Source: Acidobacteriaceae bacterium (GTDB taxonomy: Bacteria > Acidobacteriota > Terriglobia > Terriglobales > Acidobacteriaceae). Taken from it: a DNA stretch of 64,000 nt. The translations under genes and the position numbers were made by a program. Of this stretch, positions 1 to 64,000 are shown piece after piece. The DNA is taken from assembly GCA_030037545.1 (NCBI GenBank), contig JASHRF010000101.1, positions 1 to 64,000 of the forward strand, read 5' to 3'. Numbering within the stretch: position 1 is the first letter of the stretch; the number at the start of each line of letters is the position of its first letter. The notes under the pieces are model-generated. The model did no database searches. It was not told where the DNA came from and saw only the letters and a program-made list of their open reading frames with translations.

Positions 1-11
1 GGTGGCTTTAC

Positions 12-46
12 GGTTGCTGGCCCCTCAAAGGGGCCTTTTCGCAACC
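12..46. terminator. Terminator-like GC hairpin with T run
   Basis: GGCCCC (19-24) pairs with GGGGCC (30-35) around the loop TCAAA and is followed by TTTT (36-39). An outer GGTTGC (12-17) pairs with GCAACC (41-46). The shape fits a rho-independent terminator for a + strand gene ending left of the window. It could also be a palindromic repeat. Confidence 0.45.
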
Positions 47-220
47 GTCCGAAGCAACAGCAAGAACAAATGCAAAAGCCTCGTACTGCTGTCTTCACTG
101 CCGCAGCACAGACAATTCGAGGGAGAACATACTCCCGGAATTCTCAAAGTTCTACTGCCACCCCGGCAGAGCCGGGGGATCTCCCTTTTGAATTAGCCTC
201 AGCCGGTGATGGCTGGTTGA

Positions 221-388
221 AAAGGTTTTGGCTGGCTCAAGCAGACCGGTCCGCTGCGGCAGGTCAAGCCGCGAGGCCTGGAGAAAGTGGACTGGCTGTT
301 CGTCTTCAGTTGCGCGGCGCACAACTTGATCCGGTTGCCAAAACTGATGGCTCAACTACCACCAAGACTTGGGGAGCAGGCTGCCTGA
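221..388 (+). pseudogene. C-terminal remnant of a DDE transposase (IS5/IS1182-like)
   Basis: After an in-frame TGA at 218-220, the frame from 221 to the stop at 386-388 reads about 55 codons that look like the end of a DDE_Tnp_1 transposase: a GFGWLKQTGPLRQVKPRGLEKV stretch is followed by WLFVFSCAAHNLIRLPKL. The 'GW.K..G', 'RGL.K' and 'AAHNLIR..KL' motifs are typical of the C-terminal helix region carrying the last catalytic Glu side of the fold. The rest of the gene is missing, so this is a dead fragment. The family is judged by eye; the exact IS group is uncertain. Confidence 0.6.
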
Positions 389-500
389 ACAACGGTTGCG
401 GGCCTCGGGGATGCTTCCCCGACTCCCGCAAACTCCGATAAATACTGGACAAACATTCGATTCAAACAGATTTCAAAACAGCAAGAACACAAATCAGAAG

Positions 501-528
501 GAAATTCGCCGCGATGTCGCGGAATTTC
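501..528. repeat. Hairpin downstream of the transposase remnant
   Basis: GAAATTC (501-507) pairs with GAATTTC (522-528), with additional CGCG pairing inside. It lies about 110 bp after the transposase stop and could belong to the right end of the decayed insertion sequence. Nothing else is recognisable between 389 and 657. Confidence 0.35.
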
Positions 529-657
529 AACGACTTCCTAGGACCAGTGGTGGAGCGCTTCAGACCCCGATAAACATTGAGGTTTGGAAACTATCCGCAA
601 TTGCTGAATTGTCGAAAAAATCCACAATAATTGTCGGCCACGCTGGAGACGGCGCCG

Positions 658-756
658 GTGGCATCGTACATCATGGTCATCGATGACCGGTTGAAGCTCT
701 CGCCAGACTTCCGCTGGTGCTACGGTGATTCTTCAGTTGGAGTGACCGCACTCTGA
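658..756 (+). pseudogene. Fragment of a kinase gene, facing its intact relative
   Basis: The + strand frame ending at TGA 754-756 reads YIMVIDDRLKLSPDFRW. This is nearly the same as the NIMVIDDRLKLSPDFGW segment after the catalytic loop of the kinase encoded on the - strand at 1146-2084. Over the ~54 shared bases most differences fall at third codon positions, so the fragment comes from a diverged paralogue and not from a recent inverted copy. The DFG motif has become DFR. No start or other kinase motif is present. Confidence 0.6.
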
Positions 757-1145
757 GATTGGCCAAACCGAAACTGCAAGAGCCACGTACTGACGGAAGC
801 GCGGCCGTCAATCTGTGCGGGTATGAACTTCCAGGCCTGTACTGCGCGCAGGGTCTGGTTGGCGAAATAGCGGCTTGGACCCGACGAATCGATCGAGGCT
901 TGAGAGACATTGCCGTCCGGATCGACTTCGACACGGATGCTCACTTTGACATGGCCTTGAATGGTGCTCAGGATCTTTGTTGATATGTCGGGTAGGGGCT
1001 GGTGCGCAACCGATCCCTTGACGACACTGCCTGTGGGTGGTTCGGCTGCTGGTGCCGACGCCGGCACCGCAGTTGGCGCTGCGGATGGTGCGGGAGCAGT
1101 TGCTGCAGGTGGTGCTGGCGCCGCGGTTTGCTGCGGGACCGGAGG
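720..1145 (-). pseudogene. TonB C-terminal domain cut off from the kinase by a stop codon
   Basis: Directly after the stop codon of the kinase (1146-1148) the same - strand frame stays open to TAG at 720-722. It encodes a Pro/Ala/Gln-rich linker (PPVPQQTAAPAPP and on) and then a TonB_C-like domain (VSIRVEVDPDGNVSQASI, AVQAWKFIPAQIDG). Kinase, one membrane helix, Pro/Ala linker and TonB tail in one frame indicate an original single protein, so this part is probably untranslated unless the stop is read through or is a sequence error. The first internal ATG is at 1067, with no evident ribosome site. Confidence 0.7.
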
Positions 1146-2084
1146 TTAAGGCACGGGTACGGGGGATGAGGGGGTTAGCTCCCAACCAAACTTAAAAGCG
1201 GCAAACATGAGCAACACGAAAAGGACCGTGCCGGTGAGAATCATGGCGCGAAATCTATTAGATGGCTTCGCGGTAGCGTCAAGGATTGCTTCGGCGGACT
1301 GGCCAGCGGATCCCGCAGGAGGATTGAGGTGCGCTTTGATGCCGGCCAGTGTGCAGCGGCGCTCCGGATCGGTGCCCAGGCATTCTCGGCAGATCGTGAA
1401 GAAGGGCTCGGGAATAGTGGCCGGTATTTCGGGTTCGCCACCTTGCGATCTGTCCCAGACGGGTGGCTGCTGTGTCAGGGCTTCGACGAGAAGGATTCCG
1501 AGCGACCAGATATCGGCAGCAGGGCCGAGATTTCCAGTGCCGGCTTCCGGCGGATCGTAGATGTTACGTGTGCGAGAGTACCAGCCGAAGTCCGGGGAAA
1601 GCTTCAATCGGTCATCAATGACCATGATGTTCGTTGGCCTGAGATGGCCGTGCGTAAGGCAGCGCTTGTGAAGATAGGAGAGGGCCCCCCAAACGGGACC
1701 GAGCATCTCCCGTACTTCCCTTGGCGAAAGGGGGCGCTCGGGAAGGACCTGGGAGAGAGTTTCATCGGCATACTCGGTTACGACATAGAGCAGATCGTCA
1801 CCATCAACTTCACAGCGTCCGGCATAAAAAAGCGGCATTAGGTGAGGATGGGAGAGGGTTTTGGCTATGTCCCATCGAGCCATGGTGGCAGGTGCGTCCA
1901 CAGATTCGAATGGGAAGATTTTAATCGCGGCTTTTCGCTCTCGGCCATCATCAAGCTGGGTTAAATAGGCAGAGCTCCACTTCGTCCCGCCTAGCTCCTG
2001 AAGCAGTGGGAATCTTCCGTCGATGACACGCCCGACAGAAATGGCGCCGGGAAAGGTCGCAGTCGCACTCACAGCGGACCTCAT
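1146..2084 (-). CDS. Membrane-anchored Ser/Thr pseudokinase, N-terminal part of a split kinase-TonB protein
   Basis: A 312-residue protein when started at ATG 2084; an upstream ATG at 2177 adds 31 low-quality residues. A eukaryotic-type protein kinase fold covers about residues 20-255, with a degenerate Gly-rich loop (LGGTKWSSAY), the ATP-binding Lys in AAIK (Lys55), DFG (Asp165) and PPEAG. The catalytic HRDxKxxN motif reads HGHLRPTN, so the catalytic Asp is His147 and the following Lys is Arg: probably a pseudokinase. One transmembrane helix (about 278-300) is followed by SSPVPVP and a TAA stop. The same frame continues into a Pro/Ala linker and TonB domain, so the protein looks truncated in the periplasmic linker. 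It is divergent from the alpha-galactosidase gene. Confidence 0.75.
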   Translation of the reverse strand: MRSAVSATATFPGAISVGRVIDGRFPLLQELGGTKWSSAYLTQLDDGRERKAAIKIFPFESVDAPATMARWDIAKTLSHPHLMPLFYAGRCEVDGDDLLYVVTEYADETLSQVLPERPLSPREVREMLGPVWGALSYLHKRCLTHGHLRPTNIMVIDDRLKLSPDFGWYSRTRNIYDPPEAGTGNLGPAADIWSLGILLVEALTQQPPVWDRSQGGEPEIPATIPEPFFTICRECLGTDPERRCTLAGIKAHLNPPAGSAGQSAEAILDATAKPSNRFRAMILTGTVLFVLLMFAAFKFGWELTPSSPVPVP

Positions 2085-2666
2085 TTTAGCGGAATCCGCG
2101 GCATGCACCGCTACGCAACGGTGATGTGCCTGTGACCGAAGTACTCTGGCGGCCGGCGAGGTGTTTGGAGACTCCAAAGGAAAATCTCCCTTCCTCGTCC
2201 CAAAGGGGAACTCCCGTTATTGGAAGGCGGACCGCCGGATTCGCCGCCGCGGCCCAGGCCATCGGCCAGAGGACGACATCAGTTACGGCAATGTCTATCG
2301 CGGCGGGCGACCATCATTTGACGGCCGCGGCCTGCGCTGCGAAACCGGTCAGTTCCAGGCCATGATGTCGGTCTCACTGGTAAACCAGGGAGCACTCACT
2401 GTAATGTTGGATAGCCCAAAGTTCGTCTGGTTCGCCGGACATTCGTTCATATTCTGCCGGCATTGGAGATTTGAATCCAAGCGTCTGCGGAGTGCACGGT
2501 TTCAAGCGCTTCCAACCGGCGGGCGCAAAATGAGAAAGTTATGAAAGCAATAATTGTCGTTTCACGGCTCTCTCTGGGGCAATTCCGGGATCGTGCCTGT
2601 TACCAACAGGATCGTCAAGGAAATGATTTGAGCCGCGATGGAAAGGCTGGTTTCAAAGCGAAAAAC
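2085..2666. other. Intergenic region between divergent pseudokinase and alpha-galactosidase
   Basis: About 580 bp that should carry both divergent promoters. Open frames cross it, but none has a recognisable protein or a good ribosome site. No clear -35/-10 pair, repeat or RNA structure was picked out by eye. Confidence 0.4.
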
Positions 2667-4361
2667 ATGCGATTCACTCAATTTTTCAGGATAACTGCCA
2701 GGCTTCCACGCCTCCACGCGCCGTTCATTTTCACGGTTCTGCCGGCAGCTTTTGCCTGCGCAGCGGCGCATCCCGGGTTTGCCGCGGTCCATGCTCAGGA
2801 CGAGGGGCTGGCCCTTACGCCGCCCATGGGCTGGAACGACTGGGCCCACTATCAGTGCGGCTTCACAGCGCAAACGATTCTCGCCAACGCCCACGCGCTT
2901 GTGGAGAGAGGCTTGGCCGCGGCCGGCTACAAGATTGTAACTATCGACGATTGCTGGATGCAGAAAGATCGCGATGCCAAGGGCAACCTGCAGGCCGATC
3001 GAAAGCGTTTCCCGCAAGGAATGAAGCCGGTCGCGCAGACCATCCATGCAATGGGCCTGAAGTTTGGCATCTATGAAGACGCAGGGTATGCGACGTGTGG
3101 CGGCTTCGCCGGCAGCGGAGAGCCCAAAGACGGCGGCAATGCCCACTTCCTCCAGGATGCACGTCTTTTTGCATCGTGGGGCGTAGATTATCTGAAGCTT
3201 GACGGGTGCAATGTCTACGTTCCTCAGGGCGGCAACGAGGATGCCGCTTACCGCAAGGCTTATGCGGCGGAAAAGGCCGCGTTAAAAGCGGTGGGGCGGC
3301 GCATTGTATTTTCGGAATCCGCGCCGGCATATTTTCAGGGCATACCTGCCTGGTACGACGTCCTGAGCTGGGTTCGCGGATATGGTCAGCTTTGGCGGGA
3401 AGGCGATGACATCGCGACTTTCGATGCCAAAGATCCCGGCCATCAGCGCTTCTCAAGCGTGCTTTGGAACTACGCCTACAATCTCCCGCTGGGCCGCTTT
3501 CAGAAACCGGGGAACTGGGATGACCCCGACTTCATCATCGGCGGGGATGGCGGGATGAGCCTGGCGGAAACCCGCAGCCAACTGGCCTTGTGGTCGATGA
3601 TGTCGGCGCCGCTGATCCTCAGTTCCGAGATCGGCAAACTCACCCCGCAATCGGTTGCGATTCTCGGCAACAGAGCCGTCATTGCAATCGATCAGGATCC
3701 ACTCGGCAAAATGGCGACGCTCGTGCAGCGCAGTCCGGCCGTGGATGTACTGCTTAAGAAGATGACGGGCGGCGATTATGCAGTTGCCGTTTTGAACCGT
3801 GGACTCGCACCGCTCGAGGTGAACCTGCGCCCCATGGATTTGGGGTTTCCTCACAACAGCGGATGCACTCTGGATGCGCGCGACCTTTGGGATGGAACGC
3901 CTCTGCGCAGCGCGTCCATTTTGCAGGCCGAGGTAGCCAGTCACGACACGGCAATCTGGCGCTTCCATCCGCTCCGTTTCTGTGGCGTACCTGCGCGCTT
4001 CGGAACCATCACCATGGTTGTGGCCGGAGAGCATCATGATATCGAAGGTTACAGCCGCTGCCTAGCCGCTCCGGGACTGGTCCAAGATTGCACCGGCACT
4101 GGAGCGGAAACCTGGACGATCGGCGCCCATGGTGCGTTGAAAGCCGGAGGACAATGTCTTACAGCTGCTCACGGAAAAATCGCGATGCGCGACTGTACAG
4201 CTGGAAATGCTCAGCATTGGATTCATACTCTGGCCGGTAACCTTGTGGGCGCAGATGGCAAATGTTTCACCGCAGGCAGTTTGGACAGCCTACCGCAGAA
4301 CCTGAGCATGCAACTCTGCGGGCGCAACTTGCCGAATCAAATATGGTCGCTGCCAAATTGA
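2667..4361 (+). CDS. Secreted GH27 alpha-galactosidase with C-terminal ricin-type lectin domain
   Basis: Started at ATG 2667 (564 aa); an upstream ATG at 2541 would add 42 residues before the signal peptide. A hydrophobic signal segment ends near AAVHA-QDEG (about residue 40). The GH27 barrel follows: TPPMGWNDWAHYQCGF, TIDDCWM, YLKLDGC with the predicted nucleophile Asp179, WREGDDIA with the predicted acid/base Asp248, and WDDPDFIIGG. The last ~130 residues carry three QxW-like repeats (AETW, AQHW, NQIW) with paired cysteines, as in CBM13/ricin B lectins. It should cleave terminal alpha-galactosyl residues from polysaccharides or oligosaccharides outside the cytoplasm. The ribosome site is weak. 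Confidence 0.9.
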   Translation: MRFTQFFRITARLPRLHAPFIFTVLPAAFACAAAHPGFAAVHAQDEGLALTPPMGWNDWAHYQCGFTAQTILANAHALVERGLAAAGYKIVTIDDCWMQKDRDAKGNLQADRKRFPQGMKPVAQTIHAMGLKFGIYEDAGYATCGGFAGSGEPKDGGNAHFLQDARLFASWGVDYLKLDGCNVYVPQGGNEDAAYRKAYAAEKAALKAVGRRIVFSESAPAYFQGIPAWYDVLSWVRGYGQLWREGDDIATFDAKDPGHQRFSSVLWNYAYNLPLGRFQKPGNWDDPDFIIGGDGGMSLAETRSQLALWSMMSAPLILSSEIGKLTPQSVAILGNRAVIAIDQDPLGKMATLVQRSPAVDVLLKKMTGGDYAVAVLNRGLAPLEVNLRPMDLGFPHNSGCTLDARDLWDGTPLRSASILQAEVASHDTAIWRFHPLRFCGVPARFGTITMVVAGEHHDIEGYSRCLAAPGLVQDCTGTGAETWTIGAHGALKAGGQCLTAAHGKIAMRDCTAGNAQHWIHTLAGNLVGADGKCFTAGSLDSLPQNLSMQLCGRNLPNQIWSLPN

Positions 4362-4466
4362 ACACTGCGAGAGACGCACGACACCGCTTGAAAAATAAGG
4401 GCTCCACGTTGGAGCGGCGGCGGCGCGGCTGTGGAACTGGCTTCGGTATAATCGCTGCAAATTATC

Positions 4467-5129
4467 ATGAGATCTGTGACGAAGTTGCTTCTGAAAAGCA
4501 CGCGATTGCCGGCACGGCCGAGCCGCGAGACCTTTGGCTTATCGCCGGAACACCTGCGCATGCTGCGGGCTTTGAAGACGCCGGCACAAATCCAGAAATT
4601 CGTCGACGCGCTGGCCTACCAGTATGCTGACACGGCGGCGTCTCCGCAGCGTGTACTGCGGGAGGGCAAGGGCCATTGCCTGGAGGGCGCGCTGTTGGCC
4701 GCTGCCGCCCTGCGCGTCAACGGCCACCCGCCACTGCTGATGGATCTTGAGGCCGTGCAGGACGACGACCACGTAGTCGCCATCTACCGCGATCGCGGCC
4801 TATGGGGCGGTATCGCCAAGTCAAACTTTGCCGGGCTGCGCTTCCGCGCGCCCATCTACCGCACCCTGCGCGAACTGGCGCTCAGTTACTTCGAGCACTA
4901 CTACAACCTGCGCGGCGAACGAACTTTACGAGCGTACTCGAGGCCGGTGAACCTGTCGCGTCTGGACGGACGGCACTGGATGACTTCAGAGGAAGACGTT
5001 TGGTGCGTGCCGGAGTTGCTCATCGCAGCCAAGCACTACCCGCTCTTTCCCCACAAGGTGGCGCGCGCGCTGCCGCGGCTCGACCGCCGCAGCTTCGAGG
5101 CCGGAATGCACGGCTGGGTAAAGCACTGA
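4467..5129 (+). CDS. Transglutaminase-like conserved protein
   Basis: 220 residues with no signal peptide or membrane segment. The centre carries GHCLEGALLAAAALRVNG followed ~35 residues later by DDDHVVAIYRD, which gives the Cys and His of the Cys-His-Asp triad of the transglutaminase/papain-like superfamily. The C-terminal half (HYYNLRGERTLRAYS, WMTSEEDVW) looks family-specific. The substrate is unknown; a peptidase or structural role is as possible as cross-linking. The start has no strong ribosome site. A hairpin region follows the stop. It lies alone between the alpha-galactosidase gene and a pseudogene, same strand. Confidence 0.65.
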   Translation: MRSVTKLLLKSTRLPARPSRETFGLSPEHLRMLRALKTPAQIQKFVDALAYQYADTAASPQRVLREGKGHCLEGALLAAAALRVNGHPPLLMDLEAVQDDDHVVAIYRDRGLWGGIAKSNFAGLRFRAPIYRTLRELALSYFEHYYNLRGERTLRAYSRPVNLSRLDGRHWMTSEEDVWCVPELLIAAKHYPLFPHKVARALPRLDRRSFEAGMHGWVKH

Positions 5130-5161
5130 AGAGCGCCTGGCGCCTGCGGGTGGGCACTTGA

Positions 5162-5211
5162 GAATGGGCCCCCTCTACGCCCATTCGAGAGCCGCGATAA
5201 GCGGCCCCTTT
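5162..5211 (+). terminator. Candidate terminator after the transglutaminase-like gene
   Basis: GAATGGG (5162-5168) pairs with CCCATTC (5180-5186). A second hairpin GCCGC (5191-5195)/GCGGC (5201-5205) with loop GATAA is followed by CCCTTTT. It begins 32 bp after the stop at 5129. Confidence 0.5.
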
Positions 5212-5235
5212 TCAGCGCGGAAAGAGGGTGAATAG

Positions 5236-5547
5236 GGCACGGCTGGCCGCGACTCGATTACCGGCCCCGGCCAGTTCACGCTTAACAGTTCGCTGGCGCG
5301 CATGTTTCGGCCTCATGGCAAAAGCTATCTCGACCTGACGGTGGACGCCACCAATCTGCTCAACCATCCGGCGCAGCCCACGGCCATTGCGCCCAGCACG
5401 GCCAGCCGCCTGGGAACGATGCCGCTCACGTTCAGCCTGGGTGTGAACGGCCTTGCGCTCGGCGCATACGAATGTCAGGTGACAATCCTCGATCCGGCCG
5501 CGGAAAAAGCCGATTACTGGCGTGCCCCCATCGTGCTCGTTCCTTGA
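5236..5547 (+). pseudogene. Chimeric remnant: TonB-receptor C-terminus joined to a VWA-protein C-terminus
   Basis: The frame opens after TAG 5233-5235 and ends at TGA 5545-5547. Its first part (GRDSITGPGQFTLNSSLAR, then DATNLLNHPA) reads like the last beta-strands of an Oar-type TonB-dependent receptor. Its second part (TFSLGVNGLALGAYECQV, then ADYWRAPIVLVP) reads like the C-terminus of the VWA-related proteins common in acidobacteria. The switch lies around residues 48-60. No start codon with a ribosome site precedes it; the ATG at 5302 lies inside the receptor-like part. I read it as two decayed genes fused by deletion. Family assignments are from motif memory. Confidence 0.55.
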
Positions 5548-5599
5548 GCTGCCACGACTGTCCAGATCTCATGGGCCGTTCCAAGCGCTCCGTGAGCGT

Positions 5600-5837
5600 T
5601 AGGGCCTGTTAACACTAGTGGGGTGGCGGCGACAGGAGCCGATTTTTCCGAGTTCCAGGAGCAGGAGCGACAACGAAATTGGGAAAATCGGCCCTGTCCC
5701 TTCGGGTTGCGGCCAAAATCGGGTCATACTTTGTTGTCGTCCCAGGCGGTGGGCCCGCCACAGCCGTCGTCCTCCACCTCGTCTGACCCGATTTTGGCTG
5801 ACAACGCCATCCACCCCACTAGTGTTAACAGGCCCTA
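5600..5837. mobile_element. 238-bp MITE-like element with long perfect terminal inverted repeats
   Basis: The left end 5601-5626 (starting AGGGCCTGTTAACACTAG) and the right end 5811-5836 are perfect reverse complements over 26 bp, or 27 with the outer T/A. Both ends carry TA, fitting a TA target duplication (IS630/Tc1-mariner-like or some IS5-type ends). Inside are two more hairpins: GCCGATTTT (about 5638-5646) with AAAATCGGC (5685-5693), and GCCAAAATCGGGTCA (5713-5727) with its complement at 5784-5798. There is no transposase inside. The right TA supplies the stop codon of the sensor kinase gene (TAG, 5835-5837). Confidence 0.8.
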
Positions 5838-7205
5838 GAACTCCTCGTATCGCGGCGCCGTCTGAGGCTGGGTCATGGGCAGGCGCACGATGGCGCGGGC
5901 GCCCTCGCCATCTTTTCGATTCGCCAGTTGAATCTCACCACCATGTGCGCGCGCAACCTGCTGCGCCAGCGCCAGGCCGACGCCGCTTCCTTTTTGTTTA
6001 GTGGTATAAAACGGCACAAACAGGTTTTCTACGTTGGCGATGCCCATACCGCGGTCTTCAATGGTAAATTGCAGAGTTGAGCCGACCACGCTCCACGTTG
6101 CGCGCACCGGATGCGATCCGTTGGCTAGCGAAGCGTCTACGGCATTGGCCAGCAGGTTGATGAGCATCTGTTCCAGTTGATCGGGATCGGCGCGCAGCGT
6201 AGCCGGCGGTCCAGGATCGAGCTCGACTTGCAGCCGCTGCTCCAACAACACCACGCGCTCCAGCAGCGCACCCGCTTCCACGCGCCGCAACTGCGGCGGC
6301 GGCAACTGCGCCAGCCGCCGGTAAGATTGCACGAAGCGATGCAGCGCATCGGCGCGGCTCTCTATTACGCTCAGCCCGCGGCGAAAATCGTGCAGCTCCG
6401 GCTCCTCGCCTTCCATTCTGTCCATCCGCGCCAGCAGGCTGCCCGCAATCGATTTGATGGGCGCAAGGGAATTCGAAAGCTCATGGCCCAGCACTCGGAT
6501 CAATCGCTTCCATGCTACCTGCTCCTCTTCCTGCAGCGCCAGACTCACATCGGCCAGCAGCAGCAGCGTGTGGGGCGCGCCCTCCTGCCGGAAGACCGCC
6601 TTGCGCAGCAGCCATCGCGCCGGATTGGCGCCAAACGAATGCGTGCTCTGATCAGGCGCTCGCAGTAAATCTTCAAGCCCCAGCTCCCGCGCCGATCGCC
6701 CGAACGAGCGCGCATACGGCAGTCCCAGCAGCTTGAGGCCGGCGTCGTTTACCAATTGCAGCGAGTTTTCGCGATCGAAGGCGAACAGCGGTGCGTGCAT
6801 GACTTCAAGGATGCGCGCCAGCAGCGCCGTCGCTTCCAGCGAGCGCACGCGCTGCCGTTGCAGCAGATCGGCCAGGGCGTTCACTTCGCCGGCCAGCTCG
6901 CCCAGCGCATCGTGCGCGCCGGCGCCGCGGGCGCGAAATGAGTAATCGCTTTCCCGCAGCGATGCGACCACGTTGGAGAGCGTCTGCAATGGCCGCACCA
7001 GGCCGTCGATCAGCGCCGATGCAACCAGCACCATGTAAAGAAGAATGCCGCCGGCCAAAAGCGCAGCCAGCGTGCCGCTGAGTTGTCCCTGATAGAAAAA
7101 GATGGCCGCAAATGCCAGCGCCGGAGACGTCAGGAGAAGGCACTGCAGCCACGCGCGGCGAACCGCCGAGCGGCGCGGCCGACGCATTTGGTTCTCAAAG
7201 GCCAT
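5835..7205 (-). CDS. NtrY-like membrane sensor histidine kinase
   Basis: 456 residues from ATG 7205; TTG 7214 and ATG 7187 are alternatives. Two N-terminal membrane helices flank a very short periplasmic loop (about residues 20-70). A HAMP-like segment, a PAS region (about 125-225), a HisKA helix with the phospho-acceptor His in VLGHELSNSLAPI (about His241) and a HATPase domain ending in GSGVGLALAQQ follow. The 'GHELSNSLAPI' H-box is typical of NtrY/AtoS-type kinases that signal to sigma-54 activators. The gene overlaps the 3' end of the regulator gene upstream, so they are co-translated. Its stop codon is formed by the end of the 5600-5837 element, so a few C-terminal residues may have been replaced by that insertion. 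Confidence 0.88.
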   Translation of the reverse strand: MAFENQMRRPRRSAVRRAWLQCLLLTSPALAFAAIFFYQGQLSGTLAALLAGGILLYMVLVASALIDGLVRPLQTLSNVVASLRESDYSFRARGAGAHDALGELAGEVNALADLLQRQRVRSLEATALLARILEVMHAPLFAFDRENSLQLVNDAGLKLLGLPYARSFGRSARELGLEDLLRAPDQSTHSFGANPARWLLRKAVFRQEGAPHTLLLLADVSLALQEEEQVAWKRLIRVLGHELSNSLAPIKSIAGSLLARMDRMEGEEPELHDFRRGLSVIESRADALHRFVQSYRRLAQLPPPQLRRVEAGALLERVVLLEQRLQVELDPGPPATLRADPDQLEQMLINLLANAVDASLANGSHPVRATWSVVGSTLQFTIEDRGMGIANVENLFVPFYTTKQKGSGVGLALAQQVARAHGGEIQLANRKDGEGARAIVRLPMTQPQTAPRYEEF

Positions 7206-8541
7206 ACTTTTCAATGCGCCGGTAAAGTGCGGCGCGGCTCAGGCCCAGCGCCTCCGCGGCCTGCGAGATATTCCCATCGCAGCGGCGCAAAACCTTGCGA
7301 ATGAGCAGCGATTCAACCTCATCGATGCTCATATTCTCAAACGAGGGCGTAACCTGCCGCGCGGACGCAATGGCGAAATCGCTGGGTTCCACCTCGTCGC
7401 CGCGGCAGAGGAGTACCGCGCGCTCCACCATGTGTTCCAGCTCGCGGACGTTGCCCGGCCAGGAGTATTGCATCAGTTCCTGCATCGCCGCCGGCGAAAA
7501 CCCGCTCACCTGCTTGCGGTAGCGGCTGCGATTGCGATTGAGAAAATGCTGCGCCAGCAGCGGAACGTCCTCGCGGCGGTCGCGCAGCGCGGGCAAATGA
7601 ATTTCTACGGTATTAATCCGGAAGAGCAGATCCTCGCGAAAGTTTTCGGCCGTCACCTCGTCTTGCAACTGCGCGTTGGTTGCGCAAAGAACCCGCACAT
7701 CCACGCGCCGCGTTTGCGACGAGCCGACGCGCTCCAGCTCTCCGGTCTCCAGCACGCGCAGCAGCTTGGCCTGTTGGCGCAAGGGAACGTTGGCAATCTC
7801 ATCCAGAAACAGCGTGCCGCCGTTAGCCAGCTCAAAGCGGCCGATGCGATCAGTGCGCGCATCGGTGAATGCGCCTTTCACATGGCCGAAGATTTCACTT
7901 TCGAAGGTACCCTCGGGCAATCCGCCGGCGTTCACGGCCACCAGCGCCATGCGCGAGCGCGGCGAGGCGGCATGGAGCAGCCGCGCCACAATCTCCTTGC
8001 CCGTGCCGTGCTCGCCGGTGATGAGCACGTTGGCGTCCGACGGCCCTACCTGCGCGATCAGCTCCAACACGGGCTGCATGGCAGGCGCGGCGGCTACAAA
8101 TTCCGGCAGCCCCTCGGCGCGCAGCAAGCGGTTTTCGAGTTCCAACTGGCGCGCGCGTTTGAGCGCCTGGTGAAGCTCCGCGTGCACGCGAATCTGCGAC
8201 AGCAGGCGCTCGTTTTCCCACGGCTTCTGCACAAAATCGCGCGCTCCACGCTTGATGGATTCGACGGCCAGGTCGATATTGCCCCACGCCGTCATCACAA
8301 TCACCGGCAGGCGCGGGTCGAATTCGCGAACGTGCGCCAGCAGGTCAAGCCCTTCACGTCCCGAAGTGGTGTCGCGCGTGTAGTTCAGGTCGATCAGCAG
8401 CACATCGTAATCGGACTGCCCCAGCGCTTCCATCACCAGTTGCGGCGAACGCGCCGTGTCCACATCGATGCCCTGGGGCGCGAGCAGCAGCTCCACAGCT
8501 TCCAGAATGTGGGGCTGATCGTCGGCAACCAGAACCCGCAT
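7195..8541 (-). CDS. Sigma-54-dependent NtrC-family response regulator
   Basis: 448 residues in three domains. The receiver (1-~120) has Asp7/Asp8, the phospho-acceptor Asp51, Thr84 and Lys106. The AAA+ domain (about 150-380) has Walker A GEHGTGKE (176-183), Walker B GGTLFLDE (241-248) and WPGNVREL. The C-terminal Fis-type helix-turn-helix (about 410-448) ends in ALGLSRAALYRRIEKYGL. The sigma-54 contact loop reads GAFTDA (223-228) where GAFTGA is canonical. With the kinase that overlaps it downstream it forms a two-component pair. It sits 45 bp after the tolC-like gene, so it is probably read with the transporter operon, which suggests autoregulation or pump control. Confidence 0.92.
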   Translation of the reverse strand: MRVLVADDQPHILEAVELLLAPQGIDVDTARSPQLVMEALGQSDYDVLLIDLNYTRDTTSGREGLDLLAHVREFDPRLPVIVMTAWGNIDLAVESIKRGARDFVQKPWENERLLSQIRVHAELHQALKRARQLELENRLLRAEGLPEFVAAAPAMQPVLELIAQVGPSDANVLITGEHGTGKEIVARLLHAASPRSRMALVAVNAGGLPEGTFESEIFGHVKGAFTDARTDRIGRFELANGGTLFLDEIANVPLRQQAKLLRVLETGELERVGSSQTRRVDVRVLCATNAQLQDEVTAENFREDLLFRINTVEIHLPALRDRREDVPLLAQHFLNRNRSRYRKQVSGFSPAAMQELMQYSWPGNVRELEHMVERAVLLCRGDEVEPSDFAIASARQVTPSFENMSIDEVESLLIRKVLRRCDGNISQAAEALGLSRAALYRRIEKYGL

Positions 8542-8586
8542 TTTCGCTTGCTTGTTCGGAATAGCCTGCCTCCGTTCTTGCTCATT

Positions 8587-10620
8587 CTACGGCGCGCGCG
8601 TCACGACACCCGATTTGGCATCGTCGATAGAAACGCCCGTCCGCTCCAGGGTTTCTCCGGTGGCGCGGTCGATATCCACCTTGGCTTTTTCAAAGGCTGT
8701 CTGTGCGGCCACCAGGGTGGATTCGGCGATGGCCAGTTGCTGTTGCGCGACCAGGGTATCGTAGCTGGATTTGGCGCCGAGCTTCTGTTCCTGCTCGGTA
8801 ATGTCAAAAGTTTTCTGCGCCAGATCGCGCGCCTTTTGCGCGGCCTCCACGCGGGCTTGAGCCTGCTGCAGCGCGAACTGCGAGTTGCGCACGTCAAAAC
8901 GGATGCTCTTTTGTTGCTGCTCGGAGCTGATCTGGCTCTGCCGGTACTGCAGCACGGCGCGGAACTGGTCCGCCTTGGCGACGCGATTGCGCAGATCGAT
9001 AGAGAGCGTCATGCCCACCTGGTATTCGGGCGAGGAATAGTTGAAGATGTCCTGAAACATGCCCGGGAAACCTGTGGGCAGGTCGGTGGCGCACTGCGTA
9101 CCGAGATTGCAATAGAGGTTGGCGGGACCGGCGACCCCGGCCCCGGCGTAGAAGCCGTACATATTGAGGGTGGGCAGGAGCTCACTGTTGATGTCTTTTA
9201 GAGCCTGCTTCTGCACCTCGGCCTGCATCTGGTAAATGGCGACTTCAGGACGCTTCTTTTCAGCTTCGGCGATGAGATCGTCGATGGGTTTGGAAGCGTT
9301 GGGATCGGGCGCACCTTCGAGATCCAGTGGAATGACGGGCATTTCATCGATCGACGGATCGTCGACCTTAGTGAGCGCGTTCTTGAGCAGCAGTTCGTTG
9401 AGACGCAGACTGGCGCGGGCCACGGTGAGATTGCCCTCGGCGGTGGCCACATCCGACTCGTCCGTCAGGACCTGCATGGCCGGGATGGCTTTGAGCTGGA
9501 GCTGCTTCTGGTCCATCTCGAGAGTCTGCTGTGAGAAGGCGAGCGAGCGATCCGCGATCTGCTCGTCGCGATAGGCGTTCACCAAATCCCAGTAGATGTT
9601 CTCTATCTGCGTAACCGTGGCGGTGACCTGAACCTTGAAAGCCAAGTCGGTGATTTGGGCATTGCGCTTGGCGATGCGGATGAACCGCTCGTTGGTGGAG
9701 AGGCCAAATCCTGCCAGGAAGGGCTGGGTGATCTGCACTGCGAAATTGGAATAGAGCTCGGGGTTGATGCCGTTGTACGGAGAATTGCTGGTAATACGCT
9801 GTCCAAGGTACTGAGCGGAAAGGTTAGTGCCCAGCGGGAAAGACTGGCTGAAATTGCCCAGAGCCTGAATGGTATTGACTCTGAGAACCGGCGTGCCGAC
9901 CAGAAACTCGTTGGCCTCCTGGGTGACGGTGTGATCGTCAAAGCCCTTGAACGTCAGGAAGGGGTCGAAGGAGGGAACCGTAGTTCCCTCGCCCAGCGTC
10001 GACGTCACGATACCACCCGTGCCGGCAGAGAATCCGGATCCCCCGCCCCCGCTGCTTGATGAGCTAAACCCGCCCTCCGTGGACGACTGCACGATGGCGG
10101 TATTGACGCCATTCGCCGCGCCACCGGCCTTGGTGCGCTGAATATCGGTCTGGGCTATGGGGAAGTTATAGCGGAAGTAGGCTAAATCGAGGTTATTTTC
10201 GATGGCCACAGCGATCGCATCGTGCAACGAAATGTATAGTTTTCCATTGCTGATGAGGTTTTGAAGCAGCGGCGAGTTGTTGAGGTCAAGTGGAGGCGCG
10301 GTGCTGGGCAGATAAGGAGAAAGCGGATTATGCGAGTGCGGCAGCGACACGTGAAACGGCTGCGGCGGAGGCGGAATCGGCTGCTGCTGTTGCTGCATCA
10401 GTTGCGCCAGCGAAGGCTGCGCCGGCGCGCCATTCGCAGCGGGCATTGGAGCCTCCGGCGTAGTGGGAGTTGTCCCGGCGCCGGCGGGCGCTGTTTGTGT
10501 GGGCGGAGGGGGCGCGGGTTGCTGGTTCTGAGCAAGACTGCCTGGAACAAGCTGCGTGCAGAGCGCCGCAGCCGCGATCCATAAGAGCGTTGAGGTCTTG
10601 ATCCGTGAAGTGGGGGTCAT
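8587..10620 (-). CDS. TolC-family outer-membrane efflux channel protein
   Basis: 677 residues with a signal peptide (cleavage near residue 31, GSLAQ) and a long Pro/Gln/Ala-rich stretch to about residue 115 before the channel domain. Two OEP-type repeats follow with long alpha-helical heptad segments (for example QQALKDINSELLPTLNMYG and the helix after RNRVAKADQF). TolC-type proteins form trimeric outer-membrane channels that take substrates from an adaptor and inner-membrane pump. The extended Pro-rich N-terminus makes it longer than E. coli TolC (~490 aa). Its ATG overlaps the TGA of the ATPase gene upstream (ATGA), so they are translationally coupled. Confidence 0.92.
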   Translation of the reverse strand: MTPTSRIKTSTLLWIAAAALCTQLVPGSLAQNQQPAPPPPTQTAPAGAGTTPTTPEAPMPAANGAPAQPSLAQLMQQQQQPIPPPPQPFHVSLPHSHNPLSPYLPSTAPPLDLNNSPLLQNLISNGKLYISLHDAIAVAIENNLDLAYFRYNFPIAQTDIQRTKAGGAANGVNTAIVQSSTEGGFSSSSSGGGGSGFSAGTGGIVTSTLGEGTTVPSFDPFLTFKGFDDHTVTQEANEFLVGTPVLRVNTIQALGNFSQSFPLGTNLSAQYLGQRITSNSPYNGINPELYSNFAVQITQPFLAGFGLSTNERFIRIAKRNAQITDLAFKVQVTATVTQIENIYWDLVNAYRDEQIADRSLAFSQQTLEMDQKQLQLKAIPAMQVLTDESDVATAEGNLTVARASLRLNELLLKNALTKVDDPSIDEMPVIPLDLEGAPDPNASKPIDDLIAEAEKKRPEVAIYQMQAEVQKQALKDINSELLPTLNMYGFYAGAGVAGPANLYCNLGTQCATDLPTGFPGMFQDIFNYSSPEYQVGMTLSIDLRNRVAKADQFRAVLQYRQSQISSEQQQKSIRFDVRNSQFALQQAQARVEAAQKARDLAQKTFDITEQEQKLGAKSSYDTLVAQQQLAIAESTLVAAQTAFEKAKVDIDRATGETLERTGVSIDDAKSGVVTRAP

Positions 10621-11321
10621 GATCTGACAGCCTCCGTGGATTGAGCGTGCAGATTCTCATCGCGTGTCAACCAGCCGTCGCGCAGCTCCACAATGCGCCT
10701 GCCGTAGCGCGCGTTTTCATCCGAGTGCGTGACTTGCACAATCGTGGTGCCTTGCCGGTTCAGTTCGCAGAAGAGCTCCATAATCTCGCGCGCCTGCGCG
10801 GAGTGGAGATTGCCGGTGGGCTCGTCGGCCAGCAGCAGCGGCGGCGCGTGCACCACGGCGCGCGCAATGCCCACCAGTTGCTGTTGCCCGCCGGAAAGCT
10901 GGCTCGGAAACAGATCTTTCTTGGCCACAATCTGAAAGCGGTCGAGGATGTCGGCTACCATACCCTGCCGCTCCTTGGCGGGAAGGTTTTTGTAAGAGAG
11001 CGGCAGATCGATGTTCTCGGCAACGGTAAGATCGTCGAGCAGGTGATAGCTCTGGAAGACCATGCCAATGCGCTGCCGCGCCAGATCGGCTCGCTGCTTG
11101 CGGTTGAAGGCGTGCACCGGCGTCTCATCGAACCAGTATTCGCCCAGCCAGCCGTCGTCGAGCAGCGCCAGCACATTCAGCAGCGACGACTTCCCTGCCC
11201 CCGACGGACCCATGATGGTGACAAACTCGCCCGCGCGAATGGTCAACCCGATGCGGCGCAACACCCAGGTCTCGGTATGGCCGGTCTTGTAACTGCGTTC
11301 CACGTTTTTGAGTTCAATCAT
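10617..11321 (-). CDS. MacB/LolD-type ABC transporter ATP-binding subunit (distal copy)
   Basis: 234 residues, a single ABC nucleotide-binding domain. Walker A is GPSGAGKS (38-45), the Q-loop Gln90, the signature LSGGQ (142-146), Walker B LLLADE (162-167) and the switch His199. Unusual points are LVGIARA where RVAIARA is common, and a D-loop reading NLHS where NLDS is usual. It starts 3 bp after the stop of the first ADOP permease, using a GGAG inside that gene's end, and overlaps tolC downstream. It should power one or more permeases of the array. Only 234 aa with no permease domain, unlike E. coli MacB, where both are fused. Confidence 0.93.
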
Positions 11322-11324
11322 TAT

Positions 11325-13790
11325 CTACTCCGATCGCAAAGCCAGAATGGGATCAACGGCGGCAGCGCGGCGTGCGGGCAGCCAGGCCGCAATGAGCGAT
11401 GCCGCCGCGAGTACGAGCATCACCGAGATAAACGTGATTGCATCATGAGGCTGGACGCCAAAGATGTAGCTGCGCTCCAGCTTTACCGCAAACCATGCCA
11501 GCACCGCGCCCAGCGCCAGTCCGGCTGAAGAAAGAAGCAGCGCGCGCCGCATCACCAGGCCAACGATCTTCGCTTCCGGCGCTCCCAGCGCAATGCGCAC
11601 CCCGATTTCGCGCGTGCGTTGCGCCACGGAAAACGAAAGCAGCCCGTAGAGGCCCACGGTTGCAATCATCAGCGCGATTCCCGCAAAGCCTTCGAGCAAA
11701 TGTGCAATCAGCGTCTGGCTGCCAAAGGAGTTTTCGACCGCCTCGTGAATGGTCTCCACGTTGGTGGTGGTCGCGTCCGGCGCCACTTGGTGCAAGACCC
11801 TGTCAAATTGCGCGCGCAGACTGTCCGCCGGAACCGCGGCGCGAATCGCCACCTGGATGAAAGCGGTGGCGATTCCATAGAGCGGATCGCCGGGTTGCAT
11901 CTGCGCCAGGCAGAAGTACAATTCCGGTCGCGTTGCATCCACGACGTTGGCCTGCTTCACATCGCCGATGACGCCCACGATGCGCGCATTTGCAAACCGT
12001 CCCTTGCCCATCGACACCGTGTGCCCTATTGGATCCTGGCCCGCGAGATATTTCTTCGCGAATGCTTGATTGATCACGGCTACAGGAGGCGAGCCGGCCG
12101 TGTCGTCTTCCGAAAAAAATCTGCCCCGCTCCATGGGAATTCCCAGCGCTTCTACCAGCCCAGCCGAAGCTAGTCGGCCATTGGAGCGTGGCGTCTGCGG
12201 ATAAGGAACCTTTTTGTGGTCGATGGGCGTCATCAAATCCACTTCGAACTCCGAGCGCAATGGCAGAACCGAACTTAGCGCAGCTACCTGCACACCGGGA
12301 ATCGCGCGCAGCTTCTCCAATAACGGCCGATACGCTGTTTGCACAATATTCGGCTGACCGGCTGTTCCATCGGTCAGCATGTTTGCGCCATTCAAAATGA
12401 TTCCACCGGTCAGCACGTTCTGCTGTGTAAACCCGAGCGGCACTTCGCGCAGTGCGCGAAGCGTGCGCAGGAAGAGCCCGGCGCCGGCGAGAAACACCAG
12501 CGTGAGCGCGATCTGCCCAACCACCAGAACCTCGCGTGCGCGATTCTGCCCGGCAGAAGCGGTGCTCGAAACGCCATGCAGATGCGCCTGCACATTGCGT
12601 CCCGCCGCGCGTAGCGCCGGGATCATGCCCGTCAGCACTCCGGTAACCAGCGTCAGCGCACCCAGGCACACAACCACGCGCCAATCCACGTGAATGGTGC
12701 TGGTCAGGGGCAGGCGATGGGCAATCTGCCGCCACAGCAATTTAATTGCGCCCTCGCCCAGCAGCAATCCCGCCACTGCGCCGATAGAGCTCAGTACCAG
12801 GCTTTCAATGATCGACTGCTTCAGCAACCGCAGCCGGCTCGCGCCCAACGCCGAGCGCACCGCCTGTTCGCGGCTGCGCGCCACCGATCGCGCCAGCATG
12901 AGATTGGTCACATTCAGGCAAGCCAAAGCCCAGATGCCGAAGACCACGGCGTACAGCAGCAGCAATGGTTTGCGCGCCTGGTGGTTCATCGATTCCTGAT
13001 AGGTGCTTATCTTCACCTTGGCCGGCAGAGTGTCGTCGTTGGGAACCCTCTTCGCGATCAATGCCTGCGCCCGGTCGAGCGCCGCAGTTAATTGAGCCAC
13101 CGTCATCCCCTCGGGCAGGCGCGCGAAGAGACTGCCCGAAATCCCATTCTGGTCAAACGACAGCGAATTTCGATTCGCTGCCGTCAACTCCTGCGGTGAC
13201 CAGATTTCCATCGGGTCGCCGAAGGGAAACGAGAAGGTACGCGGCATGACGCCAACCACCGTGTAGCTCACGCCGCGAATCGCGAGCGTCTTGCCCAGAA
13301 TCCCCGGATCGGCGTGGTACAGCTTGCGCCATACATCCTCACCGAGCAGCACCACGCGATTGCGGCCGGGATTGTTTTCGTCGGCGCGAAAGCCGCGTCC
13401 CAGCATGGGCTGCACGCCCAGCATATCGAGCAGCCCCGCGTCGATTTCCGAGCGTTCCACCTGCACCCGTCCACCCGGCCCAACTACGCTGGCCATGGAA
13501 CTGTTGAATTCCACGCCGATTTTGAGCTTCGGTCCCACCGCATCTCGCAACGCGAGCATGTTGCCGTAGGTCATGCTGAAATACGGCATGGGGCTCACCA
13601 GATCAATGGTCACGATGCGATTGCCATCGGCGTAAGGCAGCGGGCGCAGCAAAATGCCGTTGAGCACCGTAAACACGGCAATGTTTGCGCCCAGCCCGAG
13701 CGCCAGCACGATCACCGCGGTCAACGTGAACCCCGGCGCATGGCGCAACTGCCGTATTGCGTAACGCATGTCTTGAAGAACCGTATTCAT
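11325..13790 (-). CDS. ADOP-family ABC permease 1 (most distal of the array)
   Basis: 821 residues from ATG 13790, chosen because AAGGAGAA lies 6 bases upstream; an earlier ATG (13856) has no such site. It begins with the family motif MNTVLQDMRYAIRQLRHAPG, then one membrane helix, a large MacB-type periplasmic domain, three FtsX-type helices, a second helix/periplasmic-domain/FtsX unit, and ends ARRAAAVDPILALRSE. The two halves make one chain equivalent to a MacB permease dimer without an ATPase. Such orphan permeases are known mainly from acidobacteria. The ATPase gene follows after 3 bp. Substrate unknown. Confidence 0.93.
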   Translation of the reverse strand: MNTVLQDMRYAIRQLRHAPGFTLTAVIVLALGLGANIAVFTVLNGILLRPLPYADGNRIVTIDLVSPMPYFSMTYGNMLALRDAVGPKLKIGVEFNSSMASVVGPGGRVQVERSEIDAGLLDMLGVQPMLGRGFRADENNPGRNRVVLLGEDVWRKLYHADPGILGKTLAIRGVSYTVVGVMPRTFSFPFGDPMEIWSPQELTAANRNSLSFDQNGISGSLFARLPEGMTVAQLTAALDRAQALIAKRVPNDDTLPAKVKISTYQESMNHQARKPLLLLYAVVFGIWALACLNVTNLMLARSVARSREQAVRSALGASRLRLLKQSIIESLVLSSIGAVAGLLLGEGAIKLLWRQIAHRLPLTSTIHVDWRVVVCLGALTLVTGVLTGMIPALRAAGRNVQAHLHGVSSTASAGQNRAREVLVVGQIALTLVFLAGAGLFLRTLRALREVPLGFTQQNVLTGGIILNGANMLTDGTAGQPNIVQTAYRPLLEKLRAIPGVQVAALSSVLPLRSEFEVDLMTPIDHKKVPYPQTPRSNGRLASAGLVEALGIPMERGRFFSEDDTAGSPPVAVINQAFAKKYLAGQDPIGHTVSMGKGRFANARIVGVIGDVKQANVVDATRPELYFCLAQMQPGDPLYGIATAFIQVAIRAAVPADSLRAQFDRVLHQVAPDATTTNVETIHEAVENSFGSQTLIAHLLEGFAGIALMIATVGLYGLLSFSVAQRTREIGVRIALGAPEAKIVGLVMRRALLLSSAGLALGAVLAWFAVKLERSYIFGVQPHDAITFISVMLVLAAASLIAAWLPARRAAAVDPILALRSE

Positions 13791-13812
13791 CCGTAATTCT
13801 CCTTCGGCAGAA

Positions 13813-16293
13813 TTATTCGTTGCGCAGCGCCTGCATGGGTTCGACCGCTGCGGCACGGCGCGCGGGCAGCCACGCTGCAGCGGCTACGGCAGCCGACAAA
13901 ATACCCAGCGCAGCAGCCAGTGAAAATCCATCCAGCGCCCGCACTCCAAACAGCGCGGAAGCCTCGATGCGCGCCGCCCCGAAGGCCAGCGCCACTCCCA
14001 CACTCAACCCGATTGCCGCCATGCGCGCCGTATCGCGCACCACCAGCAGCGCCGTTGCTCTGCGCGTTGCGCCCAGCGCCATGCGGATGCCGATCTCGCG
14101 CCGCCGCTGCGCGACGCGAAAGGCAAGGAATCCGTATAACCCCACTACCGTAAGGGCCAGACCCATCACGCCCAGCGCACTCACCAATTCGGCCGTCATC
14201 TGATAATCCCCGGCTGAATAGCGAATGAGTTCGGGAAGTGATGTGACCAACATCGGGTCGAGCAGCGGATTGGCTCGGATCAGCACCTGGCGCGCGTCCT
14301 GCGCGATGGACATGGCGTTCTGGCGGGTTTCCACAACGAATGTGATCTCGCCCATGTTCGACATGCGGACCAGATACTGCTGGAAAGGGAGATAGAGATA
14401 GGGTTCGGGGATTTCACCGATCTGGTTGATGGGAGCATTCTCGGTGACGCCTACCACGCGCGCGTCCAGCGGGGGAGCGGAAGCAAAATTGAAGCCGGCC
14501 ATCCGCACCGTCTGGCCGATGGGATCCGCGCCTGGCCAGTATTTCTGCGCCATGGCCTGGTTGATCAGCACAACCATGGGACCTGTGGAATCGTCTTCGG
14601 CGGTGAGGCCGCGGCCGCGCACTATGCGGGTGCCAATGACATCGAGATAGCCGGGGCTCACGGCGTTGAACTTGATTTCCACCAGCTCGCGTAATTCGGG
14701 GTGGCTGGGCAGGAGCGTCTTTATCGCGATGCCACCCTCCGATGGCATGAGCGGCGAGCGAATTGCGTAGGCCACGTTTTCTACGCCCGGGAGCGCGCGC
14801 AAATTGGCCAGCACTGCATCCCGCACGGGCGCCTCCGGCTCCTGCGTAAAGGCCACCAGCACCTGTTTGCGCGTCAAGCCAATGTTCTCGGTGCGCGTGT
14901 TCAGGAAGCTGCGCACCAGCGCGCCCATCGACACCAGCAGAGCAAACGAGATGCCAATTTGCAGCCAGACGGCAGCGCGGCGGGCCAAGGGCGCTCTGCC
15001 CGCTGTCCGCATGACGGCGCTTGCCTGAACAGCCGGCAGCAACGCCGGCTGCGCCACCTGGCCCAGCGGCACCAGAGCCAGCAGCAGAAGCGTGATGGCC
15101 GCCGTCGCCGATGCAAAGAGAAACACGCGCGCATCCAGCGGAAAGGTCACGCCCGATCCATACGGCTCCAGCATGGCCGGCTGCACAATAAGCAGGCGTG
15201 GAAGCGCGTCTGCAAGACCCGCAGCCAGCGCAAGGCCGGCCCCCAGGCTCGCCAAGGCGAGCAATACATTCTCGAGCAGCCACTGCCGAGCCACGGCCCA
15301 TCGGCGCGCGCCCAGCGAAAGGCGCAGCGCAACCTCGGAGGTGCGGGCCAACGCGCGCGCCAGCAGCAGGTGCGCCACATTCACAATGGCCAGCAGCACC
15401 AATCCACTGACGATGGTGAACAGCACCAGGCCGCTGGCGCCGGCCTGGCTCATGCGATAGCCGAAATCGGAAATGGCGCGCGCGCCGCGGTCATGATTGT
15501 CGGCCGGATCGGCCGCGGCCAGAGCGCCGGCCACCACAGCGGCCTGCTGATTCGCTTCCTTCACCGTCGCTCGCGGCGCCAGTCGGCCGAGAAGACTGAA
15601 CCAGCGAAACTGGCGCGAAGTCAGTTCTTCGGCGCCAGAGAGAGCGGCCCAGGTCTCCGCAGGCATCCATAGATCGCGATCTTCGGCCGGATCGATCTCC
15701 CGGAACGTTGGCGGCAACACGCCCCAAACGTCCACCTGGCTGATCCCGCTTTTACCGTGGCGCAGCGGAATCTGCCTTCCAACGATTTTCGCATCACCAT
15801 TGAAGTACTTCTGCCAGCAGCTATAGCCCAATACCATGCCGGGATGCGTGCGCAGCTCGCTGGAATCGCTCGTGGTGAAAACCCGGCCAAGCAGAGGATG
15901 TACACCGAGCACGGTAAAGAAGTTGCTCGACACCACGTCCGTCAAGAGCAACTGCGAAGTCCCGTCCCGCCGCGGCATCAGGCTCCCGCGCCCGCCAATC
16001 GCGACCAGCCCCGCCGATTTTCCCTGGAACGCCGTCATGCGCTGCGCCAGCGCCTGGTATTCAGGAAAGCTGAACAGGCCCTCCTGCTCCTGCGGAGTAG
16101 TCGCGAAGACGCGCACAATCTGTCCCGGATGCGAAACGTGCATGGGGTGCAGCCAGAGGCCGTCCATCAGGCAGAAAATCGCCGAGCTGGCGCCGATCCC
16201 CAGCCCCAGCGTCAGCACCACGGTGGCCGTAAAGCCCGGCGCGCGCCGGAACTGGCGCAGCGCGAATCGGACATCGCTGAGCATCAAATTCAT
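13813..16293 (-). CDS. ADOP-family ABC permease 2
   Basis: 826 residues. N-terminus MNLMLSDVRFALRQFRRAPG with a helix (TVVLTLGLGIGASSAIFCL), then MacB-like periplasmic and FtsX regions in two halves, ending ARRAAAVEPMQALRNE. GGAGGAG lies upstream of the ATG. Its C-terminal 12 residues are the same as those of permease 3. The periplasmic domain keeps the DPIGQTVRMAGF-type motif of the family (ADPIGQTVRM). It lies 22 bp upstream of permease 1 and 21 bp downstream of permease 3, so the six genes are clearly one transcript. Substrate unknown. Confidence 0.93.
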   Translation of the reverse strand: MNLMLSDVRFALRQFRRAPGFTATVVLTLGLGIGASSAIFCLMDGLWLHPMHVSHPGQIVRVFATTPQEQEGLFSFPEYQALAQRMTAFQGKSAGLVAIGGRGSLMPRRDGTSQLLLTDVVSSNFFTVLGVHPLLGRVFTTSDSSELRTHPGMVLGYSCWQKYFNGDAKIVGRQIPLRHGKSGISQVDVWGVLPPTFREIDPAEDRDLWMPAETWAALSGAEELTSRQFRWFSLLGRLAPRATVKEANQQAAVVAGALAAADPADNHDRGARAISDFGYRMSQAGASGLVLFTIVSGLVLLAIVNVAHLLLARALARTSEVALRLSLGARRWAVARQWLLENVLLALASLGAGLALAAGLADALPRLLIVQPAMLEPYGSGVTFPLDARVFLFASATAAITLLLLALVPLGQVAQPALLPAVQASAVMRTAGRAPLARRAAVWLQIGISFALLVSMGALVRSFLNTRTENIGLTRKQVLVAFTQEPEAPVRDAVLANLRALPGVENVAYAIRSPLMPSEGGIAIKTLLPSHPELRELVEIKFNAVSPGYLDVIGTRIVRGRGLTAEDDSTGPMVVLINQAMAQKYWPGADPIGQTVRMAGFNFASAPPLDARVVGVTENAPINQIGEIPEPYLYLPFQQYLVRMSNMGEITFVVETRQNAMSIAQDARQVLIRANPLLDPMLVTSLPELIRYSAGDYQMTAELVSALGVMGLALTVVGLYGFLAFRVAQRRREIGIRMALGATRRATALLVVRDTARMAAIGLSVGVALAFGAARIEASALFGVRALDGFSLAAALGILSAAVAAAAWLPARRAAAVEPMQALRNE

Positions 16294-16314
16294 GCGCCAT
16301 TCTCCTCCAGCGAA

Positions 16315-18771
16315 CTATTCGTTGCGCAGAGCCTGCATCGGTTCGACGGCCGCGGCGCGGCGCGCGGGCAGCAGGCAAGCCGCGGCTGCCACCACCACAA
16401 GCACGCCAATAGCGCCGGCGACGATCACCGGATTGTACGGGCTCACCTGAAACAACAGGCTCACTACCACGCGCGCAGACACAAACGCCACGCCAACACC
16501 AGCAACCGCGCCCGCGAGAACCGGCAGCAGCCCGTCGCGCAGCACCAGGCGGTAGATAGTCGTCCGTTGCGCGCCCAGCGCCATGCGCAACCCGATCTCG
16601 CGCTCGCGCTGCACGACAGAATATGTGACCACGCCGTACACACCTAAACCAGCCAACAGCAGAGCGCTGACGGCGAACAGCAGCAGCAGATCCATCTCAA
16701 ATCGGCGGTTGGCCACTGAGTCGGCGATCACACTCCCCAGCGCGCGCACCACCGGCACCGACACATCGGGATTCACGCTCCATATGGCCGCGCGCATCGC
16801 GTCAGCCATGGTCGCCGGATCCTGATGCGTGCGCACCAAAAGCTCGCCCCCAAGATCGCAGCGGTACCAGTACGGCACATACACCATCATCGGGTCGGGT
16901 TTGGCCAGCGAGATGCTGCGTGCGTCCTTGACCACGCCGATCACGGTAAAAGCCGCTTCAGTCGTGTTTCCGGCGCGCTGAAACTCGCGCCCCACGGGGT
17001 CCTTGCCCGGCCAAAGCGTGCGCGCCGTTAACTCCGAGACCAGAGCATAGTTCTTGCCTGTGTCCGATGTGCTCAGGTAACGTCCCGAGACCAGGGGCAG
17101 ATGAATCGCTTCCAGATATCCGGGGCTGATCCAGCGGAAATGTTCGGTGGGAAGCTCCATGAAAGACCGCGCATCGCCGGGCACGCGAATCATATCGATC
17201 CACGCATCCAGTGACAGAGGCAGTTCGCTGGTCAGCCCCGCGGCTTCCACGCCGGGAAGCTGGCGCAGACGCTCCAAAGCTTGCCGATAGAACGCGGCAC
17301 GGGGCTGCAGATCGGGATAAGAATTGGAAAGCAGATCGATAGTTGCGGTCATCACCCGCTCCGCATCGAAGCCGCGATCGATGCGCATCAGCTTGGCCAG
17401 GCTGGCCGTGAGCAGTCCCGTCATCAGCACCAGCGCCACGCTCACCGCAACCTCCACGGCCACCAGCACTCCGCGCAGACGCTTGCTGCTGCGCGATTCG
17501 CTGGCCAGCCGCGATTCGCTGTGCAGCACCTCGTGGGGCTGCGTGCGCGCGCCCGTCCACGCCGGAACTGCGCCTGCAAACACAGTCGCCGCCATCACCA
17601 GCAGAAGAACGCAACCGGCTCCTGCCCAATCCAGATGCAGTGGTCCGCGAAAATCCAGCGCCGGCGGAAGGTAATGTTGCATCCACGGCACCAGCATGGC
17701 AGCAAGTAAAATGCCCAGCGCGCCGCCCAGTCCCGCCAGCACACTGGATTCGCGCAGCCCCAGGCGCAGCATCTCGCCGCGGTTCGCTCCCAGGGCCGCG
17801 GCCACGGCCATCTGCTGCCTGCGGCTGGCCGCGCGCGCCAGAAGAAGATTCGCGACATTGACGCAGCCCACCAACAGCAGACCCGCAACTGCAGCCAGCA
17901 GAATCAGCAGTGGCGTTCGATTGTCGCCCACCAGGGCCTGCTGAAAAGGCGTCAGCACGGCCGACAGCGTTCCCTTTTCATCCGCGGGGAGGCTGGCCGA
18001 AATCGCATGCTGCAGCGCGTTGATTTCTGCGCTGGCCTGGGCGACGGAAACTCCAGGCTTCAACCGCGCCAGCCCGAAGTAGTTGAAGTCGCCCATGGCC
18101 TCCTGGATCTGTTCCTGGTCGAACGCCATGGGCACGAGGGCCTGCAATGGCTTCCCGCGATCCGAATTCGGAGCGGCGATGGTCTCGATGACCGGCAGCC
18201 GGAACGATTGCGGCATCACTCCGATTACCGTGAAGGGAAACCCATTGAGCTTAATCGTCCTGCCCAGAATCTGCGGATCGCCCCCAAACTGGGTTCGCCA
18301 TAAGTCGTACATCAGCACTGCCACGCGTTCGCGGCCAGGCTGCGCCTCCTGCGTGGTGAACGCGCGGCCCAGTTGCGGCTCCGTTTCCAGCACGGAGAAA
18401 ATGCCGGGCGTAGTCTTCAGAACGTTTACCTGCAGCGGATGATCGCTCATCCCCAGCGGCATCGAGCTCTCGTCCATCACCGCCATGGATTCGATCGTGC
18501 GGCTGTTTCTCTGCCAGTTGATGAAGTGGTTTGCGTTCATCGGCAGGGTTGGATAGATATCGCGGAACTCCGCAACCCGCTCTTCCATCACCACCAGGCG
18601 GTTCGGGTGAGCGTAGGGCAACGGCCGCAACAGTACGTCCTCCACCAGCGTGAAGATGGCCGTCGTCGCTCCAATCCCCAGGGCCAACGTGAGCGCCACG
18701 GTGACGGCAAAGCCCGGCGCGCGCCGCAACTGGCGCAGCGCATAGCGCAAATCCTGAAGCAGTGCGTTCAT
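16315..18771 (-). CDS. ADOP-family ABC permease 3
   Basis: 818 residues beginning [20 protein letters not shown] and ending ARRAAAVEPMQALRNE. The ATG is preceded by AAGGAGAAGGAAAG, a strong ribosome site. The first half holds one helix, a MacB-type periplasmic domain and an FtsX block ([20 protein letters not shown]); the second half repeats this with KDPVGREFQRAG and REREIGLRMALGAQR. The conserved cytoplasmic loop 'E.GLRMALGA' is present as in all members here. No catalytic residues are expected. It probably works with one of the flanking ATPases. Confidence 0.93.
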   Translation of the reverse strand: MNALLQDLRYALRQLRRAPGFAVTVALTLALGIGATTAIFTLVEDVLLRPLPYAHPNRLVVMEERVAEFRDIYPTLPMNANHFINWQRNSRTIESMAVMDESSMPLGMSDHPLQVNVLKTTPGIFSVLETEPQLGRAFTTQEAQPGRERVAVLMYDLWRTQFGGDPQILGRTIKLNGFPFTVIGVMPQSFRLPVIETIAAPNSDRGKPLQALVPMAFDQEQIQEAMGDFNYFGLARLKPGVSVAQASAEINALQHAISASLPADEKGTLSAVLTPFQQALVGDNRTPLLILLAAVAGLLLVGCVNVANLLLARAASRRQQMAVAAALGANRGEMLRLGLRESSVLAGLGGALGILLAAMLVPWMQHYLPPALDFRGPLHLDWAGAGCVLLLVMAATVFAGAVPAWTGARTQPHEVLHSESRLASESRSSKRLRGVLVAVEVAVSVALVLMTGLLTASLAKLMRIDRGFDAERVMTATIDLLSNSYPDLQPRAAFYRQALERLRQLPGVEAAGLTSELPLSLDAWIDMIRVPGDARSFMELPTEHFRWISPGYLEAIHLPLVSGRYLSTSDTGKNYALVSELTARTLWPGKDPVGREFQRAGNTTEAAFTVIGVVKDARSISLAKPDPMMVYVPYWYRCDLGGELLVRTHQDPATMADAMRAAIWSVNPDVSVPVVRALGSVIADSVANRRFEMDLLLLFAVSALLLAGLGVYGVVTYSVVQREREIGLRMALGAQRTTIYRLVLRDGLLPVLAGAVAGVGVAFVSARVVVSLLFQVSPYNPVIVAGAIGVLVVVAAAACLLPARRAAAVEPMQALRNE

Positions 18772-18801
18772 CTTTCCTTCTCCTTCGGCCTCCGGGAATC
18801 G

Positions 18802-21345
18802 CTATTCAATGCGCAATGCCTTCATCGGATCGGCCGACGCCGCGCGCTGCGCCGGAATCAGTCCCGCCGCGGCCGCGCAACAGGCGAGCACCAGCGTGGC
18901 GCCGGCCAGCGCCCAGGGATCGTAGCTACCCACTCCATAAAGCTGGCTGGCCATGAAATGCCCGGCCAATAACGCAGCAGGAATGCCCAGGCCGAGTCCG
19001 ATTGCGATTTGCCATAGCGCGCCGCGCATGACCAGCGCCATCACCGTCAATCGTCGCGCGCCCAGCGCCATGCGGATGCCGATCTCGCTGCTGCGCCGCG
19101 CCACAAAATACGACATCACGCCGTACAATCCCACCGACGCAAGCACCAATGCCAGCAGACCGAAGAGCGTCGTAAGAGTCGCCACCGAGCGGTCTTCAAC
19201 AAAGTTGCCGCTCACCTGGGCGTCGAACGAACGAAGATCCATGATGGCCAGATTAGGATCGATCCCGGCCAGGGTTCGGCGAATGACGGCATCGACGTTC
19301 CCCGGCGGAGCGTGGAAATCGATGATGATCGCGTTCATGTCCATGGATTCCGCCTCGGTGGCCGTCATGATCGGTTCGGTGTATCCGGCAAACCATTGGT
19401 TCATGGGCCGCAGATAAACGGGGCGCACCGGATCACGCGGGTTGTTCATCTTGAAATCGCGAAAGACACCCACAATTTCAAAGCTCCCCGAGTACTTCAC
19501 ATCGTCGATGCCGAAGTGCCGGCCAATGGGATTTTGGTTGGGGAAAAATCTCTTCACGAACGCCTGGTTGACCAGGGCCACCTGCGGCGAAGCAGCCGTG
19601 TCCTGGGCGGTGAACCCGCGGCCGGCTACAATGGGCACACCGATGGAATCGAGAAAGTGCGCGCTCACGCGGTCCCACGTGGCTCCGCAGTGGCTGTCCG
19701 GACCGGGCGCGGGGTGTCCCTGCTGGATCACGCACTCGCCCCAGTTGTCGCCTTCGAGCGGGCTGTACATGGCCAGGCCCACGCTGGCGACGCCGGGCAA
19801 CGCGGAAAAGCGCCCTTCAATCTCTCGATTGAGCGCCGGCAGACGGTCCAGCGTGTACCCCGCGCCGGCCGGGTCGAAGTGCAACACGTAACGATGGTCC
19901 GTCGCCACTCCGAAATTCTGGTGCTCCAAGTTGCCCAGTGACTTGGCCATGAGGATGGCTCCGGAGATGAGCACGACAGACAGTGCAGCCTGAAAGATGA
20001 CCAGCGCTTTCTGCGGCAGCGAGGAGCGGTCGCGCGTGGAGCGATTGATGCCGCGCAATGCTTCGGCCGGCTGCGCGTGCAGCGAGAGCCACGCGGGCGC
20101 AATGCCGAAGAGAATTCCGGTCACCAGCGAGACAAGAAATGCAAAGCCCAGCACGGTCAGGTCGGGCGTAGCCTCGATGGGCAGATAGCGCGCGTCGGGA
20201 AACGCTAGGGCCAGAATTGCGCGGCTTCCGGCATAGGCCACGCCGAGTCCCGCGATGCCGCCCAGGCAACTGAGCACTACGCTCTCGGTAAGGATCTGGC
20301 TCAGCACGCGCTTGCGTCCCGCACCCAGCGCCGTGCGCAGCGCGATGTCGGCGCGCCGCGCCGTGGCCCGCGCCAGCAGCAGGTTGGCAATGTTGGCGCA
20401 GGCAATCAGTAGCACCACTGAGGAAAGAATCATCAGCATCTTCAGGCCCGCGCCGGCTTCGATCTGCATGATCTGAATTCCACCTCCGCCCGGAACGACA
20501 ACTACGTGCTGTTTGGGAAGTTCGCTCGATCCGCCGTTGTCGGTGTACATAGGCCGCGTGGAAAGCCACTGCCGCAGCACCACGGAAAGCTTGGCCTGCA
20601 GAGCGGCGATATTTGTGCCCGGGCGAACGCGGCCCAGCGCGTACAGCCAGTTCGAGTCGGCATGATGCAGGATGGAGCTTGGGCCGCGCACGTAGGGCTC
20701 CATTTGGATGGGCATCCAGAAGTCTGGCGGCGTGTCGCTCACGCGATCGCCAAAGAATCCCGGCGGCGCAACGCCGATCACCGTGAACGGCTTGGTCTGG
20801 ATGAAGATGGTCGAGCCAACGATCGACGGATCGCTCGCGTATTCGCCCTGCCATGCCCGGAAGCTCAGCACCGTGACCGGCGCGGAGGCCGGTGTGTCAT
20901 CCGCGTCCGCGAAGAGCCGACCGGCATAGGCGCGCAGGCCCAGCATGGCGAAATAATTTCCGGTGACAAATTCGGCACGCAGCGATTTCGGCTCGCCCTC
21001 GCCGCGCCGCACGCTCCACTGCCATTGCCCGGCCTGCATGGCGGCCAGTTGCTCGAACTGCGGCGCCGATTGCTTCAACTGCTCGAACAAATCGGTAGAG
21101 AACAGGTCAAAGTCGCCCGTGTCGTTCAAATATCCGCCGCTAACACAGCAATCGTCCAGATCGCCGATGCGATAGAGTTGCGACGGATTGGCCACCGGCA
21201 GCGTGCGCAGCAGGACGGCATGCACCAGCGTAAAGATGGCGGTGTTGGCGCCGATGCCCAGCGCCAGCGTCAGCACCGCGGTGACGGTGAACCCCGGCGA
21301 CTTGCGCAACTGCCGCAGCGCATATCGAATATCCTGCAAGAGCAT
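18802..21345 (-). CDS. ADOP-family ABC permease 4 (longest)
   Basis: 847 residues from ATG 21345, which lies 6 bases after GGAGG; TTG 21351 is in frame but would overlap the spacer. It starts [18 protein letters not shown] and ends [16 protein letters not shown], the most divergent C-terminus of the array. The first periplasmic domain is larger than in its neighbours and contains a [11 protein letters not shown] segment with adjacent cysteines and a further PGPDSHCG later, which might form a disulfide in the periplasm (inference). FtsX blocks and the [11 protein letters not shown] loop are intact. Confidence 0.92.
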
Positions 21346-21399
21346 CGTCAACCTCCGGCTTTCTCGCTCCCCATCCCCAAATCTTCGCGTTCGTCAGCG

Positions 21400-23895
21400 T
21401 TATTCCGTGCGCAGCGCTTGCATGGGCTCAATGGCCGCCGCGCGGCGCGCCGGAACCAGCGTTGCCGCGAGCGCAAGCGCAAAGATCGAGCAGGCCGCCA
21501 GCATAATCACCAACGGGTCCAGGGGGTTCACCTCAAAGAGGAGCGAACGCAGCAGCCGTGTGGCAAGCATCGCGCCGGCCGTTCCAATTAAGCACCCCAT
21601 CAGCCCCAGTCTGGCTCCCGAAAACACGATCAGGCGCATCACGCTGGAGCGCTGGCTTCCCAGCGCCAGCCGGATGGCCATCTCCTGCGTGCGCATGACG
21701 GCGGAAAACGCAATCACGCTGTAGATGCCCAGCAGCGCCAACAATCCCGCGACCACGGCGAAGCTCGAGACCAAAGCCGCATTGAAACGTCGTGGCGCTT
21801 CTGTCTCGCTCACCGCTTGGTCCATGGACTGCACCAGGGTAAGGGGAAGCTGCGGATCGATGGAGCGCACCGTGGCGCGTAGCGAGTCAATCATGCTGTC
21901 AGGCGGCAACGCGGTGCGTAGCACGATGGCACCGCCCTGCGCGTTCAGGTCGCCTGGCGAGGCGAGCGAGCCATAGGAAGCCACGTTCTGGCTGAACGGC
22001 TGGTAGATCTGATATCTCGTCGGCGCGTCGGCGCTGGTTTGCCTGATATTGCCGATCACGCCAACCACGGTCATCCAAGGCGTAGGCGTTTCCTGCAACC
22101 CGAAACGAATGCGCTTGCCAATCGGATCCTGTCCCGGCCAGAAGTGGCCAGCTAATTTCTCATTCACAATCGCCACCAGCGGCGCTTTGGCGTTGTCCGC
22201 GTCAGTAAATGCTCTGCCCTGCAGCACCGGAATTCCTGCAGCACGGAAATAATCGCCAATCACCTGCGAAGGCCAAGCCAAGCTCCAGGGAGATCCCTTA
22301 GGCGGAACATAACCCTCGGCGATAAACCCACCGCCGCCATTGGCACCTGCCGCGGGCAAAATTGACGTAATGCCCGCCGCCGTAACTCCCGGTTGAGCCT
22401 GCAGCCTCTCGAGCAACTGGTCATTGAACGCATCGATCGAAGCTTGTGTCGCATACTGCTTCTGCGGCAGGCTGTAATATGCCGTCAGCATATGATCGGT
22501 GCGGAAGCCCAGATTCACTTCGCGCAGTTTTTCGAAACTGCGCAGCAGCAATCCCGCGGCAATCAGCAGCACCAGGGCCACGGCGATTTCCGCAACCACG
22601 AGCGCCGACCGCAGCCGCGCGCTCCCCGTCCCTGCCGTGCCGGTGCGCCCCCCCTCCTTGAGTGTGTCGTTGAAAGGCGTTCGCGCAGCGGCAAGCGCCG
22701 GCACCAGCCCGCACAGCAGGCCGGTAACAGCGCCGGCCAGAAGCGCAAAACCCACAACCTGCCAATCCAGCCCAATGGAGCTGATGCGCGGCAGCGTTTC
22801 CGGCAGCAGGCTGACTCCAACCTGCAATGCAATCGCGGCCAACCCCAACCCCAGCAGCCCGCCTGCCAGGCTCAGCATCAGGGTTTCGATCAGCATCTGG
22901 CGCAGCACTGCCGTGGCACTGGCGCCCAGAGCCAGGCGCACGGCAATCTCGCGCCGCCTGCGGATGACCCGCACCAGCAATAACCCGGCAAGGTTGGCGC
23001 AGGCGATAAACAGCACCACGGCCACGGCCAGAAATAACATGCGCAGAAGCGGCCGCGCCTGCGCCACTGCATCCTCGGCCAGCGGATGCACCACAGCGCT
23101 GATGTGCAGGCTGGACATGAAGGCCGGGAAATTGCTCATGATCTGTTTGGCTACGCGCTCGGCATCCTGCTGCGCCTGGGCCGGAGAGACACCCGGCTTC
23201 AATCGGCCCACCATGCCGCAGCACCAGCTCGCCTGCGCCACGCCGCCGCTACGCTCATTCTGAGCCGGGCTCAACGGAACCCATAGCTGACTGCGGCTCA
23301 ACTGCCCGGGGATGAGCGGAAACTCGAAATTCCGCGGCATGACGCCAATGATCTCGTAAGACTTTCGATCAAGCAGAATTTTTTCGCCCAGCACCTGCGC
23401 ATCGCCGCCAAAACGGCTGCGCCACATGCCATAGCTGATCACGGCCACCTGCACGCTGCCATCGTCTTCCTGCTTGGTAAACGTGCGCCCCAGCAGCGGC
23501 GCCACGCCCAACGTAGGAAACATGCTGGCCGTAAGCCGCGAAGCGTTGATCTGCGCCGGAGCACCTGCGCCGGAGAACTCATAGGTTGACATCTCAAATC
23601 CACCCAGGCTAGAGAAACCCCTGGTCTCGCGCTGGTAGGTGAATATCTCCGGCATGGTTACGCCCGAATCTCTGTTGGCGCCAAAATCCGTGCCCGACAG
23701 GGAGTCGGAGAGAACCACCAGTTGCCCAGGATCGCGAAAGGGCAACGGCCGCAGCAGCACACCCTCCACGATGGAGAAAATCGCCGTAGTCGCGCCGATG
23801 CCGAAGGCCAGCGTCAGCACCGCTGTCAGCGCGAACCCCGGCGCGCTTTGCAACTGCCGCAACGCATAGCGAAAATCGCGCCCCAGGTTATTCAT
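21400..23895 (-). CDS. ADOP-family ABC permease 5
   Basis: 831 residues, MNNLGRDFRYALRQLQSAPG to ARRAAAIEPMQALRTE. The ribosome site is weaker (GAGAGAAAA) than those of its neighbours, and the 48-bp spacer to permease 4 is the longest in the array. Both MacB-like periplasmic domains and both FtsX blocks are present (LFIACANLAGLLLVRVIRR; TQEMAIRLALGSQR). In the second block the loop reads EMAIRLALGS, slightly different from the E.GIRMALGA of other members. It should act as an inner-membrane component of the export machine. Confidence 0.92.
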   Translation of the reverse strand: MNNLGRDFRYALRQLQSAPGFALTAVLTLAFGIGATTAIFSIVEGVLLRPLPFRDPGQLVVLSDSLSGTDFGANRDSGVTMPEIFTYQRETRGFSSLGGFEMSTYEFSGAGAPAQINASRLTASMFPTLGVAPLLGRTFTKQEDDGSVQVAVISYGMWRSRFGGDAQVLGEKILLDRKSYEIIGVMPRNFEFPLIPGQLSRSQLWVPLSPAQNERSGGVAQASWCCGMVGRLKPGVSPAQAQQDAERVAKQIMSNFPAFMSSLHISAVVHPLAEDAVAQARPLLRMLFLAVAVVLFIACANLAGLLLVRVIRRRREIAVRLALGASATAVLRQMLIETLMLSLAGGLLGLGLAAIALQVGVSLLPETLPRISSIGLDWQVVGFALLAGAVTGLLCGLVPALAAARTPFNDTLKEGGRTGTAGTGSARLRSALVVAEIAVALVLLIAAGLLLRSFEKLREVNLGFRTDHMLTAYYSLPQKQYATQASIDAFNDQLLERLQAQPGVTAAGITSILPAAGANGGGGFIAEGYVPPKGSPWSLAWPSQVIGDYFRAAGIPVLQGRAFTDADNAKAPLVAIVNEKLAGHFWPGQDPIGKRIRFGLQETPTPWMTVVGVIGNIRQTSADAPTRYQIYQPFSQNVASYGSLASPGDLNAQGGAIVLRTALPPDSMIDSLRATVRSIDPQLPLTLVQSMDQAVSETEAPRRFNAALVSSFAVVAGLLALLGIYSVIAFSAVMRTQEMAIRLALGSQRSSVMRLIVFSGARLGLMGCLIGTAGAMLATRLLRSLLFEVNPLDPLVIMLAACSIFALALAATLVPARRAAAIEPMQALRTE

Positions 23896-23922
23896 CGCAT
23901 TTTCTCTCGTGCCAGCCGTAGT

Positions 23923-26355
23923 TTATTCATTGCGCAGCGCCTGCATGGGATCAATAGAAGCCGCGCGCATTGCCGGCAGCAGCGCCGCAAGGAGGCCCGC
24001 CACCACCAGAATGAGCGCCAGCAGCGCAAATCCGCCGGCTTCTTTTTCCGCGTTAAAGTAAATCACTACTCCGATGAGCTTACGCGCAGTTACAGTGAGC
24101 AACAGGCCCACAGCCACGCCCGCGCCCAGCATCCACGCCACGCGCGCAAGCGTCATAGCCAGGATGCGGCTGCGGGTCGCGCCCAGCGCCATGCGCACAC
24201 CGATGTCGCGCGTCGCCTGCTCCACTTCATGGCTCACAAGCCCATACAGCCCGACCAATGCCAGCACCAGCGCCAGTGCGGCGAAGATGCCGAAAAGCCA
24301 GCCTTCCATGCGATTGAAGATCAGCGTCTCGGAAACGACGTCGCTCATTGTTTCCGGCGCGATGAACGGAACCGTGGGGTCCGCCTGGTGGATCGCGTTG
24401 CGCAATGCCGGAACGATGGCCGCAGCGCTGCCCTCGAAGCGCACCACCAGCGACATGTTGTCGATGATGGGCTGTTCTTTCGCAGGCAGCTCCTCAATTA
24501 ACCAGTCGCGCTCCGCCAGCGGCGGTTCGTAAATATCCTGGCGAATGTTCCCAACAACCCCGACGATGCGCGTCCAGTTTTCTTCCTTGTCCGCGTCGTC
24601 GATGCGCTGCGTCGTAGGATCGAGGTTCGCAGGAACAAACTTCCTTACGAAGGCTTCGTTCACGACAACGCTCGGCGAAGGATTGCTGGCACGGTCGAGA
24701 TTCGGCGAGAGCATGCGTCCGCGGCGCAACGGTATTCCAAAGACATTGAAATACCCGGTCGAAACGAACCGGTTTTCCGCCAGCATCTCGCGGTTGGGCG
24801 GATTGGGCGGCTGCCCGGCGATGTGAATGTCGGAGTTGGATCCATAACTTTCGATGGGCAGGAGGCTGATGGCGCCTACCGCGCGCACCCCGGGAATGTG
24901 CGCTACACGCTCGAATAGCGGATTGTAAAAATCGGTCACCACGTCGCGGCCCTCATAGCGTGTCGGCGAAAGATTGACTTGCGTGGCGAGAATGTCCGCC
25001 GGATCGAAGCCCAGGTTTTCATGCCGGAAATTCATCACTACACGGATGAGCAATCCGGCCGTCACTACCAGAACCATGGTGAGAGCAATCTGGGTCACGA
25101 TGAAGCCGGCGCGCAGGCGATGCTGACCGCGTCCCGTGCCCGCGTTGCCGCCGGCTTTCAAGGCGCGATTGGGATCGATACCCGACAGCCGCAGCGCCGG
25201 CAAAGCAGAGGATGCGAGACTGGCCAGTACTGCCAACCCCACGGCCGCGGCCAGCACCGTCCAGTTCATTTGAATTTCCGCGCCGCGTTGCAGCGCCTTG
25301 ATAAGGAATGCGCGCATCAGGTCCAGCATGGTTCCGGCCAGCAGGATGCCACCCGCTGCGCCCAGCAGTGCCAGCAGAACACCCTCCACCAGCAACTGGC
25401 GAACAAGCTGCGCGCGCCCCGCGCCGATAGCGGTGCGCACGGCCATCTCACGTTCGCGTTGCACGCCACGCGCCAGCAGCAAGCCGGCCACGTTCACGCA
25501 CCCGATGGCCAGCACCGCCAGCACTGCAGCGAGCAGTGTCCATAAGGGACCGCGGCTCTGGCTCTCGATGCTCTGCGCCAGCAGTTGCAAATGCACCGTG
25601 CGGCCTTCGTCGGTATCGGGATAAGCGCGACCGAGATTGCTGAAAACATGCGCCAGGTCAGCCTGGCCCTGCGCAACGCTGATGCCGTCCTTCACCCGTC
25701 CCACTGTTCGCAGCCAGTGGTTGCCGCGGCCATTCATCCACGGCAAGTCGCGATGGAGGGGCGTGTAAATCTCGTCGTGCATGTTGATGGGAAAACGAAA
25801 GCCGGCGGGCATGACGCCCACGACCGTCGCGGTATGGCCATCCACCTTGACCGCGCGGCCGATCACGCTGCGATCACCGTCAAAATAGCGCTGCCATGCG
25901 CTATAGCTGAGCACGACGACCTGGTTTCTTCCCCTCTCATCTTCTCCGGGAAGAAAGGTGCGTCCCAGCAAGGGGTTTACGCCGAAAACTTGGAAGAAGT
26001 TATCGGTGCTCTCGACACTACCGAGCGCGACCGGACCCGCCGCCTGCGTGTCCACAGTGGCCTTGAAGTAGTTGATGTAGCCGGCCAGTGCGCTGAAATC
26101 GTGCGCCTGAGCGCGCTCGTCTACAAAGCCCTCCCAGGAGGCCGGCTGCGCGTAGCCGCTGCGGCTGGTGCTTTCCACGTCCACAATGCGATCCGGGTGC
26201 GCGTAGGGCAGCGGGCGCAGGATCACCGCGTCGATTACGCAGAAAACCGCCGTGGCCACACCCACGCTCAGGGCCAGCGTCAGCACCACCGTGGCCGCGA
26301 ATCCCGGCGCACGGCGCAATTGCCGCAGTGCAAAGAACAGATTCCGCATGAACAT
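23923..26355 (-). CDS. ADOP-family ABC permease 6 (first of the array)
   Basis: 810 residues, the shortest of the six: MFMRNLFFALRQLRRAPG to MRAASIDPMQALRNE. The ATG at 26355 lies 5 bases after AGGAGGA, and this ribosome site overlaps the stop codon of a decayed seventh permease (26366-26448). The N-terminal cytoplasmic helix is shorter than in other members. Two MacB-type periplasmic domains and two FtsX blocks are intact (GCVNVAGLLLARGVQRERE; TRDIGVRMALGATR). Confidence 0.93.
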   Translation of the reverse strand: MFMRNLFFALRQLRRAPGFAATVVLTLALSVGVATAVFCVIDAVILRPLPYAHPDRIVDVESTSRSGYAQPASWEGFVDERAQAHDFSALAGYINYFKATVDTQAAGPVALGSVESTDNFFQVFGVNPLLGRTFLPGEDERGRNQVVVLSYSAWQRYFDGDRSVIGRAVKVDGHTATVVGVMPAGFRFPINMHDEIYTPLHRDLPWMNGRGNHWLRTVGRVKDGISVAQGQADLAHVFSNLGRAYPDTDEGRTVHLQLLAQSIESQSRGPLWTLLAAVLAVLAIGCVNVAGLLLARGVQREREMAVRTAIGAGRAQLVRQLLVEGVLLALLGAAGGILLAGTMLDLMRAFLIKALQRGAEIQMNWTVLAAAVGLAVLASLASSALPALRLSGIDPNRALKAGGNAGTGRGQHRLRAGFIVTQIALTMVLVVTAGLLIRVVMNFRHENLGFDPADILATQVNLSPTRYEGRDVVTDFYNPLFERVAHIPGVRAVGAISLLPIESYGSNSDIHIAGQPPNPPNREMLAENRFVSTGYFNVFGIPLRRGRMLSPNLDRASNPSPSVVVNEAFVRKFVPANLDPTTQRIDDADKEENWTRIVGVVGNIRQDIYEPPLAERDWLIEELPAKEQPIIDNMSLVVRFEGSAAAIVPALRNAIHQADPTVPFIAPETMSDVVSETLIFNRMEGWLFGIFAALALVLALVGLYGLVSHEVEQATRDIGVRMALGATRSRILAMTLARVAWMLGAGVAVGLLLTVTARKLIGVVIYFNAEKEAGGFALLALILVVAGLLAALLPAMRAASIDPMQALRNE

Positions 26356-26365
26356 GCGCGTCCTC

Positions 26366-26448
26366 CTATTCCGTCCGCAGTGCCTGCAGGGCTCAATGGA
26401 GGCCTCGCGACGCGCCGGAATCAGCGCCGCGCACAGTGGTTTGGCCGC
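26366..26448 (-). pseudogene. Frameshifted tail of a seventh ADOP permease
   Basis: Read from 26448 leftwards the frame gives AAKPLCAALIPARREASIEP, the family's C-terminal signature. One base is then missing: CCC-TGCAG stands where CCC-ATGCAG is expected. In the shifted frame the rest reads QALRTE followed by TAG (26366-26368), the normal ADOP ending. Only ~27 codons remain; the other ~800 codons are gone. The remnant sits between the ATPase gene and permease 6, where a full gene would fit the operon order. Confidence 0.8.
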
Positions 26449-26500
26449 GGATAATCGAAATCCATTTCTGTGCCGGCTGCCTGAACGTTGGTGTCTGCTG

Positions 26501-27229
26501 TTACGCCTCCGCTTCGGCTTCCAGCTTCTTCATCTCCTGCTCCGACACCACCTTGCCGTCGAACAGGTGCACTTCGCGCTCGGCGTGGCGCGCAAAACGC
26601 GGGTCGTGCGTGACCATGCAGATTGTGGACCCTTCGCGGTGCAGATCGGCGAGCAGGTGCATCACCGCCTCGCCGTTCTTGGAGTCCAGGTTGCCAGTGG
26701 GCTCGTCGGCCAGCAGGATGGAGGGTGATCCGGCCAAAGCGCGCGCCACGGCCACACGCTGCTGCTGACCGCCGGAGAGCTGCGCGGGATAGTGCCTCAT
26801 GCGGTGCGCCATATTCACGCGCTCCAGCGCCTCTTTCACGCGCCGCTTGCGCTCTGCGGAAGGCATGCCGGCGCGGTAGGTGAGCGGCAATTCAACGTTC
26901 TCTTCTACCGTCAGGTCGCCAATCAGGTTGAAACTCTGGAAAATGAACCCGATCTCCTGGTTGCGAATGCGCGAGCGCTCGCTAAAGCTCAGGTTCTCCA
27001 CCGGCTTGCCGTTGAGCTGGTAGCGGCCGCCGGTGGGCGTGTCGAGCAGCCCCAGAATCGACAGCAGCGTCGATTTGCCGCAGCCCGACGGCCCCGACAT
27101 GGCCAAGTACTCACCACGGTCGATGGTGAGATGAATCCCCGAGAGCGCGTGTGTTTCGACTTCGTCGGTGTAGAAGACCTTGGTCAGATCCTCGATCTCA
27201 ATCAGCGTGCTGTTGCCATTCGATGCCAT
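26501..27229 (-). CDS. MacB-type ABC transporter ATP-binding subunit (proximal copy)
   Basis: 242 residues with all ABC motifs in canonical form: Walker A GPSGCGKS (46-53), Q-loop Gln98, signature LSGGQQQRVA (151-160), Walker B ILLADE (171-176), D-loop NLDS and switch His208. The C-terminus is a short acidic helix (MKKLEAEAEA). GGGGGA lies ~5 bases before the start. The gene follows the adaptor gene and precedes the permease array, as macA-macB order would predict. It differs clearly from the distal ATPase at 10617-11321, so the array has two ATPases of independent lineage. Confidence 0.94.
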   Translation of the reverse strand: MASNGNSTLIEIEDLTKVFYTDEVETHALSGIHLTIDRGEYLAMSGPSGCGKSTLLSILGLLDTPTGGRYQLNGKPVENLSFSERSRIRNQEIGFIFQSFNLIGDLTVEENVELPLTYRAGMPSAERKRRVKEALERVNMAHRMRHYPAQLSGGQQQRVAVARALAGSPSILLADEPTGNLDSKNGEAVMHLLADLHREGSTICMVTHDPRFARHAEREVHLFDGKVVSEQEMKKLEAEAEA

Positions 27230-27243
27230 GCCATCCCCCGTTT

Positions 27244-27338
27244 CAGTTGCCAGTGATCAGTGGTTGGTGGTGGTCAGTTCACAGTTCCCAGCTCGCGATT
27301 CCGCCGAAAGCCCTTAGTCCCGAGTCCCTGGTTCCTGT
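27244..27338. repeat. 7-bp-periodic degenerate tandem repeat
   Basis: The gap between the ATPase and adaptor genes is built of imperfect 7-mers: CAGTTGC, CAGTGAT, CAGTGGT, TGGTGGT, GGTCAGT, TCACAGT (27244-27285), then CCCTTAG, TCCCGAG, TCCCTGG, TTCCTGT (27311-27338). The second group runs up to the stop codon of the adaptor gene. Similar 7-mer filler occurs near 28.8, 36.1, 36.5 and 39.8 kb. Confidence 0.6.
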
Positions 27339-27339
27339 C

Positions 27340-28626
27340 TCAATCCAGCCGGATATGGTCCACGTTGTCATAGCGCGACATGTCCGACAGAATCACCGTG
27401 TCGTCCTCTTTCAGGCCGGAAAGCACCTGGATGTCCTCGACCGAAGCCCGGCCCACCTTCACGGACACGCGCGTCGCCGTCTTGCCGTCGGGATCGATGC
27501 GGAACAAGCTCAGCGTCGAGTTCTCGTTGCCCAGCGCAGGCCGGCCCACGAAGAGCACATCCTTCATGCGCTCCAGGTCGATGGTGCCGTCCACGCTCAA
27601 CTGCGGAACAGCGCCCGGCGGCAGTGGCCCGTCCAGTTCTACGTCAACGGTGCGGGTTCCGTTCACCACCGCAGGATCGATACGCGTCACGTGCCCGGGA
27701 ATAATGCCGTTATGGGTGTCGATCGAGGCTGGCTGGCCGAGCTGAATGTCGCGCGCCTGCGTCTCAGCAATTTGCAGGGCGGCCTTGAGCTTGCCGCTCT
27801 GGACGACCTCGGCTACTGACGTTCCCGCCGTCACGTGCTGACCCACCTGCACCGGCGTAGCCAGCGGCGCCAGCGTGCCGGAGATCGACGACCGCACATC
27901 GAGCGCCTGAGACTGTTTCTCGTAAAGATCGAGCAGCGCCTTGGCCTGATCGATCTTGGTCTGCTGCGAAGCCAGTTGCACCAGGATCGCCTTCTGATTC
28001 ACCTCGAGCTGCTCCTGGCTGAGCTGGTGCTGTACGGTAAGCTGATCGGCTGTGCTCTTCGATTTCTCGTAGGTGAGCCCCGAGATCACGCCCAAGTCAT
28101 AGAGCGCCTTGTCGGTCTGCGCCTGCAGCTCGTCCTGCGTATAATCTGCATTCACCTGCGCGGCCGCCGTCTTCTTGTCCATGAGCGTGCTATCGAGCTG
28201 CGCCTGCAGGCTCTTGTAGTCGGCTTGAGCCGCTTTGAGCCCCAGTTGCGCGTTCAGCAGTTCCTGTTGGAGCTCGGGATCGGCCAAGTCCATGATGATG
28301 GTGTCGGGCGTGACCTGTGCACCGGGCAGCACGCGAATCCGCACCACCGTGGCGTCAGTCAGGGCGGGGATCAGCTCGGTCGCGTCCTCGCGCGGCACCA
28401 GCATGCCCGTGGACGAGCGCACCTGGCGAATCAGCGGCCCGCGTTTCACCGTATCGGTCCAGATGGTGGAGCGGTCGACGGTGGGCGCGGCCGGCTTCAG
28501 CCGCGAAACTCCCAGCGCCAGCAGCGCCACAACCACTATTCCAGCGCTGGACCACAACATCGTCCGGCGTTTCTTCTTCTGCTTAATATCAGGGCGCGCG
28601 ATATCCATTGCCATAGACACTAGCAT
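27340..28626 (-). CDS. HlyD/MacA-like periplasmic adaptor (membrane fusion) protein
   Basis: 428 residues from ATG 28626; ATG 28614 or 28608 are also possible, as no start has a clear ribosome site. A basic N-terminus (KQKKKRR) precedes one membrane helix (about residues 24-42). A lipoyl/barrel-sandwich half (VRIRVLPGAQVTPDTIIMDL) follows, then a long alpha-helical hairpin (about 115-240, many Gln/Leu heptads), the second lipoyl half (SGTLAPLATPVQVGQHV), a beta-barrel and a C-terminal membrane-proximal domain. It should bridge the inner-membrane ABC complex and the TolC channel. It is the first gene of the leftward export operon. Confidence 0.9.
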   Translation of the reverse strand: MLVSMAMDIARPDIKQKKKRRTMLWSSAGIVVVALLALGVSRLKPAAPTVDRSTIWTDTVKRGPLIRQVRSSTGMLVPREDATELIPALTDATVVRIRVLPGAQVTPDTIIMDLADPELQQELLNAQLGLKAAQADYKSLQAQLDSTLMDKKTAAAQVNADYTQDELQAQTDKALYDLGVISGLTYEKSKSTADQLTVQHQLSQEQLEVNQKAILVQLASQQTKIDQAKALLDLYEKQSQALDVRSSISGTLAPLATPVQVGQHVTAGTSVAEVVQSGKLKAALQIAETQARDIQLGQPASIDTHNGIIPGHVTRIDPAVVNGTRTVDVELDGPLPPGAVPQLSVDGTIDLERMKDVLFVGRPALGNENSTLSLFRIDPDGKTATRVSVKVGRASVEDIQVLSGLKEDDTVILSDMSRYDNVDHIRLD

Positions 28627-28766
28627 CTACGCTGCCAACGGCGAATCAGTTCCCACACATTGAAACGAAAGGGGTTCTTGATCAAAGGAAGAACTTGAAT
28701 GCAGGGCGAAGTGACCGGTTGGGCCTCCGGACTGTCCGAATTCGAACAGTAGGCAGCGTGACTGAC

Positions 28767-28879
28767 GGTTTGTGGTTCGTGATTCGTGAACCGTGGTTCA
28801 CGCTCAGTAGATGGACTCTGCGCGGTGCACTCTTAGATCGCTAACCCCTGTCCCTGATCCTGGGCCCTAGTCCTTGCCT
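28767..28879. repeat. Two 7-bp-periodic degenerate repeat runs
   Basis: The first run is GGTTTGT, GGTTCGT, GATTCGT, GAACCGT, GGTTCAC (28767-28801). The second is CCCCTGT, CCCTGAT, CCTGGGC, CCTAGTC, CTTGCCT (28845-28879), ending just before the stop codon of the amino-acid permease gene. Spacing inside each run is exactly seven bases. Confidence 0.6.
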
Positions 28880-28881
28880 CT

Positions 28882-30369
28882 CTACTTCCGCACCGTCGCC
28901 GCACTTGCTTCAAGCCTCTGCCGCACCACGCTGTGTTTGCGGCTGTAGCTGAAGTAGATGATGAGCCCGAAGATCAGCCAGCTCCCAAACCCGATCCAGG
29001 CCGGCGCATCGAGCGACAGCATCAGGGCCAGCGAAACCACCATTCCGCAGATGGGAACCAGCGGAACCAGTGGGGTGCGGAAAGGCCGCGCCATCTCCGG
29101 ATGCCGCACGCGCATCACCCACACCCCCAGGCAGACGATGGTGAAGGCCAGCAATGTGCCCAGGCTGACCAGTTCGCCGAGCAGTTTGATGGGAAGAAAC
29201 GCCGCCAGAAATGCCGCAAACGCTCCCACCACGATTGAAGTCAGATAGGGAGTGCGAAAGCGCGGATGGATCCTTCCCACCCACTTCCATAGCAGCCCGT
29301 CGTGGGCCATAGTGTACAGCACGCGCGACTGGCCCAGCATCATCACCAGCATCACTGAAGCCAGTCCGGCGATGGCGCCGAGATCGACAAGAACCACCGC
29401 CCAGCCCTTGCCGATCACCTTCACTCCATCGGCCACCGGCGCGGCCACATTGAGCTGCGTGTAGTTGAGGAGCCCCGTGAGCAGTCCGGAAACCAAAATG
29501 TAAAGAACGGTGCAGACCACCAGCGATCCCAGAATGCCGAACGGCATGTCCTTCTGCGGGTTCCGGGCCTCCTGCGCTGCGGTTGAAACTGCGTCGAAGC
29601 CGATATACGCAAAGAACACCACTCCCGCGCCGCGCATGATTCCCGACCATCCGAACTGCCCGAAATGACCTTGATTCTTAGGGATAAACGGATGCCAGTT
29701 GGGCAGCATCTGCGACCAGTGGCCGGTAGCGAACATCACCGCCAGGGCAATAAAGATCAGCACCACGGAAACCTTGATCATGACCGCCGCGCTGTTGAAG
29801 TTGGCCGACTCGCGTACTCCCACTACCAGCACAATAGTGATCACGATCAGAGCGGCCAAGGCGAAAATGTCCACCTTTGCTGCGATGGTGTGCCCGAAGA
29901 GCGACAGCGTAAGCGCAGGTGTGGGGTTAAACGGCAGCCTAATGCCGAAATATCCCAGCAGGCTGTTGACGAATCCGCTCCAGCCGACAGCTACGGTGGC
30001 CGCGCCAAAGGCATACTCCAGGACCAGCGCCCAACCGATGATCCACGCCACCAGCTCGCCCATGGTGGCATAGCCATAGGTGTATGCGCTGCCAGCGATG
30101 GGCAGCATGGACGCGAATTCCGCGTAGCATAACCCGGCAAAGACGCAGCCGATCCCCGCGATGATGAACGAAATCACGATGGCCGGCCCGGCAAATTGCG
30201 CCGCCGCCACGCCCGTTAGCACAAAGATGCCCGCACCGATGATGGCGCCAATCCCCAGGGTGACCAGGTTGATGGGGCCCAGCGCACGTTTGAGCGAGTG
30301 TTCGTGCTGCTCCGCCGCCTCTGACAAAATGGTGGGGATGGGTTTGGTCGCGAAAAGCTTACTCGCCAT
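28882..30369 (-). CDS. APC-family amino-acid permease (YfnA/CAT-like)
   Basis: 495 residues, about 12 membrane helices. The N-terminal cytoplasmic tail ends in HSLKRALGPINLVTLGIGAI, followed by the APC helix-1 motif GAIIGAGIFVLTG. Helix 6 region: FFAYIGFDAVSTAAQEARNP, the consensus substrate-binding and loop motif of cationic/branched amino-acid transporters of the CAT subfamily. C-terminal helices end in a basic tail. A proton-coupled uptake role for amino acids is expected; the exact substrate cannot be read. GGAGGA precedes the start. It lies 105 bp downstream of a second APC permease, same strand. Confidence 0.9.
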   Translation of the reverse strand: MASKLFATKPIPTILSEAAEQHEHSLKRALGPINLVTLGIGAIIGAGIFVLTGVAAAQFAGPAIVISFIIAGIGCVFAGLCYAEFASMLPIAGSAYTYGYATMGELVAWIIGWALVLEYAFGAATVAVGWSGFVNSLLGYFGIRLPFNPTPALTLSLFGHTIAAKVDIFALAALIVITIVLVVGVRESANFNSAAVMIKVSVVLIFIALAVMFATGHWSQMLPNWHPFIPKNQGHFGQFGWSGIMRGAGVVFFAYIGFDAVSTAAQEARNPQKDMPFGILGSLVVCTVLYILVSGLLTGLLNYTQLNVAAPVADGVKVIGKGWAVVLVDLGAIAGLASVMLVMMLGQSRVLYTMAHDGLLWKWVGRIHPRFRTPYLTSIVVGAFAAFLAAFLPIKLLGELVSLGTLLAFTIVCLGVWVMRVRHPEMARPFRTPLVPLVPICGMVVSLALMLSLDAPAWIGFGSWLIFGLIIYFSYSRKHSVVRQRLEASAATVRK

Positions 30370-30474
30370 TCATTTCCTCCGTCGCTTGCTGTTGCCGCGG
30401 CCTCAACCCAGATGACGCTGTTTGATCGGAGCAGCCAGAAACTGTATGAGACATACTTGAGAACAGACTTCCTG

Positions 30475-32064
30475 TTACTGGATGCTAATCGACTCGCTTG
30501 GCCCGATCGGGGATTGCCGCGCCCCATGCCTCGACCAGAATAGATAAACAGGTATGCCAAGCATCACAATCACCAGGCCCGGCCATGTATATTGCGGCTT
30601 GTATCGCAATAATACGATACCGATCCAAATCGCCATGACAATATAGAGCGCCGGCAGCACCGGATAGCCCAGCGCCCTGTACGGCCGCTCTGCATCGGGC
30701 CGCTTCACGCGCAGAACAAACAGGCAGCCGATGGTCAGAATATAAAAGATCAGCTCGGTGAAGATGATGTAGTCGAGCAACTGGCTGTAGGATCCGGAGA
30801 CGCACAGCAGCATGGTCCACGCGCCCTGGACCAACAGGCCCGCAACCGGCGTCTTGTACTTGGGGTGCAGCTTGCCGACCGATTTGAAGAACAGCCCGTC
30901 GCGGCTCATGGCGTAGTACACACGCGCGCCGGCCAGGCTCAATCCATTGGCGCAGCCGAAGGTGGAGATCAGGATGGCGCCGGCCATCAGCATGGCGCCG
31001 GCGGAGTGAAAGATCTGGCCCAGCACCGCCGTGGCCACGCGATCTTCCGACGCATACTGAATGCCCCGCGCCGCGGCCGTCGCGCCGTGAGGGTCGCCGT
31101 GCATGGGGAGCACCAGCAGGTACCCGAGCGACGCCAGAAAATACACCGCGATCACAAATCCCGTGCCCAGCACCAGCGAAAGCGGCAGGTTGCGGCGCGG
31201 GTTCTTCACTTCGCTGGCGGTGTAGGTGATGTTGTTCCATGAGTCGGCCGAGAACAGCGTGCCCACTTGCACCACCGCCAGGATCACCATCAGGTTGACC
31301 CAGGCTGTGGGCCCGCCCACGCCCACCTGGACCGCGTGCAGCGAGTGCCATCCGGCGTTCTTCCAGAACTGCCCGTGCGCGAAGTTCGCCTGCCACGCCG
31401 CCGCACTCACGCCCACGGTAAAGGTGAGCAGAATCAGGCCCGCGAGCGACAGCGCCTTGGCCGAGGTGAACACATTCTGGATGGCCGCTCCCAGCCTGAG
31501 GCCGAAGATATTCACCACCGCCAGCAATGCCACCACCACCATCCCCGCCAGATTGGCGGTGTTGACGCCGATTTCCATATTGCCCAGCACCATGGGCCCC
31601 ACGCGCCACGCCGGCACGTGCGCAATGTGCCACAGCCAATGGGTTGCAGAAACGGACGGAAAGAAAACTCCCAGGAACTTGCCGAACGCCACGCAGACGG
31701 CGGCGATGGTTCCCGTCTGGATCACCAGGAACAGGGTCCAGCCGAAGAGAAATCCCCACAGCGGCCCTAGCGATTCGCGCAGGTAGACGTACTGGCCGCC
31801 GGCCTTGGGCATCATGGCTGCGAGCTCGCCGTAGCTCAGCGCGCCAATCACCGTCATCACGCCGGTGATCACCCACGCGGCCAGGTACAGAGCCGGCGAG
31901 GCGGTGTCGCGCGCAATGTCGGCATCCACGATGAAGATGCCGCTGCCGATCATGGAGCCAATGACAATGGCCGCAGAGCTGAACAGGCCGAGCGATTGCG
32001 TGAGCCGGGGAGTGTCGGCTGGAGCGGCAATTTCGGTTGTGGGCGCAGATTCGGGGATGGTCAC
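30475..32064 (-). CDS. APC-family amino-acid permease (SteT/LAT-like)
   Basis: 529 residues starting at GTG 32064 with a poor ribosome site. It opens with a Pro/Ala/Thr-rich tail and then SLGLFSSAAIVIGSMIGSGIF, the helix-1 motif. About 12 membrane helices follow, with PKAGGQYVYLRESLGPLWGF typical of the L-type (LAT/SteT) branch and FSADSWNNITYTASEVKNPRR in the helix-6 region. A threonine/serine or neutral amino-acid exchanger is likely, but substrate is inference. It differs enough from the neighbour at 28882-30369 that they are not recent duplicates. Confidence 0.9.
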   Translation of the reverse strand: MTIPESAPTTEIAAPADTPRLTQSLGLFSSAAIVIGSMIGSGIFIVDADIARDTASPALYLAAWVITGVMTVIGALSYGELAAMMPKAGGQYVYLRESLGPLWGFLFGWTLFLVIQTGTIAAVCVAFGKFLGVFFPSVSATHWLWHIAHVPAWRVGPMVLGNMEIGVNTANLAGMVVVALLAVVNIFGLRLGAAIQNVFTSAKALSLAGLILLTFTVGVSAAAWQANFAHGQFWKNAGWHSLHAVQVGVGGPTAWVNLMVILAVVQVGTLFSADSWNNITYTASEVKNPRRNLPLSLVLGTGFVIAVYFLASLGYLLVLPMHGDPHGATAAARGIQYASEDRVATAVLGQIFHSAGAMLMAGAILISTFGCANGLSLAGARVYYAMSRDGLFFKSVGKLHPKYKTPVAGLLVQGAWTMLLCVSGSYSQLLDYIIFTELIFYILTIGCLFVLRVKRPDAERPYRALGYPVLPALYIVMAIWIGIVLLRYKPQYTWPGLVIVMLGIPVYLFWSRHGARQSPIGPSESISIQ

Positions 32065-32190
32065 GCTAAACAGATTTGTAAACGATCATACAGGCATTTG
32101 TCTCGATAAGTTTCACGAAACCGGACCGGCTCGCTCACCATGCGCGCAGCGAACGCGCAAGAACCGGCTCCCATGTACGGGCGATCCTGG

Positions 32191-32835
32191 CTAGCCAAGC
32201 GCCGCCGTCCACCGTCGAAACTCGGCCGCCGGATGGGGCGCGCGAAACAGCGCCGCCGACACCGCAACCGTGCTGGCGCCGGCGGCCAGAACCTCCGCGG
32301 CCGTTTCCAGAGTTATGCCGGCCGCTGCCACAAGCCTCGGCGCCGGACCGGCTTCGGCGCGCAAACGCCGCACCCCTTCGATCCCGATGAGCGGCTTGGC
32401 CGTCTCCTTGGTGGTGGTGGCAAACACCGGCCCAATCGACCAGTAATCCGCCGGCTCGTTGAGAATCCCCGGCAAGAGCGCTTCCCAACCGCCGAAGGTT
32501 CCGACGATCTTACCGGGACGGATTAGACGCCGAGCCTCGGCTGGCGAAACATCGCCTGCGTCCACGTGTACGCCATCAAATCCAAGCCGGTCGACCAGAT
32601 CTGCGCGATCATCGAGAATCAGTTTGATGGCGGGCCCGGGCATGGCCGCGCGCAAAATGGCCGCGTCGTTCATGATTTCAGTACTGTCGCCGGATTTATT
32701 GCGGTACTCGAGCAACGTCGCACCGGCCTCGGCCAGTTCGCTGCCCAAGCGGAGCAGGAAAGCGGCGCGCCCCGCATCGGGAATAACCGAAGCGTCCAAA
32801 ATCGGGTAGATCTTCGGAAAACTCCAGGAGGACAT
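32191..32835 (-). CDS. thiE: Thiamine-phosphate synthase (ThiE/TenI-type)
   Basis: 214 residues, a TIM-barrel of the ThiE/TenI superfamily. Motifs: GATLLEYRNKSG (pyrimidine/Mg site; ThiE usually has Q-R-K/E-K here), LILDDRADLVDRLGFDGVHV, ADYWSIGPVFATTTK and AAGITLETAAEVLAAGAS, the phosphate-binding end. ThiE joins HMP-PP and HET-P to give thiamine phosphate. The 'YRNK' form is also seen in TenI-like proteins, so an aminase or regulatory role is a weaker alternative. GGAG lies just before the ATG. No other thiamine gene is in the window. Confidence 0.82.
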   Translation of the reverse strand: MSSWSFPKIYPILDASVIPDAGRAAFLLRLGSELAEAGATLLEYRNKSGDSTEIMNDAAILRAAMPGPAIKLILDDRADLVDRLGFDGVHVDAGDVSPAEARRLIRPGKIVGTFGGWEALLPGILNEPADYWSIGPVFATTTKETAKPLIGIEGVRRLRAEAGPAPRLVAAAGITLETAAEVLAAGASTVAVSAALFRAPHPAAEFRRWTAALG

Positions 32836-33010
32836 ATCTCCAACCTATCGTACAGCCCACAATCACGAAGATATCGCGAAGAAAGGGTTGCCGGTCCAAC
32901 CTTATTTTCCCGGCAAGTGATTCAGCGGGTACGATTCCACATGGTCTACTCTACAGGGCAATCGCGCTTGGAAAAGTGCGCCGGCAGGGTTGATTTCAGG
33001 TTCGTATGTA

Positions 33011-33025
33011 CCCCCCCCGGGGGGG
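33011..33025. repeat. C8G7 perfect palindrome
   Basis: Eight C are followed directly by seven G, flanked by GTATGTA and TGCGTG. It would form a very strong stem only with a minimal loop and may be a structured remnant of a repeat element. It is not followed by a T run on the + strand. Confidence 0.5.
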
Positions 33026-33122
33026 TGCGTGGGATTCTGTCATGAAGCTCCTTGTTTTCTGATGGTTGGATGCGTTTTCGGGTGCGATTAACATGCGGAT
33101 TCGTGCAAGAAAACTTAGAATT

Positions 33123-33246
33123 AGAAGTGGTTTCATAAACCCGTCTGTCATCGTCCCCCAGGGGCTAAAGCCCCACGTTTTTGGGGAACTTATTGGCACG
33201 GCTGAAGCCGTGCCCTTTCAAAACAGGGCTATGAAACAGCTTCTAG
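33123..33246. repeat. 124-bp palindromic element, copy A
   Basis: The ends TAGAAGTGGTTTCATA (33123-33138) and the reverse of TATGAAACAGCTTCTA (33231-33246) match at 14 of 16 bases, with TA at both tips. Inside are GGGGC-TAAA-GCCCC and GGCACGGC-TGAA-GCCGTGCC hairpins and then CCCTTTCAAAACAGGG. A second copy lies at 44566-44688 with over 85% identity by eye. It carries no gene and looks like a MITE/REP-type element. Confidence 0.75.
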
Positions 33247-33495
33247 CTTTCCTGCGCTTCTTTGCGCCTGCTGGGCCCCGGATTCTCGAGCGGCCACGAG
33301 CGCCTAGAACGTTTCTTCACAGCATAGCGGAAGGGCGGAATTAACCCGCAACGAAGGGCGAAAATATATTTCCCGCCGAATGAGCGCGATGCGGGCGATG
33401 CGGTCTTGGCAAGGCCTTGACAACGGCAAGGCGAAGAAGAGGGCTCCTTCAACAGCAACAGGATTGCCGGTTTTTTGAAGTGCGATTGCTCTGGT

Positions 33496-34191
33496 CTACT
33501 CTGCGGTCGGCATGTGCACGTACATCGACTGGATTCCGACGCGTCCAGGACCGGTGAAGCGATTCCACACCAGGTTGCCGGCGCTTGCGAATAGTCCAGT
33601 CGTGAGCTTTTGGAACTGGGTTTCCATTTGCACCGTGGAGTCCTTGTAGACCCAACCGCCCGGCTCGATATCGATTTGCTCGCCGGCGCCCAGCGCGACT
33701 TCAAAGACGTTGCCGTAACCGTGCACCCATACGATTCCCTCTCCCTCGAGGGCGTGAAAATGGTCGATAAAGAACCCTGTCCCGCCCAGCAGCATGTTGG
33801 ATACGCCTTTGACGCGGGTAAAGGAATAATCGATGCTGCCTGTAGCGGCGAGGAACTGATGTTCGCGCATGTCGAGTCCTTCGCCACGATTGAGATGGAT
33901 GGCGAAGATATGGCCAGCGCCATCGCGGCTGAAGCCGAGCTGACCGGGGCCGCTGGCCTCGGTGAGGAAGACAGGCATTCCGGAAAGCACCCGCTTGAGG
34001 GCGCCCTTCAGAGGCCGGATGCCGATCCGGACACGAAGATCCTTCCAGAGAAGAATGTAATGCTCGAAGTAAACCGGCATACCGTCGAGCTCGAGATGAA
34101 GCACGGGCACCAGTTCGCCCTCGATGTGATAAGTGACTCCGGCAAACGTCTCGGCATGAGCAGCGGTGGCTCTCAGAACAGGGATTGGCAT
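33496..34191 (-). CDS. AIM24-family protein
   Basis: 231 residues from ATG 34191, chosen for AGGAGG four bases upstream; an earlier ATG (34260) adds 23 residues. The protein is rich in beta-strands with Gly-turn motifs: GSIDYSFTRVKGVSNMLLGGTGFF, and VHGYGNVFEVALGAGEQIDIEPGG, typical of the AIM24/TIGR00266 jelly-roll family. No signal peptide. Bacterial members have no settled function; the family name comes from a yeast mitochondrial protein. It is divergent from the DHFR-like gene at 34345. Confidence 0.82.
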   Translation of the reverse strand: MPIPVLRATAAHAETFAGVTYHIEGELVPVLHLELDGMPVYFEHYILLWKDLRVRIGIRPLKGALKRVLSGMPVFLTEASGPGQLGFSRDGAGHIFAIHLNRGEGLDMREHQFLAATGSIDYSFTRVKGVSNMLLGGTGFFIDHFHALEGEGIVWVHGYGNVFEVALGAGEQIDIEPGGWVYKDSTVQMETQFQKLTTGLFASAGNLVWNRFTGPGRVGIQSMYVHMPTAE

Positions 34192-34344
34192 TTCGCCTCC
34201 TATTTGAACAAGATGGTTGGAACCCATGATGCACGGGAGAATGGAATCGCGCAAGTACATGAACGATTACCTTCCGGGCCGCTCCTGTAACATGATGAAG
34301 TCCGAATCTGCAGAGGTCGCCCGCCACCGCGCGGAGGAAGTGCC

Positions 34345-34896
34345 ATGAGTAAGCTGATCATGTGGAATATGCTCTCCCTCGACGGCTACTTCGAGGGCGC
34401 AAAGAGCTGGGATGTGGAGTGGTTCCAGTCCTACTTCAGCAAAGAGCTTGAAGATTTCTCGATCGAGCAGCTACGCCGGGCCGACGCCCTGTTCTTCGGC
34501 CGCGTGACCTATGAAGGCATGGCTGCCTACTGGCAAACGGCCACCGGAGAAGTAGCCGGCTTGATGAACAATCTGCCCAAAATGGTCTTCTCGCGCACCC
34601 TGAAACATGCCGACTGGGCCAACGCGCGGCTCGTGGCGAGCGACGCGGTTGCGGAAGTGGAGAAGCTTAAGCAGCAGGGAACGCGCGATCTCTACGTCTT
34701 CGGCAGTGGCAAGCTGTGCGGGACGCTTCTGGAAGCCGGGTTATTCGACGAAGTGCGGCTCGGCCTGCTACCGATCGCGATTGGAAATGGCGCCACGCTG
34801 TTTGGCCGCAACCTTAGCCGGCGGGCCATGAAATTGCTGGAGGCGCGACCGCTGCCGAATGGCTGCGTGATCCTGCGCTATGACCCACGCGGTTGA
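34345..34896 (+). CDS. DHFR/RibD C-terminal-type reductase family protein
   Basis: 183 residues. N-terminus MSKLIMWNMLSLDGYFEG matches the first strand and loop of RibD_C/DHFR-like domains; FFGRVTYEGMAAYW and KMVFSRTL give the pyridine-nucleotide loop region; DLYVFGSGKLCGTLLEAGLFDEVRLGLLPI is the typical end. Such proteins bind NADPH and reduce unknown pterin-, flavin- or riboflavin-related substrates; many are annotated only as 'dihydrofolate reductase family'. GAGGA lies 6-7 bases before the ATG. The stop is 77 bp before the YchF start. Confidence 0.85.
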   Translation: MSKLIMWNMLSLDGYFEGAKSWDVEWFQSYFSKELEDFSIEQLRRADALFFGRVTYEGMAAYWQTATGEVAGLMNNLPKMVFSRTLKHADWANARLVASDAVAEVEKLKQQGTRDLYVFGSGKLCGTLLEAGLFDEVRLGLLPIAIGNGATLFGRNLSRRAMKLLEARPLPNGCVILRYDPRG

Positions 34897-34973
34897 TTCA
34901 GCACGGGTCCTGTATCATCGTAAAGACCGCGCATACTCAGAAGCTCCCATACGGGGCCGCGCTGGAAAACCCT

Positions 34974-36059
34974 ATGAAGACCGGCATTATCGGCCTGCCG
35001 CAGGTGGGCAAGACCTCCCTTTTCAAGATCCTCACCAAAGCCAAAGTCGAGGACCATGGGCGCGCCAATCCGCGCGAGGCGCACATCGGCGTGGCGCGCG
35101 TACCCGATGAGCGGCTCGACAAGCTCTCGGCTCTGTACTCGCCCAAAAAGACGACCTACGCCTCAGTGGAATACGTGGACGTGGCCGCCATCGGGCAGGA
35201 AGCGCTCAAGGAAACCGCATTCCTCACCAACCTGCGCAACGTGGACGCGCTCATTCACGTCCTGCGCGCGTTTGAAGACGATGCCATTGCGCATGTGGGA
35301 CCGATCGATCCCCTGCGCGAAGTCAAGAACGTTGAATTCGACCTCATGGTGAGCGACCTGGGGCAGATCGAAAAGCGCCTGGAGCGGCTGGAAAAGGACC
35401 TGAAAAAGATGCGCACCGGCGAACTGGAACGCGAAAACGCACTGCTTTTGCGCTCCAAAGAGGCGCTCGAAAGGGAGCAGCCGCTGCGCGAGCTGGAAAT
35501 GACAGCGGAAGAGAAAAAACTCATTCGGGGTTTTATGTTCTTGTCGCAGAAGCCTATATTGTATGCACTCAACATCGGCGAGAGCGCGACCTTGGGGGCC
35601 GACCTTGAATCCTCGGTCAGCCGGTTCAAGCTGGAAGAGCTGGCGCAACGGCCCAACGCCGGCGCCACCGCCATCTGCGGCAAAGTGGAAGCAGAGCTGG
35701 CTGAAATGGACGACGTAGAGGCGGCTGAATTCCTCATGAGCTACGGCCTGCACGAGAGCGGCCTGGTGCGGCTCATCCACAAGAGCTACGAGCTGCTGGG
35801 GCTGATCAGCTTCTTCACCGCCGGCGAAGACGAGTGCCGCGCGTGGACCGTGCCGGCGGGCGCAAAGGCTCCGCAAGCCGCCGGCGTCATCCACACCGAC
35901 CTCGAGCATCACTTCATCCGCGCCGAAACTATCCGCTGGGACAACCTGCTCGACGCCGGTTCCGAGGCCGCAGCGCGGGCTCGCGGAACTCTGCGGCTCG
36001 AAGGCAAAGAGTACGTAGTGCAGGATGGCGATGTTCTGCACATCCGGCACAGCGGGTAA
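34974..36059 (+). CDS. ychF: YchF/OLA1-type redox-regulated ATPase
   Basis: 361 residues from ATG 34974; the frame is open further upstream but the P-loop begins at residue 7. G1 reads GLPQVGKTS (usual GLPNVGKST). A helical coiled insertion (about 120-180: EKRLERLEKDLKKMRTGELER) and a TGS domain at the C-terminus (FFTAGEDECRAWTVPAGAKA to YVVQDGDVLHIRHSG) complete the YchF order. YchF binds ribosomes and prefers ATP over GTP. The Asn-to-Gln change in G1 and the ALNIGES form of the base-specificity motif differ from classical members. Ribosome site weak. Confidence 0.9.
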   Translation: MKTGIIGLPQVGKTSLFKILTKAKVEDHGRANPREAHIGVARVPDERLDKLSALYSPKKTTYASVEYVDVAAIGQEALKETAFLTNLRNVDALIHVLRAFEDDAIAHVGPIDPLREVKNVEFDLMVSDLGQIEKRLERLEKDLKKMRTGELERENALLLRSKEALEREQPLRELEMTAEEKKLIRGFMFLSQKPILYALNIGESATLGADLESSVSRFKLEELAQRPNAGATAICGKVEAELAEMDDVEAAEFLMSYGLHESGLVRLIHKSYELLGLISFFTAGEDECRAWTVPAGAKAPQAAGVIHTDLEHHFIRAETIRWDNLLDAGSEAAARARGTLRLEGKEYVVQDGDVLHIRHSG

Positions 36060-36069
36060 ATAAGCAGCT

Positions 36070-36111
36070 CACGGTTCGTAGTTCATAGCCGTCAGTTGTC
36101 AGTTCTCAGAG
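36070..36111. repeat. 7-bp-periodic degenerate tandem repeat
   Basis: CACGGTT, CGTAGTT, CATAGCC, GTCAGTT, GTCAGTT, CTCAGAG in strict 7-base register, beginning 10 bp after the ychF stop. Two units are identical. The last unit overlaps the left end of the element at 36109. Confidence 0.6.
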
Positions 36112-36449
36112 CCTGTTTACGATTTGTTGGAGGGCAGCGTCTTTTCGCCTGCTGAAGCGGACTGGGCTACGAAATCAGCCTTCTGTTCCCCAGCCTGGCG
36201 CCTGGGGTTACCGTCTATCGCCTGCCAGTGGCGGACTTGGCGAGTCGAAAAACCACCCTTCTTGCCGATTGAGAACAGATTCTTACAGCGTGTTTCAAAC
36301 ATGCTGCCGGGACAATCAAGGAACCATCCCTCAGCAGCTAAAGCCACATCAACGGCGGATTTTGCATGGCACGGCTTGCCCAGAGGGCGCCCACCGTGCC
36401 CTTTCAAAGCCTATTTTTGAAACACGCTCCAGAGATCGTAAACACGCTC
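36109..36449. mobile_element. 341-bp MITE-like element with TCA target duplication (outer)
   Basis: The left end GAGCCTGTTTACGAT (36109-36123) and right end ATCGTAAACACGCTC (36435-36449) are inverted repeats with one mismatch in 15. TCA stands directly outside on both sides (36106-36108, 36450-36452), fitting a TNA-type 3-bp target duplication as in IS5-related elements. No transposase frame. A second inverted-repeat element is nested in it (36287-36428). Confidence 0.7.
36287..36428. repeat. Nested palindromic element, diverged relative of copies A and B
   Basis: AGCGTGTTTCAAA (36287-36299) and TTTGAAACACGCT (36416-36428) are perfect 13-bp inverted repeats. The interior has CTAAAGCC, GGCACGG ... 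CCGTGCC and CCCTTTCAAAG, which align with the core of the elements at 33123 and 44566. It lies inside the larger 36109-36449 element. Confidence 0.65.
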
Positions 36450-36497
36450 TCAGAGACAGATACCACGTGGCTCGGACGCTGAGCTGCTACTCTGAAG

Positions 36498-36581
36498 CTG
36501 TTCCACTGCTCACTGTCCCGCTGTTTCCTGTTCCATCGTGTCACGGTCTTCCTCCACCGTTCACGAACCACGAGTCACGTT
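36498..36581. repeat. 7-bp-periodic degenerate repeats before the ZIP gene
   Basis: CTGTTCC, ACTGCTC, ACTGTCC, CGCTGTT, TCCTGTT, CCATCGT (36498-36539) and CCACCGT, TCACGAA, CCACGAG, TCACGTT (36554-36581) keep a 7-base register. The second run ends 4 bp before the ATG of the ZIP transporter gene, so it replaces the usual ribosome-site region. Confidence 0.6.
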
Positions 36582-36585
36582 TATC

Positions 36586-37311
36586 ATGCTCAGGATTTCT
36601 CTCATTTTAGGCGCGTTTGCTGCGCTGGCCAATGTCCTGGGCGGCTTAGTGCTGGTGCGCGCGCGCGGCGTCGAGCCCTACCTGCGCTACTTTGTTTCCC
36701 TGGGCGCGGCGTTTCTGATGTCGGCGGCCCTGCTGGAGATGGCGCCGGAGAGTTTTAAGCTCGACGCGCGGCTGGCCCCGGTGCTTATCATGGCCGGTTA
36801 TTGCGTCGTACATCTGTTTGAGCACACCCTCAATGCGCATTTCCACTACGGGGAAGAAACGCACCACGATGCATTTGTCTCGGCGCGCACCGGTTATTCG
36901 GTGTTGGGCGGGGTGAGCACCCACGCGTTCTTCGACGGCGTGGCCATCGGCGCTGGATTCGCGCTCTCCACCTGGGTGGGCTGGCTGATCTTTCTCGCCA
37001 TTCTGCTGCACAAGGCGCCGGTCGGGTTCACGATGGCCAGCGTCATGCTGGCTAGCGGGCATAGCCGCAGGGCAGCCTTCTTCTCGACGGTCGTGCTGGC
37101 CCTGGCCACGCTGGCCGGGGTGCTGGCGATCGGACTTGTTCCCGGTTGGCTACCTTATGGGCTGCCGGTTTCCGCCGGCGTGGCGCTTTATGTGGCGGCC
37201 AGCGACCTGGTGCCGGAAGTCAACCGCGAGCCCGGCATTCGCATGGCGCTGGTCTTCTTTGCGGGAGTAGCGGTATTTCTGCTTCTCCGGAGCCTTCTTC
37301 CGACGTTATAA
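36586..37311 (+). CDS. ZIP-family metal transporter
   Basis: 241 residues from ATG 36586, about eight membrane helices. Metal-binding motifs of ZIP proteins: HLFEHTLNAHFHYGEETHH (His-rich loop), then GVSTHAFFDGVAIGAGF in helix 4 and LLHKAPVGFTMASVML in helix 5, which supply the conserved His/Asp/His-Lys sites. ZIP proteins import divalent metals such as zinc or iron into the cytoplasm. No clear Shine-Dalgarno sequence; a 7-bp repeat run sits in its place. Convergent with the glycosyltransferase gene. Confidence 0.88.
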   Translation: MLRISLILGAFAALANVLGGLVLVRARGVEPYLRYFVSLGAAFLMSAALLEMAPESFKLDARLAPVLIMAGYCVVHLFEHTLNAHFHYGEETHHDAFVSARTGYSVLGGVSTHAFFDGVAIGAGFALSTWVGWLIFLAILLHKAPVGFTMASVMLASGHSRRAAFFSTVVLALATLAGVLAIGLVPGWLPYGLPVSAGVALYVAASDLVPEVNREPGIRMALVFFAGVAVFLLLRSLLPTL

Positions 37312-37411
37312 AGCCCGTTCTCCCGGCTATTTCTTTATGGAGCCCTGGCAGAGAGCGAAGCCAAAACGCGGGAAAGTCCGGACGGCCCAATGCAGCGCCC
37401 TCGTCCGGCGA

Positions 37412-38155
37412 TCAACTTTTAAGCGTGACTCCAATCGTAGGCTGGTGTTGCGCCAGTCCGAGCTTCCGCGCATAGAGCCGCGCCAGCAGGCGCGCGTAAT
37501 CCCAGCCGACTTTCAAGCCGGCTTTGCTCTCGCCGCCAGAGCGCAGCCCGAACGCAAAGGGAATCTCTTCTACCGACCCGACGCGGGAGCGGATGAGGAT
37601 TTCAAGCAGCAGCTTGAAGCCGGACCTCTGGAACGCGATGTCTTCCACCGAGCGGCGGCGCACCAGAAAAAAGCCCGACATCGGGTCATGGGCCCGAACG
37701 CCAGGCTTTTGAAGCGGCCATGTGGCCCAGACTGCCGCGGACGAAAGCAGCCTGCGTGCAGCGTTCCAGTTGCCGGTTCCGCCTCCCGGCGTGTAGCGGC
37801 TGCCGATGGCCAGGTCGCGTCCGTCGGCAATCGCACGGTACAGCTCAGGCAGCAGCTCGGGCGGATGCTGCAGGTCGGCATCGATGACACCGAGAACCTC
37901 AGCATCGGTCTGACGCCAGCCATCGAGGATCGCTCCGGAAAGCCCGCGCTCGCCTCTGCGCACAACGAGCCGCACGCGCGGGTCGTCTTCTGCGATCGCC
38001 GATACCAGCGTTGCCGTGCGGTCGCGACTGTCATCGTCTACCACCAGAATCTCGAACGGGATTGCGGCGGAATCAAGCGCGGCACGCACGCGATCAAGAA
38101 GACGCCCAATGCTGGCTTCCTCATTGATTGTTGGAACCACGAGCGCGAGTCTCAT
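37412..38155 (-). CDS. GT2 glycosyltransferase, polyprenol-phosphate mannose synthase-like
   Basis: 247 residues from ATG 38155; an upstream ATG (38221) adds 22 low-complexity residues. The GT-A fold of the DPM1 family is clear: LALVVPTINEEASIGRLLDRV, EILVVDDDSRDRTATLV, GLSGAILDGWRQTDAEVLGVIDADLQHPPE (DxD) and GSRYTPGGG, with DPMSGFFLVRR. No C-terminal membrane helices, like soluble DPM1. It should transfer mannose or glucose from a nucleotide sugar to polyprenyl phosphate, giving lipid donors for membrane GT-C enzymes. It is divergent from a multi-pass membrane protein gene at 38288, a likely partner. Confidence 0.87.
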   Translation of the reverse strand: MRLALVVPTINEEASIGRLLDRVRAALDSAAIPFEILVVDDDSRDRTATLVSAIAEDDPRVRLVVRRGERGLSGAILDGWRQTDAEVLGVIDADLQHPPELLPELYRAIADGRDLAIGSRYTPGGGTGNWNAARRLLSSAAVWATWPLQKPGVRAHDPMSGFFLVRRRSVEDIAFQRSGFKLLLEILIRSRVGSVEEIPFAFGLRSGGESKAGLKVGWDYARLLARLYARKLGLAQHQPTIGVTLKS

Positions 38156-38287
38156 GATCGCGCTGGCAGCGGGTTCGAGGGTTGCCGCTCCTCCACTCGA
38201 CCTGGTTGTGTACGCGGGCATAGGAATGTAGGATTGATTTTACGCTGCGGATACCATCGTGCAAATCCCCTTTTGGAGCCAGGGAAC

Positions 38288-39763
38288 TTGAAGCGAATCC
38301 ATCGATTCAACAGGTTTGCCCTGATCCTGGGTTTCACGGTGCTTGGCTTCGTGGTGATGGGCTACCACGCCGGCCTGGAAGACGACGGCATCTACCTTCC
38401 GGCCGTCAAAGCCGACCTGAACCCGGCGCTCTATCCGCGCAACTCCGAATTCTTCCGGCTCCAGGTCCAGGCCACCGTGTTCGATCACTTTATGGCCGGC
38501 TTTGTCCGCATCACCCACATTCCCGTGGCCTGGGCGGAGCTTCTCTGGCAGCTCATCTCTCTTTTCGTCGTTTCATGGGCCTGCCACAGCATTGCCCGGC
38601 GCCTGTTCGCAGAGCCGCGGGCGCAGTGGGGCGCGGTGGCAATGGTCAGCGCCATGTTCACACTACCGGTTGCGGGGACGGCGCTCTTCCTCATGGACCA
38701 GCACCTGCACCCCCGCAACCTGGCCACCGCGCTCATCCTGCTGGCCGTGGCGCGCGTGCTGGAGAGCAAACGCCGGCAGGCCGTTCCATTGCTGGTGCTG
38801 GCATTCCTCTTCCACCCCCTTATGGCGGCCATGGGCATCTCATTCTGCGTTTTCCTGACCGCTGCCCTCAGCGAAACCGTTCCCGTGCGCCTGGGCGCCC
38901 TGCGCAGCTCCGCGGCTGGGGCAATCCCCTTGGGTTGGATCTTTGAGCCCGCCAACTCCGGCTGGCGCCAAGCGCTCAACACCCATACTTACTACTACCT
39001 TTACCAATGGCAGTGGTATGAGTGGCTGGGCGCGCTGGCGCCGTTGGCGCTTTTCGGGCTGCTGTGGCGCGTGGCGCGCGAACGCAATGAGCCGCAGCTC
39101 GCCCGCTTCGCGCTGGCAGTGTTCGCATACGGAGTCTTTCAGCAGGCGCTGGCCATGGTCATGCTCGCGCCGCCCTCGCCGATCCGACTTACGCCGCTCC
39201 AGCCCATGCGCTATCTGCAACTTGTCTACTTTTTCATGGCGCTGGTGGCTGGCGGACTGCTGGGCCGATTTCTGCTGAAATCCCGCATCTGGCGCTGGGC
39301 CGCGTTCCTGCTGGTCCTCAATGGCGGCATGCTGGCCGCGCAATGCGCGGAGTTCAGCGCCAGCAGGCACATTGAATGGCCCGGCAGCCAGCCCGCGAAT
39401 CCGTGGCTCCAGGCGTTTGCATGGATCCGCAGCAACACGCCGGTGGACGCGTATTTTGCCCTCGATCCGCATTATCTTGAAGCGGCAGGAGAGGATTACC
39501 ACGGCTTCCGCGCGCTGGCCGAGCGCAGCCAGTTGGCCGATGCGGTGAAAGACGCGGCGGCCGTGACCCAGGTTCCCGAGCTTGGGCCTGAATGGGAACG
39601 TCAGGTCGCCGCTGAAGAGGGCTGGCCCACGTTTCAACTTGCGGACTTCGAGCGACTGAAACGCGAATTCGGCGTGGATTGGGTGCTGGTTGCCGTGCCG
39701 CAGGCTGCGGGGCTCGATTGCCGCTGGCATAACGCGTCGCTAGCGGTGTGCGCGATTTCTTGA
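38288..39763 (+). CDS. Multi-pass membrane protein of unknown function (GT-C-like layout)
   Basis: 491 residues if started at TTG 38288, 9 bases after GGAG (38275-38278); the next ATG (38358) would remove the first helix. About 10-12 membrane helices occupy residues 8-375, followed by a ~110-residue soluble C-terminal domain (DPHYLEAAGEDYHGFRALAE to LDCRWHNASLAVCAIS). An early acidic loop, GYHAGLEDDGIYLPAVKADL, lies where GT-C glycosyltransferases carry their catalytic acidic residues. The layout and the adjacent mannosyl-lipid synthase gene suggest a lipid-linked sugar transferase, but sequence does not prove it. Confidence 0.6.
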   Translation: MKRIHRFNRFALILGFTVLGFVVMGYHAGLEDDGIYLPAVKADLNPALYPRNSEFFRLQVQATVFDHFMAGFVRITHIPVAWAELLWQLISLFVVSWACHSIARRLFAEPRAQWGAVAMVSAMFTLPVAGTALFLMDQHLHPRNLATALILLAVARVLESKRRQAVPLLVLAFLFHPLMAAMGISFCVFLTAALSETVPVRLGALRSSAAGAIPLGWIFEPANSGWRQALNTHTYYYLYQWQWYEWLGALAPLALFGLLWRVARERNEPQLARFALAVFAYGVFQQALAMVMLAPPSPIRLTPLQPMRYLQLVYFFMALVAGGLLGRFLLKSRIWRWAAFLLVLNGGMLAAQCAEFSASRHIEWPGSQPANPWLQAFAWIRSNTPVDAYFALDPHYLEAAGEDYHGFRALAERSQLADAVKDAAAVTQVPELGPEWERQVAAEEGWPTFQLADFERLKREFGVDWVLVAVPQAAGLDCRWHNASLAVCAIS

Positions 39764-39767
39764 GACC

Positions 39768-39861
39768 GGCTCTCAGCTTTCAGCCCTCGGTCGCACTTTT
39801 GGAAATAGCGGGAGCCTGAAGCTGATGGCTGATAGCCGATAGCTGACGGTTGAAAGCCGCA
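39768..39861. repeat. 7-bp-periodic degenerate tandem repeats
   Basis: GGCTCTC, AGCTTTC, AGCCCTC, GGTCGCA (39768-39795) and AGCCTGA, AGCTGAT, GGCTGAT, AGCCGAT, AGCTGAC, GGTTGAA, AGCCGCA (39813-39861), all in 7-base register. They fill the gap after the membrane protein gene and before the sensor kinase gene. Confidence 0.65.
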
Positions 39862-39928
39862 TTTTGCACGTTTGGGCTGCATCCGCGAGAATGAGTTGAA
39901 CCCAAACTACCGGTGCGGAGACCGGGCG

Positions 39929-41335
39929 ATGCTTAACCTGTCACAGCGACTGATTCTCGGCTGTACGCTGCTGGCCTGCCTGGCCATCGGTCTGGCCATC
40001 GCCGGGCGTCACGCGCTGGGCGGTGCAGGTCAGGAAGGGCTGATTTACGGTTACATCGCCGCGGCCGTGGTTGTTGCCACTGCCACCATTTTCGTGGTGC
40101 TGCGCCCGGTGCACAAGCTGGCTCGCGACGCGCAGCGCATCGCGCAGGGCAATCTGGAACACCGCGTGGAGTGGAAAGGCCGCGACGACTTTGGCGTGAT
40201 CGCCAGTGAGCTGAGCCGCATCGCCATCCGCCTGCGCGAGCTGCGCGACACTGAGGCCGGCCGCCGGCAAATGGAGTTTCAGCTCTCCGACGCCGTCCTG
40301 CAATCCATCTTCGAGCCCATCATCGTGACCGACAGCAAGGGCCACGTGCTCAAGCTGAACCAAGCCGCGGCAGAACTGCTGGGCGAAGCCGCGGGCGACC
40401 GCATGGCGCTGACCAACACGCCGGGGGGCGAAAAAATCCTCCATTCCATTCGCGATGCAGTCTCCATGCAGAAGGCCGTAGCCGCCGAAGGCGAGGCATC
40501 CCTGCTGCCTATGCGCATCGGCCAGCAGGAGCGCAGCTATCGCCTGCGCACCACGCCCATGCGCGATTCCGAAGGCCGATTGCTGGGCGCAGTCACCACG
40601 CTTGAAGACGTCACCAGCTTGCAGGACACCGACCGCTTCAAGACCCAGTTCATTGCCGTGGCCAGCCGCAAGCTGCGCGGACCCCTGCTGCAGATGCGGC
40701 GAGGCATCTACGCACTCAACCAGGGGTTTGCCGGCGAGATGCGGCCGCTGCAGGCCGAGATCCTGGCCTCGGTGAGCGGCGAATCGGAAAAGTTGAGCGA
40801 TCTGATGAGCGACCTGATCGAAGTGGCGGAGCTGGACGTGGGCAAGCGGGAGTTCAAGCTGGAGCGCCTGCGCCCGCTGGAGATGCTGACCGAGGCGCGC
40901 AACCGCTATCTGGACGAGGCCAACGAAAAACAGGTTCGCATCGAGGTGCTGGCCTACGCCGACCTCGCCCCAGTGCACGCCGACCACCGCGCCTTGCGCT
41001 CCATCTTCGACAATCTCATCTCGAACGCCCTTCGCTACACGCCTGAGGATGGCGAAATCCTGCTGGCGGCGGAAGAGATCAAGAACTTTGTCCAGTTCAC
41101 GGTGCGCGACACCGGCCGCGGCATTGAAGCCGAACGGCTGGGCAAGATCTTCGACCGCTTCAATTCGTTTTCCGAAAAAGGTTCCGGACTGGGCCTGGCG
41201 CTGGTGCGCCGTCTTGTCGAATCGCTGGGCGGACAAATTGCCGTGGAAAGCCGCCTGGGCCACGGAAGCACATTCCGCTTTACGCTGCCCGTAGCAGTGG
41301 CCGCGGAAACACGTCACACCGTGGAGGCGGGCTGA
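39929..41335 (+). CDS. Membrane histidine-kinase-like protein lacking the phospho-acceptor His
   Basis: 468 residues from ATG 39929 (GGAG 8 bases upstream). Two N-terminal membrane helices (about 8-27, 37-58), a HAMP domain, a PAS domain (about 110-235), a DHp helix and a HATPase domain. ATP-site motifs are complete: NLISNALRYTPEDG, DTGRGIEAERLGK, FDRFNSF, GSGLGLALV. The H-box reads FIAVASRKLRGPL where SHELRxPL is expected, so position 247 is Arg (codon CGC at 40667) instead of His. It cannot autophosphorylate in the usual way. It ends 3 bp before a KdpD-N/Usp gene, suggesting a split, altered KdpD-type sensor. Confidence 0.88.
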   Translation: MLNLSQRLILGCTLLACLAIGLAIAGRHALGGAGQEGLIYGYIAAAVVVATATIFVVLRPVHKLARDAQRIAQGNLEHRVEWKGRDDFGVIASELSRIAIRLRELRDTEAGRRQMEFQLSDAVLQSIFEPIIVTDSKGHVLKLNQAAAELLGEAAGDRMALTNTPGGEKILHSIRDAVSMQKAVAAEGEASLLPMRIGQQERSYRLRTTPMRDSEGRLLGAVTTLEDVTSLQDTDRFKTQFIAVASRKLRGPLLQMRRGIYALNQGFAGEMRPLQAEILASVSGESEKLSDLMSDLIEVAELDVGKREFKLERLRPLEMLTEARNRYLDEANEKQVRIEVLAYADLAPVHADHRALRSIFDNLISNALRYTPEDGEILLAAEEIKNFVQFTVRDTGRGIEAERLGKIFDRFNSFSEKGSGLGLALVRRLVESLGGQIAVESRLGHGSTFRFTLPVAVAAETRHTVEAG

Positions 41336-41338
41336 ACG

Positions 41339-42460
41339 ATGGCCGAGATTGTTCTGGAAAAGAGTCCCGAGCCCGCCCGCCTGAAGGTATACATCGGAGC
41401 CGCGCCCGGCGTGGGGAAAACCTACGAGATGCTCAACGACGCTCACCTCATGCGCCAGCAGGGCATCGACGTGGTCATCGGCCTGGTGGAGTCGCACGGC
41501 CGCAAAGAGACCGAGGCGCAGATTCGCGATCTCGAAATCGTCCCCCAGAAGATCATTCCCTACCGCAATGTCAACCTCAAGGAGATGGACGTCGACGCGA
41601 TTCTGGCGCGCCATCCGGATACGGTGATTGTCGACGAGCTGGCTCACACCAACGTTCCCGGCAGCAAGAACCGCAAGCGTTACGAGGACGTGCTGGAGCT
41701 GCTCGACTCCGGCATCAACGTGATGACCGCCGTGAATATCCAGCACCTGGAGACGCTCAACGACGCTGTCAGCCGCTCCGCGAACACGACCATCCGCGAG
41801 ACGGTGCCGGACAGTTTTCTGAAGCGCGCGGACGAGGTGGTGAACGTGGACGTCACGGTGGAAGAGCTGCGTTCGCGCCTGCGCCAGGGCAAAATCTACG
41901 CGCCGGAAAAGGTGGAGCAGTCGCTGGCCAACTTCTTCCGCAAGGGCAACCTGAACATGCTTCGCGAACTTTCGCTGCGCACCACCGCGGAGCAGGTGAG
42001 CAATCGCGCCGCGGAGTACCGGCGCACCCAAGGACTGGAACAGGCGCCAATTCCGGAGAAGGTGATGGTCTGCCTGAGCACGCGCCCGGGAACCGAGCGG
42101 CTGCTGCGCGTGGGCGCGCGCATTGCAGGCCGCCTGGCTACCAACTGGTACGCGGTGTACGTCAACCGTCCCGACGATAAAGGCCACAGCGATCCGGAAG
42201 CCTATCACCGGCTGGAAGAGTACATGCGCATGGCTCGCGACCTGGGCGCCAAGGTGGTTTCGCTTACCGATCGCAACGTCTCCGACGCGCTGATCCGCTT
42301 CGCGCAGCAGGAAAACATCTCGCACGTGGTCTTCGGTCAGTCAGTGCGCTCGCGCTGGGACATCCTGCTGCGCGGCTCGGTGCTGAACCGCTTTCTCTCT
42401 GAAGTTCGCGACGTCACCGTGCAGGTGGTGCCGATGCAGAAGCCGCTGCGGCACGCATAG
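41339..42460 (+). CDS. KdpD N-terminal domain plus universal-stress domain, without kinase domain
   Basis: 373 residues. KdpD-N domain (about 14-225): Walker A GAAPGVGKTYEML (20-32), ESHGRKET, VIVDELAHTNVPGSKNRKR with Walker B-like Asp-Glu, and TAVNIQHLETLNDAV, all as in KdpD. The C-terminal part (about 240-368) is a universal-stress fold (KVMVCLSTRPGTERLLR, VVFGQSVRSRWDILLRGSV). In E. coli KdpD these domains are followed by DUF4118, GAF and a kinase in the same chain; here the chain ends. It starts 3 bp after the His-less kinase gene, so the two products may form one sensor. No kdpFABC or kdpE is nearby. Confidence 0.9.
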   Translation: MAEIVLEKSPEPARLKVYIGAAPGVGKTYEMLNDAHLMRQQGIDVVIGLVESHGRKETEAQIRDLEIVPQKIIPYRNVNLKEMDVDAILARHPDTVIVDELAHTNVPGSKNRKRYEDVLELLDSGINVMTAVNIQHLETLNDAVSRSANTTIRETVPDSFLKRADEVVNVDVTVEELRSRLRQGKIYAPEKVEQSLANFFRKGNLNMLRELSLRTTAEQVSNRAAEYRRTQGLEQAPIPEKVMVCLSTRPGTERLLRVGARIAGRLATNWYAVYVNRPDDKGHSDPEAYHRLEEYMRMARDLGAKVVSLTDRNVSDALIRFAQQENISHVVFGQSVRSRWDILLRGSVLNRFLSEVRDVTVQVVPMQKPLRHA

Positions 42461-42745
42461 GCGCCGTGCCCGGCGGCAACATTCGTCGCGTGACGGTGAA
42501 ACCCGTACGGCGCATAGGGAAAACTACTACGTGAATTCCATCCGGGCAACCCTCCGTGGCAGAAGACACTCCCACTACAAAGAAGCTTACGTTGGCGCAA
42601 GTGGATTTTCGTACTGCGTCTGTCGTAAGCGGAACGGGACGCCGAAGAGAAAATGAAAATTTTGACCTTCACGGTACACCGCGCCGCCGATTCACGCGTC
42701 AATTCCGGCATGGGGCCGCGCTTCAAGCTACGCAGGGAGGCGAAG

Positions 42746-43201
42746 GTGAAGGCGCTGCGCCTGGCTTGCACGCTGGCGGCGGCGCTGGCTCTTTCTGTTC
42801 CGGCGATGGCATCGCTGGGCGGAAAAGTTAGTTCCGTCGACCAGGATCGCGCCCAGATGAACGCCAGTGCCACCGTAACGCAAACAGCCAATTACGATGT
42901 GCACGAGATCAAGTCACCGGCCGGCACGGTGGTCGACGAGTACGTCTCGCTGGAGGGCAACGTGTTCGCCGTTGCCTGGCATGGACCGTTTCCGCCGCAG
43001 ATGCAACAGATCCTGGGCTCTTACTATCAGCAGTACACCGCTGCCATGGCGGCCCAGCCCCAGCATTACGGGCGCCGGCCAGTCAACATCCAGGCGCCGG
43101 GCCTGACAATCGAGATGGGCGGCCATATGCGCGACTATTTCGGACGGGCCTACATCCCCGACATGATGCCCTCCGGTGTAAAAGAGGATGAAATCAAGTA
43201 G
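42746..43201 (+). CDS. DUF2844 secreted protein
   Basis: 151 residues from GTG 42746, which follows GGGAGG at 42735-42740; an upstream ATG (42653) gives a poor N-terminus. A signal peptide is evident (KALRLACTLAAALALSVPAMA, cleavage about residue 22, then SLGGKVSSVDQDRAQM). The middle matches DUF2844: YDVHEIKSPAGTVVDEYVS, EGNVFAVAWHGPFPPQM and GSYYQQY. DUF2844 genes commonly sit beside DUF3443 genes in Burkholderia and relatives, and the next gene is DUF3443, 18 bp away. The function is unknown; a periplasmic or surface role is likely. Confidence 0.82.
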   Translation: MKALRLACTLAAALALSVPAMASLGGKVSSVDQDRAQMNASATVTQTANYDVHEIKSPAGTVVDEYVSLEGNVFAVAWHGPFPPQMQQILGSYYQQYTAAMAAQPQHYGRRPVNIQAPGLTIEMGGHMRDYFGRAYIPDMMPSGVKEDEIK

Positions 43202-43219
43202 CAAAACAGCGGAGTTATT

Positions 43220-44506
43220 GTGCGAAGTAGTCTATCTTTCGCTCTTTTGATGGCCGGCGTCGTAGTTGTTGCGGGCTGCGGCAGCAGTTCCAGCAAGCCC
43301 TCCAGCGGTACGACAACCATCAGCACCGGCGGCGCCAATGTTCTGCCCATCGCCGTGAACGGCGGATCGACCGGATACGTAGACGCCGCCTTTGCCAGCG
43401 CCACCATCTGCGCACCGGGAAGCACAACCGATTGCGTTACCATCGACAATCTTCTGGTCGATACCGGTTCGTATGGATTGCGTGTGTTCCAGTCGGAGGT
43501 TTCCTCGCTCAACCTGCCGGTGCTCAACGCCTCCAATGGGTCCCCTGCTTACAATTGCGCGTACTTTGCCGACGGCTCCTACATGTGGGGTACCGTCGGG
43601 CAGGCCGACGTATCTCTTGGCAGCGAAACTGCCGCTAACCTGCCCATTCAGGTCATCAGCGACAGTAGCAGCGGTGTTCCCAGCTCCTGCTCGGAGGGCG
43701 GCACAAATGTCAGCACGGCGGGGTCGCTGGGCGCCAACGGCATTCTAGGCGTGGGTCTGGAGCCCACCGACTGCGAGCTTCAGGGCGTTAACTACTGCAC
43801 GCTCACCTCCGGCCTGCCCAGCCCGGAAGAGCCCATCTACTACACCTGCTCAGGCAGTTCCTGCTCTATGGCCTTTGTGGCGGCGGGCAACCAGGTCGCC
43901 AATCCTGTGGCGCTCTTCCCCACCGATAACAATGGCGTGATTGTCGAGTTGCCGGCAGTCTCGGGCGCCGCGGCATCGGTCAGCGGCTCGCTGGTCTTTG
44001 GCATCGGTACAGAGAGCAATAATCAGCTCCCCTCAAGCGCCACCGTCTTCACGCTCTCCTGCGATCTCACTTTCACCACCGTCTTCGATGGCCAGACTCT
44101 CGGTCCCACGGTCTCCAGCACCAGCTGCGGAGGCGGGAGTTTTATCGACAGTGGCTCGAACGGCCTCTTTTTTCCCGACGCGAGTATACCTGTCTGCTCG
44201 TCGAACCCCTCGAGCGATTTCTACGACTGGTACTGTCCGTCTTCAACCGAGTCCCTGACGGCGACCAATGAAGGGGAAAACGGCACATCACTGGCCACTC
44301 CGTTCAACGTAGCCAATGCGGAGACGCTCCTTAATAGTGCGGCGCCCGCGTCCGACAACGCCCTGAGCGGGCTGGCCGGCCTCCAACCTTCGGGTTACGG
44401 CTTCGACTGGGGCCTGCCATTCTTCTTCGGTAACAACGTCTACAGCTCCATCGACGGCCAGGCTATGCCCAGCGGCGCTCCGGCGGCGCCCTGGTGGGCT
44501 TACTGA
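43220..44506 (+). CDS. DUF3443 lipoprotein with paired aspartic-protease-like motifs
   Basis: 428 residues from GTG 43220 (GGAG 5 bases upstream). Lipoprotein signal with lipobox VAGC (Cys20), then a Ser-rich linker. A DUF3443-type beta-rich body contains LLVDTGSYGLRVF (Asp81) and FIDSGSNGLFFP (Asp310): two D-T/S-G motifs in the two halves, as in bilobal pepsin-like aspartic proteases. Many cysteines suggest disulfides. It is the second gene of a two-gene unit with DUF2844. Proteolysis is a plausible but untested role. Confidence 0.8.
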   Translation: MRSSLSFALLMAGVVVVAGCGSSSSKPSSGTTTISTGGANVLPIAVNGGSTGYVDAAFASATICAPGSTTDCVTIDNLLVDTGSYGLRVFQSEVSSLNLPVLNASNGSPAYNCAYFADGSYMWGTVGQADVSLGSETAANLPIQVISDSSSGVPSSCSEGGTNVSTAGSLGANGILGVGLEPTDCELQGVNYCTLTSGLPSPEEPIYYTCSGSSCSMAFVAAGNQVANPVALFPTDNNGVIVELPAVSGAAASVSGSLVFGIGTESNNQLPSSATVFTLSCDLTFTTVFDGQTLGPTVSSTSCGGGSFIDSGSNGLFFPDASIPVCSSNPSSDFYDWYCPSSTESLTATNEGENGTSLATPFNVANAETLLNSAAPASDNALSGLAGLQPSGYGFDWGLPFFFGNNVYSSIDGQAMPSGAPAAPWWAY

Positions 44507-44565
44507 GCGCGGGGCGCTGGTTGCGGTCCTTGTCGAAAAATACCTGACCACCTGGAGATGCACTT

Positions 44566-44688
44566 TAGAAGTGGTTTCATCACCCGTCTGTAATCGTCCT
44601 CAGAGGCTAAAGCCCCACGTTTTTGGGGAAGCTGATTGGCACGGCTGAAGCCGTGCCCTTTCAAAACAGGGTTATGAACCAGCTTCTA
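44566..44688. repeat. 123-bp palindromic element, copy B
   Basis: Ends TAGAAGTGGTTTCAT (44566-44580) and ATGAACCAGCTTCTA (44674-44688) are imperfect inverted repeats with TA tips. The interior has CTAAAGCCCC, TTTTTGGGG, GGCACGGC-TGAA-GCCGTGCC and CCCTTTCAAAACAGGG, matching copy A at 33123-33246 almost base for base. It lies across the 3' end of a truncated gene on the - strand. Confidence 0.78.
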
Positions 44689-44843
44689 GATTCGTGCGAG
44701 CCCAGGTCCCAAAACCGGGATCTCCACCCCGCAGACGAAGACGTTGTCTCCGGCTCCAGCGCGGCCAGCAGCCGCTCGGCCTCGCCGGCCGTGATCTTAC
44801 CCGCGGCCAGCATTTCCAGAATTTGACGGCGATTCTCGTTCAT
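44661..44843 (-). pseudogene. Truncated YvlB/SHOCT-type N-terminal domain interrupted by element B
   Basis: 60 codons with a good ribosome site (GGAGG upstream of ATG 44843). The first 30 residues, MNENRRQILEMLAAGKITAGEAERLLAALE, split as MNENRRQILEMLAAGK and ITAGEAERLLAALE, match the helical N-terminal domain of YvlB/DUF4097-type proteins. The frame then runs into repeat copy B and stops inside it. The expected adhesin-like beta domain is missing, so the element or a linked deletion removed the rest. Confidence 0.65.
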
Positions 44844-44981
44844 TTCCCCGCCTCCGCTCGGTTCGGATCGAACGGTTACAGAATGCGAGCCAGCACCTTG
44901 CTGCCATGCGTGCTGACATGGACATGGGTTCCCGGCAGGCTGCAGAGACCGAGGCTAACCGAGGGCTGTGGAGACAACCGG

Positions 44982-47900
44982 CTACGGCACGGTAAACGGG
45001 CGCAGCCCATCCGACGGGAAGAGGCCGGTGGGAGCGGCGGCCGTCGACGGCTGTTCGCGGAAGGTATAGCGGACAAAGAAACCGACCGAAGCAAAGTTGT
45101 AATTGCGGCTGTCGTTGGCTTCGAAATAGTTTCCGATAAACCAGTGGTCGCCGATCTGGTAAGCCAACTGTTGGCGCAAATCGTAATTCACGTAGACATC
45201 GGTCAGGGCCGGAATCATGGGGTTGCCGTTGCCGGTCTCAATCGACTTTTGCGCTGCCAGCGGCCAGAGCGGGGTCTCATCCTGCTGGAAAGCCTGCACG
45301 CCCAGGGCGCCCATGATGTTGTAATGCCAGTGCCCGTCGTAGTGACCCTGCCAGGTGAATGGAACGTTGGCCAGGAAATAGGCCTGGGGGCTGAAGTATC
45401 CGCCCATGCCGAGGGTGAAGGCGTTCTGGTTGTTGGAGTAGTGCATGGCGAAAAAATTCGTGCCGATGTTGAGCGCGCCGTACTCGGGCGTAGCGAAGAC
45501 ACGCCAGTAAGCGCCGCCGGTACCGTCGATGCGCGTGTTCTTCTCAACGTTATAGCCGGTGAGATACTGGCCGCCCGCGGAAAAGTAGTATCCGGACTGC
45601 GCATCGCTGCGGCCGAACTGCACTTCACCGCCGTTGTGAACAACTCCGCCCCAGATCTGCCCCTCGGTGCCCAGGGTGGTTCCCTGGGGATCGCGCAGGC
45701 CCGAATACGAAAGCTGAGAGTCCGTTTGGGGATCGCGCACGAAGGTGAAGGTGAAAGGTCCGTTGCCCGGCCTCCAGAAGGCGCGAGCGGTGAAAGTGGA
45801 GACCAGAAAGCCCCAGGGGGTGTAACCGGCGGCGATGGCAAAGTGCGGAAACGCCAACTGCACTTCCCCGCCAAGGCCGGCCGCGTTTTGTTGCGGTGGA
45901 GGGTTGGGGTCGGCGGTGGTGCCCGGCAGATAGGTGCCGATGGGCTCCTCAATAGGCGTGGGTGCGGCCGCTGCGCCGGGCGAGGACGTTGTGATCACGC
46001 TAATGGTGGCGTTGCCGTTGGCCTGGCCGGAATCGAGAAAAACCGGTTTGCCGATCACCGTCAGGCGGGCATGAAAGCCAAGCGGGGTGGACGCTTCAAA
46101 GGGAGCTTCGAACGCGGCGAGCTGGTCGTAACCGGGATTACCTTGGCGGTAGTTGAGCACGGTAGTACCGCCGAGCCAGCCGCTATAGCCGCTCTCGATC
46201 GCCTGCAACTGCATCTCGGCCTGATCGCGCGGGCTCAGAGGCGGCCCTGCTCTCTGCGTGCGCACCCAGGGACCGCTCAACGGCGGGAGATTGCGTTGTT
46301 CCAGTTCCTGATCGCTAAGTCCGGCTCCCGTTTCCGCGGAAGGATATTGAGGCGGTGGAGGGGCCGATGGCGCAGGAGCGGTTGATTCGGGAGGAGGATT
46401 TTCCTGGGGCGGGGTCTGGAGGGGCTGTGCGTTCTGCTGGATGGGAACAGTGCCCAGCGTTTGCTGATTTTGCGTCTTCTTGCGGCGCTTGCGGCGCTTT
46501 GTAGTGGCAGGCGGCGGTGTTGCAGGCTGCTGTGGCTGACTCGCCGTTTGCCTGGGCGCGGAGTAGGCTCCCGTCGCCGCTTCCTGCGCCGACGGCGTGT
46601 ATTGCGCCATGGTGTACTGTTCACCGGCGTCAGGCGTCGCGCCTGACTGGGGCGCATTCTCCGCGGTTGATATCGGTTTCACCGGCGCATTGGGCAAGTT
46701 ATGGATGACCGAGGCCGAGCCCTGGGTAAGCTGCGCGTCGGTCTGCTCCGCGAACTGCGCTTGCGCCTGGGCGGCCTGGGCGTCCATGGGTTGGGATTCG
46801 ATGCGGAGGTTGGCCGCCGGGGTTTCGGCCGCGGCGCTCAGCGCCGGGCGAACGATGGGCGGCTGCTCCGCAGTCTGCGCTGTGTTCCGCGGCGGTTCGT
46901 TGGGGGACTGGTCGGGGCCAGTAACTTCAACATTGGCCTGAGAAGGCGGCAAGTCGACCCGGCCCATATAGGGTTGAAGTGAGTTGCCGTCGACCTGCGG
47001 CGCAAAAATCGGCTGCGCGGGCGCCGGTTGCGTGCTCCCTTGCCCATCGGCAGGCGCGTAGGCCGGAGCAGACTGCGGCAGCGGCAGGGGTTCAGCCGTC
47101 GGCTGCGTGTAGGAAGTAACAGGCGGCTGTAAGGTTGCGGGATCCGGGCTGGGCTGCCGTGCGGCGGGTTGCTGCTCGGCGGGCTGCGGTTGCCAGGCAG
47201 GCAGCGGTGCCTGGTCGGATGGGCTGGACTGTGGATCGAGGCGCGGGTCGAGAAGTTTCTTGCTATCGCCAGGCTCGGGAGTCCGGTATGATCCCGGCGC
47301 GGGTTTCAGCACGCTGGGCAGCGGCTCGATGGCCGAACCGGGCGGCATGGCGGCCAGCGCTGCGCGCCAGAAGTCGGCGGCCCGTTGGCTGTTGCCGCGC
47401 GCCTGCTCGAAGCGAGCGGCGAGGCCCAGCACCTGGGGGTCGTTGGGATACCTGGACAGCGCCACCCGCAGCCAGCTCTCGGCCTGCGCCATGTCGCCAG
47501 CTCCCATGGCTGCCGAGATGGCGCCGTCGAAGTCGCCGGGACTGGCATCGCCCAGGGGGATGGTCTTGAACAGCGCCAGCGCATCGGCGGCGCGGCCGAC
47601 GCGCGCATAGGCCGCGGCCACGGCGCGGCGCACCGTCATATTATTGGGATAATCCTGGGAAGCGGCCTCAAGGATTTCGACCCCGCGTATCATGTTGCCG
47701 CGATCCATGGCTTCGGACGCGCGGCGCACGGCCCAACTAGCCCACAGGTTCTGGAGGTCCGCACGTTGCGCCGCGGTAAGATCGGCGCGCGCGTCCAAGC
47801 TCATCAGCACCGGGTAGAGCGCCGCAGCGTCGTGCAGGTTATACAGCAACCACGCATGTTGAATCTCAAGGCCGGCGGGAGCGTTGGAGCGGTGCAGCAG

Positions 47901-50900
47901 GTAGTAATTCTCCACGCGATTCAAGTAGGCCTGGGCGCGCGCCGTATCGCCCACGGCAAGGTAGAGGCTGGCGATTCCCTGCACGAACTCGATGTCCGCT
48001 TCAAGCTGGTTGCGCACATCGGGCGGAATTTTGTTGAGCTCGCCCAGCGCCTCGGCGTTGCGTCCCGTGGCCATGAGCGAGAAGATGAGACCCTTATAGG
48101 CATCGGAAGCCAGCGAGTGAGCCGGATTGGCCTGAAGGGGAAGGTTCGGAACGCTCACGGAAATCTGCGGTGCCGTGACCAGGGACTGGCTGCCCATCTG
48201 CGCGGCTCCCGTACCTCCGCTTGAAACGGGGGCCGGCGTGGCAACGAGCAGCGGCGCCTGCAACTCTCCATTGGGTATGGGGACAATGGGCGGACTCTGA
48301 CCGGACGCGGGCGCAGGCTGCAGGTTCGAGGCCGGATTGTTGAGCACAGGCGCGGAACTCTGCGGCGACGGTTCGGACTGCGGCGGCAGGACCACGGGCG
48401 CGGTTCCGTTGTAGGGATCCACGCCGTAGGCCGGCAATGACGGCAACGTGGTGGTTTTCTCAAACGGCTCGTTGTCCGGATTCAACAGCCGCTGGAGATC
48501 GGCCGCCGTAACCGCCTTGTGCGGCCGAGTGTCTTCCTCGGGATAGACCATCAGATGGGCAAGGCGATCGACGGGCGAAGTGCGGGGCATAGCGGCGAGT
48601 GAAGCGCGGTAGTAGTCGGCGGCGCGCTCGTTGTCGCCGCGTGCCTGCTCGTACTGCGCGGCCATGGTCAGGATGGCGGGATCGCGCGGATAGCGGTCGA
48701 GCGCCTGGCGCAGCCAGATTTCGGCCTGAGTCTTGTCGTTAGCTGCCAGCGCGGAGCCGATCGCTCCCTGAAAATCGCCGGAGCTCGCATCCTGCATGGG
48801 GATGGCCTTGAAAATGGCGAGCGCTTCCTTGCCGCGGCCCAGACGCGCGTAGCCGCCGGCCACGGCTTTCTGCACGGCAAGATTGTTGGGGAAGGCGAGG
48901 CGGGCGGCGTCGAGAATATCGATGGCGCGACGGTAATTTCCATTGTCGAGCGCCATTGCGGCGCGGCGCACGCTCCAGTTGGCCCAGATGTCCTGCACTT
49001 GCTCACGCTGCGCGAGGGTAAGATCGGCGCGGCCGCCCAGCCGCATCAGGCTGGGATAGAGGGCGCGATCGTCGCCGAGGTTGTAGAGCAGCCACGCATT
49101 CTCGATATCGATGCCGGCCGGGGGCTGCCGATGGAGGCGCGCGTAGTGATCTTCGACCAGCTTCATGTACTGGAAGGCGCGAGGCATGTCGGCGACGGCC
49201 GCATAGAGGCCAGCCTCGGTCTGCACGAACTCGATGTTCGACTCGAGCTGCTTGCGCACGCCGGCGGGAATCTGCGCCAGCTCCTGGATGGCCTGGGTGT
49301 TGCGGCTGGTGGACTGCAACGCGGAAATCAGCCCCTGCCAGGCCTTGGCGTTATCGGGATTCGCGACAAGGATCTGATGGTAGATGGCGTAGGCGCGGTC
49401 CGGATCGTTGCGCAGCAGGTCGATGTCCGCAATTTGCAACTGGAGATCGATACCTGGCTGGGCGCCCTTGGCGACGGTCAGCCTGGCTGCGCGCTCCAGA
49501 AATCCCTGGGCAACTTCGAACTGGTTGGCCTGCTGGTAGATCGCGCCCAGCATGGACAGGAAGCCGGGATCGGTGAGCGCCGATTCATACGTGGCGGCAG
49601 GCATCCTCTGCACGTCATCGATGGCCTGCGTATCCTGGCCCAGGTTGTGATGCGCGGTGACCAGTCCTTCCCACGCAGCCAGGTTGCCGGGGTCCTGGTG
49701 CAGCACCTGCACGTAAAGGTCCGCGGCTTCGTTGTAGCGCCTGGCCTCGAGCAGGATGCCGGCGTACTGGAGCCTGGTGTCAAGCTGCAGAGTGCTGCCG
49801 TTGCCGGGGAATGGAAGCGCCAGCGCCTGGGCCAGAACCCGCTGCGCCTCATCGTTGCGGCCCTCATCCTGATCAATGCCGGCCAGGGCGCGCAGGTAAT
49901 CCGGATCCCTGGCCATGGCCGCGCGCACCGGCGCCGGGAAGCGCGCCATGGTGGCCAGAGCTTTCTGTTCCTGGTTATCGCGCGCGTACGCCAGGAACAA
50001 TCCGCGCCAGCCGTCGGCATCGTCTGGCCGTACCTGGATGAGCTGCTCGTAGACGCCCGCGGCTTGCGCGTCATGCTGCTCCTTGACGAGCAGTCCGGCC
50101 AGCCCGTTGAGCGCTTCGGGGCTGCGCGGATTCATGACCAGCGCTTCGCGGAATTTGGCCTCGGCCACGTCAAGCTGGTTGTTGGCGAAAGCCTGCGTGG
50201 CCTCGCTCATGGTGTACCAGAAACGCGAACCGGCCAGCGCATTTTCAACGATGCGCACCTTGTAGCCGTCGGCTTCGGCCTGCTCAAGGTAGCTGATGGC
50301 GGCGCCGAAGTTCTGCTGCTGCATGCGCAGGAATCCCATGCCGGCCACAACGCGGCCATTGGAGGGTTCTTTGGCCAGCAACGCATCGAAGCGCTTTTCC
50401 GCTTCGTCGAGGCGATGCTCATTGAGAGCCGCGAAGGCCGCGCGCTCCTCCGGCGTGCGCGCAATCCCGGAGCTCATCTGCGCCGCTTTGGCCTCTTCTT
50501 GTTTGAGATCGCGGGCAACCTCCATGTCTTGCGGATGAGCCTTCAGATACTGGCGCAGCTCCGCGGCGGAAGCAGGATTGGCCGCATTCCATATCAGCGC
50601 CTGACGCAGCGCGCCCTGTGCAGTGGGATCCTGCGGATGCGCCTCGAGAATGCGAATTCCCTCGGAGCGCGTGCGTGCGTCGTAGGTGAGCATAGTGCCC
50701 AGCGCAATGGCAAACTGCGGATCGCCGGGATTCTGCTGGGCCAGCGCGCGCATTCCGGCAACGGCCGCCTCTTTTCCGTTGGGGGTTGCGTAGAGCGTCT
50801 GGTAATAGGCCAGCGCAATCGGACCGTTGGGAGGTTGATCTCCATAGATCTGACGGTAGATGCGCATGGCATCTTCGGGTTTGCCCTGCTTTGCCAGCTC

Positions 50901-51290
50901 GCCCGCCTGGCGCAGTTGCTCGCTCTCTGTGGCGGAGCTGCTCATGGCCTCGATGCGCGCGATATTCGGATCGTTGGGATTCACGGCGCGTAACTGGTCG
51001 AGCGCATCCTGGGCCTTCGAGCCGTTACCCATCAGCTTGTAGTCGCGCGCCAACCCGGCGAGCGCTGCGGCGTTGTTCGGCTCCGAGAGCAGGATCTGCT
51101 GCCAGAGCTGGACGGCCATATCCGGACGGCCACGGGCCTCGAGCGCCTTGGCCTTTTCCACCAGCACCGCGCGCGTGGCGGCGGCGGAATTTGCGGGTGG
51201 ATTGTTTTGCGCGAGACTCCACGCAGCCGCCAGTGACAGGCAGCTCAGAAGCAGCACACACCATCCCCGCGCTCCCCAGCCAGACTTCAT
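44982..51290 (-). CDS. bcsC: BcsC-like cellulose export protein (TPR scaffold plus outer-membrane barrel)
   Basis: 2102 residues from ATG 51290, whose ATGA overlaps the bcsZ stop; ATG 51302 is 4 codons earlier. Signal peptide (cleavage near WSLAQ), then ~19 or more TPR-type helical repeats (AAALAGLARDYKLMGNGSKA and on), two Pro/Gln/Ala-rich linkers, and a C-terminal BCSC_C beta-barrel from about residue 1690 (SGWLGGTTVLNYRQGNPGYD) to the end. E. coli BcsC is 1157 aa; the excess comes mainly from an internal ~265-residue TPR duplication (49355-48555 and 48105-47320) and the linkers. It should guide glucan through periplasm and outer membrane. Last gene of the operon. Confidence 0.9.
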   Translation of the reverse strand: MKSGWGARGWCVLLLSCLSLAAAWSLAQNNPPANSAAATRAVLVEKAKALEARGRPDMAVQLWQQILLSEPNNAAALAGLARDYKLMGNGSKAQDALDQLRAVNPNDPNIARIEAMSSSATESEQLRQAGELAKQGKPEDAMRIYRQIYGDQPPNGPIALAYYQTLYATPNGKEAAVAGMRALAQQNPGDPQFAIALGTMLTYDARTRSEGIRILEAHPQDPTAQGALRQALIWNAANPASAAELRQYLKAHPQDMEVARDLKQEEAKAAQMSSGIARTPEERAAFAALNEHRLDEAEKRFDALLAKEPSNGRVVAGMGFLRMQQQNFGAAISYLEQAEADGYKVRIVENALAGSRFWYTMSEATQAFANNQLDVAEAKFREALVMNPRSPEALNGLAGLLVKEQHDAQAAGVYEQLIQVRPDDADGWRGLFLAYARDNQEQKALATMARFPAPVRAAMARDPDYLRALAGIDQDEGRNDEAQRVLAQALALPFPGNGSTLQLDTRLQYAGILLEARRYNEAADLYVQVLHQDPGNLAAWEGLVTAHHNLGQDTQAIDDVQRMPAATYESALTDPGFLSMLGAIYQQANQFEVAQGFLERAARLTVAKGAQPGIDLQLQIADIDLLRNDPDRAYAIYHQILVANPDNAKAWQGLISALQSTSRNTQAIQELAQIPAGVRKQLESNIEFVQTEAGLYAAVADMPRAFQYMKLVEDHYARLHRQPPAGIDIENAWLLYNLGDDRALYPSLMRLGGRADLTLAQREQVQDIWANWSVRRAAMALDNGNYRRAIDILDAARLAFPNNLAVQKAVAGGYARLGRGKEALAIFKAIPMQDASSGDFQGAIGSALAANDKTQAEIWLRQALDRYPRDPAILTMAAQYEQARGDNERAADYYRASLAAMPRTSPVDRLAHLMVYPEEDTRPHKAVTAADLQRLLNPDNEPFEKTTTLPSLPAYGVDPYNGTAPVVLPPQSEPSPQSSAPVLNNPASNLQPAPASGQSPPIVPIPNGELQAPLLVATPAPVSSGGTGAAQMGSQSLVTAPQISVSVPNLPLQANPAHSLASDAYKGLIFSLMATGRNAEALGELNKIPPDVRNQLEADIEFVQGIASLYLAVGDTARAQAYLNRVENYYLLHRSNAPAGLEIQHAWLLYNLHDAAALYPVLMSLDARADLTAAQRADLQNLWASWAVRRASEAMDRGNMIRGVEILEAASQDYPNNMTVRRAVAAAYARVGRAADALALFKTIPLGDASPGDFDGAISAAMGAGDMAQAESWLRVALSRYPNDPQVLGLAARFEQARGNSQRAADFWRAALAAMPPGSAIEPLPSVLKPAPGSYRTPEPGDSKKLLDPRLDPQSSPSDQAPLPAWQPQPAEQQPAARQPSPDPATLQPPVTSYTQPTAEPLPLPQSAPAYAPADGQGSTQPAPAQPIFAPQVDGNSLQPYMGRVDLPPSQANVEVTGPDQSPNEPPRNTAQTAEQPPIVRPALSAAAETPAANLRIESQPMDAQAAQAQAQFAEQTDAQLTQGSASVIHNLPNAPVKPISTAENAPQSGATPDAGEQYTMAQYTPSAQEAATGAYSAPRQTASQPQQPATPPPATTKRRKRRKKTQNQQTLGTVPIQQNAQPLQTPPQENPPPESTAPAPSAPPPPQYPSAETGAGLSDQELEQRNLPPLSGPWVRTQRAGPPLSPRDQAEMQLQAIESGYSGWLGGTTVLNYRQGNPGYDQLAAFEAPFEASTPLGFHARLTVIGKPVFLDSGQANGNATISVITTSSPGAAAAPTPIEEPIGTYLPGTTADPNPPPQQNAAGLGGEVQLAFPHFAIAAGYTPWGFLVSTFTARAFWRPGNGPFTFTFVRDPQTDSQLSYSGLRDPQGTTLGTEGQIWGGVVHNGGEVQFGRSDAQSGYYFSAGGQYLTGYNVEKNTRIDGTGGAYWRVFATPEYGALNIGTNFFAMHYSNNQNAFTLGMGGYFSPQAYFLANVPFTWQGHYDGHWHYNIMGALGVQAFQQDETPLWPLAAQKSIETGNGNPMIPALTDVYVNYDLRQQLAYQIGDHWFIGNYFEANDSRNYNFASVGFFVRYTFREQPSTAAAPTGLFPSDGLRPFTVP

Positions 51291-52477
51291 CGGAGCTTCC
51301 ATTCTACGTTCAGTTCGCCCTCTGGGCCAAACTGAAAACGGCCATCCAAATAACCGGTGGAAAACAGGGCAAGATTCTGGTCGTAGTAGGCCAAATTTTT
51401 TCCATATAATCCCGAAACTTTGTCCCGCTCCCTGGCCATCCGAATCAATTGCTGCGCGCTTTCGCGCGACAAATCGGGAAACGCTCGCAGGTAGGGCAGC
51501 ACCGCCGCCGAAAATCCCACCGGGCCATCCTGCGCTACCGGAATGCCCTCTTCGCTCACTTTTTCCGGAGGAGCATCATGATTGGCGAGATAGGCAGCCA
51601 TGGCAGGAATGGCGTTGAGAATCCGGGCTCGCGTACCGTCGTCGGAGTCGATCATGCCGGCCCACAAGTAAACGCGGATGGCATCGTAGCTGCCGCCTGG
51701 CGCATCGGCGTCGGTGTTAGCAACGGCGCCAGTCTTGGCAGTGGGTTCGGGAGCCGGGTAAAATCCGTCGCCGGGCACGTAGTCAACCCAATCCATGGCG
51801 TAACCATGGCGAGCGCTCTGCTCCAGCAGGGTCGGGATTCGCACCGCAATCTGCACCCACGGGCCGGAGGGATCGACAGCGGCCAGACGATCGAAGAGGA
51901 ACACGGGCAGGTAGCTGGGATTCAGCGTCCAGTTGCTGCCGTGCTGGAATCCGGTAGGGCCGGGCAGGAGCATGGGGCCGAAACCGGGCAGGCTGGCGAC
52001 TTCGTTTTTGGCAATGAGGACCAGCATGGCCTGGCCCAATTGCGAATAGGGAGGAAATCTCCACAGCCGGCCCGCTTCCAAGAGCGTGTAGGCCGTCCAC
52101 ACATCGGCGTCCGCGGCCGAATTCGGATCGAGAATCTTCCATTGGCCGTCTTTGTCCTTGCCCCACAGCCAGGCCGGCAAATGGTTGTGCAAATCTCCGG
52201 AAGCCAGGTTGGTCTGGGTCCAGTTCAGCACCTGGTCGAAGGCATCGCGCTGGTTGGCGACCAGGGAAAAGAAAAGAGCGTAAGCCTGGCCTTCAGAAGT
52301 TGTGTGCTGGTCGCCCTGGGGATCGAAAACCCTTCCCTGCGCATCGATAAATCGCGCCTCGTAGGCATTCCACAGCGGCCACGCGCTCTGCCTGCATCCG
52401 CCGGACGCGCAGAAGACCAACAACAAGGGCAGAGCCAGATAGCAGCGCTTCCCCGGCCGGATGTTCAGAAAACCCAT
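51287..52477 (-). CDS. bcsZ: BcsZ-like GH8 endoglucanase
   Basis: 396 residues from ATG 52477; the frame is open further upstream but that part lies antiparallel inside bcsAB and has no family match. A signal segment ends near CASGGCRQ (Cys28; the lipobox is poor). GH8 motifs: TTSEGQAYALFF with the predicted acid Glu62, LPAWLWGKDKDGQWKILD, NSAADADVWTAYTLLEAGRLW with catalytic-region Asp123/Asp125, EVASLPGFGPMLLPGP and WTLNPSYLPVFLF. It cleaves beta-1,4-glucan in the periplasm and is needed for proper cellulose export. It overlaps bcsC by ATGA. Confidence 0.9.
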   Translation of the reverse strand: MGFLNIRPGKRCYLALPLLLVFCASGGCRQSAWPLWNAYEARFIDAQGRVFDPQGDQHTTSEGQAYALFFSLVANQRDAFDQVLNWTQTNLASGDLHNHLPAWLWGKDKDGQWKILDPNSAADADVWTAYTLLEAGRLWRFPPYSQLGQAMLVLIAKNEVASLPGFGPMLLPGPTGFQHGSNWTLNPSYLPVFLFDRLAAVDPSGPWVQIAVRIPTLLEQSARHGYAMDWVDYVPGDGFYPAPEPTAKTGAVANTDADAPGGSYDAIRVYLWAGMIDSDDGTRARILNAIPAMAAYLANHDAPPEKVSEEGIPVAQDGPVGFSAAVLPYLRAFPDLSRESAQQLIRMARERDKVSGLYGKNLAYYDQNLALFSTGYLDGRFQFGPEGELNVEWKLR

Positions 52478-52524
52478 TATGCAAATTCTCCAGCCCGGCT
52501 GGGGTGAGAACTGACAACTGCTTT

Positions 52525-55500
52525 TCACACTCCCGTCATCCGCAGCCGCGCTCGCGCTCTGCCGCGCAGCCACTGCCGGGTCCAGATGGCGAGCAGGAAG
52601 GCAAGACCGAGGATGATCAGCGCCGCCAGCCACGGCACCTGCATGAACCACAGCGACAGACGCGTCCACCACGGAAGCACGCCGACATAATAGACCTTGG
52701 ACCCGATGCGGAACGACTGGAACTGGAAGTTCGGCTTGTCGCCCTTGAGAATGGCCACCGAGCCGGAGATGTCGCTGGACTGCTGGACCGCCATGAAGGT
52801 GTCCATGAAGGGCGCGAAGGCATCGGCGTCGCGCAGATGGATGGCAACGATGCTGCGATTGTCTCCGGGATCGTAAGGAGACTCGATGCCTTCGATCACG
52901 GCATCCGGCGTACCGCCGGCCGTCAGCTCGCCGGATTCGAGGTGCTCGCCGGATTGGATTTTCCACCAGGCTTGATGAAGAGGAGCGAAGAATCCCTGCG
53001 TGTCGCGTACCTGAACCTGGCCGCTGCGCAGGGCAACGGGAAGGTAGTTCTGCAGCTTGTCGAAGGCGGGCTGGTCGTCGCCCGAGCCGATGATGAGAAA
53101 GTCGGCGTTGGCACCGCTGCGCAGGGCATCGGTACCGGCGACCGTGACAAGCAGCGCCGGAAATCCCGTCTGCCGGCCGAAGTGCCCCATCAGGGTTACA
53201 AAGGTTTCGATCTCCTGCTCGGTAGGCGCAGGCGGCAGAATCACGGTGGTATCGCTCAGGTCGGCGACGCGTGTAAACGGGAAACCGGCATTGGCAAAGG
53301 TTTCCAGGTTGGGCAGCGGCGCATAGTGGGGGTAGCCGCGCAGATCGAGATAGGTGTCGCGCAGGATGGCGCCCTGCATGTTGATGGGGGTCGTATCCTG
53401 GCAACCGCCCTTCTTGAGCAACTGGAAGGTGAAGTCGAAGGAAAGCGAGTTTGAAAAGGGACGCAGATTGACGACCGGCACGGGCACTTCCGTCTGCATG
53501 CGGCGCGAAGGTTCCTGGCCGGGGATGAGCGGCACCGAGCCCAGAAAGGCGCTGTTGATGCGCACCTGCATACTGGAAATGGGGCCGATGGGGATCGAAT
53601 TGTAACGATAGACCAGGTGCAGCACGGCGTTGGGCCGTTGGGAATAAAAGATGTCGGGGGGAACACGGAAGTAGACGTTGAGCGGGGCCGCGCCGTCGCC
53701 CTGCAACTGGCCGGCGCTGGCGTAATCCCATAGCGCGATGGTATGGTCGGTCTGCGCCCAGCGCGGAGCCATATCGGGGGCCTGTTTCGACGGCAGACGC
53801 AGGCTGTCGATGGTGGCTTGCGGGCCGGCAAGCATATCGCTGTGCAATGCCACCGCTTGCGCCGCGGCCAGAGTCTGATCGGCATCGGCGCCGGTAACAA
53901 TCAGCACCTTGCCGTAGGGATCGCTGGGATTGGTGCGCATGGCCACGGTGGGCAGACTGGCAGGCGGCAGGCTCAGACCGGGCGGCAGATTTGCCGTGCT
54001 GTCGGCCACCACAATCACGTTGCCTGGCGGAATGGCGCCGTAACTTACCGGAAAGCGCACCGGCCGGCTGTCGGAGATCATCCCGAAGTAGCTGGTTACG
54101 ACGCCCGCCGCCTGGATCACTTTCATCGACGGCGTAGAAGCAAAGACCACGGGAATGCTGAGCGGCTGAATCACTGCCGGATCGAGAAAGGGCATGGGCA
54201 GCGCCTTCAGGTCGTCGGCCATGGGCAGCAGGTTGCCATGCACTTCAATGAACGAGTTGCGGTGCACGCGCGCCCAGAGGGTGGTATTGGCGGGATCCTC
54301 GCACACGGTGGTGTAATGGCCGATGAATTCGATGGTGAGCGTGTTGTTGTGCACCAGCAGCTCGGGCGGAATATCGAAATCGCTCTCCATGTCGCTGCTG
54401 TCGGAGCCGCCCATTTTTCCCGGAGCCGGCTGCACGGTGGCAAACAGAGTGCCGTTGATCATCAGCTTCAGGTGACTGAGCTGCGGCAGCAGACTGGGCG
54501 AAAACGCGTAGAAGAGATGAAGCTTGGCGCTGGTGGGAACGTGGGTCTGTGGCAGCGCGAAGTAGATGCTGTGCATGGTGTCGATGCCGTGCAGCTCGAT
54601 CTGCGGCGCTCCGGCATCGGCCAGAGTAAAGCGGTCGAGATATTGTCCTGGCAGAAGGGGCGGATTTTTATCCGCCGCCGCGGGATTGTTGCGGTTGAGC
54701 AACGCGCCGGCAGATGCCGGCTGCTGCGCCGCAACTTTGCCGGAAGCGCCGCCCAGCAGCAGCGCGGCGCCAAGCAGAAAAATCGAGGTGCGGGCAATGG
54801 AGAGCGCCGACGACTTGCGCTGCGACTCGCCGTTTTCAGAGAACAGGCTGCGGAAAGTGGCGGCCAGCCCGTGCATGGAGATTTGAAAGATGCGAGCCAG
54901 GCTGTGCAGAACATTGTCACTCTCGCGGGCCTCGCCCCAGCCTAGCCAAGAATCCGCGCGGGAATAGAGCACCATGGTCAGCACTTCCTCTTCGGGGATG
55001 GTGAGATTTTCAAAACGCACGCGCAATACGGAGCCCTCCGAAGAGACCACGGTGGCAGGCAAGTCACTTCCCACCTGGGGCATGGGGAAGGCCAAGCGCA
55101 CCTGCGTGTCCGGCGCCACGTCCACATCCTGGTTGAAGCGGATGCTGGTGCCGCCGCTGGACATATCGATGGTTTCGCCAGTGAGGAGCGTGTCTTCACT
55201 GATCATGGCCACCACCGGCGTAACCACGTTGATGCGCACCGTGTTGCGCAACTGGCGCAGCTCGCGGGCTACCGCCGTGCACACGCCGAGAATGATCACG
55301 TTGAAGAGACACCAGATTACGTTCATCAACACCGTGCCGCGCCGGTCCACGTCCCAGATGAAAAAGCGCGGAATGGCCACGAGCAGCCCGGCGATGTTGA
55401 ACACCAGCATGACGAGAAACGGCTGCGCAATGTGGGCATCGAAGAAGGTGCGCTTCACGACGCCGCCCTTGGCGGTCACGTTGAACCTGCCCAGGCGGGG

Positions 55501-56967
55501 ATTGATGAGCGCCATCAGCGTGGGCAGCAGGATGTAGGGCGAGAGCACGGTTTCGTAAATCTCGTTCCAGAAGGAGTGCCGGTGCTCGCCCTGGATGCGC
55601 GAGTTGGTCACGTTTGACAGCGTAAGGTGAGGGAGCGCGTAGGCCAGAATCGCCGCCCAGTAGCCGGGGATGTTGGTGTGGTTGAAGAGCAGGTAAATCA
55701 GCGGCGCGGTGAGAAAGATGAGGCGCGGCACGGCGTACAAAAAGTGGGCCATGGCATTGAAGTAGCAGAGCCGCTGCGGGAACGTGAGACCCGGCGCAAA
55801 CAGGGGATTGTCGGTGCGCAGGATCTGGATCATGCCCCGCGCCCAGCGGATGCGCTGGCCTACGTGCGCCGAGAGCCGCTCCGTGGCCAAGCCCGCGGCC
55901 TGCGGAATGTTGATGTAAGCCGTGCCCCAACCCGCCATCTGCATGCGCAGCGAAGTGTGCGCGTCCTCGGTGACCGTTTCCACCGCGATGCCGCCTACCT
56001 GGTCGAGCGCGGAGCGGCGCAGCACCGCGCAGGAGCCGCAGAAGAACGACGCATTCCAGAAATCATTGCCGTCCTGCACGATGCCGTAGAACAGCTCGCC
56101 TTCGTTGGGAATGACGCGGAACTGCTGCAGATTGCGCTCGAACGGATCGGGCGAATAGAAGTGGTGCGGAGTCTGGAGCATGGCCAGCTTGCGGTCGCGC
56201 AGGAACCACCCCACGGTCATCTGCAGGAAGCTGCGCGTGGGCACGTGGTCGGAGTCGAAGATGGCCAGAAAGGGCGAGTCCAGGGTCTTGAGCGCGGCGT
56301 TGATATTGCCGGCCTTGGCGTGCTTGTTGTCGGGGCGCGTTCTGTAGCCGATGCCGGCGTCGCGCGCGAACTCCTCGAATTCCTTGCGCCGCCCGTCGTC
56401 GAGGATATACACGTGCAGCCTGTCGATGGGCCAGTCCATGTTGAGCGCGCCCAGGGCGGTGTAGCGCACCACTTCGAGGGGCTCGTTGTAAGTGGGAATC
56501 AGGACGTCGATGTGCGGCCACTCGTCGGGATTGTCGGGCAGCGATACTGGCGCCCGGCGCAGTGGCCAGATGGTCTGGAAATAGCCGAGAAAAAGGATAA
56601 GGAATGCGTAGACCTCGGCAAGGAGCAGGCAGCCGATAAAGAATGCGTCCAGGGCGCCCCAGTGGTTGGAGGGATCCCGAAAGAAGTCGATCACCTGAGT
56701 GATGCGCCAGTATCCGTAGCGGAAGGTGCAGAAGCTGGAGAGGAGCATGAGGGTGAGCGTGACGAGGTAGGAGTCGGAGCTGCGCGCCATGGCCAGCGCC
56801 ATGAGCAGGGCAAGCAGTCCCAGCACCGACTGCTGCGGCCAGGTGAGGGGCAGCACGGCGAAGAAATAGGCCACCACCGCGACCATGCAAAGGATCAAAA
56901 AGCGCAGCACGCGGGTGAAAAATGTATCGCCTGCTCCGATGTCCTGCCAAATTTCGCCAGCCGTCAT
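52525..56967 (-). CDS. bcsAB: Fused BcsA-BcsB cellulose synthase
   Basis: 1480 residues. BcsA half (about 1-700): membrane helices around a GT2 domain with DDGRR (Asp190/191), DSD (238-240), TED (Asp335) and QRIRW (371-375), and a PilZ domain with RNTVR (574-578) and DMSSGG (601-606), so c-di-GMP binding should be retained. BcsB half (about 730-1480): a periplasmic carbohydrate-binding region (QPLSIPVVFASTPSMKV, PPDIFYSQRPNAVLHLVYRY) and a C-terminal membrane anchor (WLAALIILGLAFLLAIWTRQ). Fused AcsAB occurs in Komagataeibacter; E. coli has separate subunits. ATG overlaps the bcsQ-like stop. The 47-bp gap to bcsZ lacks a terminator. Confidence 0.94.
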   Translation of the reverse strand: MTAGEIWQDIGAGDTFFTRVLRFLILCMVAVVAYFFAVLPLTWPQQSVLGLLALLMALAMARSSDSYLVTLTLMLLSSFCTFRYGYWRITQVIDFFRDPSNHWGALDAFFIGCLLLAEVYAFLILFLGYFQTIWPLRRAPVSLPDNPDEWPHIDVLIPTYNEPLEVVRYTALGALNMDWPIDRLHVYILDDGRRKEFEEFARDAGIGYRTRPDNKHAKAGNINAALKTLDSPFLAIFDSDHVPTRSFLQMTVGWFLRDRKLAMLQTPHHFYSPDPFERNLQQFRVIPNEGELFYGIVQDGNDFWNASFFCGSCAVLRRSALDQVGGIAVETVTEDAHTSLRMQMAGWGTAYINIPQAAGLATERLSAHVGQRIRWARGMIQILRTDNPLFAPGLTFPQRLCYFNAMAHFLYAVPRLIFLTAPLIYLLFNHTNIPGYWAAILAYALPHLTLSNVTNSRIQGEHRHSFWNEIYETVLSPYILLPTLMALINPRLGRFNVTAKGGVVKRTFFDAHIAQPFLVMLVFNIAGLLVAIPRFFIWDVDRRGTVLMNVIWCLFNVIILGVCTAVARELRQLRNTVRINVVTPVVAMISEDTLLTGETIDMSSGGTSIRFNQDVDVAPDTQVRLAFPMPQVGSDLPATVVSSEGSVLRVRFENLTIPEEEVLTMVLYSRADSWLGWGEARESDNVLHSLARIFQISMHGLAATFRSLFSENGESQRKSSALSIARTSIFLLGAALLLGGASGKVAAQQPASAGALLNRNNPAAADKNPPLLPGQYLDRFTLADAGAPQIELHGIDTMHSIYFALPQTHVPTSAKLHLFYAFSPSLLPQLSHLKLMINGTLFATVQPAPGKMGGSDSSDMESDFDIPPELLVHNNTLTIEFIGHYTTVCEDPANTTLWARVHRNSFIEVHGNLLPMADDLKALPMPFLDPAVIQPLSIPVVFASTPSMKVIQAAGVVTSYFGMISDSRPVRFPVSYGAIPPGNVIVVADSTANLPPGLSLPPASLPTVAMRTNPSDPYGKVLIVTGADADQTLAAAQAVALHSDMLAGPQATIDSLRLPSKQAPDMAPRWAQTDHTIALWDYASAGQLQGDGAAPLNVYFRVPPDIFYSQRPNAVLHLVYRYNSIPIGPISSMQVRINSAFLGSVPLIPGQEPSRRMQTEVPVPVVNLRPFSNSLSFDFTFQLLKKGGCQDTTPINMQGAILRDTYLDLRGYPHYAPLPNLETFANAGFPFTRVADLSDTTVILPPAPTEQEIETFVTLMGHFGRQTGFPALLVTVAGTDALRSGANADFLIIGSGDDQPAFDKLQNYLPVALRSGQVQVRDTQGFFAPLHQAWWKIQSGEHLESGELTAGGTPDAVIEGIESPYDPGDNRSIVAIHLRDADAFAPFMDTFMAVQQSSDISGSVAILKGDKPNFQFQSFRIGSKVYYVGVLPWWTRLSLWFMQVPWLAALIILGLAFLLAIWTRQWLRGRARARLRMTGV

Positions 56968-58637
56968 CGCTCACTCCAGCGCACGCCGCGGAAGGTGCTG
57001 ATTGCGGGTGCCGATTGGCTCTTGACCCATCCCGCCAGGCTTCCGAAATCTTCAGCGACAGTGGAGTTGGGAGCGTAATCCATGACGGTCATTCCCTCGG
57101 CCAGGGCCTCGCTGACAGCCGGGGCGCGGCGCAACGCGAAGGGCAGCAGGCGATCGCCAAGCCGCTCGCGCAGCACCTCACGGACATCGAGATGCAAGGG
57201 AAGCGAAGCATCGAACTGATTGAGAATGTAATAGGGGAGCGAAGCTTTTCCGGTGACACCGCTGTTGTGCTCAATGAAAGCGTCAATGGACGAGACGCTG
57301 ACCACGGAGTTCATATCCGGGACCACCGGCACCAGTACCAGGGGAGACAGCCTGAGAATGCGCCGCGTGGTTGCGCCCGATGCCGTGGCCAGATCCACGA
57401 TCACCCGGCTCAACCCAGCGCAGTGCTTCTGGATCTCGGCCGTCAAGGGCTCGTGGCCGTTCTCCGGCGCCAAGCCTTCGGGGTCGATGGTAATCATCTG
57501 AATGGGAGCATCGCCGCTGGCTGCGGGCGGGCTGAAGGTGCGCAACTGACCGGGGCGCTGATCGCGCGCGCCGAAGAAAAAAGGCAGCAATCCGAAAGCT
57601 GCCGTATCCACCAGCAGAACGCGTTCGCCGCGCGAAGAAAGGGCGCGTCCCAGCGTGGCCACTATGCTGGTCTTGCCCACGCCGCCGGCCAGGGAGAAAA
57701 TCGCCAGCGCCGGCGGACGTGCCGCGGCCGGCGCCGGAGGAGCATCGGCAACTGGCTCCGGCGTGCCCTCAAAAAGCCCCTTCAATGCGAACCACCGCGA
57801 AGTCAGGCGTTCGCGCGAGCCCTGAAGAGTATCGTGGGGGGACTGTGGAACTGGAGCTGCCGCCTGTGTCTGGGGCCGTTCCGCCAGCCATGCAGGCCGC
57901 AGAGGCAGTTCGCGATTTTCAGGCGCCGACCACGGGCTGCGCGCCGGAGCAGTGGCCATGGCCTCGCGCATTGCGGCCTGTTCGGGCGTCGCCGGCCGCG
58001 CCGTCGCGGCAGCGGACCGAAGTGCCGGCGGCGCCGGATGCTGCACAGGCGGCGTGGATGCGGCTGGCTGTGGCGAAAGGGTAGGACGTGGCGCCTGCGC
58101 CGGCGGAGGCCCGGTATAGGGCAGCGGTTGCGGTGGAGTGTATGGGACCGGCGTTGTGCGCTGCTCGGGAACCGGCTGTTGCCACGTGGCTTGTTGCGCT
58201 GACTGTGCCGCTCGAGTTCCCCGAGCTTCCCGCTCTGCGGCGCGCCGCGCAATCTCCTGAGCCGCCTGTTGCGCAGCTTCCTGGGCTGCCTGGCGCGCGG
58301 CCAACTGTGCTGCTTGTTGTGCCGCCTGCTGAACGGCCTGTTGCGCAGCAGCCTGTTGTGCGGCCATCTCTGCCGCCATACGCGCCCGTTCCTCGGCCAG
58401 CGCTGCCTGGGCCGCGCGGCGACCCTCCTGGGCGCGCGCTTCGGCCGCAAGCCGCGCCTGTTCCCGCTCTTCGTCAATTGCCTGCTGCGCGCGCTGCCGC
58501 GCACGCTCCCGGATTTGCGCCCGCGAGAAGGAAAAGTCGCGGTATTTAGCGCCGTGAAGATTAGCCCACGAATAGAGCATCGCCACGTCTTCCGGCGGCT
58601 CATTGGGGTCGAGCGGCGCGTTGCGATCCGTCATCAT
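56964..58637 (-). CDS. BcsQ-like MinD/ParA-family ATPase with BcsR-like N-terminus and Ala/Gln coiled coil
   Basis: 557 residues. An N-terminal ~40-residue segment (EDVAMLYSWANLHGAKYRDFS) resembles the short BcsR-type domain. Residues ~45-150 are an Arg/Glu/Ala/Gln-rich helix (for example RQAAQEAAQQAAQEIARRA), probably coiled coil. A Pro-rich linker leads to a BcsQ/MinD ATPase (about 300-545): FSLAGGVGKTSIVATLG, VLLVDTAAFGLLPFFFG, RVIVDLATASG and PVVPDMNSV. The deviant Walker A lacks its first Lys (AGGVGKT, not KGGVGKT), as in other BcsQ. First operon gene; BcsQ assists localisation and activation of cellulose synthase. Confidence 0.82.
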   Translation of the reverse strand: MMTDRNAPLDPNEPPEDVAMLYSWANLHGAKYRDFSFSRAQIRERARQRAQQAIDEEREQARLAAEARAQEGRRAAQAALAEERARMAAEMAAQQAAAQQAVQQAAQQAAQLAARQAAQEAAQQAAQEIARRAAEREARGTRAAQSAQQATWQQPVPEQRTTPVPYTPPQPLPYTGPPPAQAPRPTLSPQPAASTPPVQHPAPPALRSAAATARPATPEQAAMREAMATAPARSPWSAPENRELPLRPAWLAERPQTQAAAPVPQSPHDTLQGSRERLTSRWFALKGLFEGTPEPVADAPPAPAAARPPALAIFSLAGGVGKTSIVATLGRALSSRGERVLLVDTAAFGLLPFFFGARDQRPGQLRTFSPPAASGDAPIQMITIDPEGLAPENGHEPLTAEIQKHCAGLSRVIVDLATASGATTRRILRLSPLVLVPVVPDMNSVVSVSSIDAFIEHNSGVTGKASLPYYILNQFDASLPLHLDVREVLRERLGDRLLPFALRRAPAVSEALAEGMTVMDYAPNSTVAEDFGSLAGWVKSQSAPAISTFRGVRWSER

Positions 58638-59041
58638 TTCACCGAGTGTCCCTCAAACGGACCCGTGGTTCGCAAGCCATTGCTGCGGTGTCTCGTTTGC
58701 CGCGGAAGAGGCATTGGGACACAGACTCAGGTGCTGTCTCCGCACATCGTATCTGTATTGCTGATGACAGAACAATAACACTTCGACCGTTGGGCGGCTA
58801 ACACTTTCAGGCCATATGGGAACGAAGGCGCTTGGTTCGCTCAACTCTTTTCGGGAGAATAGCTTGTGAAGAAAGGTCATCTCGTGATTCGCACCAAAGT
58901 ACCCAGCGAGTAATGACCCGATAGAGAAGGGTAATCCCTCCGATCAGATGTCCCGGGTAACGGAAAGGTTTGGCGAAGATGCGCAGCCTTTGGCGCTGCC
59001 GCCGGGGCATCCAGATTATAGAAAATTCAGCGTTGCGAAAC
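58638..59041. other. Upstream region of the cellulose operon
   Basis: 404 bp between the bcsQ-like start and the murU stop. It should carry the bcs promoter (- strand). No convincing -35/-10, GEMM-type c-di-GMP riboswitch, hairpin-T terminator or small gene was seen; the open frames here have no ribosome sites or recognisable products. Confidence 0.4.
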
Positions 59042-59785
59042 CTAGCCACTCATTCCCTGTCTATCCGCATCGCGCCAACTCTCTATGCGCCCCAGATCAC
59101 GCCACTGATATGTATCCGCGCGAAACGCAATCATCTTCTCCCCCACTCCAGCCAGCCGCAGATACGCAGGCACGATGGAGAACGCGCCTTCCTCATTGAG
59201 CTTTGCGAAGATGCGCGGAGAGAGCACGTGAATGCCGGAAAATGCAAGCGCCTGCACCCTGTCTGCCGGGCGCGCCATTTCAGGCCGGCCCTCGTCTCCG
59301 GCGCGGCGGCCGCACAGCTCGCCCTGCCGGTCGAAGAGCAGGTAGCGCGAGGTGGGGCGCTCCGCAACCGCCAGCGTAGCCAGGGCGCCGCGCTCCCGAT
59401 GAAACGCCGCCAAGCGCGTAAAGTCGATGGTGCTCGTCACGTCTACGTTGTGGACAAGAAACGGCTCGTCGGACGGCTGCCTGGGGCCGCTTTCGAGAAA
59501 AAACCACGCCGCTTTTTTCAAACCGCCGCCGGTGTCGAGCAGACTTTCTTCGTACGAGATTTCAATGCGCAACCCGAAGTTGCGGTTGGCCCGGAGATAG
59601 TCGTAAACCATCTCCGCAAAGTGATGCGTGTTCACGATGACTTCGCCGATACCGAAGGAGCGCAGCCGTTTGAGCACAATCTCGAGCAGCGTGCGGCCGC
59701 CGACAGTCACCAGCGCCTTGGGCCGGTCGTCAGTCAGGGGACGCAACCGCGTCCCCAGTCCCGCAGCCAGCACCATGGCCTTCAT
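59042..59785 (-). CDS. murU: MurU-like MurNAc-1-phosphate uridylyltransferase
   Basis: 247 residues from ATG 59785, whose ATGA overlaps the stop of the kinase-RapZ gene. The NTP-transferase signature MKAMVLAAGLGTRLRPLTDD is followed by RPKALVTVGGRTLLEIVL. It has NTHHFAEMVYDYL, DTGGGLKKAAWFF, FLVHNVDVTSTIDF (metal-binding Asp) and YQWRDLGRIESW at the end, all as in MurU. The order kinase then MurU matches the amgK-murU pair of Pseudomonas, which turns recycled MurNAc into UDP-MurNAc without the MurQ route. A glucose-1-phosphate nucleotidyltransferase role is a weaker alternative. Confidence 0.85.
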   Translation of the reverse strand: MKAMVLAAGLGTRLRPLTDDRPKALVTVGGRTLLEIVLKRLRSFGIGEVIVNTHHFAEMVYDYLRANRNFGLRIEISYEESLLDTGGGLKKAAWFFLESGPRQPSDEPFLVHNVDVTSTIDFTRLAAFHRERGALATLAVAERPTSRYLLFDRQGELCGRRAGDEGRPEMARPADRVQALAFSGIHVLSPRIFAKLNEEGAFSIVPAYLRLAGVGEKMIAFRADTYQWRDLGRIESWRDADRQGMSG

Positions 59786-61224
59786 CGGCTCTGCTTCTCC
59801 AACTCCCGCTCTTCCATTTCCAGATGCCGGACCACAGCTTCCACGCCCATTCGCCCGCGCAGATGCTTCACCAGTTGCTCCGCCAGGTACACCGATCGAT
59901 GCTGCCCGCCGGTGCATCCGAAGGAAACCATGAGGCTGGAGAAACCGCGCGCCTGGTACGCGGCCACGGTCAAATCGACCAGCGCCAAGGCATGCTCGAG
60001 AAATTGCCGCACACTCGCCTCGCGCCCCAGGTATTCGATCACCACGGCATCTTTGCCCGTGAACGGCCGGAAGCGCTCCTCGCGTCCCGGATTGGGCAGA
60101 CCGCGCGCGTCAAAGACGAATCCGCCGCCATGGCCTGAAACGTCGGCCGGCATTTTACCGTGAAAAGAAAAGCTGAAGATGCGCACTGTCAGCGGGGCAG
60201 CCGCGGCAACTACTCCCTTCAGCTGCTCCGAGGTTGCGATGCGATCCAGCGCCTCCATGAGCGCGGGCAGCGCAATGGGCAGCTTCACATTGCCCGCCAG
60301 CCAGTGCAGATTCTTGAGCGCGTAGGGCACGCTCTCAAGAAAATGCGTCTTGCGCTCGTAAAACCCGCGAAAACCATACGCGCCCAGCGCCTGCAGAATG
60401 CGCACATACACGTAGGCGTAGTAATGCTCCATGAAGGCGGCGCGATCGAGGTTCATGCAGTCGCCCAGCCGGTCGAGATAGTGATCGAGCAGCTCCTGGC
60501 GCAGCTCGGGCGTCAGGTTGGCCTTGCCGTCGAACAGCAACGAGGCAATATCGTATTGCAGCGCGCCTTTGCGTCCGCCCTGGTAATCGACAAACCACGG
60601 TTTGCCGTCGCGCAGCATCACGTTGCGCGACTGAAAATCGCGGTACAGAAAATAATCGTGCGGCGCGGCCAGCAAAAAACGGGTTAGGCGGCCAAAATCA
60701 CCTTCCAGCGCCTGCTCATTAAATGGCACTGCCGCCAGGCGCAAAAAATAATACTTGAAATAATTCAGGTCCCAGGCGATCGATTGCCGGTCGAAGCTGG
60801 AGCGCGGATAGCAAACCCTGTAATTCAAATCGACGCCAGCCTCTACTTGAAAGCGCGGCAGTACGGCGACCGTCTTGCGGTAGGCCTCGACGGCCTGCGC
60901 GTCGATGCTGTCGCCGCTGCGATGCGCGTTCAGAAAATCGAACAGCGTGGTGTCGCCCAAATCTTCTTCGAGATACGCGCCTTGTTGCAAATCCTCGGCA
61001 TAAATCTCCGGAACCGGTAATCCGTGGCGGCGGAAATGCCGGGAAAACTCAAGAAACGCGCGGTTCTCCTCGGGCACCGCGTGCACCACGCCGATCATGC
61101 TTACGTCCCTGGCCGTGAGGCGCACGATGACGCGGCCCGAACCGCCCAGCTGCCCTTGCAGCGGCTGCACCTGCCCGGCAGGGAATCCGTAATGCTTTTC
61201 AAAAAGCTGCTTCAATACGTCCAT
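59782..61224 (-). CDS. AmgK-like sugar kinase fused to RapZ C-terminal domain
   Basis: 480 residues. The N-terminal ~330 residues are an aminoglycoside-phosphotransferase-type kinase as in AmgK: GGSGRVIVRLTARDVSMIGV, LPVPEIYAEDLQQGAYLEEDL, the catalytic loop FLYRDFQSRNVMLRDGKP (HRD with Tyr for His) and FVDYQGGRKGALQYDIASLL. The last ~130 residues match the C-terminal domain of RapZ: RIFSFSFHGKMP, FVFDARGLPNPG and VSFGCTGGQHRSVYLAEQL. RapZ binds glucosamine-6-phosphate there and controls small RNAs in E. coli. The fusion sits with murU in an overlapping pair. Weak ribosome site. Confidence 0.88.
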   Translation of the reverse strand: MDVLKQLFEKHYGFPAGQVQPLQGQLGGSGRVIVRLTARDVSMIGVVHAVPEENRAFLEFSRHFRRHGLPVPEIYAEDLQQGAYLEEDLGDTTLFDFLNAHRSGDSIDAQAVEAYRKTVAVLPRFQVEAGVDLNYRVCYPRSSFDRQSIAWDLNYFKYYFLRLAAVPFNEQALEGDFGRLTRFLLAAPHDYFLYRDFQSRNVMLRDGKPWFVDYQGGRKGALQYDIASLLFDGKANLTPELRQELLDHYLDRLGDCMNLDRAAFMEHYYAYVYVRILQALGAYGFRGFYERKTHFLESVPYALKNLHWLAGNVKLPIALPALMEALDRIATSEQLKGVVAAAAPLTVRIFSFSFHGKMPADVSGHGGGFVFDARGLPNPGREERFRPFTGKDAVVIEYLGREASVRQFLEHALALVDLTVAAYQARGFSSLMVSFGCTGGQHRSVYLAEQLVKHLRGRMGVEAVVRHLEMEERELEKQSR

Positions 61225-61581
61225 AGACCAGGCTGCACGCCGCTGTTACATCGCTTCGACAAAGATAATTGATACCGGCGGAGGCGGCATATGGCAAGGA
61301 GAATGGCGAATCCGAGCCGCGCATCTCTCCGGGGTTAAAGCCCGGCTCATTTTTGCCGGGTTTGGCGGCACGGGACCCGCTGAAGCGGAGCCCGGGTCGT
61401 GCCCTGTTACAAAGCCCCTTCGCAGCGAGTTTCTTTGCGGTCTGTAAATCTTGCTTTTTTCATTTTTCAATCCTGATTGATGCCATCTCCTCCATCCGAT
61501 TCCACCTTCCGATCGCCGGGCCGCGTTACGATGGAGGCACAGTATTCCGATTCCGATCGCTGGTTGTATTGCATCGCCGTC
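61225..61581. other. Divergent intergenic region between the amgK-like gene and lutA
   Basis: 357 bp containing one palindromic element (61328-61412). Open frames in the left half of the region have no ribosome site. A T-rich stretch (61447-61468) lies near the lutA side; no promoter could be fixed. Confidence 0.4.
61328..61412. repeat. GC-rich palindromic element, diverged relative of copies A-B
   Basis: Core order matches the other elements: CGGGGTTAAAGCCCGG, a TTTTTGCCGGG segment, then GGCACGGGACCCGC-TGAA-GCGG ... CCCGGGTCGTGCC. The central hairpin is longer than in copies A and B. Terminal inverted repeats were not found. Confidence 0.5.
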
Positions 61582-62328
61582 ATGCGCGCATCGCTCTTCA
61601 TCACCTGTTATAACGACACGCTGTTCCCTGAAACCGGCCGCGCCGTGGTGCGCCTGCTGGAGCGGCTCGGCGTGGAGCTCGATTTTCACCCCCGGCAAAC
61701 CTGCTGCGGCCAGATGCACGCCAACACCGGCTTTCGCGCCGAAGCCTTCAGCCAGGCCAGGCGGCTGGTGCGCATGTACCAGGACGTCGATGCTCTCGTC
61801 ATCCCGTCGTCGTCCTGCGTGGCCATGATGCGCGACCAATACCCCGCCCTGCTCGACGAGCTTGGAGACGAGCCTCTGCGCCGGCAATTCGATGCACTGT
61901 TGCCGCGGGTCTACGAGCTGAGCGAGTTTCTCATCGATCGCCTGGGCGTGGACGATGTGGGCGCATATTTTCCGCATCGCGTGACCTATCACGCCAGTTG
62001 CCACGGACTGCGCAGCCTGGCGCTCGGCAATCGCCCCTCACGGCTGCTGAGCAAGGTGCGCGGCATCCAGTTGATCCCGCTCGCCAATATCGATCGCTGT
62101 TGCGGCTTCGGCGGAACTTTTTCGGTAAAAAACAGCGAAGTCTCCTCGGCCATGCTGGCCGCCAAGCTTCAGGACGCCTTCGAGACGCAAGCGGAGTACT
62201 GCACCGCGCTCGACAACAGTTGCCTGATGCACCTGGGCGGCGCCATGCACCGGCAGTGCGCCGGAATGAAAACCATCCACATGGCCGAAATCCTGGCCAG
62301 CACGCAGGACGGCGAGGCGCAGGCATGA
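61582..62328 (+). CDS. lutA: LutA-like cysteine-rich (CCG) subunit of lactate oxidase complex
   Basis: 248 residues from ATG 61582; the frame opens earlier but the family starts at MRASLFITCYNDTLFP. Two CCG domains: FHPRQTCCGQMHANTG and CHGLRSL ... CCGFGGTFSVKN, plus DNSCLMHLGG. The conserved cysteines bind Fe-S clusters or form heterodisulfide-reductase-type sites. LutA acts with LutB and LutC to oxidise L-lactate to pyruvate. Its stop overlaps the lutB ATG. No lut regulator is in the window. Confidence 0.9.
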   Translation: MRASLFITCYNDTLFPETGRAVVRLLERLGVELDFHPRQTCCGQMHANTGFRAEAFSQARRLVRMYQDVDALVIPSSSCVAMMRDQYPALLDELGDEPLRRQFDALLPRVYELSEFLIDRLGVDDVGAYFPHRVTYHASCHGLRSLALGNRPSRLLSKVRGIQLIPLANIDRCCGFGGTFSVKNSEVSSAMLAAKLQDAFETQAEYCTALDNSCLMHLGGAMHRQCAGMKTIHMAEILASTQDGEAQA

Positions 62329-63812
62329 GCCACGGGCCGGCCGATGACGCCATTGCAGGCCGGGCGCCTGGCGATCGTCCGGTGCTCGATCCCGCGCTGG
62401 CCCCGCCGTTTCCAATTGCTGCGCTGCCGGTTCTGCGCAACTTGCAACTGCGCAAAAATGTGGCCCACGCTACAGATGTGATCCAGGCCAAGCGCGCACA
62501 TCTGGTGGCCGAGAAGACCGACTGGCAGCAATTGCGCACGGCGGCGGCGGGCATCCGCACGCACGCCCTCGAAAATCTGGGCGCGTACCTGGAGCAGTTC
62601 GAAGCCCGCTGCACCGCGGCCGGCGGCGTGGTTCACTGGGCCGCGGACGCAGAAGAAGCGCGGCGTATCATCTTAGAGCTTCTGCGCGAAGAGAACGCCA
62701 CCGAGGTCATCAAGATCAAGACCATGACCTCGGCCGAGATTCAATTGAATCCGTTTCTCGAAGCCGACGGGATTCGCGCCTCTGAAACCGATCTGGCTGA
62801 AATCATCCTTCAACTCGGCAACGATGAGCCTTCCCACATCGTTGTGCCGGCGCTGCACGTAAACCGCGGCCAGGTGCGCGAAATCTTCGCCCGCACCATG
62901 GGCCTGCCGGAGCTCACTGACGATCCCGAGGCGCTCACCGCCGCGGCACGAAACTATCTGCGCAAGAAATTTCTCTCTGTTCCCACAGCCATCAGCGGCG
63001 CAAATTTTCTCATCGCGGAGACAGGCTCGGTGGCCGTCGTGGAGTCAGAGGGCAATGGGCGCATGTGCCTCACACTGCCGCGCACGCTGATCACGCTGGC
63101 AGGGATTGAGAAAGTTCTGCCGCGCTTCCAGGATCTCGAAGTGATGCTCCAGATGTTGGCTCGCTCAGCAACGGGCGAGCGCATGAACCCGTATACTTCG
63201 CTCTGGACCGGCGTTAGGCGCGGCGATGGGCCGCAAAATTTCCATGTGGTTTTGCTCGACAACGGCCGCTCGGCGATCCTGGCCCGCGAGCGCCAGCGCC
63301 AGACGCTGCGTTGCATTCGCTGCGCCGCCTGCATGAACGCCTGCCCGGTATATCGCCAGACGGGCGGCCACGCTTATGGCTCCGTTTATCCTGGCCCCAT
63401 CGGCGCCATCCTCACGCCGCAGCTAACCGGAATGCGCTACGCGAAGTCGTTACCCTATGCGTCCTCGTTGTGCGGCGCCTGCTACGAGGTTTGCCCGGTC
63501 AAGATCAACATCCCCGAAATACTGATCGATCTGCGCGCGCAGGTTACCGACCAGGAGCGGCACGAGGCGGTGCGTCTCTTTGATCCCATGTATCTGGGCA
63601 TGAGGATCGCAAACCTGCTCTTCGCGCGGGCGTGGCTGTTTCACGCGGCACAGCGCATGGCCCGCATCGGCCTGCGCGTATTTACGCAACGAGATGGTTG
63701 GATTCATTCCCTGCCCGGCATGGGCGCCAAGTGGGCGCAGAGCCGCGACCTGCGCGGGCTGCCACGGCAGACCTTTCACGAGTGGTGGGCGCGGCGTAAG
63801 GAGGTCAAGTGA
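62325..63812 (+). CDS. lutB: LutB-like iron-sulfur protein with LUD domain
   Basis: 495 residues; ATG 62325 in ATGA overlap with lutA (the frame is open far upstream but those residues lie antiparallel to lutA). N-terminal LUD domain (about 70-320: EVIKIKTMTSAEIQLNPFL, HIVVPALHVNRGQVREIFA, FLIAETGSVAVVESEGNGR). Two [4Fe-4S] ferredoxin motifs: CIRCAACMNACPVY and CGACYEVCPVKINIPE. Electrons from lactate should pass through these clusters. The C-terminus ends in a basic tail (WWARRKEVK). Confidence 0.93.
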   Translation: MSHGPADDAIAGRAPGDRPVLDPALAPPFPIAALPVLRNLQLRKNVAHATDVIQAKRAHLVAEKTDWQQLRTAAAGIRTHALENLGAYLEQFEARCTAAGGVVHWAADAEEARRIILELLREENATEVIKIKTMTSAEIQLNPFLEADGIRASETDLAEIILQLGNDEPSHIVVPALHVNRGQVREIFARTMGLPELTDDPEALTAAARNYLRKKFLSVPTAISGANFLIAETGSVAVVESEGNGRMCLTLPRTLITLAGIEKVLPRFQDLEVMLQMLARSATGERMNPYTSLWTGVRRGDGPQNFHVVLLDNGRSAILARERQRQTLRCIRCAACMNACPVYRQTGGHAYGSVYPGPIGAILTPQLTGMRYAKSLPYASSLCGACYEVCPVKINIPEILIDLRAQVTDQERHEAVRLFDPMYLGMRIANLLFARAWLFHAAQRMARIGLRVFTQRDGWIHSLPGMGAKWAQSRDLRGLPRQTFHEWWARRKEVK

Positions 63813-64000
63813 GCGCGAGTTCCCGGCAGGCAATTCTCGATCGCGTGCGCGCAGCGACGAGCGCGACCGCTGGCGATCACGCGCAACTCGCCTCCACATA
63901 TTCGGTGCTGCCGTACCCCTACATCCATGCCGGCAAGCTTGATGCCGCGGCGCGAATCGCGCTGCTTGTTGCGCGCCTGCGCGAATACGATGCCGAAGTA
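63809..64000 (+). CDS. lutC: LutC-like LUD-domain protein, cut by the window edge
   Basis: 64 codons are visible. The GTG start at 63809 overlaps the lutB stop (GTGA) and lies four bases after AAGGAGG. The product begins MSASSRQAILDRVRAATS and continues with ARIALLVARLREYDAEV, as in LutC N-termini. LutC is the third subunit of the lactate oxidation complex. The rest lies outside the window. Confidence 0.85.
   Translation, partial: MSASSRQAILDRVRAATSATAGDHAQLASTYSVLPYPYIHAGKLDAAARIALLVARLREYDAEV

Follow-up and report, generated by a model that had tools for sequence, protein, structure and literature searches.

The window, a 64,000-nucleotide stretch of DNA from a soil bacterium of the Acidobacteriaceae, carries on its minus strand a single operon in which genes coding for a periplasmic adaptor (MFP), an ABC ATPase (ATP1), six ADOP permeases (P1 to P6), a second ATPase (ATP2), an outer-membrane channel of the OEP/TolC family and a sigma-54 regulator followed by its kinase are transcribed in this order (Table 1). 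A sequence-only reading had described six tandem ADOP permeases flanked by two different ATPases, together with a HlyD/MacA-like adaptor, a TolC-like channel and an NtrC-type regulator/kinase pair; our analysis bore out this composition, and the six permease lengths agree. The spacers of 21-48 bp given there between permease genes hold if P3 starts at an upstream TTG and otherwise become 21-54 bp. The listed open reading frames of P3 and P6 begin further upstream (849 and 843 aa, respectively). As the sigma-54-type site covers the first ATG of the MFP gene, the start of the adaptor is more likely M7.

Table 1. Features of the ADOP operon in the window, in order of transcription.
Feature	Position	Strand	Remarks
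Sigma-54-type promoter site TGGCAGCGTAGATGCT	28622..28637	-	upstream of MFP; best-scoring site
MFP, periplasmic adaptor (HlyD / RND_mfp type)	27340..28608	-	probable start M7; listed ORF start 28626
ATP1, ABC ATPase	26501..27229	-	canonical D-loop NLDS
ADOP permease P1, 810 aa	23923..26355	-	TIGR03434 803.0 bits
ADOP permease P2, 831 aa	21400..23895	-	TIGR03434 891.4 bits; structure predicted
ADOP permease P3, 847 aa	18802..21345	-	TIGR03434 879.9 bits
ADOP permease P4, 818 aa	16315..18771	-	TIGR03434 836.1 bits
ADOP permease P5, 826 aa	13813..16293	-	TIGR03434 640.7 bits, lowest among the six
ADOP permease P6, 821 aa	11325..13790	-	TIGR03434 757.1 bits
ATP2, ABC ATPase	10617..11321	-	altered D-loop NLHS
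Outer-membrane efflux protein (OEP/TolC family), 677 aa	8587..10620	-	PF02321 7.6e-34
Sigma-54-dependent response regulator (NtrC superfamily)	7195..8541	-	paired with the kinase
Sensor histidine kinase	5835..7214	-	two predicted TM helices, short gap between

All six permeases exceeded the TIGR03434 cut-off of 622.3 bits, so they do not fall into unrelated families, and each contains two MacB_PCD and two FtsX stretches, in agreement with the earlier proposal of two MacB-like halves per chain. To our knowledge, the family name ADOP designates 'orphan' permeases, limited to Acidobacteria, with no ATPase gene nearby and no known link to a motor. Here ATPase genes flank the array, and the TIGR03434 cut-off is also exceeded by members in Rahnella and Gloeobacter. 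Pairwise identity among the six permeases is just 28-37%, whereas every one of them has a 69-77% relative in the array of another genome, which excludes a recent duplication in place. The permeases diverge most in their periplasmic domains, which probably set the choice of substrate. The predicted structure of P2 found its best fold match in YbbAP, with BceAB among the best after it, and also matched solved MacB. We know of no adaptor or outer-membrane channel for either YbbAP or BceAB.

The two ATPases differ in their D-loop, the aspartate of which is kept by ATP1 (NLDS in 123/123 sequences) and lost from ATP2. Among 66 ATP2 sequences, NLHS was found in 59, NLQS in five and NLHT in one, and one further sequence was unread at this place. 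Heterodimeric ABC exporters with a degenerate site combine two different ATPases, of which one has altered catalytic motifs; in ATP2 the D-loop is altered in all 65 that were read, but the subset inspected is canonical for Walker A/B, Q and signature. The corresponding pattern DEPTGNLH[ST] was present in 40 of 72 genomes with ADOPs versus none of 125 others.

The same gene order was looked for in other acidobacteria. An MFP orthologue was found in 9 of the 12 same-genus and 8 of the 8 same-order genomes searched, and its neighbours were the same wherever enough DNA was read, so the array is no chance set. Many of these conserved frames are without ATP2, so that an ATP1-ATP2 heterodimer cannot be needed everywhere. 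Where a frame could be read all the way from MFP to ATP2 (66 cases), zero to six permeases lie between these genes. Twenty-six have none, of which 22 show no ADOP anywhere in the DNA stretch examined and four have one or more nearby; three same-order genomes with no ADOP in the frame (G015, G016 and G017) contain 20, 23 and 15 ADOPs, respectively (E <= 1e-60). This common frame with a variable number of permeases points to a single engine behind a large permease set.

Comparison with known systems places the operon close to MacAB-TolC (type VII ABC), with which it shares an adaptor, an OEP-family channel, MacB periplasmic core domains and FtsX helices. Among solved structures, the MFP profile matched MexJ best (6.3e-15) and MacA at 7.6e-11, in keeping with a MacA-related adaptor; the channel scored 70.5 bits against TIGR01844, under its cut-off of 225.15. 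Unlike in MacAB-TolC, the ATPases are of two types and encoded by genes separate from the permeases, each permease is one fused chain, and several permeases accompany one adaptor. The darobactin exporter DarBCD (NF038007, NF038008, NF038010), to which a passage of PMC11547657 assigns ABC-type export in a RiPP operon, is likewise made of a separate ATPase, an adaptor and a permease, whose model has 777 positions, but the window differs by its several permeases and two ATPases. Among NCBIfam models, DarD scored highest for ATP1 and ATP2 (246.0 and 240.9 bits, cut-off 375). No window protein passed a Dar cut-off: DarC reached 53.4 of 450 bits, and DarB (cut-off 700) gave 19.6-21.2 bits for P1, P2 and P6 and no match for P3, P4 and P5.

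Relatives also occur outside the phylum, on plasmids of Rahnella, Xenorhabdus and Gloeobacter (three inspected out of 17 plasmid records matched by the MFP), where MFP, ATP1 and an ADOP occur together and belong to the same adaptor, ATPase and permease families as those of the window. The Rahnella and Xenorhabdus operons also have a sigma-54 regulator, a kinase and a sigma-54-type site. In contrast to the window, these plasmid operons have one permease, no ATP2 was seen in them, and biosynthetic genes adjoin them. Such one-permease versions beside natural-product genes point to export of metabolites or peptides.

When 72 named loci were scanned, the best sigma-54-type site fell 28-32 nt ahead of the MFP start in 68 of them, versus 4 of 357 random windows. 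In the phylum sample, a site of this type was found at the conserved position in 3 of 31 loci, all three in the window's own family, and in the same-order set in 0 of 6 loci. A sigma-54 promoter as a general rule for dispersed ADOPs was rejected, since a strong site was found for one of 17 in the window's genome (L039, score 20.2). One alternative is that the array is a sensing set instead of an exporter, its many permeases reporting flux to the sigma-54 pair as BceAB-type transporters do for their kinases. The rank of BceAB among the fold matches of P2 and the short gap between the two predicted TM helices of the kinase (4-19 residues in 37/63 orthologues) would fit this alternative, which is nevertheless highly unlikely: the adaptor and outer-membrane channel imply passage across the outer membrane, relatives adjoin biosynthetic genes, in many frames the kinase has at most one permease beside it, and the TM scan is crude, with one segment only in 17/63 orthologues.

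The distribution of the adaptor was compared with that of ADOPs at large. In a sample of 197 genomes, MFP (best E <= 1e-79) and ADOPs (E <= 1e-150) were each present in 72, and the two sets are identical; the MFP threshold was chosen after a gap between 1e-44 and 1e-79 had been seen, two ADOP-free genomes standing at 1e-44. An overlapping sample of 395 genomes gave 187 with MFP and 190 with ADOPs, none having MFP without ADOP and three having ADOP without MFP. A single MFP match was found in 178 of the 187 (at most four candidates being scored per genome), and G002, a genome in one contig, combines at least 56 ADOPs (E <= 1e-100), of which the frame accounts for five, with one MFP orthologue. 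Such co-occurrence could be a by-product of large-genome soil lineages retaining many transporters with no working link between them. Positive and negative genomes do partly cluster by family, and the Fisher value of 1e-55 ignores relatedness. This explanation is nonetheless very improbable, given that 12 families of the 197-genome sample contain both kinds of genomes while the genes agree in all 197, and that MFP, ATPase and ADOP genes adjoin not only in many frames but also beyond the phylum. Moreover, a control adaptor paralogue does not track ADOPs: each of the 22 genomes sampled from the window's family has it, whether ADOPs are present (15) or absent (seven), and no other sampled genome does at E <= 1e-60.

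A more serious alternative is that the frame powers only in-frame or adjacent permeases, the dispersed ADOPs working with other ATPases or none and the co-occurrence reflecting shared ancestry. An N-terminal prefix occurs in 19 of 34 dispersed ADOPs versus 1 of 186 array ADOPs (duplicates dropped), so other partners are possible for the former; the model of the prefix domain is too weak to assign it a known fold (pLDDT 68.9, pTM 0.40, six sequences). Seven prefix-bearing ADOPs were confirmed to have a PadR gene upstream and are thereby regulated apart. ADOPs also occur without the engine: G012 has 13, with neither an MFP nor an ATP1 orthologue found, and G410 and G231 lack both genes, G231 having one weak ADOP (4.8e-117). 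Two Gemmatirosa megaplasmids contain 16 places similar to P3 and no MFP match at 1e-30, in a search of the megaplasmids only. Against this alternative stand the 22 frames with no ADOP in the examined stretch, including same-order genomes with 15-23 elsewhere, and the tree, in which related permeases occur both in and out of the frame (array membership requires 20 changes, at least 10 of them forced by starred branches). Furthermore, the stretches examined around the 17 dispersed ADOPs of the window's genome contained no ATP1/ATP2-like ORF, except one about 7 kb away. We therefore consider an engine restricted to local permeases unlikely. Array ADOPs have 227 conserved columns, and the consensus is the same for 224 of these in dispersed ADOPs with the prefix and for 207 in those without. 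Shared cytoplasmic motifs resemble those of MacB-type permeases in general, and are thus weak evidence for a shared engine.

The reading that we favour is that MFP and ATP1, with ATP2 where present, and the outer-membrane channel probably form a separable, mostly single-copy engine for array and dispersed ADOPs alike. The operon would encode a tripartite ABC exporter of the MacB/FtsX superfamily, in which each ADOP chain, with its two fused MacB-type halves, would be a complete transmembrane part requiring two ATPase copies. The engine would drive the six array permeases and, by extension, the ADOPs dispersed elsewhere in the genome. In lineages that have ATP2, the asymmetric ADOP would probably rest on an ATP1-ATP2 pair in which one D-loop is altered; those that lack it would probably rely on a dimer of ATP1. 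Activation of the operon from the sigma-54-type promoter probably depends on the regulator and kinase, and the cargo would probably be toxic compounds or secondary metabolites such as peptides. What the sequences show is that gene order is conserved, that the families co-occur, that the ATPase motifs are asymmetric, that the promoter keeps its position within the family and that one chain has the predicted fold; from this we infer physical sharing, ATPase pairing, regulation and cargo. The earlier idea of a machine swapping among six permeases is upheld in part. More tentatively, acidobacteria may run a hub-and-spoke export network, in which one sigma-54-controlled adaptor-ATPase hub, with an ATP1-ATP2 heterodimer in genomes that have ATP2, would energise tens of interchangeable, separately regulated ADOPs scattered along the chromosome, so that exchanging the membrane part would change the substrate of a single tripartite pump.

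Literature searches returned no paper on ADOP function, and the full ADOP name in PMC11573002 only, in a passage on copy number in two Dyadobacter strains based on RAST annotation. Passages of PMC7074687 report that the Granulicella proteins raised by high sugar include MacA and MacB; ADOPs are named neither in these passages nor in those of PMC3174227 on Solibacter paralogues. ATPase sharing has a precedent in MsmX-type multitask ATPases, one of which serves several sugar importers (PMC7658222). In those importers sharing was shown by experiment, whereas we infer it for an ADOP export engine.

ADOPs are numerous, with at least 56 in one single-contig genome, and the mostly single-copy adaptor-ATPase pair that accompanies them in 187 of 190 genomes provides a concrete candidate for their motor. 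If the proposal is true, ADOPs and their engine would be the export-side equivalent of sugar importers that share an ATPase, and the one-permease versions that adjoin natural-product genes open a way to their substrates.

The operon described by the sequence-only reading is real and lies where it was placed, and its gene order and family matches were confirmed. Genes on the minus strand code successively for a periplasmic adaptor (MFP), an ABC ATPase (ATP1), six ADOP permeases (P1-P6), a second, separate ATPase (ATP2), an outer-membrane efflux protein, a sigma-54 response regulator and a histidine kinase. Each of P1-P6 scores above the curated TIGR03434 cut-off (622.3 bits) and contains MacB_PCD and FtsX stretches, two of each. 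On either side of the operon, the closest genes seem unrelated to it: two amino-acid permeases upstream and, downstream on the opposite strand, an ORF whose transglutaminase match is sub-threshold.

Coordinates of the operon and of other features, in the window and in a plasmid cluster from another phylum
Sequence	Coordinates	Strand	Feature
Window	28626-5835	minus	Operon from MFP to the histidine kinase
Window	28637-28608		Sigma-54-type site and the MFP start very near it; site-to-start spacing conserved in the family
Window	37337-39763		808-aa ORF; no NCBIfam match at 0.001, DUF6798 match sub-threshold
Window	44982-58637		Cellulose synthesis cluster: synthase-BcsB chain in a single 1480-aa ORF, GH8 enzyme, 2106-aa BcsC-like protein, BcsQ-like protein
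Window	59782-61224		One ORF with an APH-type phosphotransferase domain and a RapZ C-terminal domain
L265 (Gloeobacter morelensis plasmid)	11890-21139		MFP-ATPase-ADOP cluster with a radical-SAM protein

Conservation of the gene order MFP-ATP1...ATP2 (the frame) was read in three sets of loci: 18 from the window and from same-genus and same-order genomes (MFP orthologues in 9/12 and 8/8, respectively), 80 from named organisms, being the best 80 of at least 450 relatives, and 40 from a phylum sample in which 72 genomes are MFP-positive, three of the 40 belonging to the window's own family. After seven duplicates were dropped, ATP1 adjoins MFP in 122 of 131 loci (17/18, 67/73 and 38/40, respectively). 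Seven of the nine loci without it stop less than 500 nt past MFP; the sequence of L121 stops about 2.1 kb past MFP and contains part of ATP1, and genome G066 has an ATP1 with 74% identity, but on a different contig. Some distant lineages miss ATP2 or have MFP-ATP1 alone.

The frame is conserved and its content variable. Between MFP and ATP2, the 66 frames in which both ATPases were read hold no permease in 26 cases, one in 20, two in six, three in ten, four in one, five in two and six in one, the window itself; large numbers are under-counted because longer arrays extend past the DNA read. Among the 26 permease-free frames, 22 have no ADOP in the whole stretch read (shortened in L142 and L254). 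Six ADOPs follow ATP2 in L224 and one follows the kinase in L128; in G013 and G019 a single ADOP lies upstream, on the same and the opposite strand, respectively; L220 and L224 each have at least six permeases in a different gene order. ADOPs elsewhere in the genome were looked for in five genomes with permease-free frames, as distinct from those of the named permease-free loci: G015, G016 and G017 have 20, 23 and 15 (E ≤ 1e-60), and in G143 and G195 all four candidates scored in each were ADOP matches.

In a phylum sample of 197 genomes, MFP (best E ≤ 1e-79) and ADOP (E ≤ 1e-150) were found in the same 72, with 125 having neither and twelve families including both positive and negative genomes (Fisher p = 1e-55, relatedness of the genomes being ignored). 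Ten further genomes, all ADOP-negative, gave weaker MFP matches (1e-25 to 5e-44), which we read as paralogues, the threshold having been chosen once the gap in E-values was visible. A control MFP paralogue occurs in 22 of the 197 genomes, and these are all the members of the window's family in the sample (15 with ADOP, 7 without); its p of 0.0018 stems from this confinement. A second sample of 395 genomes, which overlaps the first and has 125 new genomes among its 190 positives, gave MFP in 187 (E ≤ 1e-46) and ADOP in 190 (E ≤ 1e-100), none with MFP and without ADOP, and three (G231, G401 and G410) with the converse. The MFP of G401 was probably lost to a contig break, since a 77% ATP1 fragment sits at a contig start ahead of an ADOP on that contig; no ATP1 orthologue was found in G410 (best 53%) or G231 (best 52%). 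G012, with 13 ADOPs, is a further exception outside both samples, and neither MFP nor ADOP was found in G006 or G011, members of the same genus.

ADOPs were counted against the proposed engine (MFP-ATP1 and, where present, ATP2 and the outer-membrane channel). The window's genome has 23 above the cut-off, six of them in the array, and in the neighbourhoods read of the 17 dispersed ones no ORF resembling ATP1 or ATP2 was found (phmmer, 1e-5), save one about 7 kb off. G002, a single contig, has one MFP orthologue and no fewer than 56 ADOPs at E ≤ 1e-100, from the 59 that were scored among its 82 candidates, and more than one MFP match was found in nine of the 187 MFP genomes of the larger sample.

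An N-terminal perm_prefix domain is frequent on dispersed ADOPs (L031-L043 of the window's own genome included) and almost absent from array ADOPs (19/34 other ADOPs vs 1/186 in arrays, all loci without duplicates). Our own model finds it in 11 of the 17 dispersed ADOPs; NCBIfam, run on ten of the 17, finds NF038403 in four of them and in none of the six called prefix-less by our model. Seven prefix-bearing ADOPs have a PadR gene directly upstream (seven of ten ORFs submitted). A strong sigma-54-type site (score 20.2) accompanies the prefix-less dispersed ADOP of L039 (G000:C128), which adjoins a VTT-domain gene and is sister to an ADOP sited behind the frame of G010.

Recent duplication as the origin of P1-P6 is ruled out, the six being 28-37% identical to one another (37-46% in membrane and cytoplasmic parts vs 18-32% in periplasmic domains) and each 69-77% identical to its closest relative, in an array of another genome. 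Permease lineages have moved into and out of the frame: on a FastTree tree of 114 rows, 20 changes of array membership are required, and starred branches force at least 10 of these; the method is approximate and warned of several long branches.

The two ATPases are distinguished by their D-loops, NLDS in 123/123 ATP1 and, in 66 ATP2, NLHS (59), NLHT (1) or NLQS (5), with one unread; both ATPases carry canonical Walker A, Q, signature and Walker B motifs (n = 18 and 13). A nucleotide pattern for DEPTGNLH[ST] matched 40/72 ADOP genomes and 0/125 others. PMC7756269 and PMC4242082 describe the D-loop aspartate as shaping ATPase dimerisation and coupling, its loss being unequally tolerated in asymmetric exporters. 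An ATP1-ATP2 pair would plausibly sit under an asymmetric ADOP chain.

The best sigma-54-type site lies 28-32 nt ahead of the MFP start in 68/72 named and 10/10 same-genus loci, as against 4/357 random windows; it does so in 0/6 same-order loci and 3/31 phylum-sample loci (all three from the window's family). These counts come from loci that are related and hence not independent. Its position would set the transcript start about 3 nt ahead of the MFP ATG, and the message may be leaderless or nearly so. By a crude method, 37/63 kinase orthologues show two predicted TM segments, separated by 4-19 residues, and 17/63 show a single one.

One-permease operons occur outside the phylum. Rahnella and Xenorhabdus plasmids carry MFP-ATPase-ADOP-sigma-54 regulator-kinase beside a phosphopantetheinyl transferase, with additional biosynthetic genes nearby in Rahnella; their ADOPs score 685.0 and 611.2 against TIGR03434, the latter slightly under the cut-off. 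The Gloeobacter morelensis cluster, a candidate RiPP cluster, comprises MFP, an 83-aa ORF, a radical-SAM protein nearest to cyclophane-forming maturases, an ATPase, an ADOP (787.9) and a two-component pair; a cache-domain protein and a regulator are among the cluster's products. With such neighbours, the minimal operon looks like a natural-product exporter, and its plan is close to that of DarBCD, the darobactin ABC-type exporter. Two Gemmatirosa kalamazoonensis megaplasmids (L268, NZ_CP007129.1), searched as plasmids alone, contain 16 places resembling P3, and MFP matched nothing on them at 1e-30.

Co-occurrence, permease-free frames, lineage exchange and common motifs lead us to infer that dispersed ADOPs probably share the engine. 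With fair confidence, we regard a separable engine serving many permeases as the most likely reading.
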